DNA from: Thiomicrorhabdus sp. Kp2
GTDB taxonomy: Bacteria; Pseudomonadota; Gammaproteobacteria; Thiomicrospirales; Thiomicrospiraceae
DNA: 64,000 nucleotides
Direction of reading: 5' to 3'
Assembly: GCF_000478585.1 (NCBI RefSeq)
Contig: NZ_ARWI01000001.1
Location: forward strand, 930,001-994,000
Shown: positions 1 through 64,000 of the stretch, piece after piece
How positions within the stretch are numbered: the first letter of the stretch is position 1
Layout of the letters: each line of letters begins with the position of its first letter
Position numbers and translations under genes: made by a program
Notes under the pieces: model-generated
Seen by the model: only the letters and a program-made list of their open reading frames with translations
What the model was told of the DNA's origin: nothing
Databases searched by the model: none

Positions 1-479
1 CGTCCTGGGGGGTAGGTTGCTGTTAATGTTGCTTGCTTACCATGCTTTTTATGAAATTCGATAGTTTTAGAAATATCCATATCGCCAACACCATCGCCAT
101 AAGTAAAACAAAAAGCCTCTTCGTCTTTAATATATTCAGATACTCGACCTAAACGACCGCCTGTCATAGAATCATCACCAGTATCCACTAGTGTTACCGT
201 CCAGGGTTCAGCACGTTTTTCATGCACATCCATTCTGTTTTCTTTCATACAAAACGTAACGTCTGATTGATGCAGAAAGTAGTTGGCAAAGTATTCTTTA
301 ATCACATAACCCTTGTACCCACAACAAATCACGAAATCATTTATTCCATGTGCGGAATACATTTTCATAATATGCCAAAGAATCGGTTTACCGCCAATTT
401 CTACCATTGGTTTTGGACGAGAACTAGTCTCTTCACTTAAACGCGTACCGAGACCACCTGCTAAAATGACTGCTTTCAT
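1..479 (-). CDS. rfbF: Glucose-1-phosphate cytidylyltransferase, partial (3' end outside window)
   Basis: Makes CDP-glucose from CTP and glucose-1-phosphate, the first step of CDP-3,6-dideoxyhexose synthesis. Reading from the ATG at 479, the protein opens [18 protein letters not shown], the nucleotidyltransferase signature (GGLGTR at residues 8-13), followed by [18 protein letters not shown], typical of RfbF. About 159 codons are visible and the frame is still open at base 1. It follows the ferredoxin-type reductase gene after a 25-base gap in the same direction, so the two probably belong to one CDP-sugar operon. Recognition is by family memory, without a database search. Confidence 0.9.
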
Positions 480-504
480 TGGTTGTTTTCCTACTTTTAA
501 AAAT

Positions 505-1497
505 TTAATAACTTTGCACAAAGGCATCTGAATAAAATTGGTTTTCTGGAAGCCCTTTTCCAATAAATTGTTGCTTTGCAGATTGAATCATAGCGTTTGA
601 CCCGCAGGCATACACGTCAAAATCTGTGATATTTTTAATCTTATTTAAAGCAATCTCTTGAACGTAACCTTCGCATTCTGACCAATCATCGTTAGGTTGA
701 GAGTTCACTTGATAAAAACTGACATTAAGTTTTGTAAAAATAGGTTGCCAAAAAAACTCTTCTGCTTTTCTATTACCCCAATAAACATTAATTGGCTGTG
801 CTTGATGATAAGTATCATCTTCATCAAGACCTTGTAGCATAGAGATAATAGGGGCAATTCCCGTGCCTGTTGCTAGAAAAAGCAATGGCTTTTTTGACTC
901 TCTCAAAAAAAACGTTCCCTTTGGACCTTCAATTCTGAGTAAGTCATTTTCTTTAGCTTGATTAAACCAATAGTTGCTCATTTGTCCATTAGGATATTCT
1001 TTAATAAGTAACTTAATTTCTTTATCTTTATTGGTCGAGGCGATTGAATAGCTCCGACGGATATTATTTTGCATTACATCCAAATACTGACCTTCCAAAA
1101 AATCAAAATTTGTCGTAGGCGGTAGTCTAAGCATTACTTCAACCACTTCATCCGTTAGATTTCTTAATGAGTTAATTCTTGCAGGAAACGTTTTGGTTTC
1201 TATGTCTTTTAAAGCACTTAATTCTTCTGCATCAATCAAAATATCAGATACCGTAGCACAACAACAAGTTAGGATTTTATTTGCTAATCTATCTTCTTCT
1301 GATAATGCTAGCTGGGGCTGTAACTCTATAACCTCTCCCTCTAGCAAAGTCGTTTTGCATACACCACACTGTCCATTTTTACAACTATATTCAAATACAA
1401 AACCATCCAACAATGCTGATTCTATAATACTATTAGATGAGTTACTCGGAATAGATACTCCTTCAACTGTATTTATATTTAAAACTTCTTGATTCAT
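505..1497 (-). CDS. ascD: 2Fe-2S ferredoxin/FAD/NAD(P)H reductase (CDP-6-deoxy-delta-3,4-glucoseen reductase type)
   Basis: Predicted E3 reductase passing electrons from NAD(P)H through FAD and a 2Fe-2S cluster to a PMP-dependent CDP-sugar dehydrase. The 330-residue protein has an N-terminal plant-type ferredoxin domain with C39, C44, C47 and a C78-C80 cluster, then an FAD motif RRSYS (147-151) and a pyridine-nucleotide motif ATGTGIAP (209-216). I place the start at the ATG at 1497, which overlaps the rmlB stop by one base (TAATG), instead of a longer reading frame from 1554. Its position beside rfbF supports the CDP-deoxysugar role over a general oxygenase reductase. The symbol varies among organisms (ascD, rfbI, ddhD). 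Confidence 0.85.
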
Positions 1498-2585
1498 TAA
1501 TTGGTACCCAATCTTTCGCGTTGATAACTGCCATCTTGCACATGCTGACACCATTCTTTGTTATCTAAGTACCATTGCACCGTTTTTCTGATGCCTGATT
1601 CGAAGGTTTCTTGAGGCGTCCAGTTCAGGTCTTGTTTGATTTTTGTAGCATCAATGGCATAACGCATGTCGTGGCCGGGTCTGTCTGCGACATAGGTAAT
1701 TTGTTGTTCGTATTTGCTGGCTTTGGGTTTGACTTCGTCGAGTATCGCGCAAATGGTTTTAACCACTTCTATGTTCTGTTTTTCGTTGTGTCCACCAATA
1801 TTGTAGGTTTCTCCAACCTTACCTTGGGTAGCGACAACAACTAATGCTCTTGCGTGATCTTCTACATAGAGCCAATCGCGGATTTGATTACCTTTTCCGT
1901 AGATGGGTAACGGTTTACCTTCTAGTGCATTTAAGATAACTAATGGAATCAGTTTTTCTGGAAAGTGAAACGGACCGTAGTTGTTTGAGCAATTAGTCAC
2001 TATCGTTGGTAAACCAAAGGTTCTGTTCCATGCTCTGACTAGGTGGTCACTGCCCGCTTTACTGGCTGAATACGGTGAACTAGGTTCATACGCTGTTTCT
2101 TCAGTAAACAATGGAAGATTGGATTTTTCTGATTCTTCCACATTATCTGGATGCGGAAGATCACCATATACTTCATCTGTTGAAATGTGATGAAAACGGA
2201 AATTGGCTTTTTTGTCACCATCAAGCTGGTTCCAATAGGCTCTCGCTTGATCTAGCAGTGTATAAGTTCCGACAATATTGGTCTGGATAAACTCACCTGG
2301 ACCGTCAATAGAACGATCAACATGTGATTCTGCAGCTAAATGCATAACAATGTCTGGTTGATGTTGTTCAAACACTCGCTTTACTTCAGAGGCATCACAA
2401 ATATCGACTTGTTCGAATTGGTATCTTGGATTTTGATCAACAGTAGACAAAGAATCTAAGTTACCGGCGTAAGTAAGTTTATCTACATTCACGACATCGT
2501 GACTTGAATGCTTGATTAGTTCACGTACTACCGCAGAACCTATAAAGCCTGCGCCGCCAGTGACAAGAATTGTTTTTGCTTCCAT
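1497..2585 (-). CDS. rmlB: dTDP-glucose 4,6-dehydratase
   Basis: Converts dTDP-glucose to dTDP-4-keto-6-deoxyglucose, the second step to dTDP-L-rhamnose. The 362 residues match the usual family length. Visible features are the Rossmann glycine motif TGGAGFIG (9-16), the catalytic TDE triad (136-138) and the YxxxK pair Y172/K176. Its start codon abuts the rmlD stop with no gap, and its stop overlaps the next gene by one base, so translation is probably coupled along the operon. No anomaly seen. Confidence 0.97.
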
Positions 2586-3518
2586 TTATGCTTGTTCCTG
2601 TAGCTTTTGTAGACAAACTTTAAGTGAGTCTTTCCAGTAGGGCATTTCTAAATTATAGACTTGTTTAATTTTTGCCTTATTCATTAAGCTGTAATGCGGT
2701 CTTGTTGCTGGTACTGGATAGTCTTTGGTTTCAATTGGGTTAACCTGACACTCAACCCCATTTAATTCAAATATCGTTTTTGCAAAATCATACCAAGAGC
2801 AAACACCCTCATTGGAAAAATGAAAGACTTCATTTTTAGTGAGTAGTGCGTGGTGCGTAGTAAGCAAGTTCGCATCTGCATTGTTGTATTCACGGCTAAC
2901 AACTAACTGTTTACTATTCACTATTTGCAAAATAGTTTCTGCTAAATCACCAGTATAGGTTGGTGTACCTACTTGATCAAAGATGATTCCAAGCTGTTCT
3001 TTTTCTTTGCCTAAACGTAACATGGTTTTTACAAAGTTATTGCCATATTCTGAATACACCCAACTAGTGCGAATAATGCAACCTTTAGGATTAATTGCTT
3101 GTATCGCTTGCTCGCCTTTTAGTTTGGTTGAACCGTAAACATTTTGTGGATCAGTCTCATCAGTTTCTATATAAGGTTTGTAGTTTTGTCCATTGAAAAC
3201 ATAATCGGTGCTAATATGAATCAAAACACTATCTTGTTGCTTAGCAATCTCTGCAAGCTGTTTTACCGCAATATGATTAATCTGGTCTGCTAACTCAGGT
3301 TCAGATTCTGCCTTATCAACAGCCGTATAAGCTGCGCAATTGATAATAACGTCAAAAGCTTTTTCTTTAAAATAGTCCTTGATACTGGTAGCGCTAGATA
3401 AATCAAGTTCATTCCGTCCCACAAAGGTCATATCTAATAATGGATATGCTTCTTTTAACACCAATAATGATTGACCCAATTGACCGTCTTTTCCAGTAAC
3501 GAGTGTTTTTTTAAGCAT
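2586..3518 (-). CDS. rmlD: dTDP-4-dehydrorhamnose reductase with an unusual internal insertion
   Basis: Last step of dTDP-L-rhamnose synthesis: NADPH-dependent reduction of dTDP-4-keto-rhamnose. TGKDGQLG (8-15) is the nucleotide-binding motif, Y128/K132 the catalytic pair, and HFSNEG (233-238) a conserved late motif. Residues about 201-229, in front of that motif, look unlike the family: a low-complexity stretch rich in N, L, T and H. The DNA there (about 2832-2915) includes the near-tandem CACTACG-like string of a spacer repeat. At 310 residues it is roughly ten longer than the E. coli enzyme. It overlaps rmlC by 8 bases. Confidence 0.93.
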   Translation of the reverse strand: MLKKTLVTGKDGQLGQSLLVLKEAYPLLDMTFVGRNELDLSSATSIKDYFKEKAFDVIINCAAYTAVDKAESEPELADQINHIAVKQLAEIAKQQDSVLIHISTDYVFNGQNYKPYIETDETDPQNVYGSTKLKGEQAIQAINPKGCIIRTSWVYSEYGNNFVKTMLRLGKEKEQLGIIFDQVGTPTYTGDLAETILQIVNSKQLVVSREYNNADANLLTTHHALLTKNEVFHFSNEGVCSWYDFAKTIFELNGVECQVNPIETKDYPVPATRPHYSLMNKAKIKQVYNLEMPYWKDSLKVCLQKLQEQA

Positions 3519-4086
3519 AGTAATCTACACCGTATTCAAAACAAGCCTCTAAATCTACCAGGCCAGGTTGTTTTAAATCTTTATCAGAAAGCTTTAACTC
3601 ACCCCCTGGCAGTTGCCAATTGATCTTTAAATTTGTATCGTTAAAGGCAAGACCTCTGTCACATTCGGGCGAATAATAATTATCGACTTTATAGGCGAAG
3701 ATAGCAGTATCACTTAAAACTACAAATCCGTGAGCAAAACCTCTTGGGATAAACAATTGGTGTTTATTGTCGCTACTTAATTCAGCAGTAACCACCCTAC
3801 CAAAGGTTGGGCTTCCTTGTCGAATGTCTACCGCCACATCTAAGACTTTTCCCTCTATGACTCTGACCAGTTTACTCTGAGAAAAAGGAGGGAGTTGAAA
3901 GTGTAATCCTCTTAAAACCCCACGACTGGACTTAGATTCATTATCTTGAATAAAGTTAACTTGATAACCTATCGCTTCTTCAAACTTGTCTTGCCTGAAA
4001 GTTTCTACAAAATAACCACGATCATCGCCAAAGACTTTAGGCTTAATCAATAAAATATCAGAAATAGACTGTTTAACAAACTCCAT
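3511..4086 (-). CDS. rmlC: dTDP-4-dehydrorhamnose 3,5-epimerase
   Basis: Epimerises C3 and C5 of dTDP-4-keto-6-deoxyglucose. A 191-residue cupin-fold enzyme with the signature RGLHFQ carrying the catalytic base H62, further conserved residues around H119 (PRGFAHGF) and Y138. The stop overlaps rmlD by 8 bases and the start overlaps the rmlA stop by one base (TAATG), consistent with a tightly packed operon. No anomaly seen. Confidence 0.96.
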   Translation of the reverse strand: MEFVKQSISDILLIKPKVFGDDRGYFVETFRQDKFEEAIGYQVNFIQDNESKSSRGVLRGLHFQLPPFSQSKLVRVIEGKVLDVAVDIRQGSPTFGRVVTAELSSDNKHQLFIPRGFAHGFVVLSDTAIFAYKVDNYYSPECDRGLAFNDTNLKINWQLPGGELKLSDKDLKQPGLVDLEACFEYGVDYYA

Positions 4087-4970
4087 TAAACGCGGCCTTC
4101 TTCTGCTCTTTTTAGCAAGTATTGACCGTATTGGTTTTTGCTAAGCGGTTGCGCCAGTTCAATAAGCTGTTCTTTGGTGATGTAACCCATCTCAAAAGCA
4201 ATTTCTTCAATACAAGCGACTTTTAGACCTTGACGTTTTTCGATGGTTTCAATGAATGATGAAGCTTCTAATAGACTCTCATGTGTTCCAGTATCTAACC
4301 AGGCGTAACCTCTACCCATAGTTTCAAGTTTTAGACGACCTTCTTCTAGGTACATTTGGTTTACAGTGGTAATCTCTAGTTCACCACGATGTGAAGGTTT
4401 CACTTCTTTGGCTTTTTGAATGACGTCATTTGGGTAGAAGTACAGACCTGTAACTGCGTAGTTGGATTTTGGTTTTTCAGGTTTTTCTTCTAGACTGATT
4501 ACGTTACCATTTTGATCAAATTCCGCCACGCCATAACGTTCTGGGTCATTGACGTGATATCCAAAAACGGTGGCTTTGTTTTCTTGTTTGGCATTTTGTA
4601 CAGCATTAGCTAGTGTTGAGGTTAGGTCGTGACCGTAATAGATATTATCGCCTAAAACTAAGCAGGCATCTTCATCACCTAGAAATTCATCACCTAAAAT
4701 AAAAGCTTGAGCTAGGCCGTCTGGTGAAGGTTGTGCGATGTATTCAAAAGACATACCAATTTCAGAACCATCACCCAATAAACGTTGAAAAGAAGTTTGG
4801 TCTTCTGGCGTGGTGATAATGAGAACTTCGGTAATACCAGCAAGCATTAAAACAGACAATGGATAGTAGACCATTGGTTTGTCATAAATAGGTACAAGTT
4901 GCTTTGATACACCCTTAGTAATCGGGTATAATCGTGTACCTGAACCGCCTGCTAAAATAATGCCTTTCAT
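4086..4970 (-). CDS. rmlA: Glucose-1-phosphate thymidylyltransferase
   Basis: Makes dTDP-glucose from dTTP and glucose-1-phosphate; usually the feedback-controlled entry step of rhamnose synthesis. The 294 residues open with [16 protein letters not shown], the nucleotidyltransferase loop (GGSGTR at 8-13), and include [12 protein letters not shown] and the [19 protein letters not shown] region typical of RmlA. It lies 14 bases after glmS, so UDP-GlcNAc and dTDP-rhamnose precursors are probably made from one transcript. Confidence 0.97.
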
Positions 4971-4984
4971 ATTTTTTCCTTGTA

Positions 4985-6865
4985 CTATTCTACCGTTACT
5001 GATTTTGCTAAATTTCTTGGTTGATCCACATCGGTACCTTTTATAATTGCTACATGGTAGCTTAGAAGTTGTAAAGGAATATTAAAGGTGATTGGGGCGG
5101 TAATTCGACCTACGTTTGTGGTGGTTTTTACCACTTTAAAGTCTTTTTCTGAACTAATATCAGACTCTTCGTCTTCAAAGACGATCATTTGGCCGCCGCG
5201 GGCTTTGACTTCTTGTAGATTGGATTTAAGTTTTTCTAATAAATCATCTTTTGGTGCGATTGCCACAACAGGTATGAGTTCATCAATTAGAGCTAAAGGC
5301 CCATGTTTTAGCTCTCCTGCCGGATAGGCTTCGGCGTGGATATAGCTTATTTCTTTGAGTTTCAATGCACCTTCCATCGCAATGGGATACATGGTTCCAC
5401 GCCCTAAAAACAGTGCGTTGTTTTTATCTGCAAAACAGTTGGCGATTTCTTTAATTTTATCTTCATGCTCTAAAGCACTGGTTACCAGGCCTGGTAATTT
5501 GATTAAACCGTGAACAATTTTTTGTTCTTGCTCTTTATCCATTAATCCTAGTGTTTTACCAACAGAGGTTAATAACAAAGATAACGCCACTAACTGAGTG
5601 GTAAATGCCTTGGTGGAAGCCACTCCGATCTCTGGGCCTGCATGAGTTAGGAAGGTTAAGTCGCTTTCTCGAGTAAGACTGGATTCAGCTACATTACAGA
5701 TGGTAAGCGTTGGGATATTTTTATGGATTGCCGCGTCACTTTGTTCCTCGCAATGACGATACGTTTTGATCTGCTGTAATGCCGCCAGCGTATCTGCGGT
5801 TTCACCGGACTGACTGATTGTCACAAACAGAGTATTATTTTGCACTACGGGATTACGATAACGGTATTCACTGGCTACCTCTACCTGACACGGTAGACCG
5901 ATAATATCTTCAAACCAATATTTAGCGACTAGGCCTGAGTGATAAGAAGTTCCACAGGCGATGATTTGGATTTGTTGAATGCTTTTAAAAATTGTTTCGG
6001 CCTGAAAACCAAAGGCTGAAGTGAGCACAGTATCCTTGGTGATTCGCCCTTCTAAAGTATCGATAACCGCTTGTGGCTGCTCAAAGATCTCTTTGTGCAT
6101 GTAGTGACGGTGTTCACCCAATTCAACTGCATTGGCAGTTAACTGCGATTGCTTAACTGGACGTTCTACTAACTGACCCTCAATATCGTAAATTTTGACT
6201 TCTTGACGGGTGATTTCGGCAATATCGCCTTCTTCTAAAAAGATAAAGTTTTGCGTTACAGGTAATAAAGCGGACACATCTGAGGCGATAAAATGCTCAC
6301 CGATTCCAACTCCGATAACCAATGGGCTACCCTTTCTGGCGGCAATCAAAAAATCGGGGTGACTAGGTGCTATAACACCTAATGCATAAGCGCCATGAAA
6401 ATGACTGACCGCTTTTTGAACCGCTTCTAATAGAGTTTCTGAAGTTTGTAATTCTTTATGCACACAATGTGCAACCACTTCGGTATCGGTTTCTGAGGTG
6501 AAACGATACCCCTCTGCAAGCTGTTGGGCTTTTAAACTTTGGTAGTTTTCAATAATACCGTTATGAACCACGGCCACTTGATTATTACAGACATGTGGAT
6601 GCGCGTTGTTTTCTGCCGGCACACCATGGGTGGCCCAACGCGTATGAGCAATGCCAATATTACCGCTAAAATCGACCGCTTGAGATTGAATGCTTTTTTC
6701 TAGATTAACGATTTTACCGATGGAGCGAACACGTTGAAATTGTGAATTTGCATCTAACAGTGCGATACCAGATGAATCATACCCACGGTATTCAAGGCGT
6801 TTTAAACCTTCCAACAGAATGGGAACTATATTTCTTTCTGCAACGCCACAAACAATTCCGCACAT
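4985..6865 (-). CDS. glmS: Glutamine-fructose-6-phosphate aminotransferase with an in-frame repeat insertion
   Basis: Makes glucosamine-6-phosphate for UDP-GlcNAc, hence peptidoglycan and LPS. C2 after the initiator Met is the glutaminase nucleophile (MCGIVCG); two SIS domains follow, with [11 protein letters not shown] in the first. At 626 residues it is about 17 longer than E. coli GlmS. The extra length fits residues about 370-381 ([12 protein letters not shown]), the translation of bases 5723-5757, which are a left half-unit of the palindromic repeat filling nearby spacers. Conserved sequence resumes at [15 protein letters not shown]. The frame is intact, so the enzyme is probably active. 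First gene of the operon. No glmS ribozyme was seen upstream. Confidence 0.97.
5484..5495. repeat. CCAGGCCTGG palindrome inside glmS
   Basis: Exact 12-base form ACCAGGCCTGGT within the coding sequence, read as Pro-Gly-Leu-Val by glmS. One of 19 copies of the 10-base core in the window. Confidence 0.9.
5723..5757 (-). repeat. Half-unit of the composite palindromic repeat, inside glmS
   Basis: Read on the minus strand it begins GTCATTGCGAGGAAC and ends GGCAATCCAT, the left arm of the units at 7166, 7401, 7574 and 7724. The matching right arm is absent. The length is such that the glmS frame stays open. Confidence 0.88.
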
Positions 6866-7908
6866 AATTCAACTCAATACAAACAAAATAATAGGTTGTG
6901 TATTCTATATTAAAAGACGCTAATTTTTCTGTTATTTTGCTTTAAATACGTACTTTCTCCCTAGAATTAATTAACCACGAAGACACGAAGGTTTTAAGGT
7001 ACCTTATGCATACTAAAACATAGGTGTTCACATGCCAGGCCTGGTTCAGTTATTAACGCAAGGAACGTTAGTGACGTGGCAATCTAGGGATTACGGCAAA
7101 GTTCAATATTTAGACGTTAACCATGGATTACTTCGCTTTGCTCGTAATGACGGGCGGTGTGGTTTGTCATTGCGAGGAACGTTAGTGACGTGGCAATCCA
7201 GGGTTTACGGCAAAATTCCTATTTAAGACGTTTACTCAATCTCTCTGTAAGTACGGTATTTAGATGTTAACCATGGATTACTTCGCTTTGCTCGTAATGA
7301 CGGGCGGCGAGTTCTTCGTTTCTCGTCTCTACAGCCGAGTTCTTTGTTTCTCGTCTCTGCAGCCAAGTTCTTCGTTTCTCAATTTCGGGTGGAAGGTTTT
7401 GTCATTGCGAGGAACGTTAGTGACGTGGCAATCCAGGGTTTACGGCAAAGCACCGTAGTTAGACGTAAACATGGAGTATTCGTTACTCTCACCCTACGGG
7501 TCGCCTTAACAGGCGTTCTTCGCTCTAAAGAGCTTGTGCTTCACTTCGTTCGCAATGACAGGCGGTGTGGTTCGTCATTGCGAGGAACGTTAGTGACGTG
7601 GCAATCCAGGGTTTACGGCAAAATTCCTATTTAAGACGTTTACTCAATCTCTCTGTAAGTACGGTATTTAGATGTTAACCATGGGTTGCTTCACTTCATT
7701 CGTAATGACGGGCGGTGTGGTTTGTCATTGCGAGGAACGTTAGTGACGTGGCAATCCAGGGTTTACGGCAAAGTTCAATATTTAGACGTTAACCATGGAT
7801 TACTTCGCTTTGCTCGTAATGACGGGCGGCGAGTTCTTCGTTTCTCGTCTCTACATCCGAGTTCTTTGATTCTCGACTTACCCTTTGGGTGTCGTGTCGT
7901 GTTAGTGG
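6866..7908. repeat. Palindromic repeat array 1 (gene-free stretch)
   Basis: No credible gene. It opens with an AACCACGAAGACACGAAG element (about 6973-6990) and a CCAGGCCTGG palindrome (7035-7044). Five repeat units follow, starting near 7056, 7166, 7401, 7574 and 7724, each running from a left arm GTCATTGCGAGGAACGTTAG to a right arm ending CTCGTAATGAC or TCGCAATGAC. Left arms here carry the inner stem CGT/ACG. The third unit has an extended right arm made of small hairpins (ACCC/GGGT, GCCT/AGGC, GCTCT/AGAGC). Links rich in CTCGTCTCT...GCCGAG lie between units. Open reading frames here are translations of the repeat. Confidence 0.92.
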
Positions 7909-8226
7909 TTATAGGTTTTCACTCACTCTTACATCAGGATCTTGCCTACCATGCAAGATACGAACAATCTCAAGAACTTTTTCTTGTTGACGATAATAAA
8001 CGATGTGTTTTTCGACAATAATCGATCTAATATTAGAATTAAGATCAGGTCTAACCTTGCCTTTAAGTGGCCGTTCACGTAGTGCTTGTAAAGCTTTTTT
8101 GAGAATCATAAGGTAGTTCTGTGCTTGCTTTTCACCCCAATTTTCTAAGGTATAATTAAATATACCAAAAATATCTGATTGAGCTACTGGCGCGACTACT
8201 AATTTTAAACTATTTTGATTTCCCAT
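7909..8226 (-). CDS. parE: ParE/RelE-family toxin
   Basis: Toxin half of a type II toxin-antitoxin pair. The 105 residues have the RelE/ParE layout: an N-terminal strand-helix (LKLVVAPVAQSDIFGIFNYT), an AL..RP turn and late strands SIIVEKHIVYYRQQ and VLEIVRILHGRQD, typical of ParE. Its ATG overlaps the antitoxin stop (TGATG), so expression is coupled. ParE toxins usually inhibit gyrase while RelE cleaves mRNA; sequence alone does not settle which applies here. The gene borders repeat array 1, and its 3' end lies just past the last unit. Confidence 0.88.
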   Translation of the reverse strand: MGNQNSLKLVVAPVAQSDIFGIFNYTLENWGEKQAQNYLMILKKALQALRERPLKGKVRPDLNSNIRSIIVEKHIVYYRQQEKVLEIVRILHGRQDPDVRVSENL

Positions 8227-8495
8227 CAGTCGATACGATGCTGTTGAATATCATCAAAAAACTGGTCTAGTGCTTGATAGGATTCAATTTCAATTCCCTT
8301 GCCTTGATCAAGTTCATTCATTCCAACATCAAGCTGTTTTCGTAGTGTAGCTAGCTTGACTTCGTCTATCCACTCTTGATTCATTTCTACAAAACGTAAC
8401 GCTTCACGCACCACTTCACTAGCGTTGTTATATAAACCCGTTGCAACTTTCGCTTTAATTCGATTTTCTAATTCAGGCGTTAGAGAAATATTCAT
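8226..8495 (-). CDS. parD: ParD-family antitoxin
   Basis: Antitoxin and probable autorepressor for the adjoining toxin. The 89 residues begin MNISLTPELENRIKAKV and contain ASEVVREALRFVE, the ribbon-helix-helix DNA-binding layout of ParD/CopG antitoxins; the acidic C-terminal half would bind the toxin. It precedes the toxin gene, and the two overlap by one base. An AAGGAG-like ribosome site lies just before the ATG at 8495. Confidence 0.9.
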   Translation of the reverse strand: MNISLTPELENRIKAKVATGLYNNASEVVREALRFVEMNQEWIDEVKLATLRKQLDVGMNELDQGKGIEIESYQALDQFFDDIQQHRID

Positions 8496-8575
8496 GGCTT
8501 ATCTCCTTTTACACATGTTTAAATAGCATTATCTCTCTATCAAACAAAGATTGTCAAAGATTGATTTTTATTTGA

Positions 8576-8609
8576 AGGACAGTAGCTTTGGGTACCGTCC
8601 CTGGCTTAC
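8576..8609. repeat. Short inverted repeat of the GGTACCGTCCC family
   Basis: GGACAGTA, six bases, then GGTACCGTCC: an imperfect hairpin with the same right arm as the element at 11664-11698. Such pairs are often linked to REP-type elements; no transposase is nearby. It overlaps the end of the pilin-like gene. Confidence 0.6.
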
Positions 8610-9124
8610 AACTTCATACAAAGTTGCGAGCCATTTAGTGTGTATTCTACTTCTCCGCTTGTTCTTGAGCCTTCATCAAGCTGTGTTTCTATTGCACTTG
8701 CAAGATCCACATCAATATTGGTAATACACATCTGATTGGCTCCCGCAATTAATCCGTAGTTTGCGCCACTGCTGCCACCCCATGTGGCTTTAAATGCCGT
8801 ACCGATTGACGGCATGGGTTGCAGACTTTGACTATAACCTGCTTGATAGATATCGTAAAAATAACCTTCGGTAGGTGACATTACGGTTGAAAGCACTGTT
8901 TTAAGCCTACCTGGATTTTCATCATCTTCTCCAGGCAGTTGCGACAGTTTGTCTTTGTAGAGCAGTGATATCATCTTAAATTCTGATAACTTTTTAATAT
9001 CGGCACGAATCTGGGCGTTTTCAATCATGGCTTGTGCTTTTAAAACACCGCCTATTAACAGTGCAATAATCATAAGAACAATACTCAGCTCAACCAAAGT
9101 AAATCCATTTTGATATCGATACAT
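8606..9124 (-). CDS. Type IV pilin/pseudopilin-like protein
   Basis: Has a class III prepilin signal: a short leader MYRYQNG, then FTLVELSIVLMIIALLIGGV with the conserved Phe1 and Glu5, followed by the amphipathic start of the pilin helix. Expected to be cleaved and N-methylated by PilD and to sit in the inner membrane or in a type IV pilus or type II secretion pseudopilus. The C-terminal region has two cysteines (near CITN and LCMKL). I choose the ATG at 9124 because AGGGGG lies seven bases upstream, instead of GTG at 9130. It is a lone gene with no pilus operon around it, set between repeat arrays. Specific function unknown. Confidence 0.78.
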   Translation of the reverse strand: MYRYQNGFTLVELSIVLMIIALLIGGVLKAQAMIENAQIRADIKKLSEFKMISLLYKDKLSQLPGEDDENPGRLKTVLSTVMSPTEGYFYDIYQAGYSQSLQPMPSIGTAFKATWGGSSGANYGLIAGANQMCITNIDVDLASAIETQLDEGSRTSGEVEYTLNGSQLCMKL

Positions 9125-9824
9125 ACCCACCCCCTACATTTGATATAGCCGCTACGAAATAATAAGAATTAATACTATATTAATAAGTAATAACTTACAA
9201 TCGGGTTTTATAAAGATTAATCTATAAAAATTAATAAGTTATGCAAAGAAAAGTGAGTTAGCCTTTAAATTAAAGTAAATATGACTGACCAGAATAGCAG
9301 TGACTGTGGAGCGTAGAACACCTGAAAATCGACCTCTTAGGGTGATTTGAGCAAAGCACTGTAGTTAGACGTTAACCCTGGAGTATTCGTTACTTTCACC
9401 CTACGGGTCGCCATAAATGGCGTTCTTCGCTCTTAAGAGCTTGTGCTTATTCATTTCGCAATGACGGGCGGTATAGGTTCGTCATTGCGAGGTCGAAGAC
9501 CGTGGCAATCCAGGACTTTCGGCAAAGCACTGTAGTTAGACGTTAACCCTGGATTGCTTCGCGTTGCTCGCAATGACAGGCGGTTGGTTGTCATCGCGAG
9601 CCCTTTGGGCGCGGCGATCCATGGCTCACGGCAAAGCACTGTAGTCAGACGTTAACCATGGATTGCTTCACTTCATTCGCAATGACCGTACAAAAACTTT
9701 ATTTCTCGGCTCTACAGCCGAGTTCTTCGTTTCGCAATATCTGGCGGAGGTTTGCTTTGCTTGCAAAGACGTGTAACGTTACAGATATGAGTTTTTCAAG
9801 ACGTTAGAGAAAAGGGTAAAGCAT
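9125..9824. repeat. Palindromic repeat array 2 (gene-free stretch)
   Basis: Bases 9125-9330 are AT-rich with nothing recognisable. From about 9341 there is a partial extended right arm (ACCC/GGGT, GCCAT/ATGGC and GCTCTTAAGAGC hairpins) ending at 9465. Two complete 97-base units follow: 9481-9577, with inner stem GGTC-GAA-GACC, and 9590-9686, with inner stem GCCC-TTT-GGGC. A CTCGGCT/AGCCGAG hairpin lies near 9706-9723. The reading frame at 9451-9639 is repeat translation. Confidence 0.9.
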
Positions 9825-10115
9825 ATGAAAAAAGGCTTTGTTTACATTATGACAAATCAAAAAAATGGAACTTTATATGTTGGAGTAACAAGCAATATTG
9901 TTAAACGCGTTTATGAACATAAAAACGCCTTAGCAGAAGGTTTTACTAAAAAATTTGGTTTAAAAAAATTAGTTTATTATGAGATTTTTGAGGATATTTC
10001 TATTGCAATTGAAAGAGAAAAGCAGCTCAAAGCAGGTAATCGAAAAAGAAAAATCGATTTGATTGATACCAACAACCCAAATTGGCTAGACTTATACTCA
10101 CAAATTTTAGAGTGA
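9825..10115 (+). CDS. Small GIY-YIG domain nuclease embedded in repeats
   Basis: A 96-residue single-domain GIY-YIG protein. Near the N-terminus it has the two strands FVYIMTN and GTLYVGVTS (the GIY and YIG positions), then the catalytic-type Arg in VKRVYEHKN and a Glu in IEREKQLKAG. A ribosome site (AAGGG) precedes the ATG. Proteins of this family are small metal-dependent endonucleases; cellular roles of the short stand-alone type are mostly unknown. The gene is intact and flanked closely on both sides by units of the palindromic repeat (9481-9686 and 10124-10935), so it could act on these repeats. That link is inference. Confidence 0.9.
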   Translation: MKKGFVYIMTNQKNGTLYVGVTSNIVKRVYEHKNALAEGFTKKFGLKKLVYYEIFEDISIAIEREKQLKAGNRKRKIDLIDTNNPNWLDLYSQILE

Positions 10116-10987
10116 ATAACAGCCTGTCCTCGCGAGCACTACGAGAGTGGCACAAGCGACGAAGGAGTGCAGAACACCTGCAAGGCGATCCCTTTAGGGG
10201 TGAGCGGAGCGAATACTCCAGAGCTTACGATTAAGCACTGCAGTCAGACTTTAACCATGGGTTGCTTCACTCCGTTCGCAATGACAGACGTTGTGGTTCG
10301 TCATCGCGAGCCCTTTGGGCGCGGCGATCCATGGCTCACGGCAAAGCACTGTAGTTAGACGTTAACCCTGGAGTATTCGTTACTTTCACCCTATGGGTCG
10401 CCATAAATGGCGTTCTTCGCTCTTAAGAGCTTGTGCTTCGCGTTGTTCTCGTCTCTGCAGCCGAGTTCTTTGTTTCGCATTGACCGTGAACTCGATTTTG
10501 TTTTTTTGTCATTGCGAGGTCGAAGACCGTGGCAATCCATCGTTCTCGGCAAAGCACTGTAGTTAGACGTTAACCATGGATTATTCGCTTTGCTCGCAAT
10601 GACAGTACAATAACTTTGTTTCTCGGCTCTGCAGCCGAGTGTTTTTTTGTAACTCTAAAAAAACACTGTCATCGCGAGCCCTTTAGGGCATGGCGATCCA
10701 GGGATTACGGCCAAGTATGTAGTTAGACGATAACCATGGGTTGCTTCACTCCGTTCGCAATGACAGACGGTGTGGTTCGTCATCGCGAGCCCTTTGGGCG
10801 TGGCGATCCATGACTTACGGCTAAACACTGTAGTCAGACGTCAACCATGGAGTATTCATTACTCTCACCCTACGGGCCGCCATAAATGGCGTTCTTCGCT
10901 CTTAAGAGCTTGTGCTTCGCGTTGTTCTCGTCTCTGCAGCCGAGTTCTATGTTCGCAATAATGGTGTGATTTAGGGGTGAAAATCGT
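10116..10987. repeat. Palindromic repeat array 3 (gene-free stretch)
   Basis: No gene. A diverged unit runs from about 10124 to 10285. Further units start at 10300 (inner stem GCCCTTTGGGC, extended right arm with GCCAT/ATGGC), 10508-10603 (GGTCGAAGACC), 10678-10764 (GCCCTTTAGGGC) and 10779 (GCCCTTTGGGC, extended right arm ending near 10935). The loop of one small hairpin differs (CCCTATGGG near 10390 against CCCTACGGG near 10870). The array ends shortly before mazF. Confidence 0.9.
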
Positions 10988-11296
10988 CTATGAAAGCATC
11001 TGAATAAGTGTATCGTGCCAATTATCTAACTCAATTTTTCCCATTTTGCTTTTTAGTCTTTTCTTATCAACGGTTCGGATTTGATCTAAAAGAATTCGAG
11101 CCATTTTGCCATTAAAAATGACTTCTGGACGACAGCCTAAAGATTGTCCTTTGGATGTAATTGGAGCAATAATGACACGAGGAAGCACACTATTCATATC
11201 GTCAGGAGATACAATCAAGCATGGACGTATTTTCTGAATTTCAGTACCAACAGTTGGATCAAGTTCTACCCAATAGACATCACCTCTATTTACCAT
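10988..11296 (-). CDS. mazF: MazF/PemK-family toxin
   Basis: Predicted sequence-specific mRNA endoribonuclease of a type II toxin-antitoxin system. The protein opens MVNRGDVYWVELDPTVGTE, the classic MazF/PemK start, continues with IQKIRPCLIVSPDDMN (the RP-x-LI core) and VIIAPITSKGQ, and ends with DQIRTVDKKRL. I choose the ATG at 11296, which has AGGA upstream, instead of TTG at 11302; this gives 102 residues and a 7-base overlap with the antitoxin gene. It adjoins repeat array 3. Confidence 0.92.
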   Translation of the reverse strand: MVNRGDVYWVELDPTVGTEIQKIRPCLIVSPDDMNSVLPRVIIAPITSKGQSLGCRPEVIFNGKMARILLDQIRTVDKKRLKSKMGKIELDNWHDTLIQMLS

Positions 11297-11544
11297 TCCC
11301 AATCCTCTTGCTCGGAATCAAGGTCTTTCATCTCTCCAAGAGGTTCAACATCTTGGCTTGCATCATACCCTTTAAACCAGTCTTGCCTAAGAGGTGTCAA
11401 TGGCTTTAAAAGCAAAGCACCTTCTTGAAGGACAAGCTCTATCTCATTCTCAAGATGAAGCTGCTCTATTAGAGCAGAAGGAATGATAACCCCTCTTGAA
11501 TTTCCAATTTTTCTGAGTGTTGTTTGCATTTTTTTACTCTTCAT
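11290..11544 (-). CDS. mazE: MazE-family antitoxin
   Basis: Antitoxin and likely autorepressor of the mazF pair. The 84 residues contain LRKIGNSRGVIIPSALIEQL, the AbrB/MazE swapped-hairpin DNA-binding motif, and an acidic tail (DVEPLGEMKDLDSEQEDWEW) that would bind the toxin. An internal ATG at 11529 is a possible alternative start. It precedes and overlaps mazF, as usual for this family. Confidence 0.92.
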   Translation of the reverse strand: MKSKKMQTTLRKIGNSRGVIIPSALIEQLHLENEIELVLQEGALLLKPLTPLRQDWFKGYDASQDVEPLGEMKDLDSEQEDWEW

Positions 11545-11663
11545 GTAATAACAATGTTAAAACAAATTATATAACTCCAAAGAAACTTCTGCAACCAGCT
11601 GTCATTTTTATCCATGAAACAAGCACAAGTAAATAACGGATGAAATAAGAGACGGCACCATTG

Positions 11664-11698
11664 ACCTTTGGGGACAGTACCCAAAGGTACCGTCCCTA
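11664..11698. repeat. Inverted repeat, GGTACCGTCCC family
   Basis: GGGACAGTACC and GGTACCGTCCC face each other around a four-base loop with one mismatch. The same right arm occurs at 8592-8602. It lies downstream of glgP, so it could also act as a weak transcript end. Class unproven. Confidence 0.6.
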
Positions 11699-11727
11699 AA
11701 CGGACTAAATGCAAGAAAGAAAGGTGT

Positions 11728-14220
11728 TTAGGATTTAATGGTAATTGGCTCTAGTTTCCAAATATCATCGTTATATTCTTTCATGGTTCTGTCGGTTGAA
11801 AAGATGCCGCTACGAGCTGAGTTAATAATGCTTTTTCTCACCCAATCATCTCTATCTTGATAGGCTTGTGCGGCATGTTCTTGAGCCTCTACGTAGCTTT
11901 GGAAATCTGCTAAGGTCATCCAAGGATCATTTGAACTTTTGATTGAGTTGATAATATCGTTAAAAATACCTGGTTCAAAATGATTAAAATGACCTGATTC
12001 GAGTAAACCCATTACGGCTTGTAAGTCGCTACTGGCATTGATGTAGTTTTGTGGCCGATAATGGTGTCGTAACTCTTCCACTTCTGGTGTTTGTAAACCA
12101 AATAGGAAGAAATTCTCATCACCGACGGCTTCTCGGATTTCAACGTTTGCGCCATCTAAAGTTCCAATGGTTAAAGCACCATTCATCATAAACTTCATAT
12201 TACCTGTACCAGAAGCTTCTTTACCTGCGGTAGAGATTTGTTCAGATAAATCAGTACCTGGGCAAATCACTTCCATGGCTGACACTCGGTAGTTTGGAAA
12301 GAACACCACCTTTAACTTATCGCCTACATCGGGATCTGCATTGATGATTTGCGCCACATTATTAATTAGCTTAATAATGTTTTTGGCCATGACATAACCT
12401 GGTGCGGCTTTACCACCAAAAATCACACTGCGATTGGTCCAGTTTTCGGTATCCCCACGTTTAATTCGTGAATAGAGATGAATTACATGCAATACATTCA
12501 ATAATTGGCGTTTGTATTCATGTATACGCTTAACCTGAACATCAAACATTGAATTGACATTAAGAGAGACCCCTGTTTCTTTTTTGATTAAATCTGCCAA
12601 GCGTTTTTTATTGGCTTGTTTAACATCGTACCACTGTGTTTGAAACTCTTTATCTGAAGCAAGCGGTTCTATTTTTTGTAAATCGGTTAGCTCTGTTATC
12701 CAGTTTTCGCCAATTTTATCTTTTAACAAGGCGCGCAATTTAGGGTTACAACCCGCTAACCAACGACGCTGCGTGACGCCATTAGTTTTGTTATTAAATT
12801 TTTCAGGCCATAGCTGATAAAAGTCGTTAAATAACCCCTCTTTTAACAATTCAGAATGCAGAGCTGCCACACCATTTACCGAATGACTCCCCACAATGGC
12901 CAAATAAGCCATGCAAATATTATTATGTTCATCAACAATCGACATGCGACGCAAACGATCATTATCAGCAGGCCATTTCATTGAAACCTGCGTCAAGAAA
13001 CGGTGATTAATTTCATAAATAATTTCGAGTGGGCGTGGCAGTAGTTTTTCAAATAACTCGACGGACCATTTTTCTAAAGCTTCGGGTAATAAGGTATGGT
13101 TTGTATAAGCCATTGTTTTAGAGACAATTGACCAGGCCTGATCCCACTCTAACCCTTCTTTATCAACAAAGAGACGCATTAACTCTGCAACGGCCAAACT
13201 TGGGTGAGTATCATTCAGCTGAAAAGCGTTAAATTCTGCAAAGTCATTAAAATCTTGATATTTGGCTTTCCATTGTTCAACCACATCTTGCAAGGAAGCT
13301 GAAACTAAAAAGTACTGCTGTTTTAAACGTAATTCTTTACCGTTTTCACTGCTGTCATTTGGGTATAAAACCATGGTAATGTTTTCGGCTTCAGACTTTT
13401 GAACTACCGCCTCATGGTATGAACCCGCGTTAAATTCAGACAAGTTAAAGCCTTCTTGCGCTTGAGCCGACCATAATCTTAAGGTGTTGACTGTACTATT
13501 TTTAAAACCTGGAATTGGCACATCATAAGGGACTGCTTCAACAATTTCGGCTTGTTCCCAATGCACAATAAGTTGCCCTGTATGAGGGTCTGTATAGGTG
13601 CGACTCGTACCACCGAATTTAATCACTCGCGTATATTCAGCACGTTCAATCTCCCACGGATAAGGGCCTGTACCCAACCAGTGGTCTGGCTCTTCGATTT
13701 GATAGCCATTTTGTATTAACTGACGAAACATGCCATATTCATAACGTAAACCATATCCCATTACTGGCAGTTGCAAAGTAGCACAACTATCCATAAAACA
13801 GGCTGCTAAACGACCTAAACCGCCATTTCCAAGACCCGCATCACGTTCCGCTTCCTCAATTTCTTCAAGACTTAAACCTAAATCGTACAGGGCTTCGTGG
13901 GTTTCATTTTCAACCCCCAGATTTAATAGATTATTGGTTAATGAGCGACCAATCAAAAACTCCATAGAGAGGTAGTAAGCCTTTTTGAGTTTTTTCTCAT
14001 TATAGGCTTCCCATGTCTTTTTCCAGTTTGTCATTAAACGATCGCGAACCGTATAAGAGAGCGCCTTAAAAAGGTAATAGTCTTCTGATGTTAAATTTCT
14101 ACCCAATGTATGGCATAAATATCTTAAAAAATCGGTTTCAATATCTTCTTTATCCATTCCAGTATGCTGAAGCATATCTGTAATGATTTCCATTCTTTTC
14201 GCTTCTATTGACGTTGGCAT
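11728..14220 (-). CDS. glgP: Glycogen phosphorylase
   Basis: Releases glucose-1-phosphate from glycogen or maltodextrin using pyridoxal phosphate. The 830 residues match the GT35 family length. The C-terminal half shows EASGTGNMKFMMNGALTIG, whose Lys binds PLP, then TLDGANVEIREAVG; earlier are RLAACFMDSCATL and FQLNDTHPSLAVAELMR. Its ATG directly follows the glgA stop with no gap, so the synthetic and degradative enzymes are co-transcribed. No anomaly seen. Confidence 0.97.
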   Translation of the reverse strand: MPTSIEAKRMEIITDMLQHTGMDKEDIETDFLRYLCHTLGRNLTSEDYYLFKALSYTVRDRLMTNWKKTWEAYNEKKLKKAYYLSMEFLIGRSLTNNLLNLGVENETHEALYDLGLSLEEIEEAERDAGLGNGGLGRLAACFMDSCATLQLPVMGYGLRYEYGMFRQLIQNGYQIEEPDHWLGTGPYPWEIERAEYTRVIKFGGTSRTYTDPHTGQLIVHWEQAEIVEAVPYDVPIPGFKNSTVNTLRLWSAQAQEGFNLSEFNAGSYHEAVVQKSEAENITMVLYPNDSSENGKELRLKQQYFLVSASLQDVVEQWKAKYQDFNDFAEFNAFQLNDTHPSLAVAELMRLFVDKEGLEWDQAWSIVSKTMAYTNHTLLPEALEKWSVELFEKLLPRPLEIIYEINHRFLTQVSMKWPADNDRLRRMSIVDEHNNICMAYLAIVGSHSVNGVAALHSELLKEGLFNDFYQLWPEKFNNKTNGVTQRRWLAGCNPKLRALLKDKIGENWITELTDLQKIEPLASDKEFQTQWYDVKQANKKRLADLIKKETGVSLNVNSMFDVQVKRIHEYKRQLLNVLHVIHLYSRIKRGDTENWTNRSVIFGGKAAPGYVMAKNIIKLINNVAQIINADPDVGDKLKVVFFPNYRVSAMEVICPGTDLSEQISTAGKEASGTGNMKFMMNGALTIGTLDGANVEIREAVGDENFFLFGLQTPEVEELRHHYRPQNYINASSDLQAVMGLLESGHFNHFEPGIFNDIINSIKSSNDPWMTLADFQSYVEAQEHAAQAYQDRDDWVRKSIINSARSGIFSTDRTMKEYNDDIWKLEPITIKS

Positions 14221-15738
14221 TTACTTATTCTCCGAATAAAGTTCTACATATTTTTTTGCACTGTTTTTCCAGCCTAGAGGCTGTTCCATACCTGTTTTCT
14301 GTATTTTTTGCCAAGTACGTTTTTTACCAAACAGATGCAAAGCATGCAGTATGGTTGACTTTAATGCATGACGACTTGGGTCATAAAACACAAACCCTGT
14401 TGCCGTTCCTGCTTTGATGTTTTCATCCGTGGCATTGACAACGGTGTCAGCCAGTCCACCTGTATGGTGAACAATCGGAGGCGTGCCATACGCCAAACTA
14501 TACATTTGATTTAACCCACAAGGTTCAAAACGAGAAGGCATTAAAAACATGTCCGCCCCCGCTTCAACTCTGTGTGCTAAAGATTCTGAATATCCCATAA
14601 AGGCCCAAATTCGTGTTGGAAACTTTTTTGCCAACTCTTTGACTTGGGCTTCGTAGTGTTTTTCGCCCGCTCCTACAATCACAAAGTTTGCATTGGTTTG
14701 CTGAATAATTTCGGGCATCACATCCAACACTAAGTCCATGCCTTTTTGGCCAACCATGCGCCCTACAAAACCAATTAAGGGTTTGTCTAAACAGTTGGCT
14801 AAACGGGCAACAGATTTTTTTTCTTTCTCTCCCCTAAACAAACATAACTCACTTAATAAAGCTTCTTTGTTTGCTTGCTTAGCGGCCATTCGGCCTTTTT
14901 TAACAGAGTAATTTTGCACGATTAAATTATCGGTTTCGGGGTTCCAAACATGCTCATCAATACCATTGATAATACCGACCAAACGCCCTTCTTCGTGGCG
15001 TTTTTGTAAAACCCCTTCAAGCCCATAAGCAAATTCGGGGTAACAAATTTCTTTTGCATAAGTTGGGCTTACAGTTGAGACCCAATCGGCCTTAATTAAG
15101 CCCGCTTTAAGCATTGAAAAATGACCGTAAAACTCTACTCCCTCTATTCCCCAAAGCTTCCAAGGTAAGTGTAAATTATCAAATAAAGACTTAGGGAAGT
15201 TTCCAGGATACGCCATATTATGAATCGTAAATACTGTCTTAGGCGCATCCTTTTCTAAACTTAGCAACGCTGGCACTAAACCCGTTTGCCAATCATTGGC
15301 ATTCACTACATCAGGCTTCCATTTTAGCCCTACCCGATCCATGGCGATTTCATTCACTACCATAGAAAAAACCGCAAAACGCTCACCATTATCCCACCAA
15401 TCGGTGCCATCTTCGGCTAAGTACGGATTACCAGGCCTGTCAAACAATTCTGGAATATCAACCAACCAAACGGGAAAATCAACCCCATCAATCGCGCCAA
15501 TTTTAAGCTGTAAAATACGAGCTGACAGCACTTTTCCACAACCGTTTACCGTTAACTCCGCCACTTTTTTAAGTGATTTTTGAGGTATTTTTTTTAATAC
15601 CGATTGGTAAGCGGGCAAAACTAAACGCGCCTTTTGCTTTAGCGCCACTAACGCATTGGGTAAGCTACCTGAAACATCTGCTAAACCACCTGTTTTAATA
15701 AATGGATGCGCTTCAGATGAGGCAAAAAGAATTTTCAT
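14221..15738 (-). CDS. glgA: Glycogen synthase (ADP-glucose type)
   Basis: Extends alpha-1,4-glucan chains from ADP-glucose. The 505 residues begin MKILFASSEAHPFIKTGGLADV, with the ADP-glucose-binding KTGGL motif at 15-19. The C-terminal GT-B half shows FVGRMVGQKGMDL and the SRFEPCGLNQMYSLAYGT acceptor/nucleotide motif of the GT5 family. It is followed without a gap by glgP. The substrate is supplied by glgC at 23264. Confidence 0.97.
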   Translation of the reverse strand: MKILFASSEAHPFIKTGGLADVSGSLPNALVALKQKARLVLPAYQSVLKKIPQKSLKKVAELTVNGCGKVLSARILQLKIGAIDGVDFPVWLVDIPELFDRPGNPYLAEDGTDWWDNGERFAVFSMVVNEIAMDRVGLKWKPDVVNANDWQTGLVPALLSLEKDAPKTVFTIHNMAYPGNFPKSLFDNLHLPWKLWGIEGVEFYGHFSMLKAGLIKADWVSTVSPTYAKEICYPEFAYGLEGVLQKRHEEGRLVGIINGIDEHVWNPETDNLIVQNYSVKKGRMAAKQANKEALLSELCLFRGEKEKKSVARLANCLDKPLIGFVGRMVGQKGMDLVLDVMPEIIQQTNANFVIVGAGEKHYEAQVKELAKKFPTRIWAFMGYSESLAHRVEAGADMFLMPSRFEPCGLNQMYSLAYGTPPIVHHTGGLADTVVNATDENIKAGTATGFVFYDPSRHALKSTILHALHLFGKKRTWQKIQKTGMEQPLGWKNSAKKYVELYSENK

Positions 15739-15907
15739 GCAATTTCCTGATTTTTTAATTTTTATTAAGCGTTTTTGAATTTAACCACGAAGACACGAAG
15801 GCACGAAGTTTTTTACAAGAGACCTTTGCACGAGTCAAGGCACGGTTGTTAACCAAAACTAGACCAACAGTCATAAATACCACTCTAGTTCATTCACTCT
15901 TCTTTAT
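15739..15907. repeat. Spacer with AACCACGAAG element and a lone IS5-like end
   Basis: Contains AACCACGAAGACACGAAG (about 15782-15799) and a single GAGACCTTTGCACGAGTC at 15820-15837, identical to the termini of the element at 19604-19764. No partner end is nearby, so it is a solo remnant. Confidence 0.75.
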
Positions 15908-18124
15908 TCACTCTAGCCTTAAAACCACCACACTAAGCGGTGGTAACGTTAATTCTGCTGAATACGGCTGATTCATCCACGGCGTTTCTTGGCTTATCAC
16001 TAAACCCGCATTACCGATATTAGCGCCACCAAAGATTTCTGAATCCGAATTCAACACTTCAATGTAGTTACCTGCCTGAGGTAAACCAATACGATAATGC
16101 TCCCTCGGCACAGGCGTGAAGTTAAAGACGCAGACTAATTTTTGATTTTCAGCGTGTCTAATAAAACTTAACACCGATTGTTGGTAGTCGTGACAATCAA
16201 TCCATTCAAATCCGTGTGCCTCAAAATCACGCTCATACAATGCTGGATGCGATTTATACAATTCGTTAACAGACTTAGCCAATAACTGAATACCTCTATT
16301 TAAAGGTTGATCACATAGATACCAATCTAAAGCACGCGATTCACTCCACTCACCCCATTGCGCGAATTCACACCCCATAAACAACAACTTTTTACCTGGA
16401 TGAAGCGCTTGATAAGCCAATAATAAACGGAGGTTAGCGGCTTTTTGCCAATTATCACCAGGCATCTTTTCAATTAAAGAGCCTTTTAAATGCACCACCT
16501 CGTCGTGTGACAACGGCAATACAAAATTCTCTGTATAAGCATAAACTTGGCTAAAGGTGAGCTGGTTATGGTGATATGGCCTAAAAATAGGGGCTTTTTC
16601 AAAATAGTCTAGAGTGTCATTCATCCACCCCATATTCCATTTCATAGAAAACCCTAAACCGCCCATCCACGTTGGGCGTGAAACCATTGGCCAAGAAGTT
16701 GACTCCTCAGCCATAACGACGGCACCTGGGCATTGTGAGTGCACCTGTTCGTTTAACGCTCGTAAAAAGTTAATCGCCTCTAGGTTTTCACGACCACCAT
16801 GTTCGTTTGCCACCCACTGACCCGCTTCACGCGAATAGTCGAGATACAGCATCGAGGCCACCGCATCAACACGTAAGCCATCAATATGCAGTTCTTTCAG
16901 CCAATACAGTGCGTTACTGATTAAAAAATTACGCACCTCATTACGGCCAAAATTGAAAATATAAGTTCCCCAATCTTGATGTTCACCTTTGCGTGGATCT
17001 TCATGCTCATATAATGCACTGCCATCAAAACGACCTAAAGCAAATTCGTCTTTTGGAAAGTGGGCTGGTACCCAATCCAAAAACACACCTATGTCATTCT
17101 GATGACAATAATCAACAAAATAACGAAAATCATCTGGCGAACCAAAACGGCTAGTGGGTGAAAAGTAGCCTGTCGTTTGATAGCCCCAAGATTCATCCAA
17201 TGGGTGTTCTGAAATGGGCAAGAGTTCTATATGGGTATAGCCCATCCACTTTACGTACTCCACCAAACGATGGGCAATTTCACGGTAGTTTAAAAAACCA
17301 CCTTCATCTGTTCTTTGCCAAGAACCTAAATGCACTTCATAAATATTAATGGGCGATTTCTGCCAATCAAATTCAGCTAATTTTTTTGACCAGGCCTGGT
17401 CATTCCATTGATGCTTAGATTCATAGATTACACAGCCTGTTTTTGGACGATGCTCCATTGAAACCGCATAAGGATCGGTTTTGGTAAAACAGTGACCCGT
17501 TTGATGATTACGAATTTCAAACTTATAAATATCACCTTCTTGCAGGCCTGGTATAAACAGCTCCCACACACCAGAACCGCCATTCACACGCATAGGGTGA
17601 CGTAAACCATGCCAACCATTAAAGTCACCCACCACAGAAACTCGTTCAGCTGAAGGCGCCCAAACTGCGAATTGCACCCCAGAAATACCATCGATTACTT
17701 TTGGATGAGCGCCTAAAACGTCATATAAACTCCAATGCTGGCCTTCAGAAAACAGGTGCAAATCCAACTCACCTAACTGCGGTAGAAAGGTATAGGGAGA
17801 AACGGCTTCGTGTTTAGAGTTATCTTTTTCAGTCCATTTAACAGCAAAATGTTTTGGTAATGCCTCTTTCTGTTTATCGGTGATAAAGGCCATAAACATA
17901 TCTGAGCCTTCAATACGCTGTAATTCAATACCTTCAACACTCGCTGATTCAGCGGTTGGCAACCAAGCGGTTAAGGTCCAACCATTTTCTTTATGTTCAG
18001 CTTTCTCAGCAGGGTCAACAGGGTGGCAACCTAAAAAATGAAATGGGTCATGGTGACGGCCTTCTGCTAAAACACGAATGTTTGTCTGTAAAAGTTTGCC
18101 AAGTGTTTGCCAGCTAATTTGCAT
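15908..18124 (-). CDS. glgB: 1,4-alpha-glucan branching enzyme
   Basis: Introduces alpha-1,6 branches into glycogen. From the ATG at 18124 it is 738 residues; a TTG four codons upstream is possible but less likely. The layout is N-terminal glycogen-branching modules ([23 protein letters not shown]48 type) followed by a GH13 barrel with [12 protein letters not shown] (nucleophile Asp), MAEESTSWP (acid Glu) and [12 protein letters not shown] (third acidic residue). Length and motif order fit the two-module E. coli type. Its ATG is 57 bases after malQ. Confidence 0.96.
17399..17410. repeat. CCAGGCCTGG palindrome inside glgB
   Basis: Exact ACCAGGCCTGGT, translated in glgB as part of DQAWS, a different reading from the PGLV seen in glmS and ubiB. 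A one-mismatch form (GCAGGCCTGGT) lies at 17542-17552. Confidence 0.9.
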
Positions 18125-18182
18125 ATGTTCTACCAAAGTTTTACCAATTTATTATTTCTTGAACGTTTTTACGTATCGTATT

Positions 18183-19577
18183 TTATAAGCGCTCTGAATC
18201 TTCAATTAAAATCCGAATGTTTGCCGCCAAGTTGTCGGGAACTTGCGACCAATTAAACTGCCAACGCCAATTTCCATCACACACGCCTGGCACATTCATA
18301 CGGTGTTCACCGTCCAGCATTAAAAAATCTTGCATCGGTACAATCACTCGTTGAGCAACCGAATTAAATGCCGCCATAATTAATGGCCACGGCATGGGTT
18401 TAGCATACTCTTCTAACAGTTCGGTTTCAGCCATTTTTTGTTCAGCTAATGGCATTAACTGCTCCATAACCCAATTTCGTGTTCCTTCGTTTTCACTCTC
18501 AAACCAACCTAAAGAGGTATCGTTATCATGCGTTCCCGTATAGGTCACCGAATTTTGTACCTGCTCATGTAGAGAGTGCGGATTATCGGGCAAACCATTA
18601 AAGCCAAACTGTAAAACGGACATCCCTGGCAAGCCGTACTTCTCTTTAAGAGCAACCACTTCTTCGGTAATAATCCCCAAATCTTCTGCCACTAAAGGTA
18701 AATCAGGAAAATCTGTTTTCAATGCCGCCAGTAAATCATCGCCAGGCGTTTTTACCCACTTGCCATTTATTGCGGTTTCTTCACTGGCTTCTATCTCCCA
18801 AGAGGCTTCTAACCCTCTAAAATGGTCGATTCGCACTAAATCAAACTGGCTTAGCGCTTCTGCTACACGCTGTCTCCACCATTCAAAACCATCGGCGGCC
18901 ATAACATCCCAATTGTAATGAGGATTACCCCAGCGCTGACCCGTTACTGAAAAATAATCAGGCGGAACGCCAGTTACCACCGTTGGATTTAAATGCTCAT
19001 CCAGTTTAAATTGACCTGGGTTTGCCCAAACATCAGCACTATCAAAAGCCACAAAAATCGGCATATCACCAAACAGAGAAATGCCTTTTTGATTGGCATC
19101 TGCTTTTAATGTATGCCACAACCTGTTCAGGGCAAATTGTTGTTTTTTTAATTGGGTTAATTCACGCTCATGCGCTTGAGAAAACGCTGCAATGGCGTTG
19201 GCATGACGATATTTCAAACCTTCAGGCCAATGCACCCAAGAAGCATTATTTTGACTTTTACGAATGGCCATAAATAAAGCGTAGTCTTCTAACCAATGCG
19301 GTGGATTCGCCAGATAAAGCGCGAATTTTACCTGGCTAAACTCGGCCTCCCAATTATTGGGCAGTAAAGCGGGGTTTAGGGCAAAAGCAGAAACCGATTG
19401 ATAAGGCGATAAATCTTCATGTGGCTGCGTTAAAGGTAACATTTGCCAAATCGATAAACCTGCCGACTGCATCCAATCTAAAAACAACCAGGCCTGGTCA
19501 TTTAATTGACCTGGCAAGCCTTCTTTATTAGGTAATGACGTTGGATGAAGTAACACCCCTGCTTGTCTTTTATTCAC
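18183..19577 (-). CDS. malQ: 4-alpha-glucanotransferase (amylomaltase)
   Basis: Transfers alpha-1,4-glucan segments between chains; in this cluster it would recycle short maltodextrins. The 464 residues (GTG start) correspond to the shorter bacterial GH77 form, not the about 690-residue E. coli MalQ. Motifs: AGVLLHPTSLP at the start, FDLVRIDHFRGLEASWEI with the nucleophile Asp, PLVAEDLGIITEEV with the acid Glu, and VTYTGTHDNDTSLGW with the third catalytic Asp. The C-terminus is short, so the end should be compared with relatives. Confidence 0.94.
   Translation of the reverse strand: MNKRQAGVLLHPTSLPNKEGLPGQLNDQAWLFLDWMQSAGLSIWQMLPLTQPHEDLSPYQSVSAFALNPALLPNNWEAEFSQVKFALYLANPPHWLEDYALFMAIRKSQNNASWVHWPEGLKYRHANAIAAFSQAHERELTQLKKQQFALNRLWHTLKADANQKGISLFGDMPIFVAFDSADVWANPGQFKLDEHLNPTVVTGVPPDYFSVTGQRWGNPHYNWDVMAADGFEWWRQRVAEALSQFDLVRIDHFRGLEASWEIEASEETAINGKWVKTPGDDLLAALKTDFPDLPLVAEDLGIITEEVVALKEKYGLPGMSVLQFGFNGLPDNPHSLHEQVQNSVTYTGTHDNDTSLGWFESENEGTRNWVMEQLMPLAEQKMAETELLEEYAKPMPWPLIMAAFNSVAQRVIVPMQDFLMLDGEHRMNVPGVCDGNWRWQFNWSQVPDNLAANIRILIEDSERL
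19487..19498. repeat. CCAGGCCTGG palindrome inside malQ
   Basis: Exact ACCAGGCCTGGT, read as part of DQAWLF near the malQ N-terminus. Confidence 0.9.
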
Positions 19578-19603
19578 ACAGTTATCTCTACTCTATATAT
19601 TTA

Positions 19604-19764
19604 GAGACCTTTGCACGAGTCTATGAACGTATAAAAACGGCTATAATCCTCTATCTTCAGGCTAAAAAGTCCGCCCAATAACTCGTTATTATGCGTATTT
19701 TTTAGCCTAAATCTAAAGAATTCTATCTCGTTTTTCTTACATCCCTGACTCGTGCAAAGGTCTC
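19604..19764. mobile_element. 161-bp MITE-like element with IS5-type ends
   Basis: Bounded by perfect 18-base inverted repeats GAGACCTTTGCACGAGTC (19604-19621) and its complement (19747-19764). The interior is non-coding and has its own stem, GGCTAAAAA (about 19660) against TTTTTTAGCC (about 19706). GAGACCTTTGCA is reminiscent of IS5-family termini, so this is probably a non-autonomous derivative moved by an IS5-type transposase elsewhere. I could not identify a clear target duplication (flanks TTTA and ATTT). Single ends occur at 15820 and near 27988. Confidence 0.78.
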
Positions 19765-21011
19765 ATTTAAAAGCTTAACCACGAAGACTCGAAGTCACGA
19801 AGAAAAGACCCTGTTACTTTGAAAACCATAAAACCTCAACAACAATGTCATCGCGAGCCTTTTAGGGCGTGGCGATCCAGGGATTACGGCCAAGTATGTA
19901 GTTAGACGTTAACCATGGATTGCTTCGCTTCGCTCGCAATGACAGTACAATAACTTTGCTTCTCAGCTCTGCAGCCGAGTTCTTTTGTAACTCTAAAAAA
20001 CACTGTCATCGCGAGCCCTATAGGGCGTGGCGTTCCAGGGATTACGGCCAAGTATGTAGTTAGACGATAACCATGGATTGCTTCGCTTCGCTCGCAATGA
20101 CAGTACAATAACTTTGTTTCTCAGCTCTGCAGCCGAGTTCTTTGTTTCGCATTGACCGTGAACTCGATTTTGTTTTTTTGTCATTGCGAGGTCGAAGACC
20201 GTGGCAATCCATCGTTCTCGGCAAAGCACTGTAGTTAGACGATAACCATAGATTGCTTCGCTTTGCTCGCAATGACAGTACAATAACTTTGTTTCTCGTC
20301 TCTGCAGCCGAGTGTTTTTTTGTGATTCTAAAAAAACACTGTCATCGCGAGCCCTATAGGGCGTGGCGATCCAGGGATTACGGCCAAGTATGTAGTTAGA
20401 CGTTAACCATGGATTGCTTCGCTTTGCTCGCAATGACAGTACAATAACTTTGCTTCTCAGCTCTGCAGCCGAGTTCTTTGTTTCGCATTGACCGTGAACT
20501 CGATTTTGTTTTTTTGTCATTGCGAGGTCGAAGACCGTGGCAATCCATCGTTCTCGGCAAAGCACTGTAGTTAGACGATAACCATGGATTGCTTCGCTTC
20601 GCTCGCAATGACAGTACAATAACTTTGTTTCTCGTCTCTGCAGCCGTGTTTTTTTGTGATTCTAAAGAACACTGTCATCGCGAGCCCTATAGGGCGTGGC
20701 GATCCAGGGATTACGGCCAAGTATGTAGTTAGACGATAACCATGGATTGCTTCGCTTCGCTCGCAATGACAGTACAATAACTTTGTTTCTCGTCTCTGCA
20801 GCCGAGTTTTTTTTTGTGATTCTAAAGAACACTGTCATCGCGAGCCCTTTAGGGCATGGCGATCCAGGGATTACGGCCAAGTATGTAGTTAGACGTTAAC
20901 CATGGATTATTCGCTTTGCTCGCAATGACAGTACAATAACTTTGTTTCTCGTCTCTGCAGCCGAGTTCTTTGTTTCACAGTCAATTAAGTAGCAGTTAAC
21001 ACGATTTAATA
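19765..21011. repeat. Palindromic repeat array 4, seven units with 336-bp higher-order period
   Basis: After an AACCACGAAGACTCGAAG element (about 19780) come seven 96-97-base units: 19847-19943, 20005-20101, 20180-20276, 20341-20437, 20516-20612, 20674-20770 and 20834-20929. Inner stems are GCCTTTTAGGG, GCCCTATAGGGC, GGTCGAAGACC, GCCCTATAGGGC, GGTCGAAGACC, GCCCTATAGGGC and GCCCTTTAGGGC. The GCCC and GGTC types alternate, so a dimer of about 336 bases is repeated (20005 to 20341; 20180 to 20516). Spacers of 60-80 bases hold a CTGCAGCCGAG hairpin piece. All reading frames here are repeat translations. Confidence 0.92.
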
Positions 21012-22727
21012 TCAATTACGGCGCATGGTACCTGAATTTTCCATATCACCACCACCATAAGAGATAGGTATATTCAAACTTTCTGGTGGTGTCTGTTTCA
21101 ACAAGTCATATAAACGTGTTAAATGCCTGCGATAGAGCCTATCAAAATCTTGCACACTATCCGATGGGTTGTAACCACCAAACCACCAGAACCAATCTGA
21201 CCCTTCACAAATGGCAAGTTGCTCAGTCGCTTGTTTAAGCTCTGCTTCTGAGAGAACATGAGATAAAACCACCTCATCAAAACACTGTTTTGCTTCTACC
21301 AGCAAATCCCAACCTTTGTTTTTATCATCGTCACCAATCCAGGTTGAAAAGGAACCATACACCCAGCTACCTGCTTTAAGAACAGGTAAGTGACGAACTT
21401 TAGCACCGTTTTCTAAAGCGTCTGAAAAGGTGGTCATTTCAATATGTGGATGGCTTGAAAGCTTATCGTATAGAGCCGTTAAAAAGTGATTGGCATTTTC
21501 AGGATAATATTCCCAGGCATTTTCACCATCCAATATGACAGACACTACATGCTCTTTTACTTCACTGCTTAAAAAATTGGCAATGTTATCCATGTGTTGG
21601 GCAAAGTCATTCGCGGCATCAATCGGGTTCCAATCTTTATACTGAAAACCCACCATATCGGACAAACCATCATCTCTAAAAAACATGGCGCATTTTTGAG
21701 AAGCGTGTTGCAAAGGTTGATAAAGCGCTTTTTTACTGTGTAAATCATGCTGATTAACACACGAGGCTTCACAAGAGTGGCGCCAAACACCTTCACCTGA
21801 TGCGGTCCACTTAATATCGTATTCATCCAACAAACCTACTGCTGCACTACTGATTGCGCCTTCTGACAACCAAACACCTTTGGGCTTAGCGCCAAAATGT
21901 TGCTCATACACTTTAAAGCCATGCTCCATATGCCATTTAGAACGTTCATAGCCATCTGGATAGCTTTTGTAGATTGGGGTTGGTGCATCAGGCATGGCAT
22001 CTCGCATACTGGCAAAATCAATTAACAGCGGTACAATCGGATGACCATAAGGCGTCATGGAAATTTCAATTTGCCCTTTTTCCATTAACGCTCGGTAACG
22101 CGGGATAATGCTCTCCACCGCATCCGCCATAATCTCAATTAGTGTACGTTGAGTGTCAGTTGAAAAATGGCCTTTTTGCGCCATTAAACTCTCAAGACGT
22201 GAATCAGACTCTCTCAGACTTTCTCCCATCCAGGCCAGGTGATACCAAACCAATAAATCGGTAAAATATTGCGGGTTTAGATACGCTAGCTGATGATTCT
22301 CACCCTCTAACTCTGGATTGTATCCCGCTAAATCAACCAAAGCTCTAAAATCAGGCAATACATCAATCATCGTGGGTGCATGAGCGCGCAAACAGACACT
22401 AATCACCTCTTCTCTGCCTTCAATCGAGATAGGAATTGGTGTCTCGCCAGCCACTAAATTCAGCAAAGGGTCTTGCATTGCTGTGCCGTTTTTTAACCAA
22501 TTACGCATCTGAGCCGCATAATCATCTAACTGTTCCAATAACACAGGCGCAAAATTGACCACCACTTTGGCTTGCGGGCATTTCTCAAGATGCCAAACCA
22601 TATCGGCATAATCTTTAATGGCGTGCAAATACACCCAAGGCAAACGGTAGACGCCATCTAAACCATCACGATAATGCGGTTGGTGCATATGCCAACATAA
22701 AACCACTTTTAATTTTTTAGTTTCCAT
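21012..22727 (-). CDS. Glycoside hydrolase family 57 enzyme (alpha-glucan acting)
   Basis: A cytoplasmic retaining alpha-glucan hydrolase or transferase of family GH57, probably acting on glycogen or maltodextrin given its neighbours. The 571 residues show WHMHQPHY (12-19, first GH57 region), GVWLSEGAISSAAVGLLDEY carrying the candidate nucleophile Glu, and VILDGENAWEYYP with the candidate acid/base Asp. No signal peptide. GH57 members may be amylases, amylopullulanases, 4-alpha-glucanotransferases or branching enzymes; a specific activity cannot be assigned here. It lies between arrays 4 and 5, apart from its likely operon partners. Confidence 0.9.
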   Translation of the reverse strand: METKKLKVVLCWHMHQPHYRDGLDGVYRLPWVYLHAIKDYADMVWHLEKCPQAKVVVNFAPVLLEQLDDYAAQMRNWLKNGTAMQDPLLNLVAGETPIPISIEGREEVISVCLRAHAPTMIDVLPDFRALVDLAGYNPELEGENHQLAYLNPQYFTDLLVWYHLAWMGESLRESDSRLESLMAQKGHFSTDTQRTLIEIMADAVESIIPRYRALMEKGQIEISMTPYGHPIVPLLIDFASMRDAMPDAPTPIYKSYPDGYERSKWHMEHGFKVYEQHFGAKPKGVWLSEGAISSAAVGLLDEYDIKWTASGEGVWRHSCEASCVNQHDLHSKKALYQPLQHASQKCAMFFRDDGLSDMVGFQYKDWNPIDAANDFAQHMDNIANFLSSEVKEHVVSVILDGENAWEYYPENANHFLTALYDKLSSHPHIEMTTFSDALENGAKVRHLPVLKAGSWVYGSFSTWIGDDDKNKGWDLLVEAKQCFDEVVLSHVLSEAELKQATEQLAICEGSDWFWWFGGYNPSDSVQDFDRLYRRHLTRLYDLLKQTPPESLNIPISYGGGDMENSGTMRRN

Positions 22728-23263
22728 AACCCTTATTTCTATTTTTATTCTAATTATTCATTTATCTATATCGTAGGCAATTAACCACCAAGACACGAAG
22801 TTTTTAAAAACTTGGTCATTGCGAGGTCGAAGACCGTGGCAATCCATGGCTCTTGGCAAAGCACCGTAGTCAGACGTTAACCATGGATTGCTTCGCTTCA
22901 CTCGCAATGACCGTCGGATTGGATATAGTTTTAAAGTGTAGCCCTTCGGATCGTTATAAATAGCGTTCTACGCTCCAAAGAGCTTGTGCTTCGCTTCGTT
23001 TTCATCTCTGCAGCCGAGTTGTTTGTTTCTCCATCTCTGTAGCCGAGTATTTTTTTGTAACTCTAAACAACACTGTCATCGCGAGCCCTTTAGGGCGTGG
23101 CGATCCATGGCTTACGGCTAAAGATGTAGGCAGACGTTAACCATGGATTATTCGTTACTCTCACCCTACGGGTCGCCTTAACAGGCGTTCTTCGCTCTAA
23201 AGAGCTTGTGCTTCGCTTCGTTTTCGTCTCTGCAGCCGAGTTTTTGTGGTTAACCATTCTTTT
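22728..23263. repeat. Palindromic repeat array 5 (gene-free stretch)
   Basis: Starts with a variant AACCACCAAGACACGAAG (about 22783). One full unit lies at 22815-22911 (inner stem GGTCGAAGACC), followed by fragments with GCTCCAAAGAGC and CTGCAGCCGAG. A second unit begins at 23075 (GCCCTTTAGGGC) and runs into the extended right arm with GCCT/AGGC and GCTCTAAAGAGC, ending near 23240. No gene seen. Confidence 0.9.
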
Positions 23264-24532
23264 TTATCGCAAAGTGTGTAATTTTTGCCCTAACATTTCT
23301 GGTGTAACTAAAACAATGCCAGAGGATTCTTCAATATAAAAACGCTTGGCATCTTCTACTGGATCTTCACCAATAATGGTTCCTTCAGGAATAATCGCCC
23401 CTTTATCAATCACAGCATTTTGAATACGGCAATTACGCCCCACTTCAACCCGTGGTAATAACACTGAATCTTTAATATGTGAATAACTGTGCACTCTAGA
23501 GCCGCTTGAAATCACTGAACGTTTAATGCGGGCACCTGAAATAATGCAACCGCCTGCCACCATTGAGTCGATGGCTTCACCACGGCGTCCTTCGTCGTCA
23601 AAGGTAAATTTAGCGGGTGGCATCTGCGCTTGATAGGTCCAAATTGGCCAATCGCGATCATATAAATTCAGTTCTGGTTCAATAGAACATAAGTCCAAAT
23701 TGGCTTTCCAAAACGACTCAATTGTTCCAACATCACGCCAATAAACAGGCACACCACTATCATCTACAAATGGGTAAGCTTGTACATTCCAGTCTTCAAT
23801 AATGGACGGAATAATATCTTTACCAAAATCTCGAGAAGAGTTCGGGTTATCACTATCTTCAATCAGCTTTTGGAATAAAAACTCAGTTGAAAAAATATAA
23901 ATCCCCATCGATGCCAATGCTTTATCAGGCTTGCCTGGCATTGAATCAGGGTTGGCTGGTTTTTCAGTAAATTTAGTGATTTTAAAGGTTTCATTAACCG
24001 ACATAACACCAAAACCTGTGGCTTCCATTCTTGGCACTTCAATACAGCCAATGGTTACATCCGCTCCAGAATTGGCGTGATCTACTAACATTTTGCTGTA
24101 ATCCATAGAGTAGATATGATCCCCTCCTAATACCATCACATACTCGGGTGTATGGCGGCGCAGAATATCTAAATTTTGATATAAGGCATCGGCCGTACCT
24201 TTATACCAATCTTTATCAACACGCTGTTGAGCGGGAAGCAGTTCAACAAACTCACCCACCTCGTAACGCATAAAACTCCAAGCACGTTGAATATGACGAA
24301 TCAGCGAGTGCGATTTATATTGCGTTAACACGCCAATTTTGCGAATACCCGAATTCACACAATTGGATAACACAAAATCAACAATACGATATTTACCACC
24401 AAAAGGCACTGCGGGTTTAGCGCGCCAGCGCGTTAAATCTTTTAAACGACTCCCTTCTCCACCAGCAAGCACAATTGCTAAGGTTTTGCGCGTTAAGTCT
24501 GTTGCTGTTTTAGTTTCACAATAATATTTCAT
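23264..24532 (-). CDS. glgC: Glucose-1-phosphate adenylyltransferase
   Basis: Makes ADP-glucose for GlgA and is normally the allosterically controlled step of bacterial glycogen synthesis. The 422 residues carry [14 protein letters not shown] (22-35), the nucleotidyltransferase loop, [24 protein letters not shown] and a left-handed beta-helix C-terminus ([27 protein letters not shown]). The gene is separated from the GH57 gene by repeat array 5 and follows glk after 121 bases in the same direction. Confidence 0.97.
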
Positions 24533-24653
24533 TCAGCATTCCTCATACCAATTAGTGGGATTGAAATCGTTATAAAATTAAATTAATCATTTTGATAAAC
24601 TTTTCTATAAAACGATTTTAATTAAAAAAGCTAAGATATTCTTTTCTGGCTTG

Positions 24654-25769
24654 TTACTCAGCCATGTTATTTTTTGCTGCCAACATCGCACCCTTTAAGC
24701 CTAAGGCTTCATCGGTAATAAGATAAATTGGCATAGTTTTCACTACTTTAGTCATGCGCCCTTTTTCTAAAAAAGCACTTACAAAATTCTTTTTTTGCAT
24801 CCAAGCCTGTAATTTCAATGCAACGCCGCCAGCCAGAAAAATTCCGCCAGGTGCGTTCCAAATTAGTGCGACCGCACCAATAAACGCACCATAAATCGTA
24901 ACAAATTCCATGATTGCTTTTGTCGCGGTAGGGTCACCACTCTCTGCCGCCTGGTGGATTTCGGCCGCCGTTAGACGTTTTAAAGAGTCTTCTTTTTTAT
25001 CCTTAGCAATAAGTAAGCTTACCTGCTTATTTAATGGATTAAAAAACTTATTTTTATGAAGTTTTTGTGAACTTGTTTGAGAATAAGTATTGGGTAAGTC
25101 GTGTAATAAAAAGAACTCATATAAAGTTTCCAGGCCTGGTCCAGATAAAACCCGTTCATAAGAGACATGCTCCCATTTCTGCCAAAGCCAATTTAGTAAT
25201 ATTTGTTGCGTTTCAGAAATGGGGGCAAAATCAAAATGCCCACCCTCTGAGGGCTGTGGAATATAGTTATCACCATCAAAAAACACGGGAGCCACACCCA
25301 AACCAGTACCCGCACCAATAACTAAACGATTACCCTCTTTGGCAATATTTTCTATTGGAGAATAGAGTGTCATTTTATCGGAGGGCATTAAGTCATCTAC
25401 CCCTAATGCAGCGGCATAAAAGTCATTTACAAAATGTACTGTTTGAATACCGCATTTTTGCTCAATCAAATCGGCATCAACAACCCAGGGTAAATTCGTT
25501 AATTCAACCACTCGGCCATCTACCAGGCCTGGTAAACCGAAACAAGCCGCATCAATAATCGGATGAGATTGATTAGAAAATTCAAAGGTATCAAGAAAGG
25601 TGGTAATAATAGATTGGAGCGAATCAAACGCCTGACACTGATAGCGCTGCTCACCTAAAACATGGGTTAACGTTGAATTAGCAACTGTGGAATGTGCGGT
25701 ATTTGGCTTGATCTGAATAAGTTGAAGTAATGCTTTTGTTCCTCCTATATCACCAGCCAAATAATACAT
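24654..25769 (-). CDS. glk: Glucokinase
   Basis: Phosphorylates glucose to glucose-6-phosphate with ATP. The 371 residues begin MYYLAGDIGGTKALLQL, the ROK/Glk phosphate-1 motif (DIGGTK at 7-12), and include HFVNDFYAAALGV with the catalytic Asp, VIGAGTGLGVA, and PSEGGHFDFAP, the glucose-binding Glu-Gly-Gly-His motif. It is longer than E. coli Glk (321); the extra lies in a low-similarity segment around SQTSSQKLHKNKFF. Its place between glgC and gmhA suggests it feeds glucose from glycogen breakdown back into hexose phosphate. Confidence 0.93.
   Translation of the reverse strand: MYYLAGDIGGTKALLQLIQIKPNTAHSTVANSTLTHVLGEQRYQCQAFDSLQSIITTFLDTFEFSNQSHPIIDAACFGLPGLVDGRVVELTNLPWVVDADLIEQKCGIQTVHFVNDFYAAALGVDDLMPSDKMTLYSPIENIAKEGNRLVIGAGTGLGVAPVFFDGDNYIPQPSEGGHFDFAPISETQQILLNWLWQKWEHVSYERVLSGPGLETLYEFFLLHDLPNTYSQTSSQKLHKNKFFNPLNKQVSLLIAKDKKEDSLKRLTAAEIHQAAESGDPTATKAIMEFVTIYGAFIGAVALIWNAPGGIFLAGGVALKLQAWMQKKNFVSAFLEKGRMTKVVKTMPIYLITDEALGLKGAMLAAKNNMAE
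25130..25139. repeat. CCAGGCCTGG palindrome inside glk
   Basis: Core 10-mer with flanks T and T. A second copy in the same gene is the exact 12-mer at 25522-25533, read as GLPGLVDG. Confidence 0.9.
25522..25533. repeat. Second CCAGGCCTGG palindrome inside glk
   Basis: Exact ACCAGGCCTGGT; with 25130-25139 this gene holds two copies within 400 bases. Confidence 0.9.
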
Positions 25770-25853
25770 TCAAACCACCTTAATCATTGAGGGATAAAAT
25801 GACGTGAAAGCTTAGCGCTCACAAAGAGCGCTCCCCTGACACATAAAACAAGT

Positions 25854-26438
25854 TCATTCAGACTCTGCATAAAGTGAATCCAACCCTTCGCAGATTAAAT
25901 GGTTAAAAAAGCTATGCGCTTCTTGAATTCTAGCGGTTGCCTGCGAATGGACTTGCAAGCAGTAATCCGCTTCCGCCCCCATTCGGCTTAACCCTTGTCC
26001 TGTTAAAGCAACAGTCACACACTCACACTGTTTTGCCATCTCAATCGCTTTAACCACATTAGCGCTATTACCAGAGGTTGACATAGCCATCACCACATCA
26101 CCAGGCCTGGCAAGTCCTTGAATTTGACGAGCAAACACCGTTTCAAACTCATAGTCATTAGCGTGTGCGGTTAAAATAGAGCTGTCGGTTGTTAGGGCGA
26201 TAGAAGCAATCGGTTGGCGATTTTTAACATATCGCACCATTAACTCAGCCGCCATATGCTGAGCATCGGCCGCACTTCCACCATTACCCAACCAAATGAC
26301 TTTACCGCCTGAATTGATCGATTGTTGAATCTCTTTAACCACTTGTGTTACCAGGCCTGCTTGGTCAATCACGGACTGCATGGCTTTTTGGTTTTCGGCC
26401 AAAGCTTGCTCAAAATGGATGTTTATTTTTGATGACAT
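25854..26438 (-). CDS. gmhA: Phosphoheptose isomerase (SIS domain)
   Basis: Converts sedoheptulose-7-phosphate to D-glycero-manno-heptose-7-phosphate, the first step of LPS heptose synthesis. The 194 residues show GGKVIWLGNGGSAADAQHMAAELMVRY and MSTSGNSANVVKAIEMA, the SIS-domain sugar-phosphate loops. DiaA, a replication initiator partner, has similar sequence, but the position 44 bases after hldE supports GmhA. A CCAGGCCTGG copy lies at 26101-26110. Confidence 0.9.
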   Translation of the reverse strand: MSSKINIHFEQALAENQKAMQSVIDQAGLVTQVVKEIQQSINSGGKVIWLGNGGSAADAQHMAAELMVRYVKNRQPIASIALTTDSSILTAHANDYEFETVFARQIQGLARPGDVVMAMSTSGNSANVVKAIEMAKQCECVTVALTGQGLSRMGAEADYCLQVHSQATARIQEAHSFFNHLICEGLDSLYAESE

Positions 26439-26482
26439 GGATTCGTAATGACTTCTATTTATTATGACTTATTTATTATCGC

Positions 26483-27925
26483 TTATTTAAGACGGTCTTC
26501 GGTTTGAATTTTATCTACCAATTTGGTGGTTGAATAGCCGTCCCAAAATGACAATATCTCTACCTGCCCACCTGCGTCCCAAACACATTGAGCGCCTGCA
26601 ATCTCTTCAGGCTTATAGTCGCCACCTTTGACTAAAACATCTGGCAACAGTTTACAAATCAGACGTTCTGGCGTCTCCTCATTAAAAGCGACCACCCAAT
26701 CAACACAACTCAACGCGGACAATAGTTCCATTCTGCCGTCCAACCCAACAATAGGACGAGAATCCCCTTTGAGTTTTTTTACCGACTCATCAGAGTTTAC
26801 CGCAATAATCAAACGTTCACCTAATTTTGCGGCTTCATTTAAATAACGCACATGACCGCTATGCAACAGATCAAAACAACCATTGGTAAAAACGACTTTT
26901 TCACCGTTTTTTTGCGCTAATTGCACGAGCTCAAGAAGCTCGTCTTCATTCATTGCCACATAACCTTGGTGACGCATATCGGCTTTTATTGCTTCGTCCA
27001 ACTCGGCCTTCGAGACGGTTGACGTTCCCACTTTGCGAACCACAACACTGGCCGCTTGATTGGCTAGATGCACCGAATTTTGCCAAGATAAACCACTGGC
27101 AAACCCCGTTGCCAAAGCGGCCATAACGGTATCACCCGCACCCGTTACATCATACACCTCTTGTGCCTGTGACTTTAATAAGTAAGGCTTCTCATTTTGG
27201 GTAACCAATGCCATACCATGTTCACTGCGTGTAACCAGTAAAGCTTGAAGAGATAAATCATCAATCAGTTTAGTGGCTTTAGCCACCACAGAGGCTTCAT
27301 CAGCAGCAGACCCTACAACAGCTTCAAATTCACTCTGATTCGGTTTAATCAAAGTGGCATTTTGATAGCGTACAAAATCTAAACCTTTAGGATCAACCAA
27401 CACTGGAACATTGGCCTCAACGGCAATCGCAATCATCTGTTCTACAAACTGCAACGCACCTTTGGCGTAATCGGAAACAACTAACACGTCATACTCGGCA
27501 ATGTGTTTTTTAACTAAACCAACCAAAGCGTGTGCTGGCGCTTCGGGCACAGGCTCTTCAAAATCCATACGGATTAACTGCTGGTGATGACTGAGCACTC
27601 GTAATTTACAAATCGTGCCACTTTCAGAAAGTGACCAATCGGTTTTCACGCCCGCTTGATGCATTAATTGTGTCAACTGCTGACCGTGTGAATCGACCTC
27701 ACCGCTTTTAGTCTGACCAATCACCCCCAACAAACAGGCTTGCGCACCTAAAGCCGCCACATTTAACGCGACGTTAGCCGCACCACCTGCACGCATCTCT
27801 TCTTTAGCCACTTTCACCACGGGCACGGGCGCTTCGGGTGAAATCCTTCCCGCACGTCCATTCCAGTATTGGTCCAACATTACATCACCAACAATAAGAA
27901 TTTTAGATTGTGAAAAGTCGTGCAT
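26483..27925 (-). CDS. hldE: Bifunctional heptose-7-phosphate kinase / heptose-1-phosphate adenylyltransferase
   Basis: Catalyses two steps of ADP-heptose synthesis for the LPS core. The 480 residues match the fused family. Domain 1 is a ribokinase-type kinase (ILIVGDVMLDQYWNG near the start; VYDVTGAGDTVMAALA with the catalytic Asp). Domain 2 is a cytidylyltransferase-like adenylyltransferase with VVFTNGCFDLLHSGHVRYL. First gene of the minus-strand hldE-gmhA-glk-glgC run, and divergent from the pagL-like gene at 28043. Confidence 0.97.
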   Translation of the reverse strand: MHDFSQSKILIVGDVMLDQYWNGRAGRISPEAPVPVVKVAKEEMRAGGAANVALNVAALGAQACLLGVIGQTKSGEVDSHGQQLTQLMHQAGVKTDWSLSESGTICKLRVLSHHQQLIRMDFEEPVPEAPAHALVGLVKKHIAEYDVLVVSDYAKGALQFVEQMIAIAVEANVPVLVDPKGLDFVRYQNATLIKPNQSEFEAVVGSAADEASVVAKATKLIDDLSLQALLVTRSEHGMALVTQNEKPYLLKSQAQEVYDVTGAGDTVMAALATGFASGLSWQNSVHLANQAASVVVRKVGTSTVSKAELDEAIKADMRHQGYVAMNEDELLELVQLAQKNGEKVVFTNGCFDLLHSGHVRYLNEAAKLGERLIIAVNSDESVKKLKGDSRPIVGLDGRMELLSALSCVDWVVAFNEETPERLICKLLPDVLVKGGDYKPEEIAGAQCVWDAGGQVEILSFWDGYSTTKLVDKIQTEDRLK

Positions 27926-27986
27926 AGTTATCCTTAATTAAAAACTTGAATTTGGAGCGCTTGGCATCTTTATCAGCCTCTGTCGT

Positions 27987-28001
27987 GCAAAGGTCTTATA
28001 G
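27987..28001. repeat. Lone IS5-like terminal repeat fragment
   Basis: TCGTGCAAAGGTCT matches the right end of the MITE at 19604-19764. No partner end is seen. It sits in the divergent promoter region between hldE and the pagL-like gene, so it may influence either. Confidence 0.6.
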
Positions 28002-28042
28002 ATAGATTAAAATGTGCCCACAGTTTATCAGGAAACCCCAAC

Positions 28043-28702
28043 ATGCAAAATTCAAAAACCGCTTTTTCTATTGTTTTGAGTACATTAATTTCAATTTCAG
28101 CCCTAGCTCCAACAAGCACTTATGCTGAAAACTCCAATAATGGCCCAATGTCATTAGCGATTTTAGGAGCCATTGGCTCTTTAGGGTTTGCTTGTTATCA
28201 AGGTAAAGCACCTTGCGTATTACGCCCACACATTAATACTGATGCGTTAACGGCTAGTGCAGACATAGGTTCAGATAATAAACTACAACATACTCGATTT
28301 TCTATCGGTGCCGATTGGGATGAAAAAGTCTATGAAGCTCAAAATTGGGAAGTGGTTGGTCGTTGGGATTTAAGTGCTCACGCTTGGAGTTCGACTGAAA
28401 AAAACATAGAGAATGATAACGGTTATATTATTGGCCTTACTCCAGTGTTTCATTACCAGTTGAAAAACATGGCTTACACACCGTTTATTGAACTGGGTGG
28501 TGGCCCTCACCTTTTGAGTGACATCCGTATTGAAAACGAAAACAAATCAACTCAATTTCAGTTTGGAAGTATTTTTGGCTTAGGCATTAAACGTGATGCG
28601 TTTGAAGTAGGTTACCGTTATTTGCACATCTCCAATGCGGGTATTGAAATGCCAAACCCAGGCACAGACATTCACAATATTCATGTGGGTTACCACTTTT
28701 AA
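28043..28702 (+). CDS. pagL: Acyloxyacyl hydrolase, PagL-like lipid A 3-O-deacylase
   Basis: Predicted outer-membrane enzyme removing the 3-O acyl chain of lipid A. The 219 residues begin with a signal peptide (MQNSKTAFSIVLSTLISISA, cleavage near TYA/EN). Alternating strands typical of a small beta-barrel follow, ending in a C-terminal Phe. YRYLHISNAGI (191-201) carries His195, Ser197 and Asn198, matching the PagL active-site motif, with PNPGTDIH after it. The neighbouring LPS genes hldE, kdsD and waaA fit. The symbol follows family resemblance. Confidence 0.82.
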   Translation: MQNSKTAFSIVLSTLISISALAPTSTYAENSNNGPMSLAILGAIGSLGFACYQGKAPCVLRPHINTDALTASADIGSDNKLQHTRFSIGADWDEKVYEAQNWEVVGRWDLSAHAWSSTEKNIENDNGYIIGLTPVFHYQLKNMAYTPFIELGGGPHLLSDIRIENENKSTQFQFGSIFGLGIKRDAFEVGYRYLHISNAGIEMPNPGTDIHNIHVGYHF

Positions 28703-28752
28703 AAACCCTTTTGAACGTTCATTAATCCAACATTAAAGGTTAGCTAAACACT

Positions 28753-29694
28753 ATGTCAATCGACTATCAAGCCATTGCAAAACAAGTACTCGATATTGAA
28801 GCCGAAGCGGTTTTACACCTTAAAACCCTCATTGATGACAACTTCTCGGGCAGCGTAGATGCCATTTTAAACACCCAAGGGCGTGTGGTCATTTGCGGCA
28901 TGGGTAAATCTGGGTTGATTGGTAAAAAAATTATGGCGACTTTTGCCAGTACGGGAACACCTTGCTTTTTTATGCACCCAGGTGAAGCCTTTCACGGTGA
29001 TTTAGGAATGGTCTCCCCTACAGATGTGTTTTTAGCTTTGTCTAACTCAGGCGAAACCGAAGAGGTCATTCGTCTTCTGCCCTTTTTAAAAGATAACGGT
29101 AATATTGTTATTTCAATGACTGGCAAACCTGAATCCACTCTAGCCGTTAACGCTGATTTTCATTTAAATATTGCCGTGCCCAAAGAAGCATGCCCACATC
29201 AATTAGCGCCAACATCTTCTACTACCGCCACCTTAGTGATGGGTGATGCATTAGCAGTAGCGCTTATGGAAGCCAGAGGCTTTCAACCACATGAATTTGC
29301 CCGTTTTCATCCAGGCGGTAGCTTAGGCCGAAAACTGCTTACCCGTGTTAAACATGAGATGACTAGCAAAAACTTGCCAATGGTTTCAAGCGCCTCTTCT
29401 GTTCAAGAAGTAATACACACCATGAATGAAGGCCGTTTGGGTTTGTGTATTGTGGATAATGGTAAAGGCATTATTACCGATGGTGATTTACGCCGCCACA
29501 TGGAAACCGACTCCGCCAACTTTATGCAGCTAACCGCACAAGATTTGATGGGAAGTCACCCAAAAACCATTGATGCTGAAGCGCGTTTAAATGAAGCGGA
29601 AGAGATGATGAATGACAATAAAATCACCTCTCTTCTAGTCACCGAAGACGCTCAAGTGGTGGGTGTAATCCAAATTTACGATTTAAATGGTTAA
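28753..29694 (+). CDS. kdsD: D-arabinose-5-phosphate isomerase
   Basis: Makes arabinose-5-phosphate, the precursor of Kdo for LPS. The 313 residues have an N-terminal SIS domain (GRVVICGMGKSGLIGKKIM; LALSNSGETEEVIRLLP; HQLAPTSSTTATLVMGDALA) and two C-terminal CBS repeats, the usual KpsF/GutQ layout. It is 51 bases after the pagL-like gene and 24 bases before waaA, with an ACCAGGCCTGGT palindrome in the second gap. Confidence 0.95.
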   Translation: MSIDYQAIAKQVLDIEAEAVLHLKTLIDDNFSGSVDAILNTQGRVVICGMGKSGLIGKKIMATFASTGTPCFFMHPGEAFHGDLGMVSPTDVFLALSNSGETEEVIRLLPFLKDNGNIVISMTGKPESTLAVNADFHLNIAVPKEACPHQLAPTSSTTATLVMGDALAVALMEARGFQPHEFARFHPGGSLGRKLLTRVKHEMTSKNLPMVSSASSVQEVIHTMNEGRLGLCIVDNGKGIITDGDLRRHMETDSANFMQLTAQDLMGSHPKTIDAEARLNEAEEMMNDNKITSLLVTEDAQVVGVIQIYDLNG

Positions 29695-29698
29695 AATT

Positions 29699-29710
29699 AC
29701 CAGGCCTGGT
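29699..29710. repeat. CCAGGCCTGG palindrome between kdsD and waaA
   Basis: Exact ACCAGGCCTGGT filling half of the 24-base gap, just before the waaA start, so it would be in the transcript near the ribosome site. Confidence 0.9.
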
Positions 29711-29718
29711 TAATTAAA

Positions 29719-31047
29719 ATGAACCTATTCAGCTATCGACTTCTTACCTTTATAACCATGCCTCTGATTGCGTATTCTGGCTGGAAGCGATGCCGTAAAC
29801 ATAAAAAACAGCAACAACATAACCCAGAGTTACCTGATATCCCCGATTGCTTTAGAAGCCGTTTTGGTGTTAATCGTCAAAAATATCAAACAGGCGGTAT
29901 TTGGATTCACGCGGTATCAGTGGGTGAAACTCGCTCGGTTTTTCCGCTGTTAACCGCTCTAAAAGAAAACTACCCAAACTTACCCCTTACGGTCACTAAC
30001 GGCTCAACTCAGGGTGCATTACAAGCCTTACAGTTCTCACCCGTAGAGATTCAACACCAGATGCTCCCCTATGACTATTCTTTTGCGGTTAAACGTTTTT
30101 TAAAACAGATTAAACCTAAATTGGTCATTATGGTCGAAACCGAGATTTGGCCTAATCTTTACCAAGCCTGTCAAGAACACAATATTCCCATTATTTTAAT
30201 CAATGCACGATTAAAAGAATCTTCGTTTAAAGCCTATCAAAAATGGGGTGGTAAAGTAATTACCAATGCCTTAAATCAAACGCAATTTATTGGCGTGCAA
30301 TTCTCGGCGGATGCTGAACACTTTAAAGCTTTAGGCGCTCAACAATCTAAAATTAAAACCTTGGGCAACCTTAAGTTTGATTTAACCCTTGATAAACACT
30401 CAACAGAAAACGCCAATCACTGGAAAGCAGAGCATAACCTAACTACTAGACCGATCTGGGTGGCGGCAAGCACACATGCACACCCAAACAGCAACGAGCT
30501 TTCTCAGAGTGAAGAACATATTGTTATAGAGGCCCATAAGCGTTTATTAAAAAGTGAACCAAATGCATTATTAATATTGGTTCCAAGGCATGCTGATCGT
30601 TTTGAAGAGGTCGCTAAATTACTTGATGACAATCAGCTTCATTGGGCTAGCCGTAGTAAACAACAGCCAATTACCACTTCAACCCAAGTCTATCTAGCCG
30701 ATACCGTCGGTGAATTAATGCTCTGGTTTGCTGTCAGTGATGTGGCCTTTATTGGTGGCAGTTTAGTGCCTTTTGGCGGGCATAATATTTTAGAACCCGC
30801 GGCACTCAATAAGCCCATTATTTCAGGTGAGCACTTTGCCAACCTGAAAGCACTGTTTGAACCTTTTATTGACGCTGATGCCATTCGCATTGTAAAAGAC
30901 AGTAATGCATTAGCAGACAGCCTCTATCAAATTATTCAAAACCCACAGCAAGCTCAAGAGTTAGCAACAAAAGCGCATAACTGTTTTACTCAACAAACAG
31001 GCGCATTACAAAGAACAATAGAATACATAAAACCCTTGCTAAAGTAA
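29719..31047 (+). CDS. waaA: Kdo transferase (3-deoxy-D-manno-octulosonic acid transferase)
   Basis: Adds Kdo to lipid IVA at the inner face of the cytoplasmic membrane. The 442 residues have an N-terminal membrane-anchoring segment, then GIWIHAVSVGETRSVFPLL with the catalytic Glu, LVIMVETEIWPN, and a C-terminal GT-B half with VAFIGGSLVPFGGHNILEPA. Family GT30. It ends before the palindrome at 31064 and a hairpin terminator at 31137. Confidence 0.95.
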   Translation: MNLFSYRLLTFITMPLIAYSGWKRCRKHKKQQQHNPELPDIPDCFRSRFGVNRQKYQTGGIWIHAVSVGETRSVFPLLTALKENYPNLPLTVTNGSTQGALQALQFSPVEIQHQMLPYDYSFAVKRFLKQIKPKLVIMVETEIWPNLYQACQEHNIPIILINARLKESSFKAYQKWGGKVITNALNQTQFIGVQFSADAEHFKALGAQQSKIKTLGNLKFDLTLDKHSTENANHWKAEHNLTTRPIWVAASTHAHPNSNELSQSEEHIVIEAHKRLLKSEPNALLILVPRHADRFEEVAKLLDDNQLHWASRSKQQPITTSTQVYLADTVGELMLWFAVSDVAFIGGSLVPFGGHNILEPAALNKPIISGEHFANLKALFEPFIDADAIRIVKDSNALADSLYQIIQNPQQAQELATKAHNCFTQQTGALQRTIEYIKPLLK

Positions 31048-31063
31048 GCCCATAGCAAAACCA

Positions 31064-31073
31064 CCAGGCCTGG
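31064..31073. repeat. CCAGGCCTGG palindrome after waaA
   Basis: Core 10-mer (flanks A and C) 16 bases after the waaA stop, ahead of the terminator. Confidence 0.9.
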
Positions 31074-31136
31074 CATTTCCTGTGGCTATATTAATGGTGT
31101 GAGTTCAGGGTAAATGTAAATTTTAGAGATAAAAAA

Positions 31137-31163
31137 AGCCCGATTAATGAACTTAATCGGGCT
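31137..31163. terminator. Convergent-gene terminator hairpin
   Basis: AGCCCGATTAA and TTAATCGGGCT form a perfect 11-base stem around a five-base loop. Seven A's precede it, giving a T-tract on the minus strand, so it suits the YqhA-like gene best; on the plus strand only three T's follow, making it weaker for waaA. Confidence 0.85.
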
Positions 31164-31190
31164 TTAACACGCTATTCCAACGCCGTTCAA

Positions 31191-31775
31191 TTAATGCTGG
31201 TAAGCCTTATGTGACAGATATAATGCCAGAGCAACCATCATAATCGCTAGCGAATAGTAAAGCAGTTCAAGCGGTGCGGTTGGCTTTAAGAAGATCGCCT
31301 GTTCAAAAAACATCACAATCAAAATAAGCACAATCACTTTTGCCAAACGGTCTTTTAAATCATCTAAAGAGTTAATAAACAGAATATTGCTTGCGCCATG
31401 TTTGCTGCCTGCAATATCAATCTTAGAAATAAACAGCTCGTATAAACCTAAAGAAAAAATCAATAAAATCGCACCTAACAGATAACCATCAACTGAGCCA
31501 ACAATATGTGCAACCGTTTGCGCTTTTAACAAAGCACGACCATCATCATCCAACTCGTGGTAATGAGCCAAGTGGCTAATGGTGTAATACACATCCACTG
31601 TGGTGGTATAAAAAATGGCAAATGCCGCAAATAAACTCGCTATCACCGCAACCAATACAATAAAACGGCTATTCCATAAGGCCGATTCAACCACTCTTTC
31701 TGCCACACCCTGGTTTTTAACCGTACAAACGACTTCAGGTTCATCGTATTTCTGCCTTGACTCTTCATTTGCCAT
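31191..31775 (-). CDS. YqhA/UPF0114-like inner-membrane protein
   Basis: A 194-residue membrane protein of unknown role. Hydrophobic segments are at about 33-55 (RFIVLVAVIASLFAAFAIFY), 95-113, 140-157 and 168-188. The pair YLLGAILLIFSLGLYELFIS and LFINSLDDLKDRLAKVIVLILIVM matches my recollection of the UPF0114 (YqhA) family. Monocistronic; its 3' hairpin at 31137-31163 has a good T-tract. No function is proposed. Confidence 0.75.
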   Translation of the reverse strand: MANEESRQKYDEPEVVCTVKNQGVAERVVESALWNSRFIVLVAVIASLFAAFAIFYTTTVDVYYTISHLAHYHELDDDGRALLKAQTVAHIVGSVDGYLLGAILLIFSLGLYELFISKIDIAGSKHGASNILFINSLDDLKDRLAKVIVLILIVMFFEQAIFLKPTAPLELLYYSLAIMMVALALYLSHKAYQH

Positions 31776-31849
31776 AAAATTCTCCTGTCATTTTTAGAAG
31801 CTACCAGGCCTGTATAAACTTCATAGAGCCTGGTAGTTTAAATTAATTT

Positions 31850-32386
31850 TTATTCGCTTAATTCTTCAATGGTTAAATTGTGATTGGTGTAGATACATAA
31901 ATCTCCAGCGATATGCAGAGCCTTTTCCACCACGTCACGTGCTGGTAGTTCGGTATTTTCCATTAACGCCTGTGCTGCTGAGTGTGCATAACTACCGCCA
32001 GAACCAATCGCAATAAAGTCATCTTGCGGTTCAATCACATCACCCGTGCCCGAAATCAGTAACATATTGTCTTTATCGGCCACCAACATCATCGCCTCAA
32101 GCTTACGCAGAGCGCGATCGGTACGCCAATCTTTAGCCATTTCAACCGCAGCGCGCATTAACTGACCATTATGGGTTTGCAAACGTCCTTCAAAACGCTC
32201 AAACAACGTAAAGGCATCAGCCGTTGCCCCAGCAAAACCTGCAATAACCTGACCATTATATAAACGGCGCACCTTACGAGCATTACCCTTCATCACCACA
32301 TGACCTAATGTCACCTGACCATCACCACCAATGACCATTTGGCCACCGCGTTTAGCACATAAAATTGTAGTTCCGTGAAAAGACAT
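31850..32386 (-). CDS. hslV: ATP-dependent protease subunit HslV
   Basis: Proteolytic threonine-protease subunit of the HslVU complex. The 178 residues begin [15 protein letters not shown], with removal of MSFHG exposing the catalytic Thr. [23 protein letters not shown] and [20 protein letters not shown] are family hallmarks. The partner hslU is normally immediately downstream but here is about 9 kb away in the opposite orientation (41511, plus strand). The region after hslV holds the YqhA-like gene instead. Confidence 0.97.
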
Positions 32387-32954
32387 ATCTTTCCTTTTAG
32401 TTTTGTAACTTAATTTTTGAATGAGCCTATTTTAAAGGAATTTGATTTAGATAAGACAGAATTTGTTTGTTTGAATCAAAACCTAATTCACCACGAAGTC
32501 ACGAAGACACGAAGTTTTAAAAACAAAAACCATTTTACGATGTACTCGCTCAACTAAATTACCAGGCCTGGTAAAAAGAGTAAAAAGCATCATCTTTGTT
32601 TAAAATTTTTTTCCTTCGTGACTTCGTGTCTTCGTGGTTCAAAACTAGCTTTTCAACAAAAAGTTTGAGGTTCGCAGTAGCTTTTAGTGTGTTTTAAAAA
32701 TGAAATAGGAGCGTAATGAGAAACCCAAAATCAAGGCAAAAATCTATTTTTGCACGGAGCGTACATAAAGTACGTGAGTACAAAAATGGCTTTTTAACAC
32801 AGGGATTGGTGCTCGCAAAAACATCTACTTAACTAAAAGCGTCACGAGAACCTCAAAATCGCGGCGGAGAGTCGATTTAAAAGCGGAGTTTACTCTAGTA
32901 AATGAGCATTTTAAATTGGCTCTCCAACAAAGAGTTTGAGGTTCGCAGTAGCTT
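32387..32954. repeat. Gene-free spacer with nested palindromes between hslV and xerC
   Basis: Contains an ACGAAGTCACGAAGACACGAAG element (about 32491) facing its complement (about 32612-32636), with ACCAGGCCTGGT (32561-32572) between them as the centre of an approximately 150-base inverted structure. Two long imperfect palindromes then follow, sharing GAGGTTCGCAGTAGCTTTTA (about 32669-32688 and 32938-32957). One is centred on GTACATAAAGTAC (about 32762), the other on TTTACTCTAGTAAA (about 32890). No gene seen. Confidence 0.85.
32561..32572. repeat. CCAGGCCTGG palindrome between hslV and xerC
   Basis: Exact ACCAGGCCTGGT at the middle of the CGAAG-type inverted pair. Confidence 0.9.
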
Positions 32955-33902
32955 TTAGGATTTTTTTGCTCTTGGATGTGCCTTATCATACACCTGCGCT
33001 AGATGCTGCATATCCAACTTGGTATAGATTTGCGTAGTTGATAGATTGGCATGTCCTAAAATCTCTTGCACGGCTCGTAAATCCCCACTGGACTCTAGTA
33101 CATGTGTGGCACAGGCATGGCGTAATCTGTGTGGCGACATTTTAGTTGGCAGGCCTGCTGTGATGGTTCGTTTATCTAACTGATTTTGAATAGAGCGCAC
33201 ACTCAAGCGATTTCCTCGTTGATTGACAAACACAGCTTGCTCATCATCCTGTGCATAGTCATGACGAATTTCTAGCCAATTCCTAATGGCCAATAGGGCT
33301 TTTGAACCCACAGGCGCTAAACGTTCTTTCTGCCCTTTACCCAACACTCGCACCCAACCTGAACCCATTTCATCCAGGCCTGGTGAGATATCTAATTCGG
33401 CACATTCTGAAACACGTAACCCCGCTGAATATAGCAATTCAAAAATCGCTTGATCGCGAATATCTTGCCAAGTCTCTAAAGGCTGATCGAGTAGACGAGA
33501 CATCCAGTCGACATCGACACTTTTTGGCAAGGGTTGCGGTTGTTTAGGGGCTTTAACCCCTTTGGCTGGATTTTTTAAGACTAAAGACTTTTGCAAAAGG
33601 TAATCATAAAAAGAGCGAATTGCCGATAACTGTCGCGCTAAGGTTCTGGCACTAATACCATGTTGAACTCGGTAGGCTAAAAAGGCACGAATCGCTTGTG
33701 AGTCAATGATTTGCCAATCTGTAAATTGATAAATACTTTTTGCCAAAGCCTCGCTGGCGTCAGCACTGGAGTCATCCATATCATCGGCTAAATAGAATTT
33801 TAAAAAGTCTTCGATGTCCCGCTGATAACTTGAAACGGTATGCACAGATTTATTCTGAGCCTGCATATGGCGTATAAAAGATTCCAGTGCGGTAAGAGAC
33901 AT
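32955..33902 (-). CDS. xerC: Tyrosine recombinase XerC
   Basis: Resolves chromosome dimers at dif with XerD. The 315 residues contain the SAM-like N-terminal core-binding domain and the catalytic set: ELLYSAGLRVSE (Arg), GKGQKERLAP (Lys), SPHRLRHACATH (His-x-x-Arg), LGHANLSTTQIYTKLD (His and nucleophile Tyr). It follows DUF484 after 10 bases and dapF, the standard gammaproteobacterial order. A CCAGGCCTGG copy lies at 33374-33383. Confidence 0.96.
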   Translation of the reverse strand: MSLTALESFIRHMQAQNKSVHTVSSYQRDIEDFLKFYLADDMDDSSADASEALAKSIYQFTDWQIIDSQAIRAFLAYRVQHGISARTLARQLSAIRSFYDYLLQKSLVLKNPAKGVKAPKQPQPLPKSVDVDWMSRLLDQPLETWQDIRDQAIFELLYSAGLRVSECAELDISPGLDEMGSGWVRVLGKGQKERLAPVGSKALLAIRNWLEIRHDYAQDDEQAVFVNQRGNRLSVRSIQNQLDKRTITAGLPTKMSPHRLRHACATHVLESSGDLRAVQEILGHANLSTTQIYTKLDMQHLAQVYDKAHPRAKKS

Positions 33903-33912
33903 AAAAACCCAA

Positions 33913-34611
33913 TTACTTTATAAAAAGATGGTTTAAACGGGCAGTCACCAATTCAGCCATCATATTTAAGAAATAAGTGCCTAAATCAGGATGAAAACGA
34001 TTGGTTTTACTCCCTAAAGCCAAAACACCCCAGACTTCTTCATCACCTAATGGCAGTAAACAAACCGATTGCATCGCTTCATCCGTATGAAATAGCCCTT
34101 TTTGCCACTCATTTTCAAGTAACCCACAAACGGGCTTGTGCACAGTTAAAGACGTTTTTAAGGCTTCATTCCAAGTTTGGCTAACACCGAGTTGATTGAT
34201 TCCTTCTAAACTTTTAGATGGCACATCCCAAGAGACCATGGCGACCTGATCTACTTCAAACAGATTATGCATTTGCTCGTAAACCGTGGTTACGGATGCC
34301 TGTTCAGACTGTGCCGCCATTAATGCTTTGGTAAATTGCTGAACCTTGTAGAAAAGCTGGCCGTTTTCAGAGGCAATATCCATTAAGGTCTCTACCTCAA
34401 TTTTAAGTGCATCACGTTGCTCACGTAACTGATAGACCTGGCGTTCTAACAATGAAACCGCTTTACCTGATTTAGGGTGTGGAATACTCAAGCTATCCAA
34501 TAGATTGGGAAACACATGAAAAAACGTTGGATTCTGATTTAGGTAGCTAGCCACCTCTTCTGCAGACAGTTTGGTCTTGCTCAATGGCCCACTTACGGCT
34601 TTCATATTCAT
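33913..34611 (-). CDS. DUF484 family protein
   Basis: A 232-residue cytoplasmic protein of the DUF484 (YigA-like) family, with a GAF-like C-terminal half (QVAMVSWDVPSKSLEGIN; VCLLPLGDEEVWGVLALGS) and an N-terminal LNQNPTFFHVFPNLLDSLSIPHP. Function unknown. The gene overlaps dapF by four bases (ATGA) and precedes xerC, a conserved arrangement. Confidence 0.9.
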   Translation of the reverse strand: MNMKAVSGPLSKTKLSAEEVASYLNQNPTFFHVFPNLLDSLSIPHPKSGKAVSLLERQVYQLREQRDALKIEVETLMDIASENGQLFYKVQQFTKALMAAQSEQASVTTVYEQMHNLFEVDQVAMVSWDVPSKSLEGINQLGVSQTWNEALKTSLTVHKPVCGLLENEWQKGLFHTDEAMQSVCLLPLGDEEVWGVLALGSKTNRFHPDLGTYFLNMMAELVTARLNHLFIK

Positions 34612-35441
34612 ACTAAAATTTCCCCCTCAAATACCGTAACCGCAGGTCCGCTCATCCAGACTGGCGAGCTCTCGTTGCCATCCCACTGAATTTTTAAATC
34701 GCCCCCAGGCAAAGAAACGGTAACTTCATCGCCCACTTGCTGCCAATGTCTTAACACCACCATCGCGGCACAAGCACCAGTACCACAAGCTAAAGTCTCG
34801 GCGGCACCACGCTCATAGACGCGTAACTTAATATGGGTATTATCCACCTTTTGAGCAAAACCAACATTTACACGTTCTGGAAAACTGGGATGAGACTCTA
34901 CCGCTGCACCAAACTTATCAACTGGTGCGGTTCTAATATCATCTACAGGCAATACCGCATGAGGATTACCCATTGAAACGGCACCAATTAACAGTGTTTC
35001 ACCTAGTACATTCAATGCATACTCTTCTGACTTTTCAGTCGCCAAAAATGGCAAACTTGCTGGCTCAAAATTAGGCGCTCCCATATTTACGCGCACCCAA
35101 CCAGAGTCTTCTATATAAAGCACAATGATGCCAGACGCGGTCTCAACCGTAATTTCAGTTTTATCGGTTAGGCCTTTGTCATACACAAAACGGGCAAAAC
35201 AACGCGCTCCATTTCCACATTGTTGCACCTCTGAGCCATCGGCATTGAAAATACGATAGCGAAAATCCACATTCTCTTGAGTCGCATTTTCAACCACCAA
35301 CAATTGGTCAAAGCCAATCCCAAAATGACGGTTAGACCATTCACGAATTTTTGATGCCTCAAACTCAACCTGTTGATGAATGGCATCAATCACCATAAAG
35401 TCATTACCTAAACCTTGCATTTTAGTGAACGCAATATTCAT
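34608..35441 (-). CDS. dapF: Diaminopimelate epimerase
   Basis: Interconverts LL- and meso-diaminopimelate for lysine and peptidoglycan. From the ATG at 35441 the protein is 277 residues, beginning MNIAFTKMQGLGNDFMVID. NADGSEVQQCGNGARCFA and ERGAAETLACGTGACAAMV carry the two catalytic cysteines. A longer frame from 35486 exists only because it reads through the upstream palindrome, and AGGGGTAG before 35441 supports the shorter start. Head of the dapF-DUF484-xerC run. Confidence 0.96.
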   Translation of the reverse strand: MNIAFTKMQGLGNDFMVIDAIHQQVEFEASKIREWSNRHFGIGFDQLLVVENATQENVDFRYRIFNADGSEVQQCGNGARCFARFVYDKGLTDKTEITVETASGIIVLYIEDSGWVRVNMGAPNFEPASLPFLATEKSEEYALNVLGETLLIGAVSMGNPHAVLPVDDIRTAPVDKFGAAVESHPSFPERVNVGFAQKVDNTHIKLRVYERGAAETLACGTGACAAMVVLRHWQQVGDEVTVSLPGGDLKIQWDGNESSPVWMSGPAVTVFEGEILV

Positions 35442-35458
35442 ATCTACCCCTACAAACA

Positions 35459-35470
35459 ACCAGGCCTGGT
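35459..35470. repeat. CCAGGCCTGG palindrome upstream of dapF
   Basis: Exact ACCAGGCCTGGT, 18 bases before the dapF start. No further exact copy occurs until 44383, so the integron region is free of it. Confidence 0.9.
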
Positions 35471-35540
35471 TGTTTTTACCAATCAAAAGCCAATTTAAGA
35501 CTCAAAACAAATACTATAAATACCGCAAATTATAACAGAC

Positions 35541-35859
35541 TTACAAACAATCAAACGGACTCACCACACCCTGCCCGCCCTGTTTTAAAACGTGGGTATA
35601 AATCATGGTAGTTTGCAAATCAGCATGCCCCAATAAAGCCTGAATGGTGCGAATATCTGTGCCTGATAAAATCTTCACAACCACCACTCTTTGCGATGAA
35701 TCACTCAACATCGCCTCACGAAATTCAAACCGATAAAACTTCACAAACCGCTTGACCCAATCGCAATAACTTATTCTCAGTAGAATACATACCCTCTTCA
35801 CGACGCAATTTAGTACGCATTTCACCTAGTAACGTTAGTTTTTTTATTGTACTATTCAT
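35541..35859 (-). pseudogene. intI: Integron integrase remnant (internally deleted and frameshifted)
   Basis: A broken integron-type tyrosine recombinase gene. From the ATG at 35859 one frame gives [17 protein letters not shown], an IntI-like N-terminus. After a frameshift, the next frame continues [21 protein letters not shown], also IntI-like. The sequence then jumps straight to [37 protein letters not shown], the IntI C-terminus with the last His and the Tyr. Roughly 200 residues, including the first catalytic Arg and the His-x-x-Arg box, are missing, so it cannot be active. It diverges from the cassette array, as intI genes do. Confidence 0.88.
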
Positions 35860-36043
35860 AATAGTTTAATCTTTCATCATGACGGATTATTAAGATAATG
35901 CAGCATAACCTGTCATAACAACAAGCACGTAAAATACTCAGCAAAGTTGACATGAAAGATCATTCAATAACCAATAAGCAGGCAATAGTGCCTGATACTA
36001 AATATTAGGCATTCAAGCATTTTTTCAATCAATGGAGTAGTAA
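35860..36043. other. Presumed attI and leader region of the relic integron
   Basis: Lies between the broken integrase and the first cassette gene, where attI and the cassette promoter are expected. The closest match to the GTTRRRY crossover is GTTGACA at 35946-35952, which is imperfect. I cannot define the site. Confidence 0.4.
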
Positions 36044-36442
36044 ATGAGTATATCGAAAGAACAAGAACAAAAAGCAAAAGATCAATTTTATGAAGATATA
36101 AAAGATGTAGATGAAAGTGATGTTGAATATGCATCAAAAAAAGGAAATAAAAAACTAAATCAATTTGGAGATAATCCTCCAGGGGCCTTAGCTAAACTTT
36201 GGAATGACATAAAATTAATGATCAGCTTGATAACTGATTATGCCAAAGGTAACTATAAAGCAGTTCCTTGGAAAATTATTGCGGCAATTACAGGTGCTGT
36301 AGTTTATTTTGTATCACCAATTGACGTAATACCCGATTTTATTCCTGTTGTTGGTTATTTAGATGATGCCTTAGTAATCAAGTTAGCACTTGATTTGGCT
36401 GGTGATGACCTTGATGAGTATGCTCGTTGGAAAAATGCCTAA
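36044..36442 (+). CDS. DUF1232 (YkvA-like) membrane protein, first cassette
   Basis: 132 residues with a hydrophilic, Lys/Asp-rich N-terminal half, then PWKIIAAITGAVVYFVSPIDVIPDFIP (75-101), the DUF1232 signature, predicted to be membrane-associated. The family's function is unknown. An attC site begins at its stop codon (36437), as expected for a gene cassette. A ribosome site (GGAG) precedes the start. Confidence 0.8.
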   Translation: MSISKEQEQKAKDQFYEDIKDVDESDVEYASKKGNKKLNQFGDNPPGALAKLWNDIKLMISLITDYAKGNYKAVPWKIIAAITGAVVYFVSPIDVIPDFIPVVGYLDDALVIKLALDLAGDDLDEYARWKNA

Positions 36443-36497
36443 CAAGGCACTCAAGCCGACTGCGCTAACGCGCAGCGGCTTAGCTTGATCGTTAGCC
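36437..36497 (+). other. attC site 1
   Basis: Starts GCCTAAC, ends GTTAGCC, with inner arms CTGCGC-TAA-CGCGCAG. Overlaps the end of the DUF1232 gene. Confidence 0.88.
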
Positions 36498-36528
36498 TTC
36501 TTAACTATTCAGCAAGCAAGGAAAGAAT

Positions 36529-37392
36529 ATGAGTGAAGAAAAATTACAATGTGGAATCGTTATGCCCATCTCTGCTATTGATGGGTGCAATGAAGCTCAT
36601 TGGGCTGATGTACTTGAGATTATCAACGAAGCTATAGATGAGTCAGGGTTTGATGGGGAGCTTGTGAGTAACGCTGATGACGTTGGCATTATCCATAAGA
36701 GGATCATTCAAAACCTATATGAGAATCCAATCGTTGTGTGTGACGTCAGCGGCAAGAACCCTAATGTAATGTTCGAGCTAGGAATGCGACTCGCTTTCGA
36801 TAAGCCAACGATCATTATTAAGGACGATAAAACCACTTACTCTTTTGATACCTCAGCAATTGAGCATCTTGAGTATCCTAGGGATCTTCGATTTACAAAA
36901 GTAGTTGAGTTTAAAAAGAAGTTGGCTGACAAACTAAAAGCTACTTATAAAAAAGCATCTGAAGACCCAAATTACACCACGTTTTTGAAACATTTTGGTG
37001 AGTTTAAGGTTGCGAAAATAGATCAAAAAGAAGTCTCTGGACAAGAATTCATTATTGAAGAGCTAAAAAGTATGAGGCGCTCAATTAATCGATTAGATCG
37101 TATGGGGCGAAATAAATATGATTTTGATCGATACATGGGTGAAAGCGATATAGATATTTGCCTTGGTGATTTCCCTGCTTCAAGAAGAGACGAAGCGATT
37201 GATCTTCTGATGAAACATCCGGCGGTAAAGAACGCCGGAATGGTTGAGCGTGGAGAAGGCCACTATCACTTGGTTGGTAGTACAAGGGGCAGTATGGAAG
37301 GCATAGAGATTGAGCGTGAAGTTTCTGAGATGCTTGGTGTCCATAATATGCGCAACAGGAAAATCAGAAAAAATATTGTTGAGGCAGGATAA
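36529..37392 (+). CDS. Cassette protein with nucleoside 2-deoxyribosyltransferase-like/TIR-like N-terminal fold
   Basis: 287 residues. Residues 67-85 (PIVVCDVSGKNPNVMFELG) match the core motif shared by deoxyribosyltransferase-like and TIR-like nucleotide-processing proteins, with the conserved Asp, Asn and Glu; the opening CGIVMPIS strand also fits. After a basic linker, residues about 195-285 form a second, unrecognised domain rich in charged residues (YDFDRYMGESDIDICLGDFP). No signal peptide. Such N-terminal domains occur in stress and anti-phage effectors that degrade NAD or nucleotides, but no partner gene is present. Function uncertain. Confidence 0.68.
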   Translation: MSEEKLQCGIVMPISAIDGCNEAHWADVLEIINEAIDESGFDGELVSNADDVGIIHKRIIQNLYENPIVVCDVSGKNPNVMFELGMRLAFDKPTIIIKDDKTTYSFDTSAIEHLEYPRDLRFTKVVEFKKKLADKLKATYKKASEDPNYTTFLKHFGEFKVAKIDQKEVSGQEFIIEELKSMRRSINRLDRMGRNKYDFDRYMGESDIDICLGDFPASRRDEAIDLLMKHPAVKNAGMVERGEGHYHLVGSTRGSMEGIEIEREVSEMLGVHNMRNRKIRKNIVEAG

Positions 37393-37440
37393 GGCTAACA
37401 AAGCATTGCACCGGGCAGGCCGGTGAATGCGGCGTTAGGG
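37393..37440 (+). other. attC site 2 (divergent, short)
   Basis: GGCTAAC to GTTAGGG, with centre CACCGGGCAGGCCGGTG. Its sequence is unlike the other sites, suggesting a different source integron. Confidence 0.75.
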
Positions 37441-37453
37441 TTAGGAATTTCAT

Positions 37454-37999
37454 ATGACATACAATGAAGCAAAAAAGAAGATTATTATAAGATGGTTAGT
37501 TGGTGCGCCTATTATTGTCGCCACTTCTTTGTCCAGTGTAGTTTCAGCACTAAAAATGTTTTACTTCGGGCTTGATAACGGCGATCAATTAAGTAGCGCG
37601 ATTGCACTGCCAATTAAGCGACTTGTTTACCTTATATACGAAAATACCCAATTTCTAGAGTTTTTCTGGAAACACTCTCCGACACCAATTCTGAAAGACC
37701 TTTTCGCAAACAGCAACATTGCTTTTTTTGCTATTTATCTCTGCATTTTCTTTGGAATGGCTACGGTTGCCTATGCTCGCTCATTGTCGGCACGTGTTAC
37801 AGAGATTGACAAAGAAATTGAAAACGAATTGATCCGAGAGTCAGTAAAGGGTAATACCTCACGCAAGCGGCAAGAAATCCAAGAACAGGTTTTAGTTCTA
37901 AAGCCTAATCGGTTTTCTCAGTTTCACAAACTCTATTTGGCCCCCATAATTGCTGGAGTTGTAGTTACAGTTATTGCAAAATTTTCAGGGCTTGTATAG
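37454..37999 (+). CDS. Hypothetical cassette membrane protein
   Basis: 181 residues, family not recognised. Three hydrophobic stretches: about 12-32 (RWLVGAPIIVATSLSSVVSA), 88-108 (IAFFAIYLCIFFGMATVAYA) and 160-179 (LAPIIAGVVVTVIAKFSGLV). Between the last two is a charged, probably coiled-coil loop (RVTEIDKEIENELIRESVK). The attC begins at its stop. Nothing more can be said from sequence. Confidence 0.65.
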   Translation: MTYNEAKKKIIIRWLVGAPIIVATSLSSVVSALKMFYFGLDNGDQLSSAIALPIKRLVYLIYENTQFLEFFWKHSPTPILKDLFANSNIAFFAIYLCIFFGMATVAYARSLSARVTEIDKEIENELIRESVKGNTSRKRQEIQEQVLVLKPNRFSQFHKLYLAPIIAGVVVTVIAKFSGLV

Positions 38000-38060
38000 C
38001 CCTAACAATTCACTCAACCTGTCCGTGCTAACGCGCAGCTGGTTAGTTTAAACATTATGT
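37999..38060 (+). other. attC site 3
   Basis: CCCTAAC at 38000-38006 to a degenerate ATTATGT; inner arms AACCTGTCC...GCTGGTT. The 3' core has lost its G, so this site may recombine poorly. Confidence 0.78.
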
Positions 38061-38079
38061 GTAAGAAATGGAGAAATGA

Positions 38080-38664
38080 TTGAGTAACTCATATTACGTC
38101 TATGCATTAAAAGACCCCCGTTCAAATCCTGCAAAGATTTTTTATATTGGCAAAGGTACTGGGAGTCGTGCATGGAATCACATTATTAATGTTGATGATA
38201 CACGGAAGGGTATATTCATAAGGGAACTTATGGATAACGGAAATGAAGTAATGGTTACTCAATTGATTAGTGATTTAACAGAGGCGCAAGCATTAAAAAT
38301 TGAATCTGAACTAATATCAAGCTTTGGTACTATTGATTCCGGAGGCACTCTTTACAATACTGTTATACCTGCTGGCACAGTACGAAGGGTACAAAAAAAT
38401 ATCAATGTGCCAACTGGCGTAATTGATAAAGCACAAATAGGCATCAATCTATTAAAGGATGCGCTAGAAGAGTTTGCAGAAGCAAACCCAGAAGGGATCA
38501 CAAATTCTGATTCAGCCCATTATTTAGGACTTCAAAGCGATAATGATGGAAAACAGCAAGATTATTTAACTTATAGCATTTTAGGTATTCTACTAAAAGA
38601 AAGTAGAGTTATAAGTGTTAAAGAAGGTAGTCGGCGTAAATACAAACATGCAAAAAACACATAA
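38080..38664 (+). CDS. GIY-YIG domain cassette protein (TTG start)
   Basis: 194 residues. The N-terminus SYYVYALKDP...IFYIGKGTGSRAWNHI carries the GIY-YIG strands and the following Arg; it resembles the LEM-3-like subgroup. The C-terminal half (about 110-190) is unrecognised and may bind DNA. TTG at 38080 is chosen because GGAG lies seven bases upstream and the domain begins at once. The family is nuclease-like; target unknown. It is unrelated in length to the small GIY-YIG gene at 9825. Confidence 0.7.
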   Translation: MSNSYYVYALKDPRSNPAKIFYIGKGTGSRAWNHIINVDDTRKGIFIRELMDNGNEVMVTQLISDLTEAQALKIESELISSFGTIDSGGTLYNTVIPAGTVRRVQKNINVPTGVIDKAQIGINLLKDALEEFAEANPEGITNSDSAHYLGLQSDNDGKQQDYLTYSILGILLKESRVISVKEGSRRKYKHAKNT

Positions 38665-38730
38665 CAAGGCGCTCGTTCGGATGCAAACTACGTTGCGCTT
38701 CGTTTGCACCGCACAGCTTCGTCGTTAGCT
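38657..38730 (+). other. attC site 4 (divergent)
   Basis: ACATAAC to GTTAGCT with arms GGATGCAAAC/GTTTGCACC, longer than the common type. Overlaps the preceding stop codon. Confidence 0.78.
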
Positions 38731-38747
38731 AACAAAGAGGTTAAGGA

Positions 38748-39047
38748 ATGACAGACTATATTTATAACTCTAGCGGCAATGCTGTTGGTTACATCAGAGG
38801 CAAATACATTCATTCCATGTCAGGTCAGGCAGTTGGTCAATTAAATGGTACGCATGTTCATAAGCTTTCAGGTCAATATGTTGGTGAACTGCATGAGCAA
38901 ATGATTTTAGATAAACACATGGGAAATTTTGGAAACATTGGTAATCCAGGAAACCCTGGAAATGCTGGTAATCCAGGAAACCCTGGTAATAGAGGTGTTA
39001 TGAATTATGGATACCCAGATGTTTCATCTGAAATTTTCGGAAATTAA
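38748..39047 (+). CDS. Small cassette protein with 16-residue repeats and a Gly-Asn-Pro tail
   Basis: 99 residues, not matched to a named family with certainty. The first half has three consecutive repeats of about 16 residues with pattern S-G-x-x-V-G-x-x-x-G-x-x-V-H: SGNAVGYIRGKYIHSM, SGQAVGQLNGTHVHKL, SGQYVGELHEQMILDK. This looks like a small beta-fan or beta-prism unit. A collagen-like run built from GNPGN and GNAGN follows, perhaps an extended linker or filament. No signal peptide or membrane segment. Confidence 0.62.
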   Translation: MTDYIYNSSGNAVGYIRGKYIHSMSGQAVGQLNGTHVHKLSGQYVGELHEQMILDKHMGNFGNIGNPGNPGNAGNPGNPGNRGVMNYGYPDVSSEIFGN

Positions 39048-39108
39048 AGCTAACAATTCACTCAACCCGACCGCGCTAACGCGCGTCCGGTTAGCTTAAA
39101 CGTTAGGG
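39047..39108 (+). other. attC site 5
   Basis: AGCTAAC to GTTAGGG; inner stem GCGC-TAAC-GCGC. Common-type site resembling the classical aadA 59-base element. Confidence 0.88.
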
Positions 39109-39121
39109 TTTTAAATTTCAG

Positions 39122-39493
39122 ATGAAATGTCCAAATTGTTCAAACAAGATAAGCTTTTTTTCTAAAGGAATTTTAATAGGTGGCAAAAGCAATAAAGTAT
39201 GCCCAAATTGTAGTTATAGCTATAAGACAGGAATCAACTTTAGAAACTTCCTAATTGCATTCATTCCATTGTTAATTTTGAGTTTAGTCCTTCAAGAAAT
39301 TGGGGTCAGCAGATTAATTTCAAACTCAATAAGTCTTGCGTTGCTTGTTTACTTCGCAATGGATATAAAAAACGAAAAATTACAGAAGGTAAATTTCAGT
39401 GCCCAAAAAGGCTGTTTGTATTCTGCATTGGGTGTGTTGTTTTTCATTGTTGCAACATTTGCTGTTTTTGGGTTACTCTCTGCTTTTTCATGA
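39122..39493 (+). CDS. Zinc-ribbon membrane protein, cassette
   Basis: 123 residues. CPNCS (3-7) and CPNCS (28-32) form a two-knuckle zinc ribbon. Hydrophobic segments follow at about 45-60 (FLIAFIPLLILSLVL), 69-80 and 98-121 (YSALGVLFFIVATFAVFGLL). Probably an inner-membrane protein with a cytoplasmic zinc ribbon; role unknown. Confidence 0.65.
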   Translation: MKCPNCSNKISFFSKGILIGGKSNKVCPNCSYSYKTGINFRNFLIAFIPLLILSLVLQEIGVSRLISNSISLALLVYFAMDIKNEKLQKVNFSAQKGCLYSALGVLFFIVATFAVFGLLSAFS

Positions 39494-39507
39494 AAATCAA
39501 TCAAGTA

Positions 39508-39569
39508 ACCCTAACAATGCACTCAACCCGACCGCACTAACGTGCGGCCGGTTAGCTTAAACGTTAGTG
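39508..39569 (+). other. attC site 6
   Basis: CCCTAAC to GTTAGTG; inner stem GCAC-TAAC-GTGC. Compared with site 5, both sides of the stem have changed together. Confidence 0.88.
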
Positions 39570-39617
39570 GTTCACTTTCAAAAACCACATTTTTATGAAA
39601 ACCCTGGAGAAAATTAA

Positions 39618-40052
39618 ATGAAAAAAGTCTTATCTTTAATGGTTCTTAGCATTCTTATTTCAGGGTGTTCAGCTCAACTGTCCTTTATAGATCCTAATTC
39701 AGGTGAACGCTATAAAGGTGAAACTGGTTCTACTTCTGGAAGCTCTGGTAACTTAACCGCATTAATTGAAAATGAAAAATTTGAAGGTGAATGGATATAT
39801 TCGGCTATGGGTGGTAGTTATACACTAGGTACAGTAAATACCAGTTCTTACGGCACAACAGGATATGCAACAGGAACAGGAACTTTTACAGGTGTTTCTC
39901 CTGCTATGTCAGGAAATGGATTAATAACCATGAATGGAGATAAAGGTAGTTTTATGCGATGCGTATTTTCATACAGTAGTTGGAGTTCTACTGGGATGGG
40001 TCAATGCAAAAGAAATGACGGTAAGTTATTTGATTTAACTATCAAAAAATAA
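39618..40052 (+). CDS. Putative lipoprotein, cassette
   Basis: 144 residues with a lipoprotein signal: MKKVLSLMVLSILISGCSAQ, lipobox ISGC with Cys17. The mature part is Gly/Ser/Thr-rich and weakly repetitive (YGTTGYATGTGTFTG), with two further cysteines. Likely anchored in the outer membrane or periplasmic; no family recognised. Confidence 0.68.
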   Translation: MKKVLSLMVLSILISGCSAQLSFIDPNSGERYKGETGSTSGSSGNLTALIENEKFEGEWIYSAMGGSYTLGTVNTSSYGTTGYATGTGTFTGVSPAMSGNGLITMNGDKGSFMRCVFSYSSWSSTGMGQCKRNDGKLFDLTIKK

Positions 40053-40054
40053 TA

Positions 40055-40116
40055 CCACTAACAATGCACTCAACCCGACCGCGCTAAAGCGCGGCTGGTT
40101 AGCTTAAACGTTAAGT
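40055..40116 (+). other. attC site 7
   Basis: CCACTAAC to GTTAAGT; inner stem CCGCGC-TAAA-GCGCGG. Confidence 0.85.
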
Positions 40117-40129
40117 TAAAAAAGAAATT

Positions 40130-40588
40130 ATGGAAACAACACCAGAACTAGAAAAGTTAGCTTTTGAATTCTTTAAGATCTTTGCCCGCGCGGAATATTC
40201 TTTAAAAGCTTCGGGCTTCAATCGTGGTGATGGTAATGCTGAAGCTGATTGGTCTGCTTTCTCAAAACAAGTTAAAAGCTTAATTCAAAATCCAAACAAC
40301 CAACAGCTCCAAGCTGCTATTGATTTTGTGATTAGCCAACCTCCCAAAAAACAAGTTATTGTTAATGGAAAAATAGAGTGGAGTGATTCCAATCCCACAT
40401 TTCCTGACAAAGCTGAAAACTTACTAGTTTATATTCGCCGTGTAAGAAACAACTTATTTCATGGCGGAAAATTTAACGGACATTGGTTTGAACCAGAAAG
40501 AAGTGAGCAACTAATTAGCAAAAGTTTAATTATTCTCAAAGCTTGTATAAACCATAACAAAGACACTAAAAAAGCATATGAGTCATAA
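40130..40588 (+). CDS. Cassette protein with HEPN-like RNase motif
   Basis: 152 residues. The helix YIRRVRNNLFHGGKF contains Arg106-x4-His111 (RNNLFH), the catalytic motif of HEPN ribonucleases, preceded by mostly helical sequence as in that fold. HEPN proteins often act in toxin-antitoxin or anti-phage defence, usually with a nucleotidyltransferase partner; none is present here. Assignment rests on one motif plus helical context, so it is tentative. Confidence 0.6.
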   Translation: METTPELEKLAFEFFKIFARAEYSLKASGFNRGDGNAEADWSAFSKQVKSLIQNPNNQQLQAAIDFVISQPPKKQVIVNGKIEWSDSNPTFPDKAENLLVYIRRVRNNLFHGGKFNGHWFEPERSEQLISKSLIILKACINHNKDTKKAYES

Positions 40589-40649
40589 ACTTAACAATGC
40601 ACTTAACCCGACCGCGCTGACGCGCGGCCGGTTAGCTTAAACGTTATAA
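40588..40649 (+). other. attC site 8
   Basis: ACTTAAC to GTTATAA; inner stem GCGC-TGAC-GCGC. Followed by the first copy of the duplicated segment. Confidence 0.87.
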
Positions 40650-40925
40650 TAATTGGGGTCATATATGGACACGCCCCTGATTTCAAGTAATAAAATATTT
40701 GGGGTCAGAGTAAAATTAAAACTGTAACCGAAATAATTGGGGTCAGAGTAAAATTAAAACTGTAACCGCATGATATTTATAGTTAATTCAAGAATAACTT
40801 TACTCTGACCCCATTTAAAATCCAATTTAAATCGGCTAGCATGCCTTTGAGCTGTCCTTAAACATAAGCCAACCACATAAACAGGTAAACAAACCTGTTG
40901 CGTTATGCCCTATGACGCGAATCAA
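40643..40925 (+). repeat. Direct repeat copy A with REP-like hairpin
   Basis: 283 bases repeated at 41147-41429 with a single difference noticed (AAATAATTGGGG here, AAATATTTGGGG there). Inside are two GGGGTCAGAGTAAA arms (about 40693 and 40739) facing TTTACTCTGACCCC (about 40798-40811), a hairpin of the type linked to REP/RAYT elements. The repeat ends at GAATCAA, after which the copies diverge. Confidence 0.88.
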
Positions 40926-41087
40926 AAGGAATTAAACGACTGTTTTAATTTATTAAAAAAGTATGAACCATTTACCATTGCGACTTTTGTAGAACTTGAA
41001 AAGAATAATAACTTTAAAAATATTCATGATGATTTGTTAGCAATCCAAACAATCATTAATCTTGCCTTAGCAAAAAAAATAAAATAA
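40905..41087 (+). CDS. Small hypothetical cassette ORF
   Basis: 60 residues (MPYDANQKELNDCFNLLKKY...), no family recognised. The first seven codons lie in the duplicated segment, and an identical start precedes hslU at 41409, so these codons need not be real. It is the only reasonable reading frame in this cassette and ends just before attC 9. Low confidence. Confidence 0.35.
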   Translation: MPYDANQKELNDCFNLLKKYEPFTIATFVELEKNNNFKNIHDDLLAIQTIINLALAKKIK

Positions 41088-41092
41088 AAAAC

Positions 41093-41153
41093 ATATAACA
41101 AAACACTCAACCCGACCGCGCTAACGCGCGGCGGGTTAGCTTAAACGTTATAA
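41093..41153 (+). other. attC site 9 (last)
   Basis: ATATAAC to GTTATAA; inner stem CCGCGC-TAAC-GCGCGG. Everything after it to 41429 repeats the start of the preceding cassette. Confidence 0.87.
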
Positions 41154-41429
41154 TAATTGGGGTCATATATGGACACGCCCCTGATTTCAAGTAATAAAAT
41201 ATTTGGGGTCAGAGTAAAATTAAAACTGTAACCGAAATATTTGGGGTCAGAGTAAAATTAAAACTGTAACCGCATGATATTTATAGTTAATTCAAGAATA
41301 ACTTTACTCTGACCCCATTTAAAATCCAATTTAAATCGGCTAGCATGCCTTTGAGCTGTCCTTAAACATAAGCCAACCACATAAACAGGTAAACAAACCT
41401 GTTGCGTTATGCCCTATGACGCGAATCAA
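41147..41429 (+). repeat. Direct repeat copy B, truncated cassette joined to the hslU leader
   Basis: Same 283-base segment as 40643-40925, offset by 504 bases. It lacks the cassette's coding part and attC; the junction with hslU leader DNA is at 41429/41430. Consistent with a tandem copy of the last cassette that lost its 3' part. Confidence 0.85.
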
Positions 41430-41464
41430 CCAACCATCTGCACACAAAGCAGGCACTTTTCCTT

Positions 41465-41470
41465 TATAAT
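41465..41470 (+). promoter_or_regulatory. Candidate -10 box for hslU
   Basis: TATAAT 41 bases before the hslU start, in DNA that is not part of the duplicated cassette. No good -35 at the expected distance. It would let hslU be expressed without the hslV promoter. Confidence 0.4.
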
Positions 41471-41510
41471 GCTTCTTTATTTTATATATTTGTTTAAGGA
41501 CCATTTTTTG

Positions 41511-42830
41511 ATGATGACACCAAAAGAAATCGTTCACAGTTTAGATTCTCACATTGTTGGCCAAGCTGACGCGAAAAGAGCCGTGGCTATTGCGCTTAGA
41601 AACCGCTGGAGACGCAGTCAACTTGGTGATGATTTACGTTCAGAAGTCACTCCAAAAAACATTTTAATGATTGGTCCAACGGGTGTTGGTAAAACTGAAA
41701 TTGCACGCCGTTTAGCTAAACTGGCTAATGCACCATTCTTAAAGATTGAAGCCACCAAGTTTACCGAAGTGGGTTATGTGGGTCGTGATGTGGATTCTAT
41801 TATTCGAGACCTCGCGGAAAGTGCGGTAAAAATGACGCGTGAGAACGCCATGCAAAATGTGCAACGTCAGGCAGAAGACAAAGCCGAAGAGCGTATTTTA
41901 GATATTCTACTTCCGCCTGCTCGTGGTCGTGAAGAAGAGAGTTATGACAATATGTCTGAGACTCGTCAAAAGTTTCGTAAACGTTTACGTGAAGGCGACC
42001 TGGATGACAAGGAAATTGAATTAGACCTTTCTGCCACACCTGCACACGTTGAAATCTTAGGTGCGCCAGGCATGGAAGAGATGACTCAACAACTGCAAGG
42101 CATGTTTGAAGGCCTTGGTAAGGGCAAAAAAGAGAAACGTAAACTGCCTATTAAAAAAGCCTTAAAAGCGCTAACGGAAGAAGAAGCACAACGTTTAATC
42201 AATGAAGAAGAAATTAAAACTCAAGCGATTGAAAACGTAGAGCAAAACGGTATTGTCTTTATTGATGAGATTGATAAGGTGGCTAAACGTCAAGACGCTG
42301 GCGGTGGTGACGTTTCTCGTGAAGGTGTGCAACGTGATTTACTGCCGTTAATTGAAGGTAGCACCATCTCAACCAAATACGGCATGATTAAAACCGACCA
42401 TATTCTGTTTATTGCCTCAGGTGCATTTCACTTAGCCAAACCATCTGATTTAATTCCTGAACTACAAGGTCGTTTGCCGATTCGAGTGGAGTTAAAATCG
42501 TTACGTGTTGAAGACTTTGTACGAATTCTGACTGAGCCAAAAGCGGCTTTAACCACTCAAGCCATCGCCCTTCTGAAAACTGAAGGGGTGGATTTAAGTT
42601 TTACCGAAGATGGGATTCAGCGTTTGGCTGAAATTGCCTACCAGGTAAATGAAAGCACAGAAAACATTGGTGCACGTCGTTTACACACGGTATTAGAGCG
42701 TTTATTAGAGGATGTCTCTTTTGAAGCGCCGACCATGTCTGGTGCACAAGTTGTAGTGAATGCCGCTATGGTAGATGATCGTTTAGGTGAACTGGCGGTT
42801 GACCAAGATTTATCACAATACATTCTGTAA
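41511..42830 (+). CDS. hslU: ATP-dependent protease ATPase subunit HslU
   Basis: AAA+ unfoldase of the HslVU protease. From ATG 41511 it is 439 residues (E. coli 443). Walker [16 protein letters not shown], Walker [13 protein letters not shown], an I-domain, sensor region [12 protein letters not shown] and the C-terminal tail ending DLSQYIL needed to dock HslV. AAGGA lies 11 bases upstream. A longer frame from 41409 reads through repeat DNA and is rejected. The hslV gene is at 31850 on the other strand, so the pair is not an operon here. Confidence 0.96.
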
Positions 42831-42858
42831 ATAGACTTCACGATCAATTGAGTTAACC

Positions 42859-43248
42859 ATGCCACATCCAACCGATATCAAACTGCATCAAAAATCAAAA
42901 GCCTTAGAAGTGGCTTTTGATACGGGTGAAACTTTTACCTTTAGCTGTGAGTTTTTGCGAGTTTACTCCCAATCGGCTGAGGTTACAGGGCATGCTCCAG
43001 GCCAAGAGGTCTTGCAATTGGACAAGCAAGGTGTAAATATTGTCGATATTACCCCAGTAGGGAATTACGCGGTAAAGTTGCACTTTGATGATGGTCACGA
43101 TACAGGCCTGTACACTTGGGAACGCCTATACGATTTAGGCAAAAACCAACAAGATTATTGGGTCGATTATTTACGTCGAGTCATGCGTGCTGGGCACACT
43201 CACCCAGAGTTAGAAAAATTAAAGCAAAGCATTAAATCAACGGATTAA
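42859..43248 (+). CDS. DUF971 protein (gamma-butyrobetaine hydroxylase-like N-terminal domain)
   Basis: 129 residues of the DUF971 family: [62 protein letters not shown]. The family is found next to hslU in many gammaproteobacteria; function unknown, with possible roles in metal or Fe-S protein handling proposed by others. It starts 28 bases after hslU and 20 bases before ubiE. Confidence 0.9.
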
Positions 43249-43268
43249 ATGAATCAAAAGGTTCGGTT

Positions 43269-44021
43269 ATGAGTCAAAATAAAAACACCATCGATTTTGG
43301 ATTTACGGAAGTTCCGCTAGAAGAAAAAGTCAAAAAGGTCAAAGGCGTATTTGACTCAGTAGCAGGTAACTACGACATTATGAATGATGTGATGTCGATG
43401 GGGATTCACCGTTTATGGAAACGCAAAACCATTGAATTAAGTGGTGTTCGCCCTGGCAATACCGTGTTGGATTTAGCGGGTGGAACAGGTGACTTGACCA
43501 AGGCGTTTGCTAAACGAGTAGGAAGCACTGGCCAGGTAGTATTAGCGGATATTAACGAAAGTATGGTGCGTGTCGGTCGTGACCGTTTAATCAATGAAGG
43601 TATTGCAGGCAATGTGGACTACACCATTACCAATGCTGAAGCCTTAGGGTTTCCAGATAACACTTTTGATGTCGCCACCATCGCTTTTGGTTTGCGTAAC
43701 GTCACCAATAAAGATAAAGCACTTGAAGAGTTATACCGTGTATTAAAGCCTGGTGGACAACTCATGGTGCTTGAGTTCTCTAAAGTCACTCAGCCACTTT
43801 TAGCCAAGTTTTATGATTTTTATTCATTCAATATTTTGCCAAAAATGGGCAAAGTGATTGCTGATGATGAAGCCAGTTATCAATATTTAGCCGAATCGAT
43901 TCGTATGCACCCAGACCAAGAAACCCTTAAGCAGATGATGTTAGATGCGGGGTTTGATAAGGCGGAGTACATTAACATGAACGAGGGGATCGTCGCACTA
44001 CACCGTGCCTGGAAGTTTTGA
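43269..44021 (+). CDS. ubiE: Ubiquinone/menaquinone methyltransferase UbiE
   Basis: SAM-dependent C-methyltransferase of quinone synthesis. The 250 residues start with [26 protein letters not shown], followed by [15 protein letters not shown] (SAM motif I), [18 protein letters not shown] and [15 protein letters not shown] (the UbiE family signature). Part of the hslU-DUF971-ubiE run. The reading frame is intact with no irregularity. Confidence 0.97.
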
Positions 44022-44371
44022 TTTAGCTGTTCATAGCACCCTGAGCAGTGCTAACTCATCGTCAAAAACGGTCATGTACGATTTGTACACTCCCTTATTT
44101 TTCCTTGATTTAGTACCACTCAGAACGCTATGAACTAGCTAAATAGAAAATTTAGAAAAATCATTAAGTAGGTCTGTCAGTGTTCGGTCGTTTACATTTG
44201 TAAACTCCTTCTCACTTCCTTGACCTAGTGCACTTTAAGAACTTCTAAATTGCCTAAAACCGATATATTAGTTAATTAGTTGGATTAACGCACTTTACGA
44301 CCCTCTAAATTAACTAAAACCATTAAATTAATTACACTTATCTTTATCAAATTTAAGATTGGATTTATGTC
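44022..44371. repeat. Gene-free spacer with two long palindromes between ubiE and ubiJ
   Basis: One palindrome runs about 44026-44139: GTTCATAGC...GCTATGAAC arms, centred on GTACGATTTGTAC (44076-44088). The second runs about 44146-44250, centred on TTTACATTTGTAAA (44192-44205), with arms GTAGGTC/GACCTAGTGC. A shorter piece repeats CCTAAAACCGATATATTAG-like sequence after 44255. These belong to the TAC/GTA-centred family also seen at 32650-32960 and 49560-50020. No gene. Confidence 0.82.
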
Positions 44372-44989
44372 ATGAATAAACAACCAGGCCTGGTAGATTT
44401 GAGTTTTTCTAAATCACTTGAATTAGCGATAAATACGGCAATTCATTTGGATGAAGAGCACGGGCGTGTTTTTGAGTCTCTGGATGGCAAAGTGATTGAG
44501 TTGATGATTACCCCATTTACTCAGCCACTGTTTTGCTTAATCAACCAAAAGCAAATTGCCATGCAGCGTGAATTAAATGGTGAAGCGGATGCCACGTTAA
44601 AAAGTGATATTTCTGAGTGGATTGCTCTGCCATTTAGCCATAACCTTAAAGCAGAAGTTACCGCTGGCGATAAAACCATTGGTAATGAGTTTATTGAAGC
44701 ACTTAGCCATCTTGAAATTGATTGGGAAGAACATCTCTCGCATTACACAGGCGATTTAGTGGCTTTTAAGGTTGGGCATGGCATTCGTTCTTTTCTTGAA
44801 CGTAAGCAGACCGCCAAAGCTTATGCAGGCGATACCATTCGTGAATACTTACAGTTTGAAATCAATACCCTACCTACTCGCAACCAAGTAGAGCATTTTG
44901 TGAAAGACGTAGAGCAAATTAGCCGCGATATTGAAAAAATGGCTGAACGTATTCAAGCGCTAGTAAACCACACTAAACAATCACAATAA
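44372..44989 (+). CDS. ubiJ: Ubiquinone biosynthesis accessory factor UbiJ
   Basis: 205-residue SCP2-type lipid-binding protein that supports the ubiquinone biosynthetic complex. The N-terminal half has the SCP2 fold (GKVIELMITPFTQPLFCLIN; ADATLKSDISEWIAL), and the C-terminal half is helical with a basic coiled coil. The ACCAGGCCTGGT palindrome at 44383-44394 falls right after the start, encoding QPGLV. It precedes ubiB by 25 bases, the usual ubiE-ubiJ-ubiB order. Confidence 0.92.
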   Translation: MNKQPGLVDLSFSKSLELAINTAIHLDEEHGRVFESLDGKVIELMITPFTQPLFCLINQKQIAMQRELNGEADATLKSDISEWIALPFSHNLKAEVTAGDKTIGNEFIEALSHLEIDWEEHLSHYTGDLVAFKVGHGIRSFLERKQTAKAYAGDTIREYLQFEINTLPTRNQVEHFVKDVEQISRDIEKMAERIQALVNHTKQSQ

Positions 44990-45014
44990 CCACTTCTTAT
45001 AAGATATAAATTCC

Positions 45015-46628
45015 ATGAAGCTATTTAAAAAACTCGCCCGCATTATCAAAATCAACCGAGTGTTGACACACTACCAAATCGACAAAATGATTTTGACCGA
45101 TACCAAATACGCGTGGCTAATTATTCTTAATAAAATCTTTCCATGGAACTGGCGTACAGGCTCAAATGCTTCACGTGGAGAACGTATTCGCCTATCTTTA
45201 GAAGAGTTAGGCCCTATTTTTATTAAACTTGGCCAAGCCTTATCAACCCGTAAAGATTTACTACCTCACGATATTTCTCTTGAATTAGCCAAACTACAAG
45301 ATGATTGCCCTCCTTTTGATGAAACTCACTCATTGCAACTGATTGAAAAAGGGCTAAAACAATCGGTTGAAGAAGCGTTTGCGACATTCAATCCGGTGCC
45401 AATGGCGTCTGCTTCTATTGCCCAAGTACATGAAGCCACTTTGCACTCAGGCACAGAAGTGGTGGTTAAAGTCGTTCGTCCAGACATCAAACCGGTGATT
45501 GAACAAGATGTGGCGATTATGTTTAGCTTAGCTAAGCTTTTAGAAGCCGCCGTTAAAATTGCACGCCGCCTACACCCTGTTGAAGTGGTGGCTGAGTTTG
45601 AAAAAACCATTTTAGACGAACTCGATATGATTCGTGAGGCGGCGAATGCTGGCCAATTAAAGCGTAACTTTGAAGGTTCAGAACTTTTATATGTACCTGA
45701 AGTCTATTGGTCACACACCTCTGAAAGCGTGATGACCATGGAGCGCATTCGTGGGATTCGTATTAGTGAAACCGAAAAGCTGATTGAAGCTGGCATCGAT
45801 TTAACTGACTTAAGCGCCAAGGGTGTGATTATCTTCTTTACCCAGGTATTCAAACACAACTTCTTCCACGCGGACATGCACCCTGGAAATATCTTTGTTT
45901 TACCAGACGGACGTTATGCCGCGATTGATTTTGGGATTATGGGCACCCTAACCCCTGAAGATCAACGTTATTTGGCCGAGAACTTTTTAGCCTTCTTTAA
46001 CCGCGATTATTTACGTGTTTCTGAACTGCATATTGAATCGGAATGGGTGCCAAGAGACACCCGTGTAAATGAATTAGAATCTGCCATTCGTTCAGTATGC
46101 GAACCTATTTGGGATCGCCCGCTTAAAGAGATCTCTTTTGGTTTAGTGTTAATGCGTCTGTTTCAAACAGCGCGTCGCTTTGGCATGGAAGTACAACCTC
46201 AACTGGTATTACTGCAAAAAACCTTACTAAATATTGAAGGTTTAGGCCGCCAGCTAGATGATGAGTTAGACCTTTGGGATACCGCAAAACCGTTTTTAGA
46301 AGATTGGATGCAAGAACGTGTAGGACCAAAAGGCTTAGCCAAAAAAATCAAAAGTAATTTGCCATTCTGGATGGAACAAGCCCCAGAGATACCAGGCCTG
46401 GTATATAGCACGTTAAATAAGCTATCACATCAAGGGTTGAGTATTCAATCACAGCAGATTGCCAAAATTGAGGCACAACTACAACAACAAAATCGCCAAC
46501 AGCGTCAAAGAGCCATTGGTTTTGTATTGATTTTATTTGGTCTGTTACTCCCCATTGAATCTAGCTATCAGGATTGGATTCAACTTGGTTTACTGATTAC
46601 GGGTGGATTGTTTTTAATCAAAAAATAA
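45015..46628 (+). CDS. ubiB: Ubiquinone biosynthesis protein UbiB (atypical kinase)
   Basis: ADCK/UbiB atypical kinase-like ATPase required for ubiquinone synthesis. The 537 residues show GPIFIKLGQALSTRKDLLP (KxGQ motif), ASIAQVHEATLHSG, VVVKVVRPDIKP, FHADMHPGNIFVLPDG and AIDFGIMGTL (DFG). The C-terminus ends in a hydrophobic pair of segments (IGFVLILFGLLLPIE; IQLGLLITGGLFLIKK). A CCAGGCCTGG copy is at 46392-46401. Confidence 0.96.
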   Translation: MKLFKKLARIIKINRVLTHYQIDKMILTDTKYAWLIILNKIFPWNWRTGSNASRGERIRLSLEELGPIFIKLGQALSTRKDLLPHDISLELAKLQDDCPPFDETHSLQLIEKGLKQSVEEAFATFNPVPMASASIAQVHEATLHSGTEVVVKVVRPDIKPVIEQDVAIMFSLAKLLEAAVKIARRLHPVEVVAEFEKTILDELDMIREAANAGQLKRNFEGSELLYVPEVYWSHTSESVMTMERIRGIRISETEKLIEAGIDLTDLSAKGVIIFFTQVFKHNFFHADMHPGNIFVLPDGRYAAIDFGIMGTLTPEDQRYLAENFLAFFNRDYLRVSELHIESEWVPRDTRVNELESAIRSVCEPIWDRPLKEISFGLVLMRLFQTARRFGMEVQPQLVLLQKTLLNIEGLGRQLDDELDLWDTAKPFLEDWMQERVGPKGLAKKIKSNLPFWMEQAPEIPGLVYSTLNKLSHQGLSIQSQQIAKIEAQLQQQNRQQRQRAIGFVLILFGLLLPIESSYQDWIQLGLLITGGLFLIKK

Positions 46629-46663
46629 TCCACTATTTTGCCGTTGTACGCAGAGGAATGTTC

Positions 46664-47305
46664 ATGAAAAAACTGTTATTCATCATTACTGTCTTGAGCC
46701 TATTAACCGCATGCGCTAGCTCTTACCCGCTTGGCATGAGTGAAGAACAATGGAAATCTATCACCCCAGAAGAACGCCAAGCCCTGTTATTAAAACAACA
46801 GCAGTATGAAGAAGAGCAAAGAGCGATTCGCATGAAAACGGCAGCTGAAGAACGCAAGCTGCAACTCCAACAAGAGATGGTTGAAAGAGAGCGTTTAGAT
46901 CGTCTCTACAGCGACCCAACAAATGGTAATGTTATGATGATTAACATCCTCGGTGGAAGCTATTCTTACGGCAAAACGGTCAAAAGAGTACTTGAAGACA
47001 GTTATGAAATTGCCCGTGGTGAAACCAAAAAAATCGAATTGGCTCTTGAAGACCCCAAAAAACATTACAATTCAACAGAAACCATCTATTTGCAGTACAG
47101 CATGAACGGCAATGCAATCTACCTTTTTCTGGATAACCCAAACTATAACTCTAGCAAACGTATCGCACTATTACGTGACGGAAACTGGAGCTGTGGAAGC
47201 AACTATGAAAAAAACCTACATGGCTCTTATGAGCGTTTAAAAAACATGACTTTTTTTGTAAAAGAGATGGGAAGCAGTTGTAATCTAAGAAGACGTCACT
47301 ATTAA
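46664..47305 (+). CDS. Putative lipoprotein
   Basis: 213 residues from ATG 46664 (AGAGGA six bases upstream; a longer frame from 46574 overlaps ubiB and is unlikely). The signal MKKLLFIITVLSLLTAC has lipobox LTAC with Cys17. A Gln/Glu-rich helical stretch follows (about 40-85), then a C-terminal domain (VMMINILGGSYSYG... to CNLRRRHY) with two cysteines. No family recognised. Confidence 0.72.
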   Translation: MKKLLFIITVLSLLTACASSYPLGMSEEQWKSITPEERQALLLKQQQYEEEQRAIRMKTAAEERKLQLQQEMVERERLDRLYSDPTNGNVMMINILGGSYSYGKTVKRVLEDSYEIARGETKKIELALEDPKKHYNSTETIYLQYSMNGNAIYLFLDNPNYNSSKRIALLRDGNWSCGSNYEKNLHGSYERLKNMTFFVKEMGSSCNLRRRHY

Positions 47306-47340
47306 TACCCTAAGCAATTACTCAAACAAGGAAATAAGGC

Positions 47341-47871
47341 ATGCGCACTAAAATCTTAGGCTTAAGTTTAACTTTAGCTTTATTACTGCCTGTATCAAAT
47401 AGCCAAGCTGGCGAAATTTTACCGCTTGCTGTTGATTTGCAAAAAACCGCTAAAACCGCTGAAAAACACAATATCCCTGTTGTGGTTTTCTTTACCGCAA
47501 CCTGGTGTAACTACTGTAAAAAGCTTGAAGAGAATATTCTTCATCCTCTGCTAGAAACCACCAATATTGAAAACTACGCCGAGTTTAGACAAATCATTAT
47601 GGACAAAGCGCATTGGCAAATGAAAGATTTTTCAGGTAACGATATAGAGATGAAAACCTTTGCCCCATCGCAAAAGGTCATTGTTGCACCAACAACCTAC
47701 GTATACAACTCACAAGGCGAGCTGATTGCCGAACCTATTCTTGGCTTAACTTTAGAAGAGTTTTACCCAGGTAACTTAGAAAAAGCCATTAACCAAGGTC
47801 TTAAAGCCCTTGGTAATGAAAAACGTTTGGACATCTACAAAATGGTTGAAGAAAGTAAAATTAAATATTAA
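47341..47871 (+). CDS. Periplasmic thioredoxin-like protein
   Basis: 176 residues with signal peptide (MRTKILGLSLTLALLLPVSN, cleavage near SQA/GE) and a thioredoxin fold: VVVFFTATWCNYCKKLEENI with Cys56-Asn-Tyr-Cys59, and a cis-Pro type loop VIVAPTTYVYNSQGELI. Expected to act in periplasmic thiol redox, perhaps like SoxW or DsbE relatives; the partner is unknown. Its own terminator follows at 47896. Confidence 0.84.
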   Translation: MRTKILGLSLTLALLLPVSNSQAGEILPLAVDLQKTAKTAEKHNIPVVVFFTATWCNYCKKLEENILHPLLETTNIENYAEFRQIIMDKAHWQMKDFSGNDIEMKTFAPSQKVIVAPTTYVYNSQGELIAEPILGLTLEEFYPGNLEKAINQGLKALGNEKRLDIYKMVEESKIKY

Positions 47872-47895
47872 CCAACACTTTTGTTCTAAGTAAAC

Positions 47896-47917
47896 AGGCC
47901 TCAATTGAGGCCTTTTT
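47896..47917 (+). terminator. Rho-independent terminator after the thioredoxin-like gene
   Basis: AGGCCTCAATTGAGGCCT perfect hairpin followed by TTTTT. It also faces the end of the minus-strand gene at 47931. Confidence 0.88.
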
Positions 47918-47930
47918 ATTAATGCCGTTT

Positions 47931-48494
47931 TTAACGGGGTTCACTTAATAAGGGTAACGCTAAAATCACATCTTTATCTCTATCCAGGGCTTGAATCAAT
48001 AAATCGTAAGAATCGGTTGGCTTAACATCTACAATCATTGACTGCGGATTAGGTAATGGACTTAACGCTTTAAATTGGTAACGATTAATTACCTTTTTTA
48101 AATCATTTTTACGATAGGTTTTAATAATAAAAGTACCCGTAATAACGGCATTATGCCCAGTCTGTTTATTTAATAAAACAGGCATAAACTCTATAAACAG
48201 TTCACTTGAGGGCAAACCCTTTTTAAAAGGTGCGCACGTCTCTTTAGTAAACCAAGAAGTAGCTGTTTGATAAACATACCAAGCACCATGATTCTCTAAT
48301 AAAGATAACTGCCACTCCTTAGGCATTGCGCTAGGCGTTGTCATACTCGCAACACGCATTGATTGCGGCTTATATTCCTGATTACCCGCCATTTGTGCAA
48401 CTAATTGACAAGGTTCTGCATATGACCAGGCCTGGTAACTTTGAAAAGATAAAAAACACACTAAAGCCAATCGCAATCTATTCACAACAATCAT
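47931..48494 (-). CDS. Hypothetical secreted protein
   Basis: 187 residues with an N-terminal signal (RLALVCFLSFQSYQAWS). The mature part has two cysteines (CQLV, ETCAPF) and a beta-rich C-terminal half (AVITGTFIIKTYRKND). No family recognised. A CCAGGCCTGG copy (48426-48435) encodes YQAW within the signal region. Convergent with the thioredoxin-like gene. Confidence 0.65.
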   Translation of the reverse strand: MIVVNRLRLALVCFLSFQSYQAWSYAEPCQLVAQMAGNQEYKPQSMRVASMTTPSAMPKEWQLSLLENHGAWYVYQTATSWFTKETCAPFKKGLPSSELFIEFMPVLLNKQTGHNAVITGTFIIKTYRKNDLKKVINRYQFKALSPLPNPQSMIVDVKPTDSYDLLIQALDRDKDVILALPLLSEPR

Positions 48495-48617
48495 TCCAAA
48501 ATTAAAGAAAATATCATAACAAACCTACAAGCAAACACATGCATATATAAAAAACAGACCTGTTAAATAATCGATTAAAATAAATCTCACTAGTACACAA
48601 CAATTTAGGTGGTAGCT

Positions 48618-49247
48618 ATGTTTGCAATATACAACATTGAAGGTCGACGTTTTAGAGATAACCTTGAGAAATTAAAAAAAGTCCACTCACCTCATAAAAA
48701 TCAACAAGCGGACTTTCACCAAAATATCGCCCAAGATGAAACCGTCATTATTCAAGGCACCGCTACTGAAAAAATCAATTCTCAAGGAATAGACGCCTAC
48801 AGAAAAATGTTACATGCCAATGAAAGAACACAAATCTTTCATGCCTACCAAGTAATGAATCACCCCGTCACAACACTCCCACCAGAAACGCCTATCCAAG
48901 AGGCCTACCACCTCTTTAAGACCCATCAAGTCAATCAAATGCCCGTTAGCACACATCAAATGCAACTTATTGGGCTAGTCACCATTAGAGACCTTTTGGC
49001 CTATATTATCGAAGATGGCGACCAAATCTCATTTGTAAAAAACAAAACCGTACAAGACGCCATGTCATCAGAAGTGATAACGGCTGACCCAATATCAGAC
49101 GTAAGACGAATCGCCAGTGTCATGCTCGACTACGACGTGACCGCCGTACCCATTGTAAACCAACAAGACCACCTAGTCGGCATAGTAACCCGTAGCGACC
49201 TACTCAAAGCGATGCTAAATGATCCACCGCTCAGCCTATGGAGCTAA
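48618..49247 (+). CDS. CBS-domain pair protein
   Basis: 209 residues from ATG 48618 (AGGTGG 5 bases upstream; GTG at 48609 is an alternative). Two CBS repeats: about 75-130 (MNHPVTTLPPETPIQEAYHLF...LIGLVTIRDLLAYI) and 145-205 (AMSSEVITADPISDVRRIAS...VGIVTRSDLLKAML). The N-terminal about 70 residues are unrecognised. CBS pairs bind adenosine nucleotides and usually regulate; the target is unknown. It is followed by the terminator at 49318. Confidence 0.85.
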   Translation: MFAIYNIEGRRFRDNLEKLKKVHSPHKNQQADFHQNIAQDETVIIQGTATEKINSQGIDAYRKMLHANERTQIFHAYQVMNHPVTTLPPETPIQEAYHLFKTHQVNQMPVSTHQMQLIGLVTIRDLLAYIIEDGDQISFVKNKTVQDAMSSEVITADPISDVRRIASVMLDYDVTAVPIVNQQDHLVGIVTRSDLLKAMLNDPPLSLWS

Positions 49248-49285
49248 TAACGCCGAGTTTAAAGTAAAGCAACAACAATAACTAA

Positions 49286-49295
49286 CCAGGCCTGG
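49286..49295. repeat. CCAGGCCTGG palindrome before terminator
   Basis: Core 10-mer in the spacer after the CBS gene. Confidence 0.88.
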
Positions 49296-49317
49296 GTAAA
49301 TTGAATAGACACAAAAA

Positions 49318-49347
49318 AACCCGCTTTCAAATCCATGAAAGCGGGTT
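49318..49347. terminator. Bidirectional terminator between CBS gene and tRNA-Met
   Basis: AACCCGCTTTCA / TGAAAGCGGGTT stem with six-base loop, with A-tract before and T's after. It serves the CBS gene on the plus strand and the tRNA on the minus strand. Confidence 0.88.
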
Positions 49348-49355
49348 TTAAAATA

Positions 49356-49432
49356 TGGTGGCTACACCGGGATTTGAACCTGGGACCCCATCATTATGAG
49401 TGATGTGCTCTAACCAGCTGAGCTATGTAGCC
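49356..49432 (-). tRNA. tRNA-Met (CAT), elongator type
   Basis: Minus strand reads GGCTACATAGCTCAGCTGG..., anticodon loop CTCATAA (anticodon CAT), T-arm GGTTCAAATCC, acceptor closing GTAGCCA with CCA encoded. Closely matches E. coli elongator tRNA-Met, including its anticodon arm. 77 bases including CCA. A CAT-anticodon tRNA-Ile2 is an alternative, but the body fits Met. Confidence 0.93.
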
Positions 49433-50026
49433 AAAATGTGCGCGTATTATAAAACCTAGGGGAAATATGTCAACCTAATCAAGTGACTATTTGACACTTT
49501 TTTTACAGAGTCTCTTGTGTTTTTACCAGGCCTGGTAAATTACGGTCATAAAATAAAAGAGCCTTTAATGTATCAAATCCAATTTTGCGGTTATTGGAAG
49601 CTTGAGGTAACTCAAGAAGAGTAAAAATTTAAATTTAGAGTTTATTGCTTTCTAAGTAGGTGCAAGGCAAGGTAGGAGATGGGAGCTTACGAATTGTAAG
49701 TGAGCATTTCCTTAACGCAGAATAGTGCCTGTTTAGGAAACAATAAAACCAAAGGGCCTTTAATTTATCAAACCCAATTTTGCTGTTATTGGGAGCTTGA
49801 AGTCGCTCAAGACAAGGCAGAAAATTTGAGCTTACAAGTGTAAGTGATGATTTTCTAACGCAGTATTGGCTTACCTCAAGCTTTCAAGAATAGTGAAAAT
49901 TCAAATTTAAAATTTATTACTTTCTAAGCCGGTGCTAGGCAAGGTAGAAAATGTGAGCTTACAATTGTAAGTGATCATTTTCTTAACGCAGAATAGTGCC
50001 TGCTTAGGAAGTAATAAAACTAAATT
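49433..50026. repeat. Gene-free spacer with three TAC/GTA-centred palindromes
   Basis: After the ACCAGGCCTGGT copy (49525-49536) come three related imperfect palindromes centred on CTTACGAATTGTAAG (about 49688-49702), CTTACAAGTGTAAG (about 49830-49843) and CTTACAATTGTAAG (about 49957-49970). Each carries AGGCAAGG or CAAGGCAG on the left and AACGCAG on the right. Outer arms pair too (ATTGCTTTCTAA with TTTAGGAAACAAT; ATTACTTTCTAA with TTAGGAAGTAAT). No gene. The last abuts the ychF stop. Confidence 0.83.
49525..49536. repeat. CCAGGCCTGG palindrome near tRNA-Met
   Basis: Exact ACCAGGCCTGGT with extended symmetry (TTTACCAGGCCTGGTAAA). Confidence 0.9.
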
Positions 50027-51118
50027 TTAGACGTTGAAGCGGAAATGCATGACATCCCCGTCTTGCACAATATATTCTTTACCTTCTAAACGCTGTTTAC
50101 CTGCGGCTTTTGCCCCTGCATCACCTTTGTTATCAACAAAGTCTTGATAGGCTGTAACTTCGGCACGGATAAACCCTTTTTCGAAGTCGGTATGAATGAC
50201 ACCTGCGGCTTGTGGAGCGGTTGCGCCCTTTTTCACTGTCCAGGCACGAACTTCTTTTACACCCGCTGTGAAGTAAGTTTGTAATCCTAAAAGCTCATAA
50301 CCCGCACGAATAACACGATTTAGACCTGGTTCATCTTGCCCCATTTCTTCTAAAAAATCCGCTTTGTCTTCGTCGTCTAACTGGGCAATTTCTTCTTCTA
50401 ATGAGGCACAAATCGCGACCACAATTGCATTTTGTTCATCAGCCAAAGTTTTTACAGAATCGAGTAGAGGGTTGTTTTCAAAACCATCTTCATTGACATT
50501 GGCGATGTACATCATTGGCTTAACGGTTAGTAGGTGTAAATCTCTTAATTCTTTAAGTTCATCATCCGATAAACCCATTAAGCGAACCAATTTGCCTTCT
50601 TCTAGCTCTTTTAAGACTTTTTGTAGAATGACCATTCGAGCCGTCGCTTCTTTGTCACCACTTTTGGCAATACGCTGTACTTTTTGAATCGCTTTTTCAA
50701 TCGATTCCATATCGGCAAAAATCAGTTCCATATTGATGATTTCAATATCAGAAATTGGGTCAACCTTCCCTGCAACGTGAACGATATCGTCATTTTCAAA
50801 ACAACGAACAACTTGCACAATTGCATCTGTTTCACGGATATTTGCTAAGAACTTGTTACCAAGCCCCTCACCTTTAGAAGCCCCTTCTACCAGGCCTGCA
50901 ATATCCATAAAATCAACGGTTGCTGAAAGTGTTCTTTCAGGATTAACAATGGCGGCTAGCGCGGCTTCACGTTCATCTGGAACGGGAACAACACCAACGT
51001 TTGGCTCTATAGTACAAAACGGATAGTTTGCTGATTCAATACCTGCATTAGTTAATGCATTAAATAGAGTAGATTTACCAACGTTGGGTAAGCCTACGAT
51101 ACCGCATTTAATTGCCAT
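50027..51118 (-). CDS. ychF: Ribosome-associated GTPase/ATPase YchF
   Basis: Obg-like P-loop NTPase that prefers ATP and binds ribosomes. The 363 residues begin [22 protein letters not shown] (G1), include [22 protein letters not shown] (G3 region), and end in the TGS domain with [14 protein letters not shown] and [18 protein letters not shown]. Follows pth after 63 bases. A partial palindrome variant (ACCAGGCCTGC) is at 50889-50899. Confidence 0.97.
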
Positions 51119-51181
51119 GCTGTGTCTCCTGAAAACGGAATAATTAGTAATAAATTTTTATTTAGAAACGGTTTGATAACA

Positions 51182-51757
51182 TTATGGTTTTGTATGCAAT
51201 TCTTGCATCGCTTTAGCAAGATCACCTTTCACTAGATCAGGTACAACACGAGTGGCTTCATAACTGGCGTCATCAATCAGTTGTCGATCGGTCTTAGATG
51301 GATTTTTAAGCACATAATCCACCACTAGGTCTTTATGACCTGGATGACCGACACCTAATCGTAAACGCATAAACTCTTTGCCCATTGCAGCAATGGTATC
51401 GCGCAGCCCATTGTGCCCACCATGGCCACCGCCGACTTTGAGTTTTGCTGTACCTGTTGGTAAATCAAGTTCATCATGGGCTACAAGAATGGATTCGACT
51501 GGAATTTTATAAAACTTTGCCAGCGCTTGAATAGACTGACCACTTCGGTTCATAAAGGTGGTTGGTTTAAGTAACCAAAAGTCTAATCCGTTTGATTGAA
51601 CCCGTGCCGCTAATCCAAGAAACTTGGTTTCTGGACGAAACTCTACACCGTATTGTCTAGCAACTTCGTCCACAAACCAAAAACCGGCGTTATGTCGGGT
51701 CTGCTCATATTTATCGCCTGGATTTCCCAGACCAACAATTAATTGAACAGATGACAT
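51182..51757 (-). CDS. pth: Peptidyl-tRNA hydrolase
   Basis: Recycles peptidyl-tRNA released from ribosomes. The 191 residues contain LIVGLGNPGDKYEQTRHNAGF with the catalytic His, LLKPTTFMNRSGQSI, and HDELDLPTGTAKLKVGGGHGGHNGL. Lies between rplY and ychF as in many proteobacteria. A stem TTTGGCTTAGCAAGCCAAA (51795-51813) in the gap to rplY lacks a T-tract. Confidence 0.97.
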   Translation of the reverse strand: MSSVQLIVGLGNPGDKYEQTRHNAGFWFVDEVARQYGVEFRPETKFLGLAARVQSNGLDFWLLKPTTFMNRSGQSIQALAKFYKIPVESILVAHDELDLPTGTAKLKVGGGHGGHNGLRDTIAAMGKEFMRLRLGVGHPGHKDLVVDYVLKNPSKTDRQLIDDASYEATRVVPDLVKGDLAKAMQELHTKP

Positions 51758-51831
51758 AACGCCGGCTCTCTTTTACAGTATTGAATAACGCGTATTTGGC
51801 TTAGCAAGCCAAACCAAATAGTTATTAAGCT

Positions 51832-52416
51832 TTACTTACGCTTAGGTGCACCAATGTTTACAACCGCTTGGTCATAATCTGCATTACCGTGAGATAAGGC
51901 AGTTAAGATAACACCTTCTGGCATAACTAACTGAGAAAGACGCATACTTGTACCAGCATTCATTGCTGAAACATCTACGTCAATCTTAGTAGGTAGGTCT
52001 TTAGCTAAACAGCTAACTTCAACCGTTGCTTGTAAGAAAGACATTAGACCACCCAATTTAACACCTGGTGACTTAGCTTGACCAACAAAGTTCAATGGAA
52101 CTTTCTTAGTTAGTTTGTTGTTAGCACCTGCACGTTGTAAATCGATGTGTGATACTTCACCTGTAGAAGGATGACGCTGAATGTCTTTAACAACACAAGA
52201 CTCAGATTCACCACCAGTAACATCTACTGTTAATACAGAGTTAAAGTTATCGTTGTTTTGGAAAGCCTTCTTAATGAAGTTTCCTGAAAATGATACAGAT
52301 ACTGCATCTTTACCAGCACCATAGATAATTGCTGGTACTTTACCCGTATTACGAAGGCGGCGGCTCGCACCTTTCCCTTCTTCTGTACGGATTTCTGCTG
52401 TCCAATTTTGGCTCAT
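51832..52416 (-). CDS. rplY: 50S ribosomal protein L25 (CTC-type long form)
   Basis: Binds 5S rRNA. At 194 residues it is the long form with the C-terminal TL5/CTC beta domain (PLNFVGQAKSPGVKLGGLMSF) after the L25 core (GKGASRRLRNTGKVPAIIYG). Located between prs and pth in the conserved block. Confidence 0.96.
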   Translation of the reverse strand: MSQNWTAEIRTEEGKGASRRLRNTGKVPAIIYGAGKDAVSVSFSGNFIKKAFQNNDNFNSVLTVDVTGGESESCVVKDIQRHPSTGEVSHIDLQRAGANNKLTKKVPLNFVGQAKSPGVKLGGLMSFLQATVEVSCLAKDLPTKIDVDVSAMNAGTSMRLSQLVMPEGVILTALSHGNADYDQAVVNIGAPKRK

Positions 52417-52663
52417 TTGATTTCTCCAAATATCGTAGTTTTTGTAACACTTTTAATATGGTCGGCTGTCAAAGCCTAAAAACTACTAAATTAAAACATC
52501 TCATGTCCGCGACCAAACATGAGGGAAGCGAGCATTATACTTAAAACTCAATAATTTACCACTCTTTTTCTGCATTTTTATATTGTCTTTTCAGGCAGAA
52601 ACAAATGAGAAATCCAGTTAATTAGGGCGGCTTTATACAGGAGTAAACCCCATAAACTAAAAA

Positions 52664-52686
52664 AGCACTCTTAAAGAGTGCTTTTT
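52664..52686. terminator. Terminator after prs
   Basis: AGCACTCTT A AAGAGTGCT hairpin with A-tract and T-tract on both sides, placed between the prs stop and the rplY promoter region. Confidence 0.87.
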
Positions 52687-52706
52687 ATAAACGTAGCAGC
52701 TTAAAG

Positions 52707-53663
52707 TTAATGCTTCATTAAGGCCGTCACTGACTCTTCTAAGTTTACGCGACGTATTGTTTCACCCAGCATCTTTGAAATAGATACACGACGAATTTTT
52801 GAACAAGATTTAGCTTCAGCACTTTCAGGAATTGAATCGGTTACAACCACTTCTTTTAAGACTGAACCTTCAATATTTTCAACGGCAGGCCCTGACAATA
52901 CAGCGTGAACAACATAAGCTGAAACACTTTTAGCACCACGCTCCATTAAAGCAGCAGCCGCTTTACATAATGTGCCCGCTGTATCCACCATATCATCGAC
53001 AATGATACAATCATGGCCTTCAATATCACCAATAATATTCATCACTTGAGCCACATTGGCTTTAGGACGACGTTTATCGATAATGGCCATATCGGCATTA
53101 ATGGCTTTTGCAACGGCTCTTGCTCGAACCACTCCACCCATATCAGGTGAAACAATCGTGACATTATCCAGATTGTAATTCTGTTGCATATCCTCTACCA
53201 AAAGAGGAGAACCGTAGATATTATCTACAGGAACGTTAAAGAAACCTTGAATCTGATCCGAGTGTAAATCAACCGTGACTACACGATCTGCCCCTGCTGC
53301 GGTAATCATATCGGCCGCTAAACGTGCCGTAATAGGTACACGAGCTGAATAAGGACGACGATCTTGACGTGCAAAACCGTAATAAGGAATAACAGCGGTG
53401 ATACGAGCGGCTGAAGCACGTTTAAGTGCATCAATCATCACAAGCATTTCCATCAGATTTACGGCTGGTTCAGGGGTACAGGTTGGTTGCAGAACATAGA
53501 CATCTTGTCCACGAACGGATTCTTTAATCTCGACCATGATTTCACCATCACTAAAACGACCTACGTCGGCTTTACCTAATGGGATATCTAAATATTGTGA
53601 GATTTTTTCAGCGAGACTGACGTTTGCGTTACCCGCAAAGATCATGACATTTTTGTTAGCCAT
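52707..53663 (-). CDS. prs: Ribose-phosphate pyrophosphokinase
   Basis: Makes PRPP for nucleotide, His and Trp synthesis. The 318 residues show [57 protein letters not shown] and [18 protein letters not shown] (PRPP-binding). Preceded by tRNA-Gln, as in many gammaproteobacteria. Confidence 0.97.
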
Positions 53664-53714
53664 TTAAGGCGCTCCTGTTCGAGGAAAAAATGACTTGGGA
53701 ATTCGGTAGGATAT

Positions 53715-53789
53715 TGGCAGGGCTGGCAGGATTCGAACCTGCGGTACACTGGATCAAAACCAGATGCCTTACCGCTTGGCTACAGCCCT
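53715..53789 (-). tRNA. tRNA-Gln (TTG)
   Basis: Minus strand AGGGCTGTAGCCAAGCGG..., anticodon loop TTTTGAT (anticodon TTG), T-arm GGTTCGAATCC, acceptor CAGCCCT, discriminator G and encoded CCA; 75 bases. Position just upstream of prs matches the conserved arrangement. Confidence 0.94.
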
Positions 53790-53893
53790 TTAATATCGTT
53801 GTCGTTAAAGACAGGTGCGTATTATCCATTTATTTCTATTAAGTTCAAGTCTAAATTTTAAACTTTATGAAAAAAAACTTACAACCCACAACC

Positions 53894-55723
53894 TTACTTT
53901 GTATTTCCTAATTCCAACTCATTGATTAAATTCTGAACTCTGTCATTTTGTAAAAAATTCTGATGATATTTTTTCCATAATGATTTTGCTCGATTGATTT
54001 CTTGATTCTGCCAATAGACTGTAACGAGATGAATAAGCACTTCATCATCCTTTTCAATGGCAAAAGCCATATTTAAATACTTTAAGGCTTCGTCAAACTG
54101 GTTTACCTGATAAAAATACCAACCCAAACTATCTAAAATATAATAACTTTCTGGTTGAATCGATAAAGCCTTTTTTAGTAAAACATAAGCTTGATCTAAC
54201 TTCATCTTTTGTTCTACATAGTAATAACCTAATGCATTCAATGCATCGGTATCATTACCATCAATTTTAAGCACTCTTAACAAGTTGGCTTCATAGTCGT
54301 CAAATTTTTCTAGTTTATAAAACAGTAAAGATTGAGCCTTTAACATTTCAACGTTATTTTCATCCAAACTTAACGCTTTGCTATAGAGAGTTACGGCTTC
54401 AAGATTTTTTTCATCTGCACTGGTAAAAATCGCCTTAGCACGCAAAACCTTAACTTGATCCTCTACTGTTTTAGCACTAATACTATTCAGTACTTCAAAA
54501 GCTTTTTGGGTATTTTTTTCAGCAAAATATATTTCAGACAAATGCAACTGAGCGTCAAGCGAATAGTTCTCATCGGTCACTGTTTTAAACATCTGCTCTG
54601 CTAAAGCATTACGACCATTATCCTGGTACAAAACACCTAAGTAGTAGTTACCAACGGACTCATAAAGCTTATTTGCTTTCACTTTAATCAAATTCTGTTC
54701 TGCAGATTCATACTCTTGCAGCTCCATTTGAATTAAAGCCAACGACAGTAAAGAGGTATAGGCCTCTGGTTCTGACTTTAGTATAAATTCATAACGATTC
54801 TTAGCATCCGTATAGCGTTTTGCCTGAACCTCTAAGCGAGCCACTCTCTCTTGAATTAATAGATCATCAGGCGAGCTGTCTAAGTAAGGGGTTATGGCGC
54901 GGATACCGCTCTCTGGATTACCGCTCATTAAATAAAGCTTTGACAGCAAATTATAAAAAATGGGTAAAGATTTTTCATAATCCTCTTTTGGCAATAGAGG
55001 TTTTGCTTTTTCAAGCGCAACAATGCCTATTTCTGGATTTTGATAAACAATTGATATCATTCCTAATCCATAATAAGCGGCCCATTCATCTTTATATTTT
55101 TGTGTTAAAGCTTGAAAAAACTCGGTTCCAGGCTTTTTAGGCACAGTTGATGCCACTTTATTGGCTGTACTAATCAACTCATCGGCAAGCGAATTGTTTG
55201 ATAACTTAATATAAGTTTCCCACTCTTCTATGGCTTTACTTATATTTTCGTGTCTTAATGTAAGCAAAAAAGAAGCTCTCCAAGCCACAGCAGATTCAGG
55301 ATCAACCTCTCTCCAATGCTGTGTTGCCTTCTCAATATTGGTCACATCGTAGCTTGCCATAGCAACCTGAAAAGTCCGCTCCGCTAAGGCTTTATCTTTT
55401 GTCTGAACTGCCAGTGGATACAAAACCTCAAATGCCGATGCTGCTTGACCTTTTTGCACCATCATCTCTGCGGCTAAAATCTCAAACATAGAACCTGAGT
55501 CTAATGAAATGTTTTCAGCCGCAACCGTTTTGCGGTTAGATTTGGAATCACTGCTTATGGCTTTTTCACTATTTTGAGCTGTTGACTCATCTTTAATAGC
55601 CGTGGTTAGACCACAACCTGAAAGCAGTAAAAAACCACTTACCAGGCCTGGTAACAACCAAGCCGTACTAAAAAAGCTCAATACATCAGCTTGTTCAGTT
55701 TTATTAGTTTTGTTACGGTTCAT
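53894..55723 (-). CDS. Tetratricopeptide repeat lipoprotein
   Basis: About 609 residues from ATG 55723 (GAAG six bases upstream; TTG 55735 and ATG 55729 are alternatives). A lipobox near the start (LLLSGCGL) predicts a lipoprotein. Multiple TPR helices follow, e.g. ALAERTFQVAMASYDVTNIEKA, NALGYYYVEQKMKLDQAYVLL and LDSLGWYFYQVNQFDEALKYL. In relatives such a TPR gene is followed by lolB and ispE; here both are missing and tRNA-Gln follows after about 100 bases. Likely an envelope scaffold. A CCAGGCCTGG copy is at 55643-55652. Confidence 0.85.
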   Translation of the reverse strand: MNRNKTNKTEQADVLSFFSTAWLLPGLVSGFLLLSGCGLTTAIKDESTAQNSEKAISSDSKSNRKTVAAENISLDSGSMFEILAAEMMVQKGQAASAFEVLYPLAVQTKDKALAERTFQVAMASYDVTNIEKATQHWREVDPESAVAWRASFLLTLRHENISKAIEEWETYIKLSNNSLADELISTANKVASTVPKKPGTEFFQALTQKYKDEWAAYYGLGMISIVYQNPEIGIVALEKAKPLLPKEDYEKSLPIFYNLLSKLYLMSGNPESGIRAITPYLDSSPDDLLIQERVARLEVQAKRYTDAKNRYEFILKSEPEAYTSLLSLALIQMELQEYESAEQNLIKVKANKLYESVGNYYLGVLYQDNGRNALAEQMFKTVTDENYSLDAQLHLSEIYFAEKNTQKAFEVLNSISAKTVEDQVKVLRAKAIFTSADEKNLEAVTLYSKALSLDENNVEMLKAQSLLFYKLEKFDDYEANLLRVLKIDGNDTDALNALGYYYVEQKMKLDQAYVLLKKALSIQPESYYILDSLGWYFYQVNQFDEALKYLNMAFAIEKDDEVLIHLVTVYWQNQEINRAKSLWKKYHQNFLQNDRVQNLINELELGNTK

Positions 55724-55735
55724 AAACATCTTCAA

Positions 55736-56101
55736 TTAAATAGTTCCTTTAATCTTTGAAGAATCACGGATACGCATCTCTTTTAAAAAGCACCACGAAA
55801 TAGAAGTTTCATTCTAGGGCATTTATAAACAGATTTGCGAAAATCTAGCCTTTTAGATGATCTAAAAAGACTTTATTTGAGCATTATTTAACCTAGCATT
55901 TTACCCATTCATAAGATAAGCATGCCTATCTTGTTATTATTTAAGAGCATAGAGCAAAGCTCAAACTGGCAAAATAGATTATTATTTCATTGAAATTTCT
56001 CCCCAAAAACTTGCAATTTCACTGTTTTTTTAGCAAAATTACGCCTCTTTAGTTGTAGATAACATCTGCCAAATCTAAGTAACGGTAAAGCCTTAAATTT
56101 T
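55736..56101. promoter_or_regulatory. Divergent intergenic region between TPR gene and hemA
   Basis: AT-rich, no gene. AAGATAAGCATGCCTATCTT (55913-55932) is a near-perfect palindrome with one mismatch and may be an operator or protein site. Promoters for both genes must lie here, but I cannot fix the boxes. Confidence 0.4.
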
Positions 56102-57391
56102 ATGAAACTATGTACCCTTGGCGTAAATCACGAAACGGCACCTGTCGATATCCGTGAAACAGTTTCATTTAGTAGTGAATCGGCATTAAGAGCAATAGAA
56201 GAACTCAAGCAACAAGCGTTGGTTTCTGAATGCATAATTTTGTCTACCTGTAACCGTACTGAAATCTACTGTATTTTAAAAGAATCTCACTTAGAAGAGT
56301 CTATTCACAACTGGCTACACAACTTTTTTGAACTCGATAGTAAGTCCCTTTCTCCTTACCTATATGTGCATCATGATTTAGAAGCGGTAAAGCACATTAT
56401 GCGAGTGGCAAGCGGCCTAAACTCTTTAGTACTCGGTGAACCGCAAATTTTTGGTCAAATCAAAGACGCCTATAATAACGCCCATAAAGCCTCAAGCATT
56501 CATCAAGTTTTAGAAAACTTGTTTCAACATATTTTTAAAACCGTCAAACAGGTGCGTACTGATACGGCGATTGGAAACAGCCCTATTTCAGTTGCCTTTT
56601 CGGCTGTCTCGCTTTCTAAACAATTTTTTGGTGACTTATCGGAGCAAACAGCCCTTTTACTAGGGGCTGGTGAAACTATTGAACTGGTTGCACGCCATTT
56701 AAAAGAGACCAATATTGGCAATATGATTATTGCCAATCGTACATTTGAACGCGCTCATAAACTGGCAGAAAGCGTTGGTGGTTATGCAATCCAACTCGAT
56801 GAAATTGACGCACACCTCCACAAAGCCGATATTATTATTGGCTCTACTGGTAGCCCTGATGCCATTCTTAAACAAGATTCCGTTAAAACGGCTTTAAAAA
56901 AGCGTAAGAATCGCCCCATGTTTATGGTAGATATTGCCGTACCGCGTGACATTGAAGCGAGCATTGGTGATTTAAATAACGTCTACTTATACACCGTGGA
57001 TGACCTGCAAGAGATTATTGAAACCAGCAAGCAGTCTCGCCAAAGCGCAGCACTTGAAGCCGAAGAGATTATTGAGCTGCAAGCGCAACATTTTGTTACA
57101 CAACTTCAAGCCACTCAACAAATCAAACCAGTTATTCAAGCGTATCGTCAACAGTCTATACACATTAAAGAGGCGGCATTAGACCACGCTTTGCATCAAC
57201 TCGAGCAAGGGGTAAACGCTGAAGAGATTATCAAGCGCCTTGCCAATCAGTTAACTAATAGATTAATTCATACCCCAACCAAACAACTCAACCAAGCTGG
57301 CATGAATGGTAATAAAGCCTTAATCGAAGCCGCTGAAACCCTTTTGATTTGTGAAGAAGAGCCAAAAACGTTAAACAAATCAAATCATTAA
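56102..57391 (+). CDS. hemA: Glutamyl-tRNA reductase
   Basis: First committed step of C5-pathway tetrapyrrole synthesis. The 429 residues open MKLCTLGVNHETAPVDIRETVSF, then LSTCNRTEIY with catalytic Cys (about 50), SGLNSLVLGEPQIFGQIKDA, and a Rossmann segment (TALLLGAGETIELVARHL). The C-terminal helix ends with LNQAGMNGNKALIEAAETLL. Heads the hemA-prfA-prmC run. Confidence 0.97.
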   Translation: MKLCTLGVNHETAPVDIRETVSFSSESALRAIEELKQQALVSECIILSTCNRTEIYCILKESHLEESIHNWLHNFFELDSKSLSPYLYVHHDLEAVKHIMRVASGLNSLVLGEPQIFGQIKDAYNNAHKASSIHQVLENLFQHIFKTVKQVRTDTAIGNSPISVAFSAVSLSKQFFGDLSEQTALLLGAGETIELVARHLKETNIGNMIIANRTFERAHKLAESVGGYAIQLDEIDAHLHKADIIIGSTGSPDAILKQDSVKTALKKRKNRPMFMVDIAVPRDIEASIGDLNNVYLYTVDDLQEIIETSKQSRQSAALEAEEIIELQAQHFVTQLQATQQIKPVIQAYRQQSIHIKEAALDHALHQLEQGVNAEEIIKRLANQLTNRLIHTPTKQLNQAGMNGNKALIEAAETLLICEEEPKTLNKSNH

Positions 57392-57436
57392 ATTTTGGTT
57401 ATTAAACCACCCCACTTTAAATATTGAGAAACGCCC

Positions 57437-58525
57437 GTGAAAGATTCAATTCGCACAAAACTAGAACTTTTAGTAGAACGCCTGGATGAGGTTAATGCCC
57501 TTATGTCCGATCCTAGCGTTATTAGCGACCAGAAGCAGTTCACCGCACTCAACAAAGAGTATGCGCAAATCACCCCAGTTGTAGAAACCTTTAAAGCATT
57601 TTGTAATACTGAAGGTGACATTGCCGAAGCTAAAGAGATGATGCAATCTGGCGATGCCGATTTAAAAGAGATGGCGCAAGAAGAGCTACCAGAACTTGAA
57701 GCACAAATTGGGCAATATGAAATTGATTTACAAACCATGATGCTGCCAAAAGACCCTAACGATGACGCCAACATCTTCTTGGAAATTCGTGCTGGAACAG
57801 GTGGTGATGAAGCGGCTATTTTTGCAGGTGACTTGTTCAGAATGTACAGCCGCTTTGCTGAAAAAATGCGCTGGCAAGTTGAAGTTATTAACACCAATGA
57901 AGGTGAACACGGTGGTTATAAAGAGATCATAGCCCGTATTATTGGTGATGGTGCTTATTCACAATTGAAGTTTGAATCAGGCGCACACCGTGTACAACGT
58001 GTACCCGCCACTGAAACGCAAGGCCGTGTTCATACTTCAGCTGCAACCGTTGTTATTATGGCTGAAGCACCCGATGTTGAGCAAATTGAATTGAACCCTG
58101 CCGACTTAAAAGTAGACACTTTCCGTGCTTCGGGTGCAGGTGGGCAGCACGTAAACAAAACCGACTCAGCTATTCGTATTACACACATCCCAACAGGCAC
58201 CGTTGTGGAATGCCAAGATGAGCGCTCTCAACATAAAAACCGTGCGCGTGCTATGTCACTTTTAGCTGCCCGCATTATGGATGCTAAACAACAAGTACAT
58301 GATGCTGAAATTGCCCAAGAACGTAAAAGTTTAGTCGGTACAGGTGACCGTTCTGACCGTATTCGCACCTATAACTATCCGCAAGGCCGGGTGACCGACC
58401 ATCGCATAAACTTAACTTTATACAAATTAGATGAAGTGATGAACGGTGGTTTAGACCAAGTGGTTGGCCCATTAGTTCAAGAACATCAAGCGGAACTTTT
58501 AGCCACACTAAGCGGAGAAGCCTAA
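57437..58525 (+). CDS. prfA: Peptide chain release factor 1
   Basis: Decodes UAA/UAG stops. The 362 residues (GTG start at 57437) carry the PxT anticodon tripeptide region ([15 protein letters not shown], about 186-200) and [16 protein letters not shown] with the catalytic GGQ near 233-236, whose Gln is methylated by the downstream PrmC. Confidence 0.97.
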
Positions 58526-58560
58526 GTCTTAGACTAGGCCCGCCATCTTACGCATTTTGC

Positions 58561-59421
58561 ATGTTAAGCATTCAATCGATTCTAAAATCTACCCAAGAGC
58601 AACTGAAACAAGCAGGCCTGGTAGATTCGCCTCTATTGGATGCTGAACTGCTTTTATGCCACGCACTAAAAGTCAATCGAACCTACCTTTTTACCTGGCC
58701 TGAACAAGAGCTTTCAGAACAACAGTACACTGATTTTCAATCTGCCTTATCTGCACGTTTACAAGGTAAACCGATTGCTCATATTATTGGTCAACGTGAA
58801 TTTTGGGGACTAAATCTACTAGTCACACCTGACACTTTAATTCCTCGCCCAGACACTGAAACCCTGATTGAAGCCGTACTTGAACAAAGCTCTGAACCTA
58901 GTCAGACTTGCAAAATCTTAGATTTAGGCACCGGCAGTGGAGCCATTGCACTTGCGCTCAAAAGTGAACTGCCTTATTGCGAAATCACTGCAGTAGATCA
59001 AAGCGAATCGGCTTTAAAAGTGGCCAAACAAAATGCCCAAAACCTCAATCTACAAGTTACATTTTTAGAGAGCAACTGGTTCTCAGCGGTTGCTCATACA
59101 GAATTTAACTATATTGTATCGAACCCACCCTACATTGAAGATAATGACCCACACCTAAAACAAGGCGATGTGCGTTTTGAGCCGATAACAGCCCTAACCT
59201 CTGGCCAAGATGGTCTTGTAGATATCCGCATTATCATTAACCAGGCCTGGTCACATTTAAAACCAGGTGGTTGGTTATTTATTGAACACGGTTATAATCA
59301 AGCTAATCCAGTCAGTCACTTATTAATGGCCCAAGGTTATCAGCAAGTCTCTTTAAAACACGACCTTGCTGATAACCCTAGAGTGAGTTTTGCACAAAAA
59401 CCCTTTAGCAATCAATCTTAG
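58561..59421 (+). CDS. prmC: Release factor glutamine methyltransferase
   Basis: Methylates the GGQ Gln of release factors, and directly follows prfA. The 286 residues contain LDLGTGSGAIALAL (SAM motif I) and VSNPPYIED (NPPY, about residue 188). A palindrome variant GCAGGCCTGGT is near 58612 (QAGLVDS), and an exact ACCAGGCCTGGT at 59240-59251 encodes NQAWS. Confidence 0.95.
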   Translation: MLSIQSILKSTQEQLKQAGLVDSPLLDAELLLCHALKVNRTYLFTWPEQELSEQQYTDFQSALSARLQGKPIAHIIGQREFWGLNLLVTPDTLIPRPDTETLIEAVLEQSSEPSQTCKILDLGTGSGAIALALKSELPYCEITAVDQSESALKVAKQNAQNLNLQVTFLESNWFSAVAHTEFNYIVSNPPYIEDNDPHLKQGDVRFEPITALTSGQDGLVDIRIIINQAWSHLKPGGWLFIEHGYNQANPVSHLLMAQGYQQVSLKHDLADNPRVSFAQKPFSNQS

Positions 59422-59430
59422 AGTAAAACA

Positions 59431-60186
59431 ATGACATTAAAAACAGAATTAAATGACGAAGAATTGTCTCGTTATAGCCGCCAAATTTTAATGCCTGAAA
59501 TTGATTATGTCGGGCAGCTAACCCTTACCCAATCACACGCCATTATTTTTGGTTTAGGTGGACTAGGCTCTCCCGCAGCGCTTTACTTAGCCGCTGCTGG
59601 AGTTGGCAAACTAACCTTAGTGGATTTTGACGAGGTCGATGACTCTAACTTACAACGCCAAATCGTGCATCGTGAAGTCAATATTGGTCAAGCCAAAGTA
59701 GAATCGGCAAAACAAAATCTACTTAGCCTCAATCATCATATTAAAATTGAAACCATTGGACATAAACTCAGTGAAGCTGAAGTGGTTAAATTAGTCAAAA
59801 CAGCCAATGTGGTATTGGATTGCACTGATAATTTTGCCTCAAGGTTTGCACTCAATCGCGCTTGCTTTCAAGCCAAAATGCCTTTAGTTTCTGGCGCGGC
59901 TATTCGTTGGGAAGGCCAACTATCAACCTATGACTTTCGTAAAAAAGATAGCCCTTGTTACCAATGCCTTTACCCACAAGATTCAGGGCAAGAATTAACC
60001 TGCAGTCAAAATGGCGTTTTGTCACCCGTGGTTGGTATGGTCGGTTCAATGCAAGCGGTTGAGGCAATTAAAGCGTTGTTAAATTTGCCCACCTTAACAG
60101 GCAAACTCATGATTATTGATGCCTACACTATGATGATTAGAACCTTGAACTTAAAGAAAGATGAGAAATGCCAGCACTGCAGTTAA
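59431..60186 (+). CDS. moeB: MoeB/ThiF/HesA-family adenylyltransferase
   Basis: E1-like enzyme that adenylates the C-terminal glycine of a sulfur carrier such as MoaD or ThiS. The 251 residues contain YSRQILMPEID, FGLGGLGSPAALYLAAAGVG (ATP-binding), VDFDEVDDSNLQRQIVH, and two zinc CxxC pairs, CYQCLYP and the terminal CQHCS. MoeB versus ThiF cannot be separated here; the position after prmC often carries moeB. Starts 9 bases after prmC. Confidence 0.87.
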   Translation: MTLKTELNDEELSRYSRQILMPEIDYVGQLTLTQSHAIIFGLGGLGSPAALYLAAAGVGKLTLVDFDEVDDSNLQRQIVHREVNIGQAKVESAKQNLLSLNHHIKIETIGHKLSEAEVVKLVKTANVVLDCTDNFASRFALNRACFQAKMPLVSGAAIRWEGQLSTYDFRKKDSPCYQCLYPQDSGQELTCSQNGVLSPVVGMVGSMQAVEAIKALLNLPTLTGKLMIIDAYTMMIRTLNLKKDEKCQHCS

Positions 60187-60207
60187 GTTAAGGTAAGTGA
60201 GTAAACT

Positions 60208-60912
60208 CTACCTTAATTCAATAGCAGACTCTGGACGCTTATCTACCAAAATAATGACTCGGCGATTTAACGAACGACCATAACCCGTCGCATTTGATGT
60301 GACCTCTTCATTATCCCCCTTGCCCTGTATCGTCAAGAGTCGTTTATCCATTCCCATATAAATAAATGTTCGCGCAACAGTAGCCGCACGAGCGGCGGAT
60401 AACTCCCAGTTTGATGGAAACTGAAAATTGTTAATAGGGACATTATCCGTGTAACCTGTGATGGTAATCGGTTGGCTTCGTCCAGCCAGCGTCTCCCCTA
60501 AAACCTCAAGGTTTTCACGTGTTTTGTCGCTTATGGTGGCACGTCCACTCTCAAAGAAGCTATCTGAACGCAAAGTAATTTTAGTAAATTCTGGCGTTTC
60601 CTCGATTTTAATATCCTTGGGATCCACATTTTCCATCGCTTTTTCAATCTCAGCTTGCGATGTAGGCGGCTTTAAATCAAGCTGAATAAGCTCAGTTTGA
60701 GGAGGTAATAGTTTTTCATCTTGAATTTCAGCACCAATCGGTGGTTCGCCCACAATGCTATTAATGAAAGCTTGACGTTCCTTTGGATCCACTACGGAAA
60801 TTAACCACATGACCAAAAAAAAGACCATAAGGACTGTCATTAAATCGGCAAGCGCTATCTTCCATGAACCACCATGCGCGCCCCCGTCATCATGTCCTCG
60901 TCTACGAGACAT
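60208..60912 (-). CDS. motB: MotB-like flagellar stator protein
   Basis: 234 residues. A short basic/Gly-rich N-terminus leads to one membrane segment ALADLMTVLMVFFLVMWLI with the proton-binding Asp23, then a linker and an OmpA-type peptidoglycan-binding domain (ITITGYTDNVPIN; NWELSAARAATVARTFI; NRRVIILVDK). Shorter than E. coli MotB. It follows motA after 60 bases. No other flagellar genes are in view, so a non-flagellar proton channel is possible. Confidence 0.85.
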   Translation of the reverse strand: MSRRRGHDDGGAHGGSWKIALADLMTVLMVFFLVMWLISVVDPKERQAFINSIVGEPPIGAEIQDEKLLPPQTELIQLDLKPPTSQAEIEKAMENVDPKDIKIEETPEFTKITLRSDSFFESGRATISDKTRENLEVLGETLAGRSQPITITGYTDNVPINNFQFPSNWELSAARAATVARTFIYMGMDKRLLTIQGKGDNEEVTSNATGYGRSLNRRVIILVDKRPESAIELR

Positions 60913-60972
60913 TTGAATTTACCTTATCAATAAAAGAGTTCATCAAAACATGATTCATAAGAGCTCCCACAA

Positions 60973-61812
60973 CTATTCAGCTTCACGTGGAACTTCAAAT
61001 TCAGGTGGAACGCGCTGTCGACCGATCTCAACCGCTAAGTTAGGTGAAACACCATTGGCATAGGCCGATAAAAAAGAAGCCGTCATTTCAAACAATGATT
61101 TATCTTGACGAATCATCACCTCTACCGCATGAACAAATGGCGCTAAAACGGCAAAGGCAAAAAACACACCCGTTAAGGTTCCTACTAAAGCGGCACCAAT
61201 TGCCGTACCAATTTTGGCGACATCCATATCACCGCCAAGCAATTCCATAGTCAAAATAACCCCTAAAACAGCAGCGACAATACCAAAACCTGGTAACCAA
61301 TCTGCCACCTTACCAACCGATTTTGGCACCTCACTCATCGAGTCGTAAATATCATAGATTTGGTTTTCAAGATGATGATCAAAACTTTGAGACTGCGGAG
61401 GGTTGAGCAATAAATAGCTGAAGTTATCAACAATAAACTTTTTCAAATCTTGATGTTTAAGTACTGACGAATAATTCTGAAAAATTGGGCTACTGTCAGG
61501 GCTAATAATGTGTTTTTCTAAGGCTAATACCCCAGAAGCACGCGACAATCTTGCCAGGTCTTCAAGCAAACCTAATGTATCCGCATAAAGTTTTTTGGTG
61601 ACTCTTTCGCCCGTAAAATAACGACCCAAAAATCGCATTGTACGCCCCCAAACATGAACAGGGGTTGAGGCTAAAAATGTACCTAGCGCAATACCCAGAA
61701 TAACCACTAACTCAGATGGATGCCATAGAGAAAGTAAGTTCCCTCCCATGAGTAGGAAACCACCAAAAAAACTGAGTGTAATAACTAGAATACCAAACGG
61801 CTTTGCAAACAT
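60973..61812 (-). CDS. motA: MotA-like flagellar stator protein
   Basis: 279 residues from ATG 61812 (AAGTG upstream; GTG 61821 is an alternative). Four membrane segments: two near the N-terminus (GILVITLSFFGGFLLMGG; LVVILGIALGTFLAS) and two late ones with GFGIVAAVLGVILTMELLGG and IGAALVGTLTGVFFAFAVLAPF, including the conserved prolines of the stator channel. Between them is a large cytoplasmic loop. Pairs with the downstream motB. Confidence 0.9.
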   Translation of the reverse strand: MFAKPFGILVITLSFFGGFLLMGGNLLSLWHPSELVVILGIALGTFLASTPVHVWGRTMRFLGRYFTGERVTKKLYADTLGLLEDLARLSRASGVLALEKHIISPDSSPIFQNYSSVLKHQDLKKFIVDNFSYLLLNPPQSQSFDHHLENQIYDIYDSMSEVPKSVGKVADWLPGFGIVAAVLGVILTMELLGGDMDVAKIGTAIGAALVGTLTGVFFAFAVLAPFVHAVEVMIRQDKSLFEMTASFLSAYANGVSPNLAVEIGRQRVPPEFEVPREAE

Positions 61813-62048
61813 AGATTTCACTTAAAGGTTATTAAACATACACAAACACCTAAAATTAACTCAATCAGTCAATTTTCAGCCTTCAATTTTATGTAAAGAA
61901 AACAGACAAACTCTGAAAAAATGGTTATGTTGGCTTACCCTTTTATATTTCTGGGCAAGCTCAACACGATTGACAATTTAATGACAGAGTTCTAACTAGA
62001 GGAAGTTAAGCAACTGTTATACCAAAAACTATTTAAGCGTTAAATAGA

Positions 62049-64000
62049 CTATTCAGATAACAAGATTTGTGTGACATTTTTAAGCGTTCGAGGCAATACA
62101 ATCCCTTTTTTAGCACGTGTAGCAAAAGCCTCTTCAATGGCAGTAGGGCCAAATACTTTTTCATATTTACCCGCTTGCACAGCCACCTTAGCGCCTGCGG
62201 AGAACGCAAAAACCGCTTTAACCTGCTCACCTTTTGGTAATTGAATCAGCTTATTACCTTTACCTTTGGCTAAAACTGGAAGTTCTTCCGCTTTAAACAC
62301 CAGCATACGTGGTTCACTGGTAACCACCATCACCCACTGCTCAGGCTCAACCAATGCAGGGGTAAGAACGGAACTTCCTGATGGAAGTGAGATAGACGTT
62401 TTGCCCGCTTTATTTTTTGAATAGAGATTTTCAAGCTCAGTAATAAATCCAAACCCTGCACTTGAGGCAAGTATGATTTTTTCATTAGGCTGACCAAGCA
62501 GAACATGACAAAATTTGCTGCCTGCTGGCGGGTTTAAGCGCCCTGTTAAAGGTTCACCATGTGATCGTGCAGAGGGTAAGCTGTGTGCAGGCAGAGCATA
62601 AGCCCTTCCTGTGCTATCAAGGAACACCGACATCTGCCTACTTTGACCAGTTGCTTGAGAACAGAAGCCATCGCCTGATTTATAGCCCAGGGCCTTACCA
62701 TCAATATCATGCCCTTTGGCCGCTCTCACCCAACCATTATCCGAAAGCACGACCGTAATGGCTTCTGATGGAAGCAAATCCTGCTCACTCATGGCTTGAG
62801 CTGTACGCGCTTCAATGAGTGGAGATTTACGGTCATCGCCATACATCTCCGCATCGGCCATTAACTCTTTCTTAACTAAGGTTTTTAGACGTGCTTCGCT
62901 ACCTAAAGTGAGTTCAAGCTTTTTACGCTCCGCTTCTAACTCTGCTTGTTCAGTGCGAATTCTCATCTCTTCAAGACGCGCCAAATGTCTTAATTTAAGC
63001 TCTAAAACGGCTTCGGCTTGAATCTCTGTTAAGCCAAAACGTTCCATTAATGCGGGTTTTGGTTTTTCCTCTTCGCGGATAATCGCAATCACTTCATCGA
63101 TATTTAAGAAGGCGATCATCATCCCATCTAAAATATGCAGTCTTGCGAGTACCTTATCAAGCCTATATTGCAAACGACGGCGCACTGTCTCAACACGGTA
63201 CACAAGCCACTCAGTCAGCATCATTTTCAAGTTTTTTACTTGAGGACGACCATTTAAGCCAATGACATTAAAGTTGGCACGGTAACTTTTTTCAAGATCG
63301 GTTGTGGCAAAGAGGTGTAACATGGCGGTTTCAACATCCACGCGTTTAGAGCGCAGCTCAATGACAAAACGTACTGGGTTTTCATGGTCAGATTCATCTC
63401 GTAAATCCACCACCATGGGCAATTTTTTAGCTCGCATTTGTGCAGCCACTTGCTCCATCAGTTTTGAACCTGAAACCTGGTAAGGTAAAGCATCAATAAC
63501 AACATTGACCCCATCTTCAACTTGATAACTGGCGCGTTGACGAATTGAACCATGCCCTGTTTCATAGAGTTTTTGAAGCTCGGCCTTTGGGGTAATGATT
63601 TGTGCCGAATTTGGATAATCGGGTGCGGGAATGATTTCTAGCAGCTCTTCCATACTGATATTTGGAGAGGTCAGCAAAGCGATACAACCATCAATCACTT
63701 CACGTAAATTATGGGGCGGAATGTCGGTTGCCATACCCACGGCAATACCCGATGTACCATTCAACAAAACATGTGGCACTCGTGCAGGCAGAACAAGCGG
63801 TTCATCGAGGGAGCCATCAAAATTTGGTGTCCAATCAACGGTTCCTTGGCCAACCTCTTCTAAAAGTAACTGACTAAATTTGGAGAGTTTGGCCTCGGTA
63901 TAACGCATGGCAGCAAACGATTTAGGGTCATCCATTGAACCCCAGTTCCCTTGTCCATCCACCAATGGGTAGCGAAAAGAGAAGTCTTGCGCCATCAGCA
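62049..64000 (-). CDS. parC: DNA topoisomerase IV subunit A, partial (5' end outside window)
   Basis: Decatenating type II topoisomerase subunit. The visible part, about 650 residues, begins within [26 protein letters not shown], followed by [14 protein letters not shown] with the catalytic Tyr, then [22 protein letters not shown], and ends with the C-terminal beta-propeller domain ([18 protein letters not shown]). GyrA is excluded by the [13 protein letters not shown] and [10 protein letters not shown] motifs, which match ParC. The start lies beyond base 64000. Confidence 0.94.

Follow-up and report, generated by a model that had tools for sequence, protein, structure and literature searches.

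A small GIY-YIG nuclease gene associated with CGTC-tagged REP hairpins in many phyla: a candidate homing-like unit

The composite hairpin repeats found in a 64,000-nucleotide stretch of the Thiomicrorhabdus sp. Kp2 genome (hereafter, the window) are REP hairpins in a CGTC-tagged frame (GTC, a stem starting in AT, a loop, the stem closing in AT, then CCA), and they often stand as inverted pairs with their heads outward. The gene of a 96-aa GIY-YIG nuclease lies among them, and in many phyla its relatives are bracketed by hairpins of the same frame. We consider it likely that gene and hairpins make up a homing-like selfish unit, of which the small nuclease is the dedicated partner and the dimers without a gene are non-autonomous copies. 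CGTC REPs were described in 2013 as having no dedicated transposase, and their mover was left open (Di Nocera et al., PMC3733652, in the part of that survey drawn on here); the bracketing in many phyla points to the missing partner of this known kind of hairpin. A candidate enzyme that brackets itself makes the question of what moves CGTC REPs directly testable with a 96-aa protein. If the proposal is true, it gives a role to a common gene (present in 97 of the 398 genomes of the phylum) that is annotated just as "GIY-YIG nuclease family protein." Within the open-access literature of PubMed Central we found no paper tying GIY-YIG genes to REPs; earlier mention elsewhere is possible. Both the presence of the gene inside the arrays and the CGTC-REP frame go beyond what an earlier note on this DNA had described.

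Hairpins of the window and their paired changes

The hairpins of the window (table 1) have a 5-bp outer stem, an internal loop and an inner stem of 2-5 bp, and ten inverted dimers are formed with spacers of 40-41 bp; in array 4, where the pair at 20005 is broken, six of the seven left hairpins stand in such dimers. In the listed hairpins the outer stem runs from AT to AT and is followed by CCA or a CCA-like tail, with the exception of 20005, the GCAAC forms and a TTTGC class. The strict motif matches 32 times, with the tag CGTC in 9, TGTC in 20 and GGTC in 3 cases (9661, 22815, 22886); the match at 14334 is probably due to chance. The motif is commoner than chance would allow: genome-wide, 53 places fit it and none fits it reversed. 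Rfam, at its gathering thresholds, returned two tRNAs and nothing else across the window.

Table 1. Hairpin arrays and the nuclease gene in the window
Feature	Position	Strand	Details
Worn unit ahead of array 1	from ~7056		
Array 1	7126-7823	+	four long left hairpins (7166, 7401, 7574, 7724), inner stem CGT/ACG
Array 1, right hairpins (n=3)	7126-7151, 7276-7301, 7798-7823		type ATTAC/GTAAT
Array 2	9481-9686	+	two dimers
Array 2, first dimer	9481-9577		left arm ATTGC
Array 2, second dimer	9590-9686		left arm ATCGC, right arm ATTGC
Nuclease gene, 96 aa	9825-10115	+	GIY-YIG, PF01541, E 3.4e-16; inside the arrays
Array 3	10259-10808	+	left hairpins 10300, 10508, 10668, 10779, then extended arms
Array 3, right arms	10259-10285, 10738-10764		outer pair broken, ATTGC/GCAAC
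Array 4	19847-20864	+	seven left hairpins (19847, 20005, 20180, 20341, 20516, 20674, 20834)
Array 5	22815-23240	+	dimer 22815-22911; left hairpin 23075 with extended arms
Lone hairpin	5726-5757	-	within ORF 4985-6865; outside the earlier note's coordinates

As characterized in the part of PMC3733652 used here, the CGTC super-family, reported from five phyla and including Neisseria dRS3 and Rickettsia RPE-4 and RPE-6, has an unpaired terminal CGTC tag (often TGTC or CCTC), a stem that starts with complementary AT, a CCA-like tail, mostly inverted dimers and no association with a transposase gene. The window's hairpins share the unpaired C/TGTC tag, the AT-start stem, the CCA tail, the inverted dimers (10), the patchy distribution and the absence of a neighboring RAYT. 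In the families CGTC-1 to CGTC-4, according to the same part of the survey, the stem is uninterrupted, with 8 or 9 bp, and the loop has 4 or 5; the stem of the window's main hairpin, in contrast, is interrupted, an internal loop separating 5 bp from an inner stem, and hence the window's hairpins are a further family in the CGTC frame. They differ also in having a dedicated nuclease gene beside them, GIY enzymes going unmentioned in that part of the text.

The dimers resemble REPINs, and PF01797 matches occur at four places in the genome, two of them adjacent, which might suggest that a RAYT (Y1 transposase) spreads these dimers as ordinary REPINs. We find this hardly credible: the RAYT genes here carry other inverted repeats (GGGGTCAGAG and similar), none of the four matches has a CGTC-type hairpin within 1.5 kb, for which reason RAYT was rejected as the mobilizer, and the 2013 survey, in the part consulted, reports no RAYT flanked by CGTC units. 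As in REPIN/RAYT systems, inverted hairpin dimers that are non-autonomous accompany an enzyme encoded by a single gene and possibly active on hairpin DNA; unlike the GTAG REPs of the Y1/HUH transposases, the units here are tagged GTC(A), their enzyme has an unrelated fold and its gene lies between two hairpins.

The earlier note had claimed that a change in one half of the left arm is answered in the other half. Read off the sequence, the arms are indeed ATTGC/GCAAT at 9481, 10508, 20180, 20516 and 22815, and ATCGC/GCGAT at 9590, 10300, 10668, 10779, 19847, 20341, 20674, 20834 and 23075; the copy that had been placed at 10678 obeys the pairing rule and starts at 10668, and 20005 (ATCGC/GCGTT) is the sole rule-breaker among the 15 named arms, as had been said. 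The broken outer pair of two right arms in array 3 (10259-10285 and 10738-10764) had gone unremarked in that note. The inner stems GGTC/GACC, GCCC/GGGC and CGT/ACG are all present, and so are the extended arms, GCCATAAATGGC three times and GCCTTAACAGGC twice; a third extended form, GTTATAAATAGC, occurs once. It had further been held that the local hairpin is kept at the cost of pairing with the right arm. In five of the ten dimers (spacers 40-41 bp) the left arm carries C, and the right arm of each of these carries T; the long palindrome is mismatched in every one of these and the local pair is intact in four, as the claim would have it, but when dimers were folded as single-stranded DNA one long hairpin was preferred in three of four.

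Within its own genome, the covariation score of the long forms (23 distinct) was 0.333 versus 0.133 for shuffled forms, and that of the short forms (16 distinct) 0.339 versus 0.175, with none of 500 shuffles reaching either value. The count of pair types exceeded the shuffles in neither the long nor the short own-genome forms, and the number of short-form pairs changed on both sides was reached by 57 of 500 shuffles. In the window C-G accompanies the inner stem GCCC, and T-A accompanies GGTC or CGT, so that independent events are few if the window is taken by itself. Further ones come from elsewhere in the genome, where a unit at G000:C1:2149315 combines GCCC with T-A, and from two more outer stems, ATTAC/GTAAT and TTTGC/GCAAA. 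A comparison with hairpins of other genomes gave pairing above every shuffle: in 79 loci of many phyla, taking one hairpin per locus and 3' arms chosen without use of pairing, stem positions 3, 4 and 5 were complementary in 64, 60 and 64 loci versus 47.3, 29.2 and 44.8 expected by shuffling (none of 2000 shuffles reached the observed values). Neither these shuffles nor those of the own genome preserve relatedness, and it is the spread of paired changes over phyla, not the shuffles, that answers the question of shared descent. Selection for a fold, and not mere copying, is thus borne out for the local hairpin by the shuffles in the own genome and in the 79 loci; the alternative of RNA or single-stranded DNA is not decided by it, as covariation cannot separate the two. 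Because hairpins bracket a nuclease gene tightly and their insertions are patchy, we infer that DNA, rather than RNA, is the favored form.

The nuclease gene and its bracketing hairpins

The PF01541 domain and the residues Y7, Y18, R28, E65 and N84, which are invariant in 63 proteins and which we take, after I-TevI and UvrC, to be catalytic, place the 96-aa protein in the GIY-YIG superfamily. Its nearest solved folds are those of UPF0213/YhbQ-like proteins and Slx1 (1zg2 by sequence, Slx1 and 1zg2 by structure); the structural comparison gave Z 7.3 for Slx1, 6.7 for 1zg2 and 5.8 for I-TevI, values below 8 that may reflect just a common arrangement. Slx1, to judge from the titles of structure entries, works with Slx4 on branched DNA. 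The gene is under purifying selection (pN/pS 0.08-0.31 in 12 pairs); in one genus relative (G015) the strong match has an internal stop. A phage origin was rejected, there being no protein match at E 1e-10 among 50,697 phage records. The window's copy has no clean bracket: upstream (9749-9770) stands a worn hairpin of the GTCTTTGC type, oriented -, and downstream (from 10126) one of the GTCCTCGC type, likewise worn, oriented +. Two of its three paralogues in the genome are bracketed by the stem class GTCATCCTGA, unlike the window's array.

The main sample comprised the closest 80 of 335 protein relatives, from at least 16 phyla, all 80 with intact nuclease ORFs. A hairpin lay within 500 bp of the gene in 75 of them, and over the 80 loci hairpin density was 3.01/kb near the gene versus 0.163/kb at more than 1.5 kb from it, the scrambled motif giving 0.013 and 0.005/kb. 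The closest upstream hairpin was in + orientation in 56 of 67 loci and the closest downstream hairpin in - orientation in 55 of 68, at median distances of 23 bp ahead of the start and 7 bp past the stop. An inverted pair brackets the gene within 150 bp in 48 of the 80, an arrangement like the terminal inverted repeats of insertion sequences, which the window's own copy lacks; in the same loci, of the other short ORFs (n=1466) two were so bracketed, and of random windows (n=11566) seven. Among control genes, a hairpin within 1.5 kb accompanied 2 of 20 UPF0213/YhbQ-like GIY-YIG genes of the relatives (any match), in which they differ from the nuclease studied here, and 0 of 4 RAYT matches. Analyses A2 and A3 used 54 of the 80 loci, A2 excluding L013 and L016 (internal stop).

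In less selected samples a strict hairpin lay within 500 bp of 23 of 29 and 31 of 57 genes, and 16 of the 57 had neither a strict nor a relaxed hairpin; with the own genome these make up 87 of the 97 enzyme-bearing genomes, the remaining 10 standing outside the count. With the relaxed motif, the GTC head matched in 38 of the 57 loci and the control heads in 10, 7 and 20. One of the three control heads, TCG, was likewise denser close to the gene in the 80 loci (1.1 versus 0.19/kb), we think because this head can occur within the hairpins themselves; we therefore relied on the strict rule. The relaxed rule matches just 34 of the 80 loci, since interrupted stems fail it.

The protein clade predicts the stem class of the hairpin, across phyla too. 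Stem class changes 10 times on the protein tree versus 27.9 times when shuffled (0 of 200 shuffles), the tree being a weak one with 45 of 78 inner branches open; the nearest relative from another phylum has the same class in 44 of 63 cases versus 26.3 when shuffled (0 of 1000). The five hairpin-less loci were left out of this test, and from its cross-phylum form also the loci of unnamed phylum. Among the pairs of gene copies listed, DNA similarity stops at the outer edge of the hairpin in some and inside the gene in many, and it continues past the hairpin edge in at least three near-relative pairs.

A downstream hairpin so close to the stop codon would suit RNA terminators or stabilizers of neighboring genes, the nuclease gene included, that are kept for this function, and both REP super-families are discussed as RNA elements in the part of Di Nocera et al. 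(PMC3733652) used here. Such a regulatory role is nonetheless distinctly improbable as the explanation, for it accounts neither for the mirror-oriented upstream hairpin, nor for the fact that hairpins go with a single nuclease family rather than with other short ORFs, nor for the way in which stem class matches enzyme clade.

Distribution among genomes and the proposed homing-like spread

In the phylum, the enzyme is present in 20 of the 24 genomes with at least five ATTGC-type hairpins versus 77 of the 374 others (Fisher 4.8e-10, kinship uncorrected), and it is absent at E 1e-20 from the other 4; a genus relative (G007) has 35 hairpins and no strong nuclease match. Fewer than five ATTGC-type hairpins, the one type counted genome-wide, occur in 77 of the 97 enzyme-bearing genomes. 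The 4 hairpin-rich genomes without the enzyme, the arrays that lie far from any gene copy and the 26 of 57 less selected copies with no strict hairpin nearby would all be compatible with gene and hairpins being fellow passengers, which gather in the same permissive intergenic sites or travel with a third enzyme and do not act on each other. We consider this unlikely, since it would not lead one to expect hairpins at a fixed orientation and distance on either side of the gene, nor bracketing in 48 of 80 loci versus 2 of 1466 other short ORFs, nor a stem class that agrees with the enzyme clade from phylum to phylum.

The homing-like unit that we prefer would consist, when full, of a hairpin, ~20 bp, the 290-bp gene, ~7 bp and an inverted hairpin. 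The GTC-tagged hairpin would be extruded during replication or under supercoiling, and the nuclease, whose fold resembles that of the structure-selective nuclease Slx1 and of the catalytic domain of the homing endonuclease I-TevI, would cut at or near it. Repair of the break from another copy would then carry hairpins, sometimes with the gene between them, into new sites, and dimers without the gene would be non-autonomous copies. Such a nuclease would recognize the folded hairpin; under this recognition the letters of the stem could drift but its pairing would be kept, and the paired changes could be explained in this way. Association, covariation, bracketing, the match of clade and stem class, purifying selection and presence or absence at sites are results; that the enzyme cuts, on what substrate, how the break is mended and that the unit moves are inferred. 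Against the proposal stand the less selected sample, with strict hairpins at just 31 of its 57 genes, and the lack of a clean bracket at the window's own copy. We know of no strand joining by GIY-YIG enzymes. With free-standing GIY-YIG homing endonucleases such as I-TevI the nuclease shares its catalytic fold (Z 5.8) and the presence or absence of its gene at one and the same site; it differs in its 96 aa, with neither an intron nor a separate DNA-binding domain, in its hairpin brackets and in that its homing is here a proposal. Whether all this amounts to a pan-bacterial class seems to us an evenly balanced matter: minimal selfish elements of ~0.35-0.4 kb, with a 96-aa GIY-YIG nuclease between inverted GTC-tagged hairpins, whose enzyme would read fold and tag over fixed letters and whose enzyme clade and stem type would co-evolve, may be the source from which CGTC REPs such as dRS3 and the Rickettsia RPEs arose in many phyla. 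They would then add one more means of spreading short DNA to RAYT transposases and homing introns.

Single sites were compared as well. The nearest relative being just 73-76% identical in coding DNA, insertion boundaries in the own genome cannot be aligned. At one of its hairpin sites (L208), no hairpin occurred in the 500 bp after the gene in any of 13 orthologous loci of the genus; at another (L211), 18 of 19 had none, and the exception (L256, relative G019) had, at nearly that position, a dimer with different stem types. In this count L251 covers just 263 bp, and three further matches were left out. Around the gene copies of Rhizobium and Novosphingobium no clean pair of a filled and an empty site turned up, and a Shinella site was set aside as a presence/absence case because it differs by a larger region. 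At one site in Sphingobium plasmids, seven records carry the gene with its hairpins (three aligned base by base, four by full-length match), two carry one hairpin without the gene, and two carry neither.

Association of a small GIY-YIG gene with the hairpins

The GIY-YIG nuclease encoded between the second and third hairpin arrays and the hairpins themselves very probably belong together. A collection of species genomes, scanned with two peptide patterns, yielded 335 relatives, and the best 80 were retained; these represent no fewer than 16 named phyla, with 13 of the loci lacking a phylum name, and the ORF is intact in all 80. A GTC-tagged hairpin that satisfies the strict of our two motif rules lies within 500 bp of the gene in 75 of these best 80 loci, where hairpin density is 3.01 per kb near the gene versus 0.163 per kb beyond 1.5 kb; a scrambled-motif control gave 0.013 and 0.005 per kb, respectively. 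The nearest upstream hairpin has the + orientation in 56 of 67 cases (median 23 bp from the gene) and the nearest downstream one the - orientation in 55 of 68 (median 7 bp). Hairpins bracket 48 of the 80 GIY-YIG genes within 150 bp; in the same loci the corresponding figures are 2 of 1466 for the remaining short ORFs and 7 of 11566 for windows placed at random. Within 1.5 kb, any hairpin match was found for 2 of 20 UPF0213/YhbQ-like control genes, a hairpin for none of four RAYT control matches and for 10 of 11 nearer family copies, two paralogues from the window's own genome included.

A less selected sample consisted of 398 genomes of the phylum, in 97 of which the enzyme is present with an E-value no higher than 1e-20. 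Here a strict hairpin occurs within 500 bp in 23 of the 29 best new loci and in 31 of 57 further loci (one per genome), the latter with densities of 1.55 per kb near and 0.14 far. Under the relaxed stem rule 24/29 and 38/57 loci are positive, and under either rule 41 of the 57; control heads, in which other trinucleotides replace GTC, score 10, 7 and 20 of the 57 under the relaxed rule. From the lower counts in these further loci, the gene-hairpin link is weaker toward the edge of the family, or the hairpins there are of a different form.

At least five ATTGC-type hairpins are present in 24 of the 398 genomes, and the enzyme in 20 of these 24 versus 77 of the 374 others (Fisher 4.8e-10, uncorrected for kinship). 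Within the window's genus (32 genomes), at least three hairpins are found in all six genomes with a strong enzyme match versus 1 of 26 without; the strong match of relative G015 and one of the two in relative G013 contain an internal stop. The protein tree has little resolution, with 45 of its 78 inner branches open; stem classes placed on it require 10 changes versus 27.9 when shuffled (0 of 200 shuffles). The nearest relative from another phylum shares the stem class in 44 of 63 cases versus 26.3 expected (0 of 1000), and host phylum is a poor predictor of it (agreement in 140/300 same-phylum pairs versus 1156/2775 of all pairs).

Conservation of the paired stem

Pairing across phyla was assessed with one hairpin from each of 79 loci, the 3' arms being selected independently of pairing. 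Complementary bases occupy stem positions 3, 4, 5 and 6 in 64, 60, 64 and 27 loci versus 47.3, 29.2, 44.8 and 14.6 after shuffling (0 of 2000 shuffles at each). At position 3, 55 loci carry T-A and 7 carry C-G; at position 4, 32 carry G-C, 22 C-G and 5 A-T. The hairpin itself is thus conserved.

The earlier note had proposed that paired changes between ATTGC/GCAAT and ATCGC/GCGAT preserve the stem in the window. On reading every left arm that it named, we found the 5-base outer stem retained in 14 of the 15 (one, placed at 10678, is at 10668), the copy at 20005 being the exception, and the swaps of inner and extended stems are present as described. We found in addition a third form of the extended arm, and two right arms with a broken outer pair (see table). 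Over the entire genome the motif matches 53 places, versus none when read backwards; the portions of the genome that were read contain four types of outer stem, namely ATTGC, ATCGC, ATTAC and TTTGC, and save for the named exceptions every one is matched by its complement. Within the window the outer change co-varies with the type of inner stem, so independent events there are few. Among 23 distinct long hairpins of this genome 92.9% of cells are paired versus 80.4% shuffled, with a covariation score of 0.333 versus 0.133; for 16 distinct short hairpins the values are 97.3% versus 89.0% and 0.339 versus 0.175, and none of 500 shuffles reached any of these observed values. In neither set were pair types more numerous than in the shuffles; for the short forms, 57 of 500 shuffles contained at least as many two-sided changes as were observed.

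The note further proposed that the local left hairpin persists although its pairing with the right arm is then imperfect. In ten dimers the spacer measures 40-41 bp. Five of them have a left-arm C facing a right-arm T, hence the long palindrome is mismatched at that position, and four of the five retain the local pair; however, when four dimers were folded as single-stranded DNA, three preferred a single long hairpin.

Mobility and the nuclease

At one hairpin site of the window's genome the hairpin is absent from the orthologous place in all 13 relatives read; at a second, 18 of 19 relatives are hairpin-free and the 19th carries a dimer of other stem types. On Sphingobium plasmids, between fnrL and a response-regulator gene, the GIY-YIG gene is present in seven records, with GTCACCCCGGG hairpins at both sides in the three aligned (in one of which the gene is unannotated and one base shorter); two records have one hairpin without the gene, and two have neither. 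The solitary hairpin can thus be read either as a pre-gene site or as the scar of gene loss. Hairpins also flank the gene on both sides in Azospirillum lipoferum 4B (AZO_p3, L278), between sufB and sufC, and bracket it in Novosphingobium aromaticivorans pNL2 (GTCGCCCCGTG); in a Neisseria gonorrhoeae record the gene sits amid GTCATTCCCGC hairpins that we take, given the equation of CGTC-1 with dRS3, to be dRS3. When gene copies from different organisms are compared, their DNA similarity, among the pairs listed, stops at the outer hairpin edge in some (L043/L061, L089/L115) and within the gene in many others; in at least three near-relative pairs it continues past that edge.

The protein surely belongs, by its Pfam assignment, to the GIY-YIG fold family. 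Twelve columns are invariant across 63 proteins, pN/pS is 0.08-0.31 (12 gene pairs), and the structure model has a mean pLDDT of 95.4. Its solved relatives by sequence, 1zg2 and 1ywl, are both UPF0213 proteins; the top structural matches are Slx1 (Z 7.3), 1zg2 (6.7) and the I-TevI catalytic domain (5.8), a Z below 8 being weak alone. The best account is probably that nuclease and hairpins form a pair with homing-like spread, the steps of which we grade individually. Such a pair would multiply by a homing-like route in which the nuclease would cut hairpin DNA and spread would follow; that cutting of this kind drives the spread we consider an even call.

Three near-identical paralogues in the same genome, with 55% identity to the window protein, sit in a separate repeat array with GTCATCCTGA...TCAGGATC hairpins, two of them bracketed by inverted pairs; they look as if co-amplified with their hairpins. 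The window copy lies within arrays, lacks clean brackets and looks worn or rearranged. Another small GIY-YIG gene of this genome, labelled here UPF0213/YhbQ-like, has no hairpins.

Repeat family and neighboring repeats

The unit consists of GTC, AT-stem, loop, stem-AT and CCA, with frequent inverted pairs, a frame shared with the CGTC-tagged REPs that Di Nocera et al. described (PMC3733652, which equates CGTC-1 with dRS3). The main window hairpin has an interrupted stem and is therefore classed here as a further family in that frame, separate from the four described there; the string GIY is absent from the text of PMC3733652. RAYT genes of the window's genome are accompanied by different inverted repeats, and the AAATAATTGGGGTCAGAGTAAAATTA repeats match those beside the RAYT genes of L008 and L010 and are similar to the GGGGWSAS ends of RAYT-like genes (PMC3733652).

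Locations of the features (window coordinates unless a locus is named; G000, the window's own genome; L numbers, extracted loci)
Feature	Location	Remark
96-aa GIY-YIG protein	9825-10115	ORF
GIY-YIG paralogues	G000:C1:906000-913500 (L216)	three in tandem in ~1.6 kb; GTCATCCTGA-type hairpins near each
Right arms, outer pair broken	10259-10285; 10738-10764	
AAATAATTGGGGTCAGAGTAAAATTA repeats	40693-40768; 41197-41272	two tandem pairs
MITE-like stretch, ~161 bp	19604-19764	immediately before array 4; inverted ends ~18 bp (GAGACCTTTGCACGAGTC / GACTCGTGCAAAGGTCTC)
TTAACCACGAAGACACGAAG-like copies	6971; 19788; 22783	adjoin three hairpin arrays
Palindromic GGTACCGTCCC repeat	8590; 11679; L001 291-310	L001 copy near the paralogous GIY-YIG array
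Repeat of ~56 bp	L208 602-658	

The repeat of ~56 bp is unrelated to the hairpins and has at least 16 copies in the genus relative G016 and several in the window's own genome.
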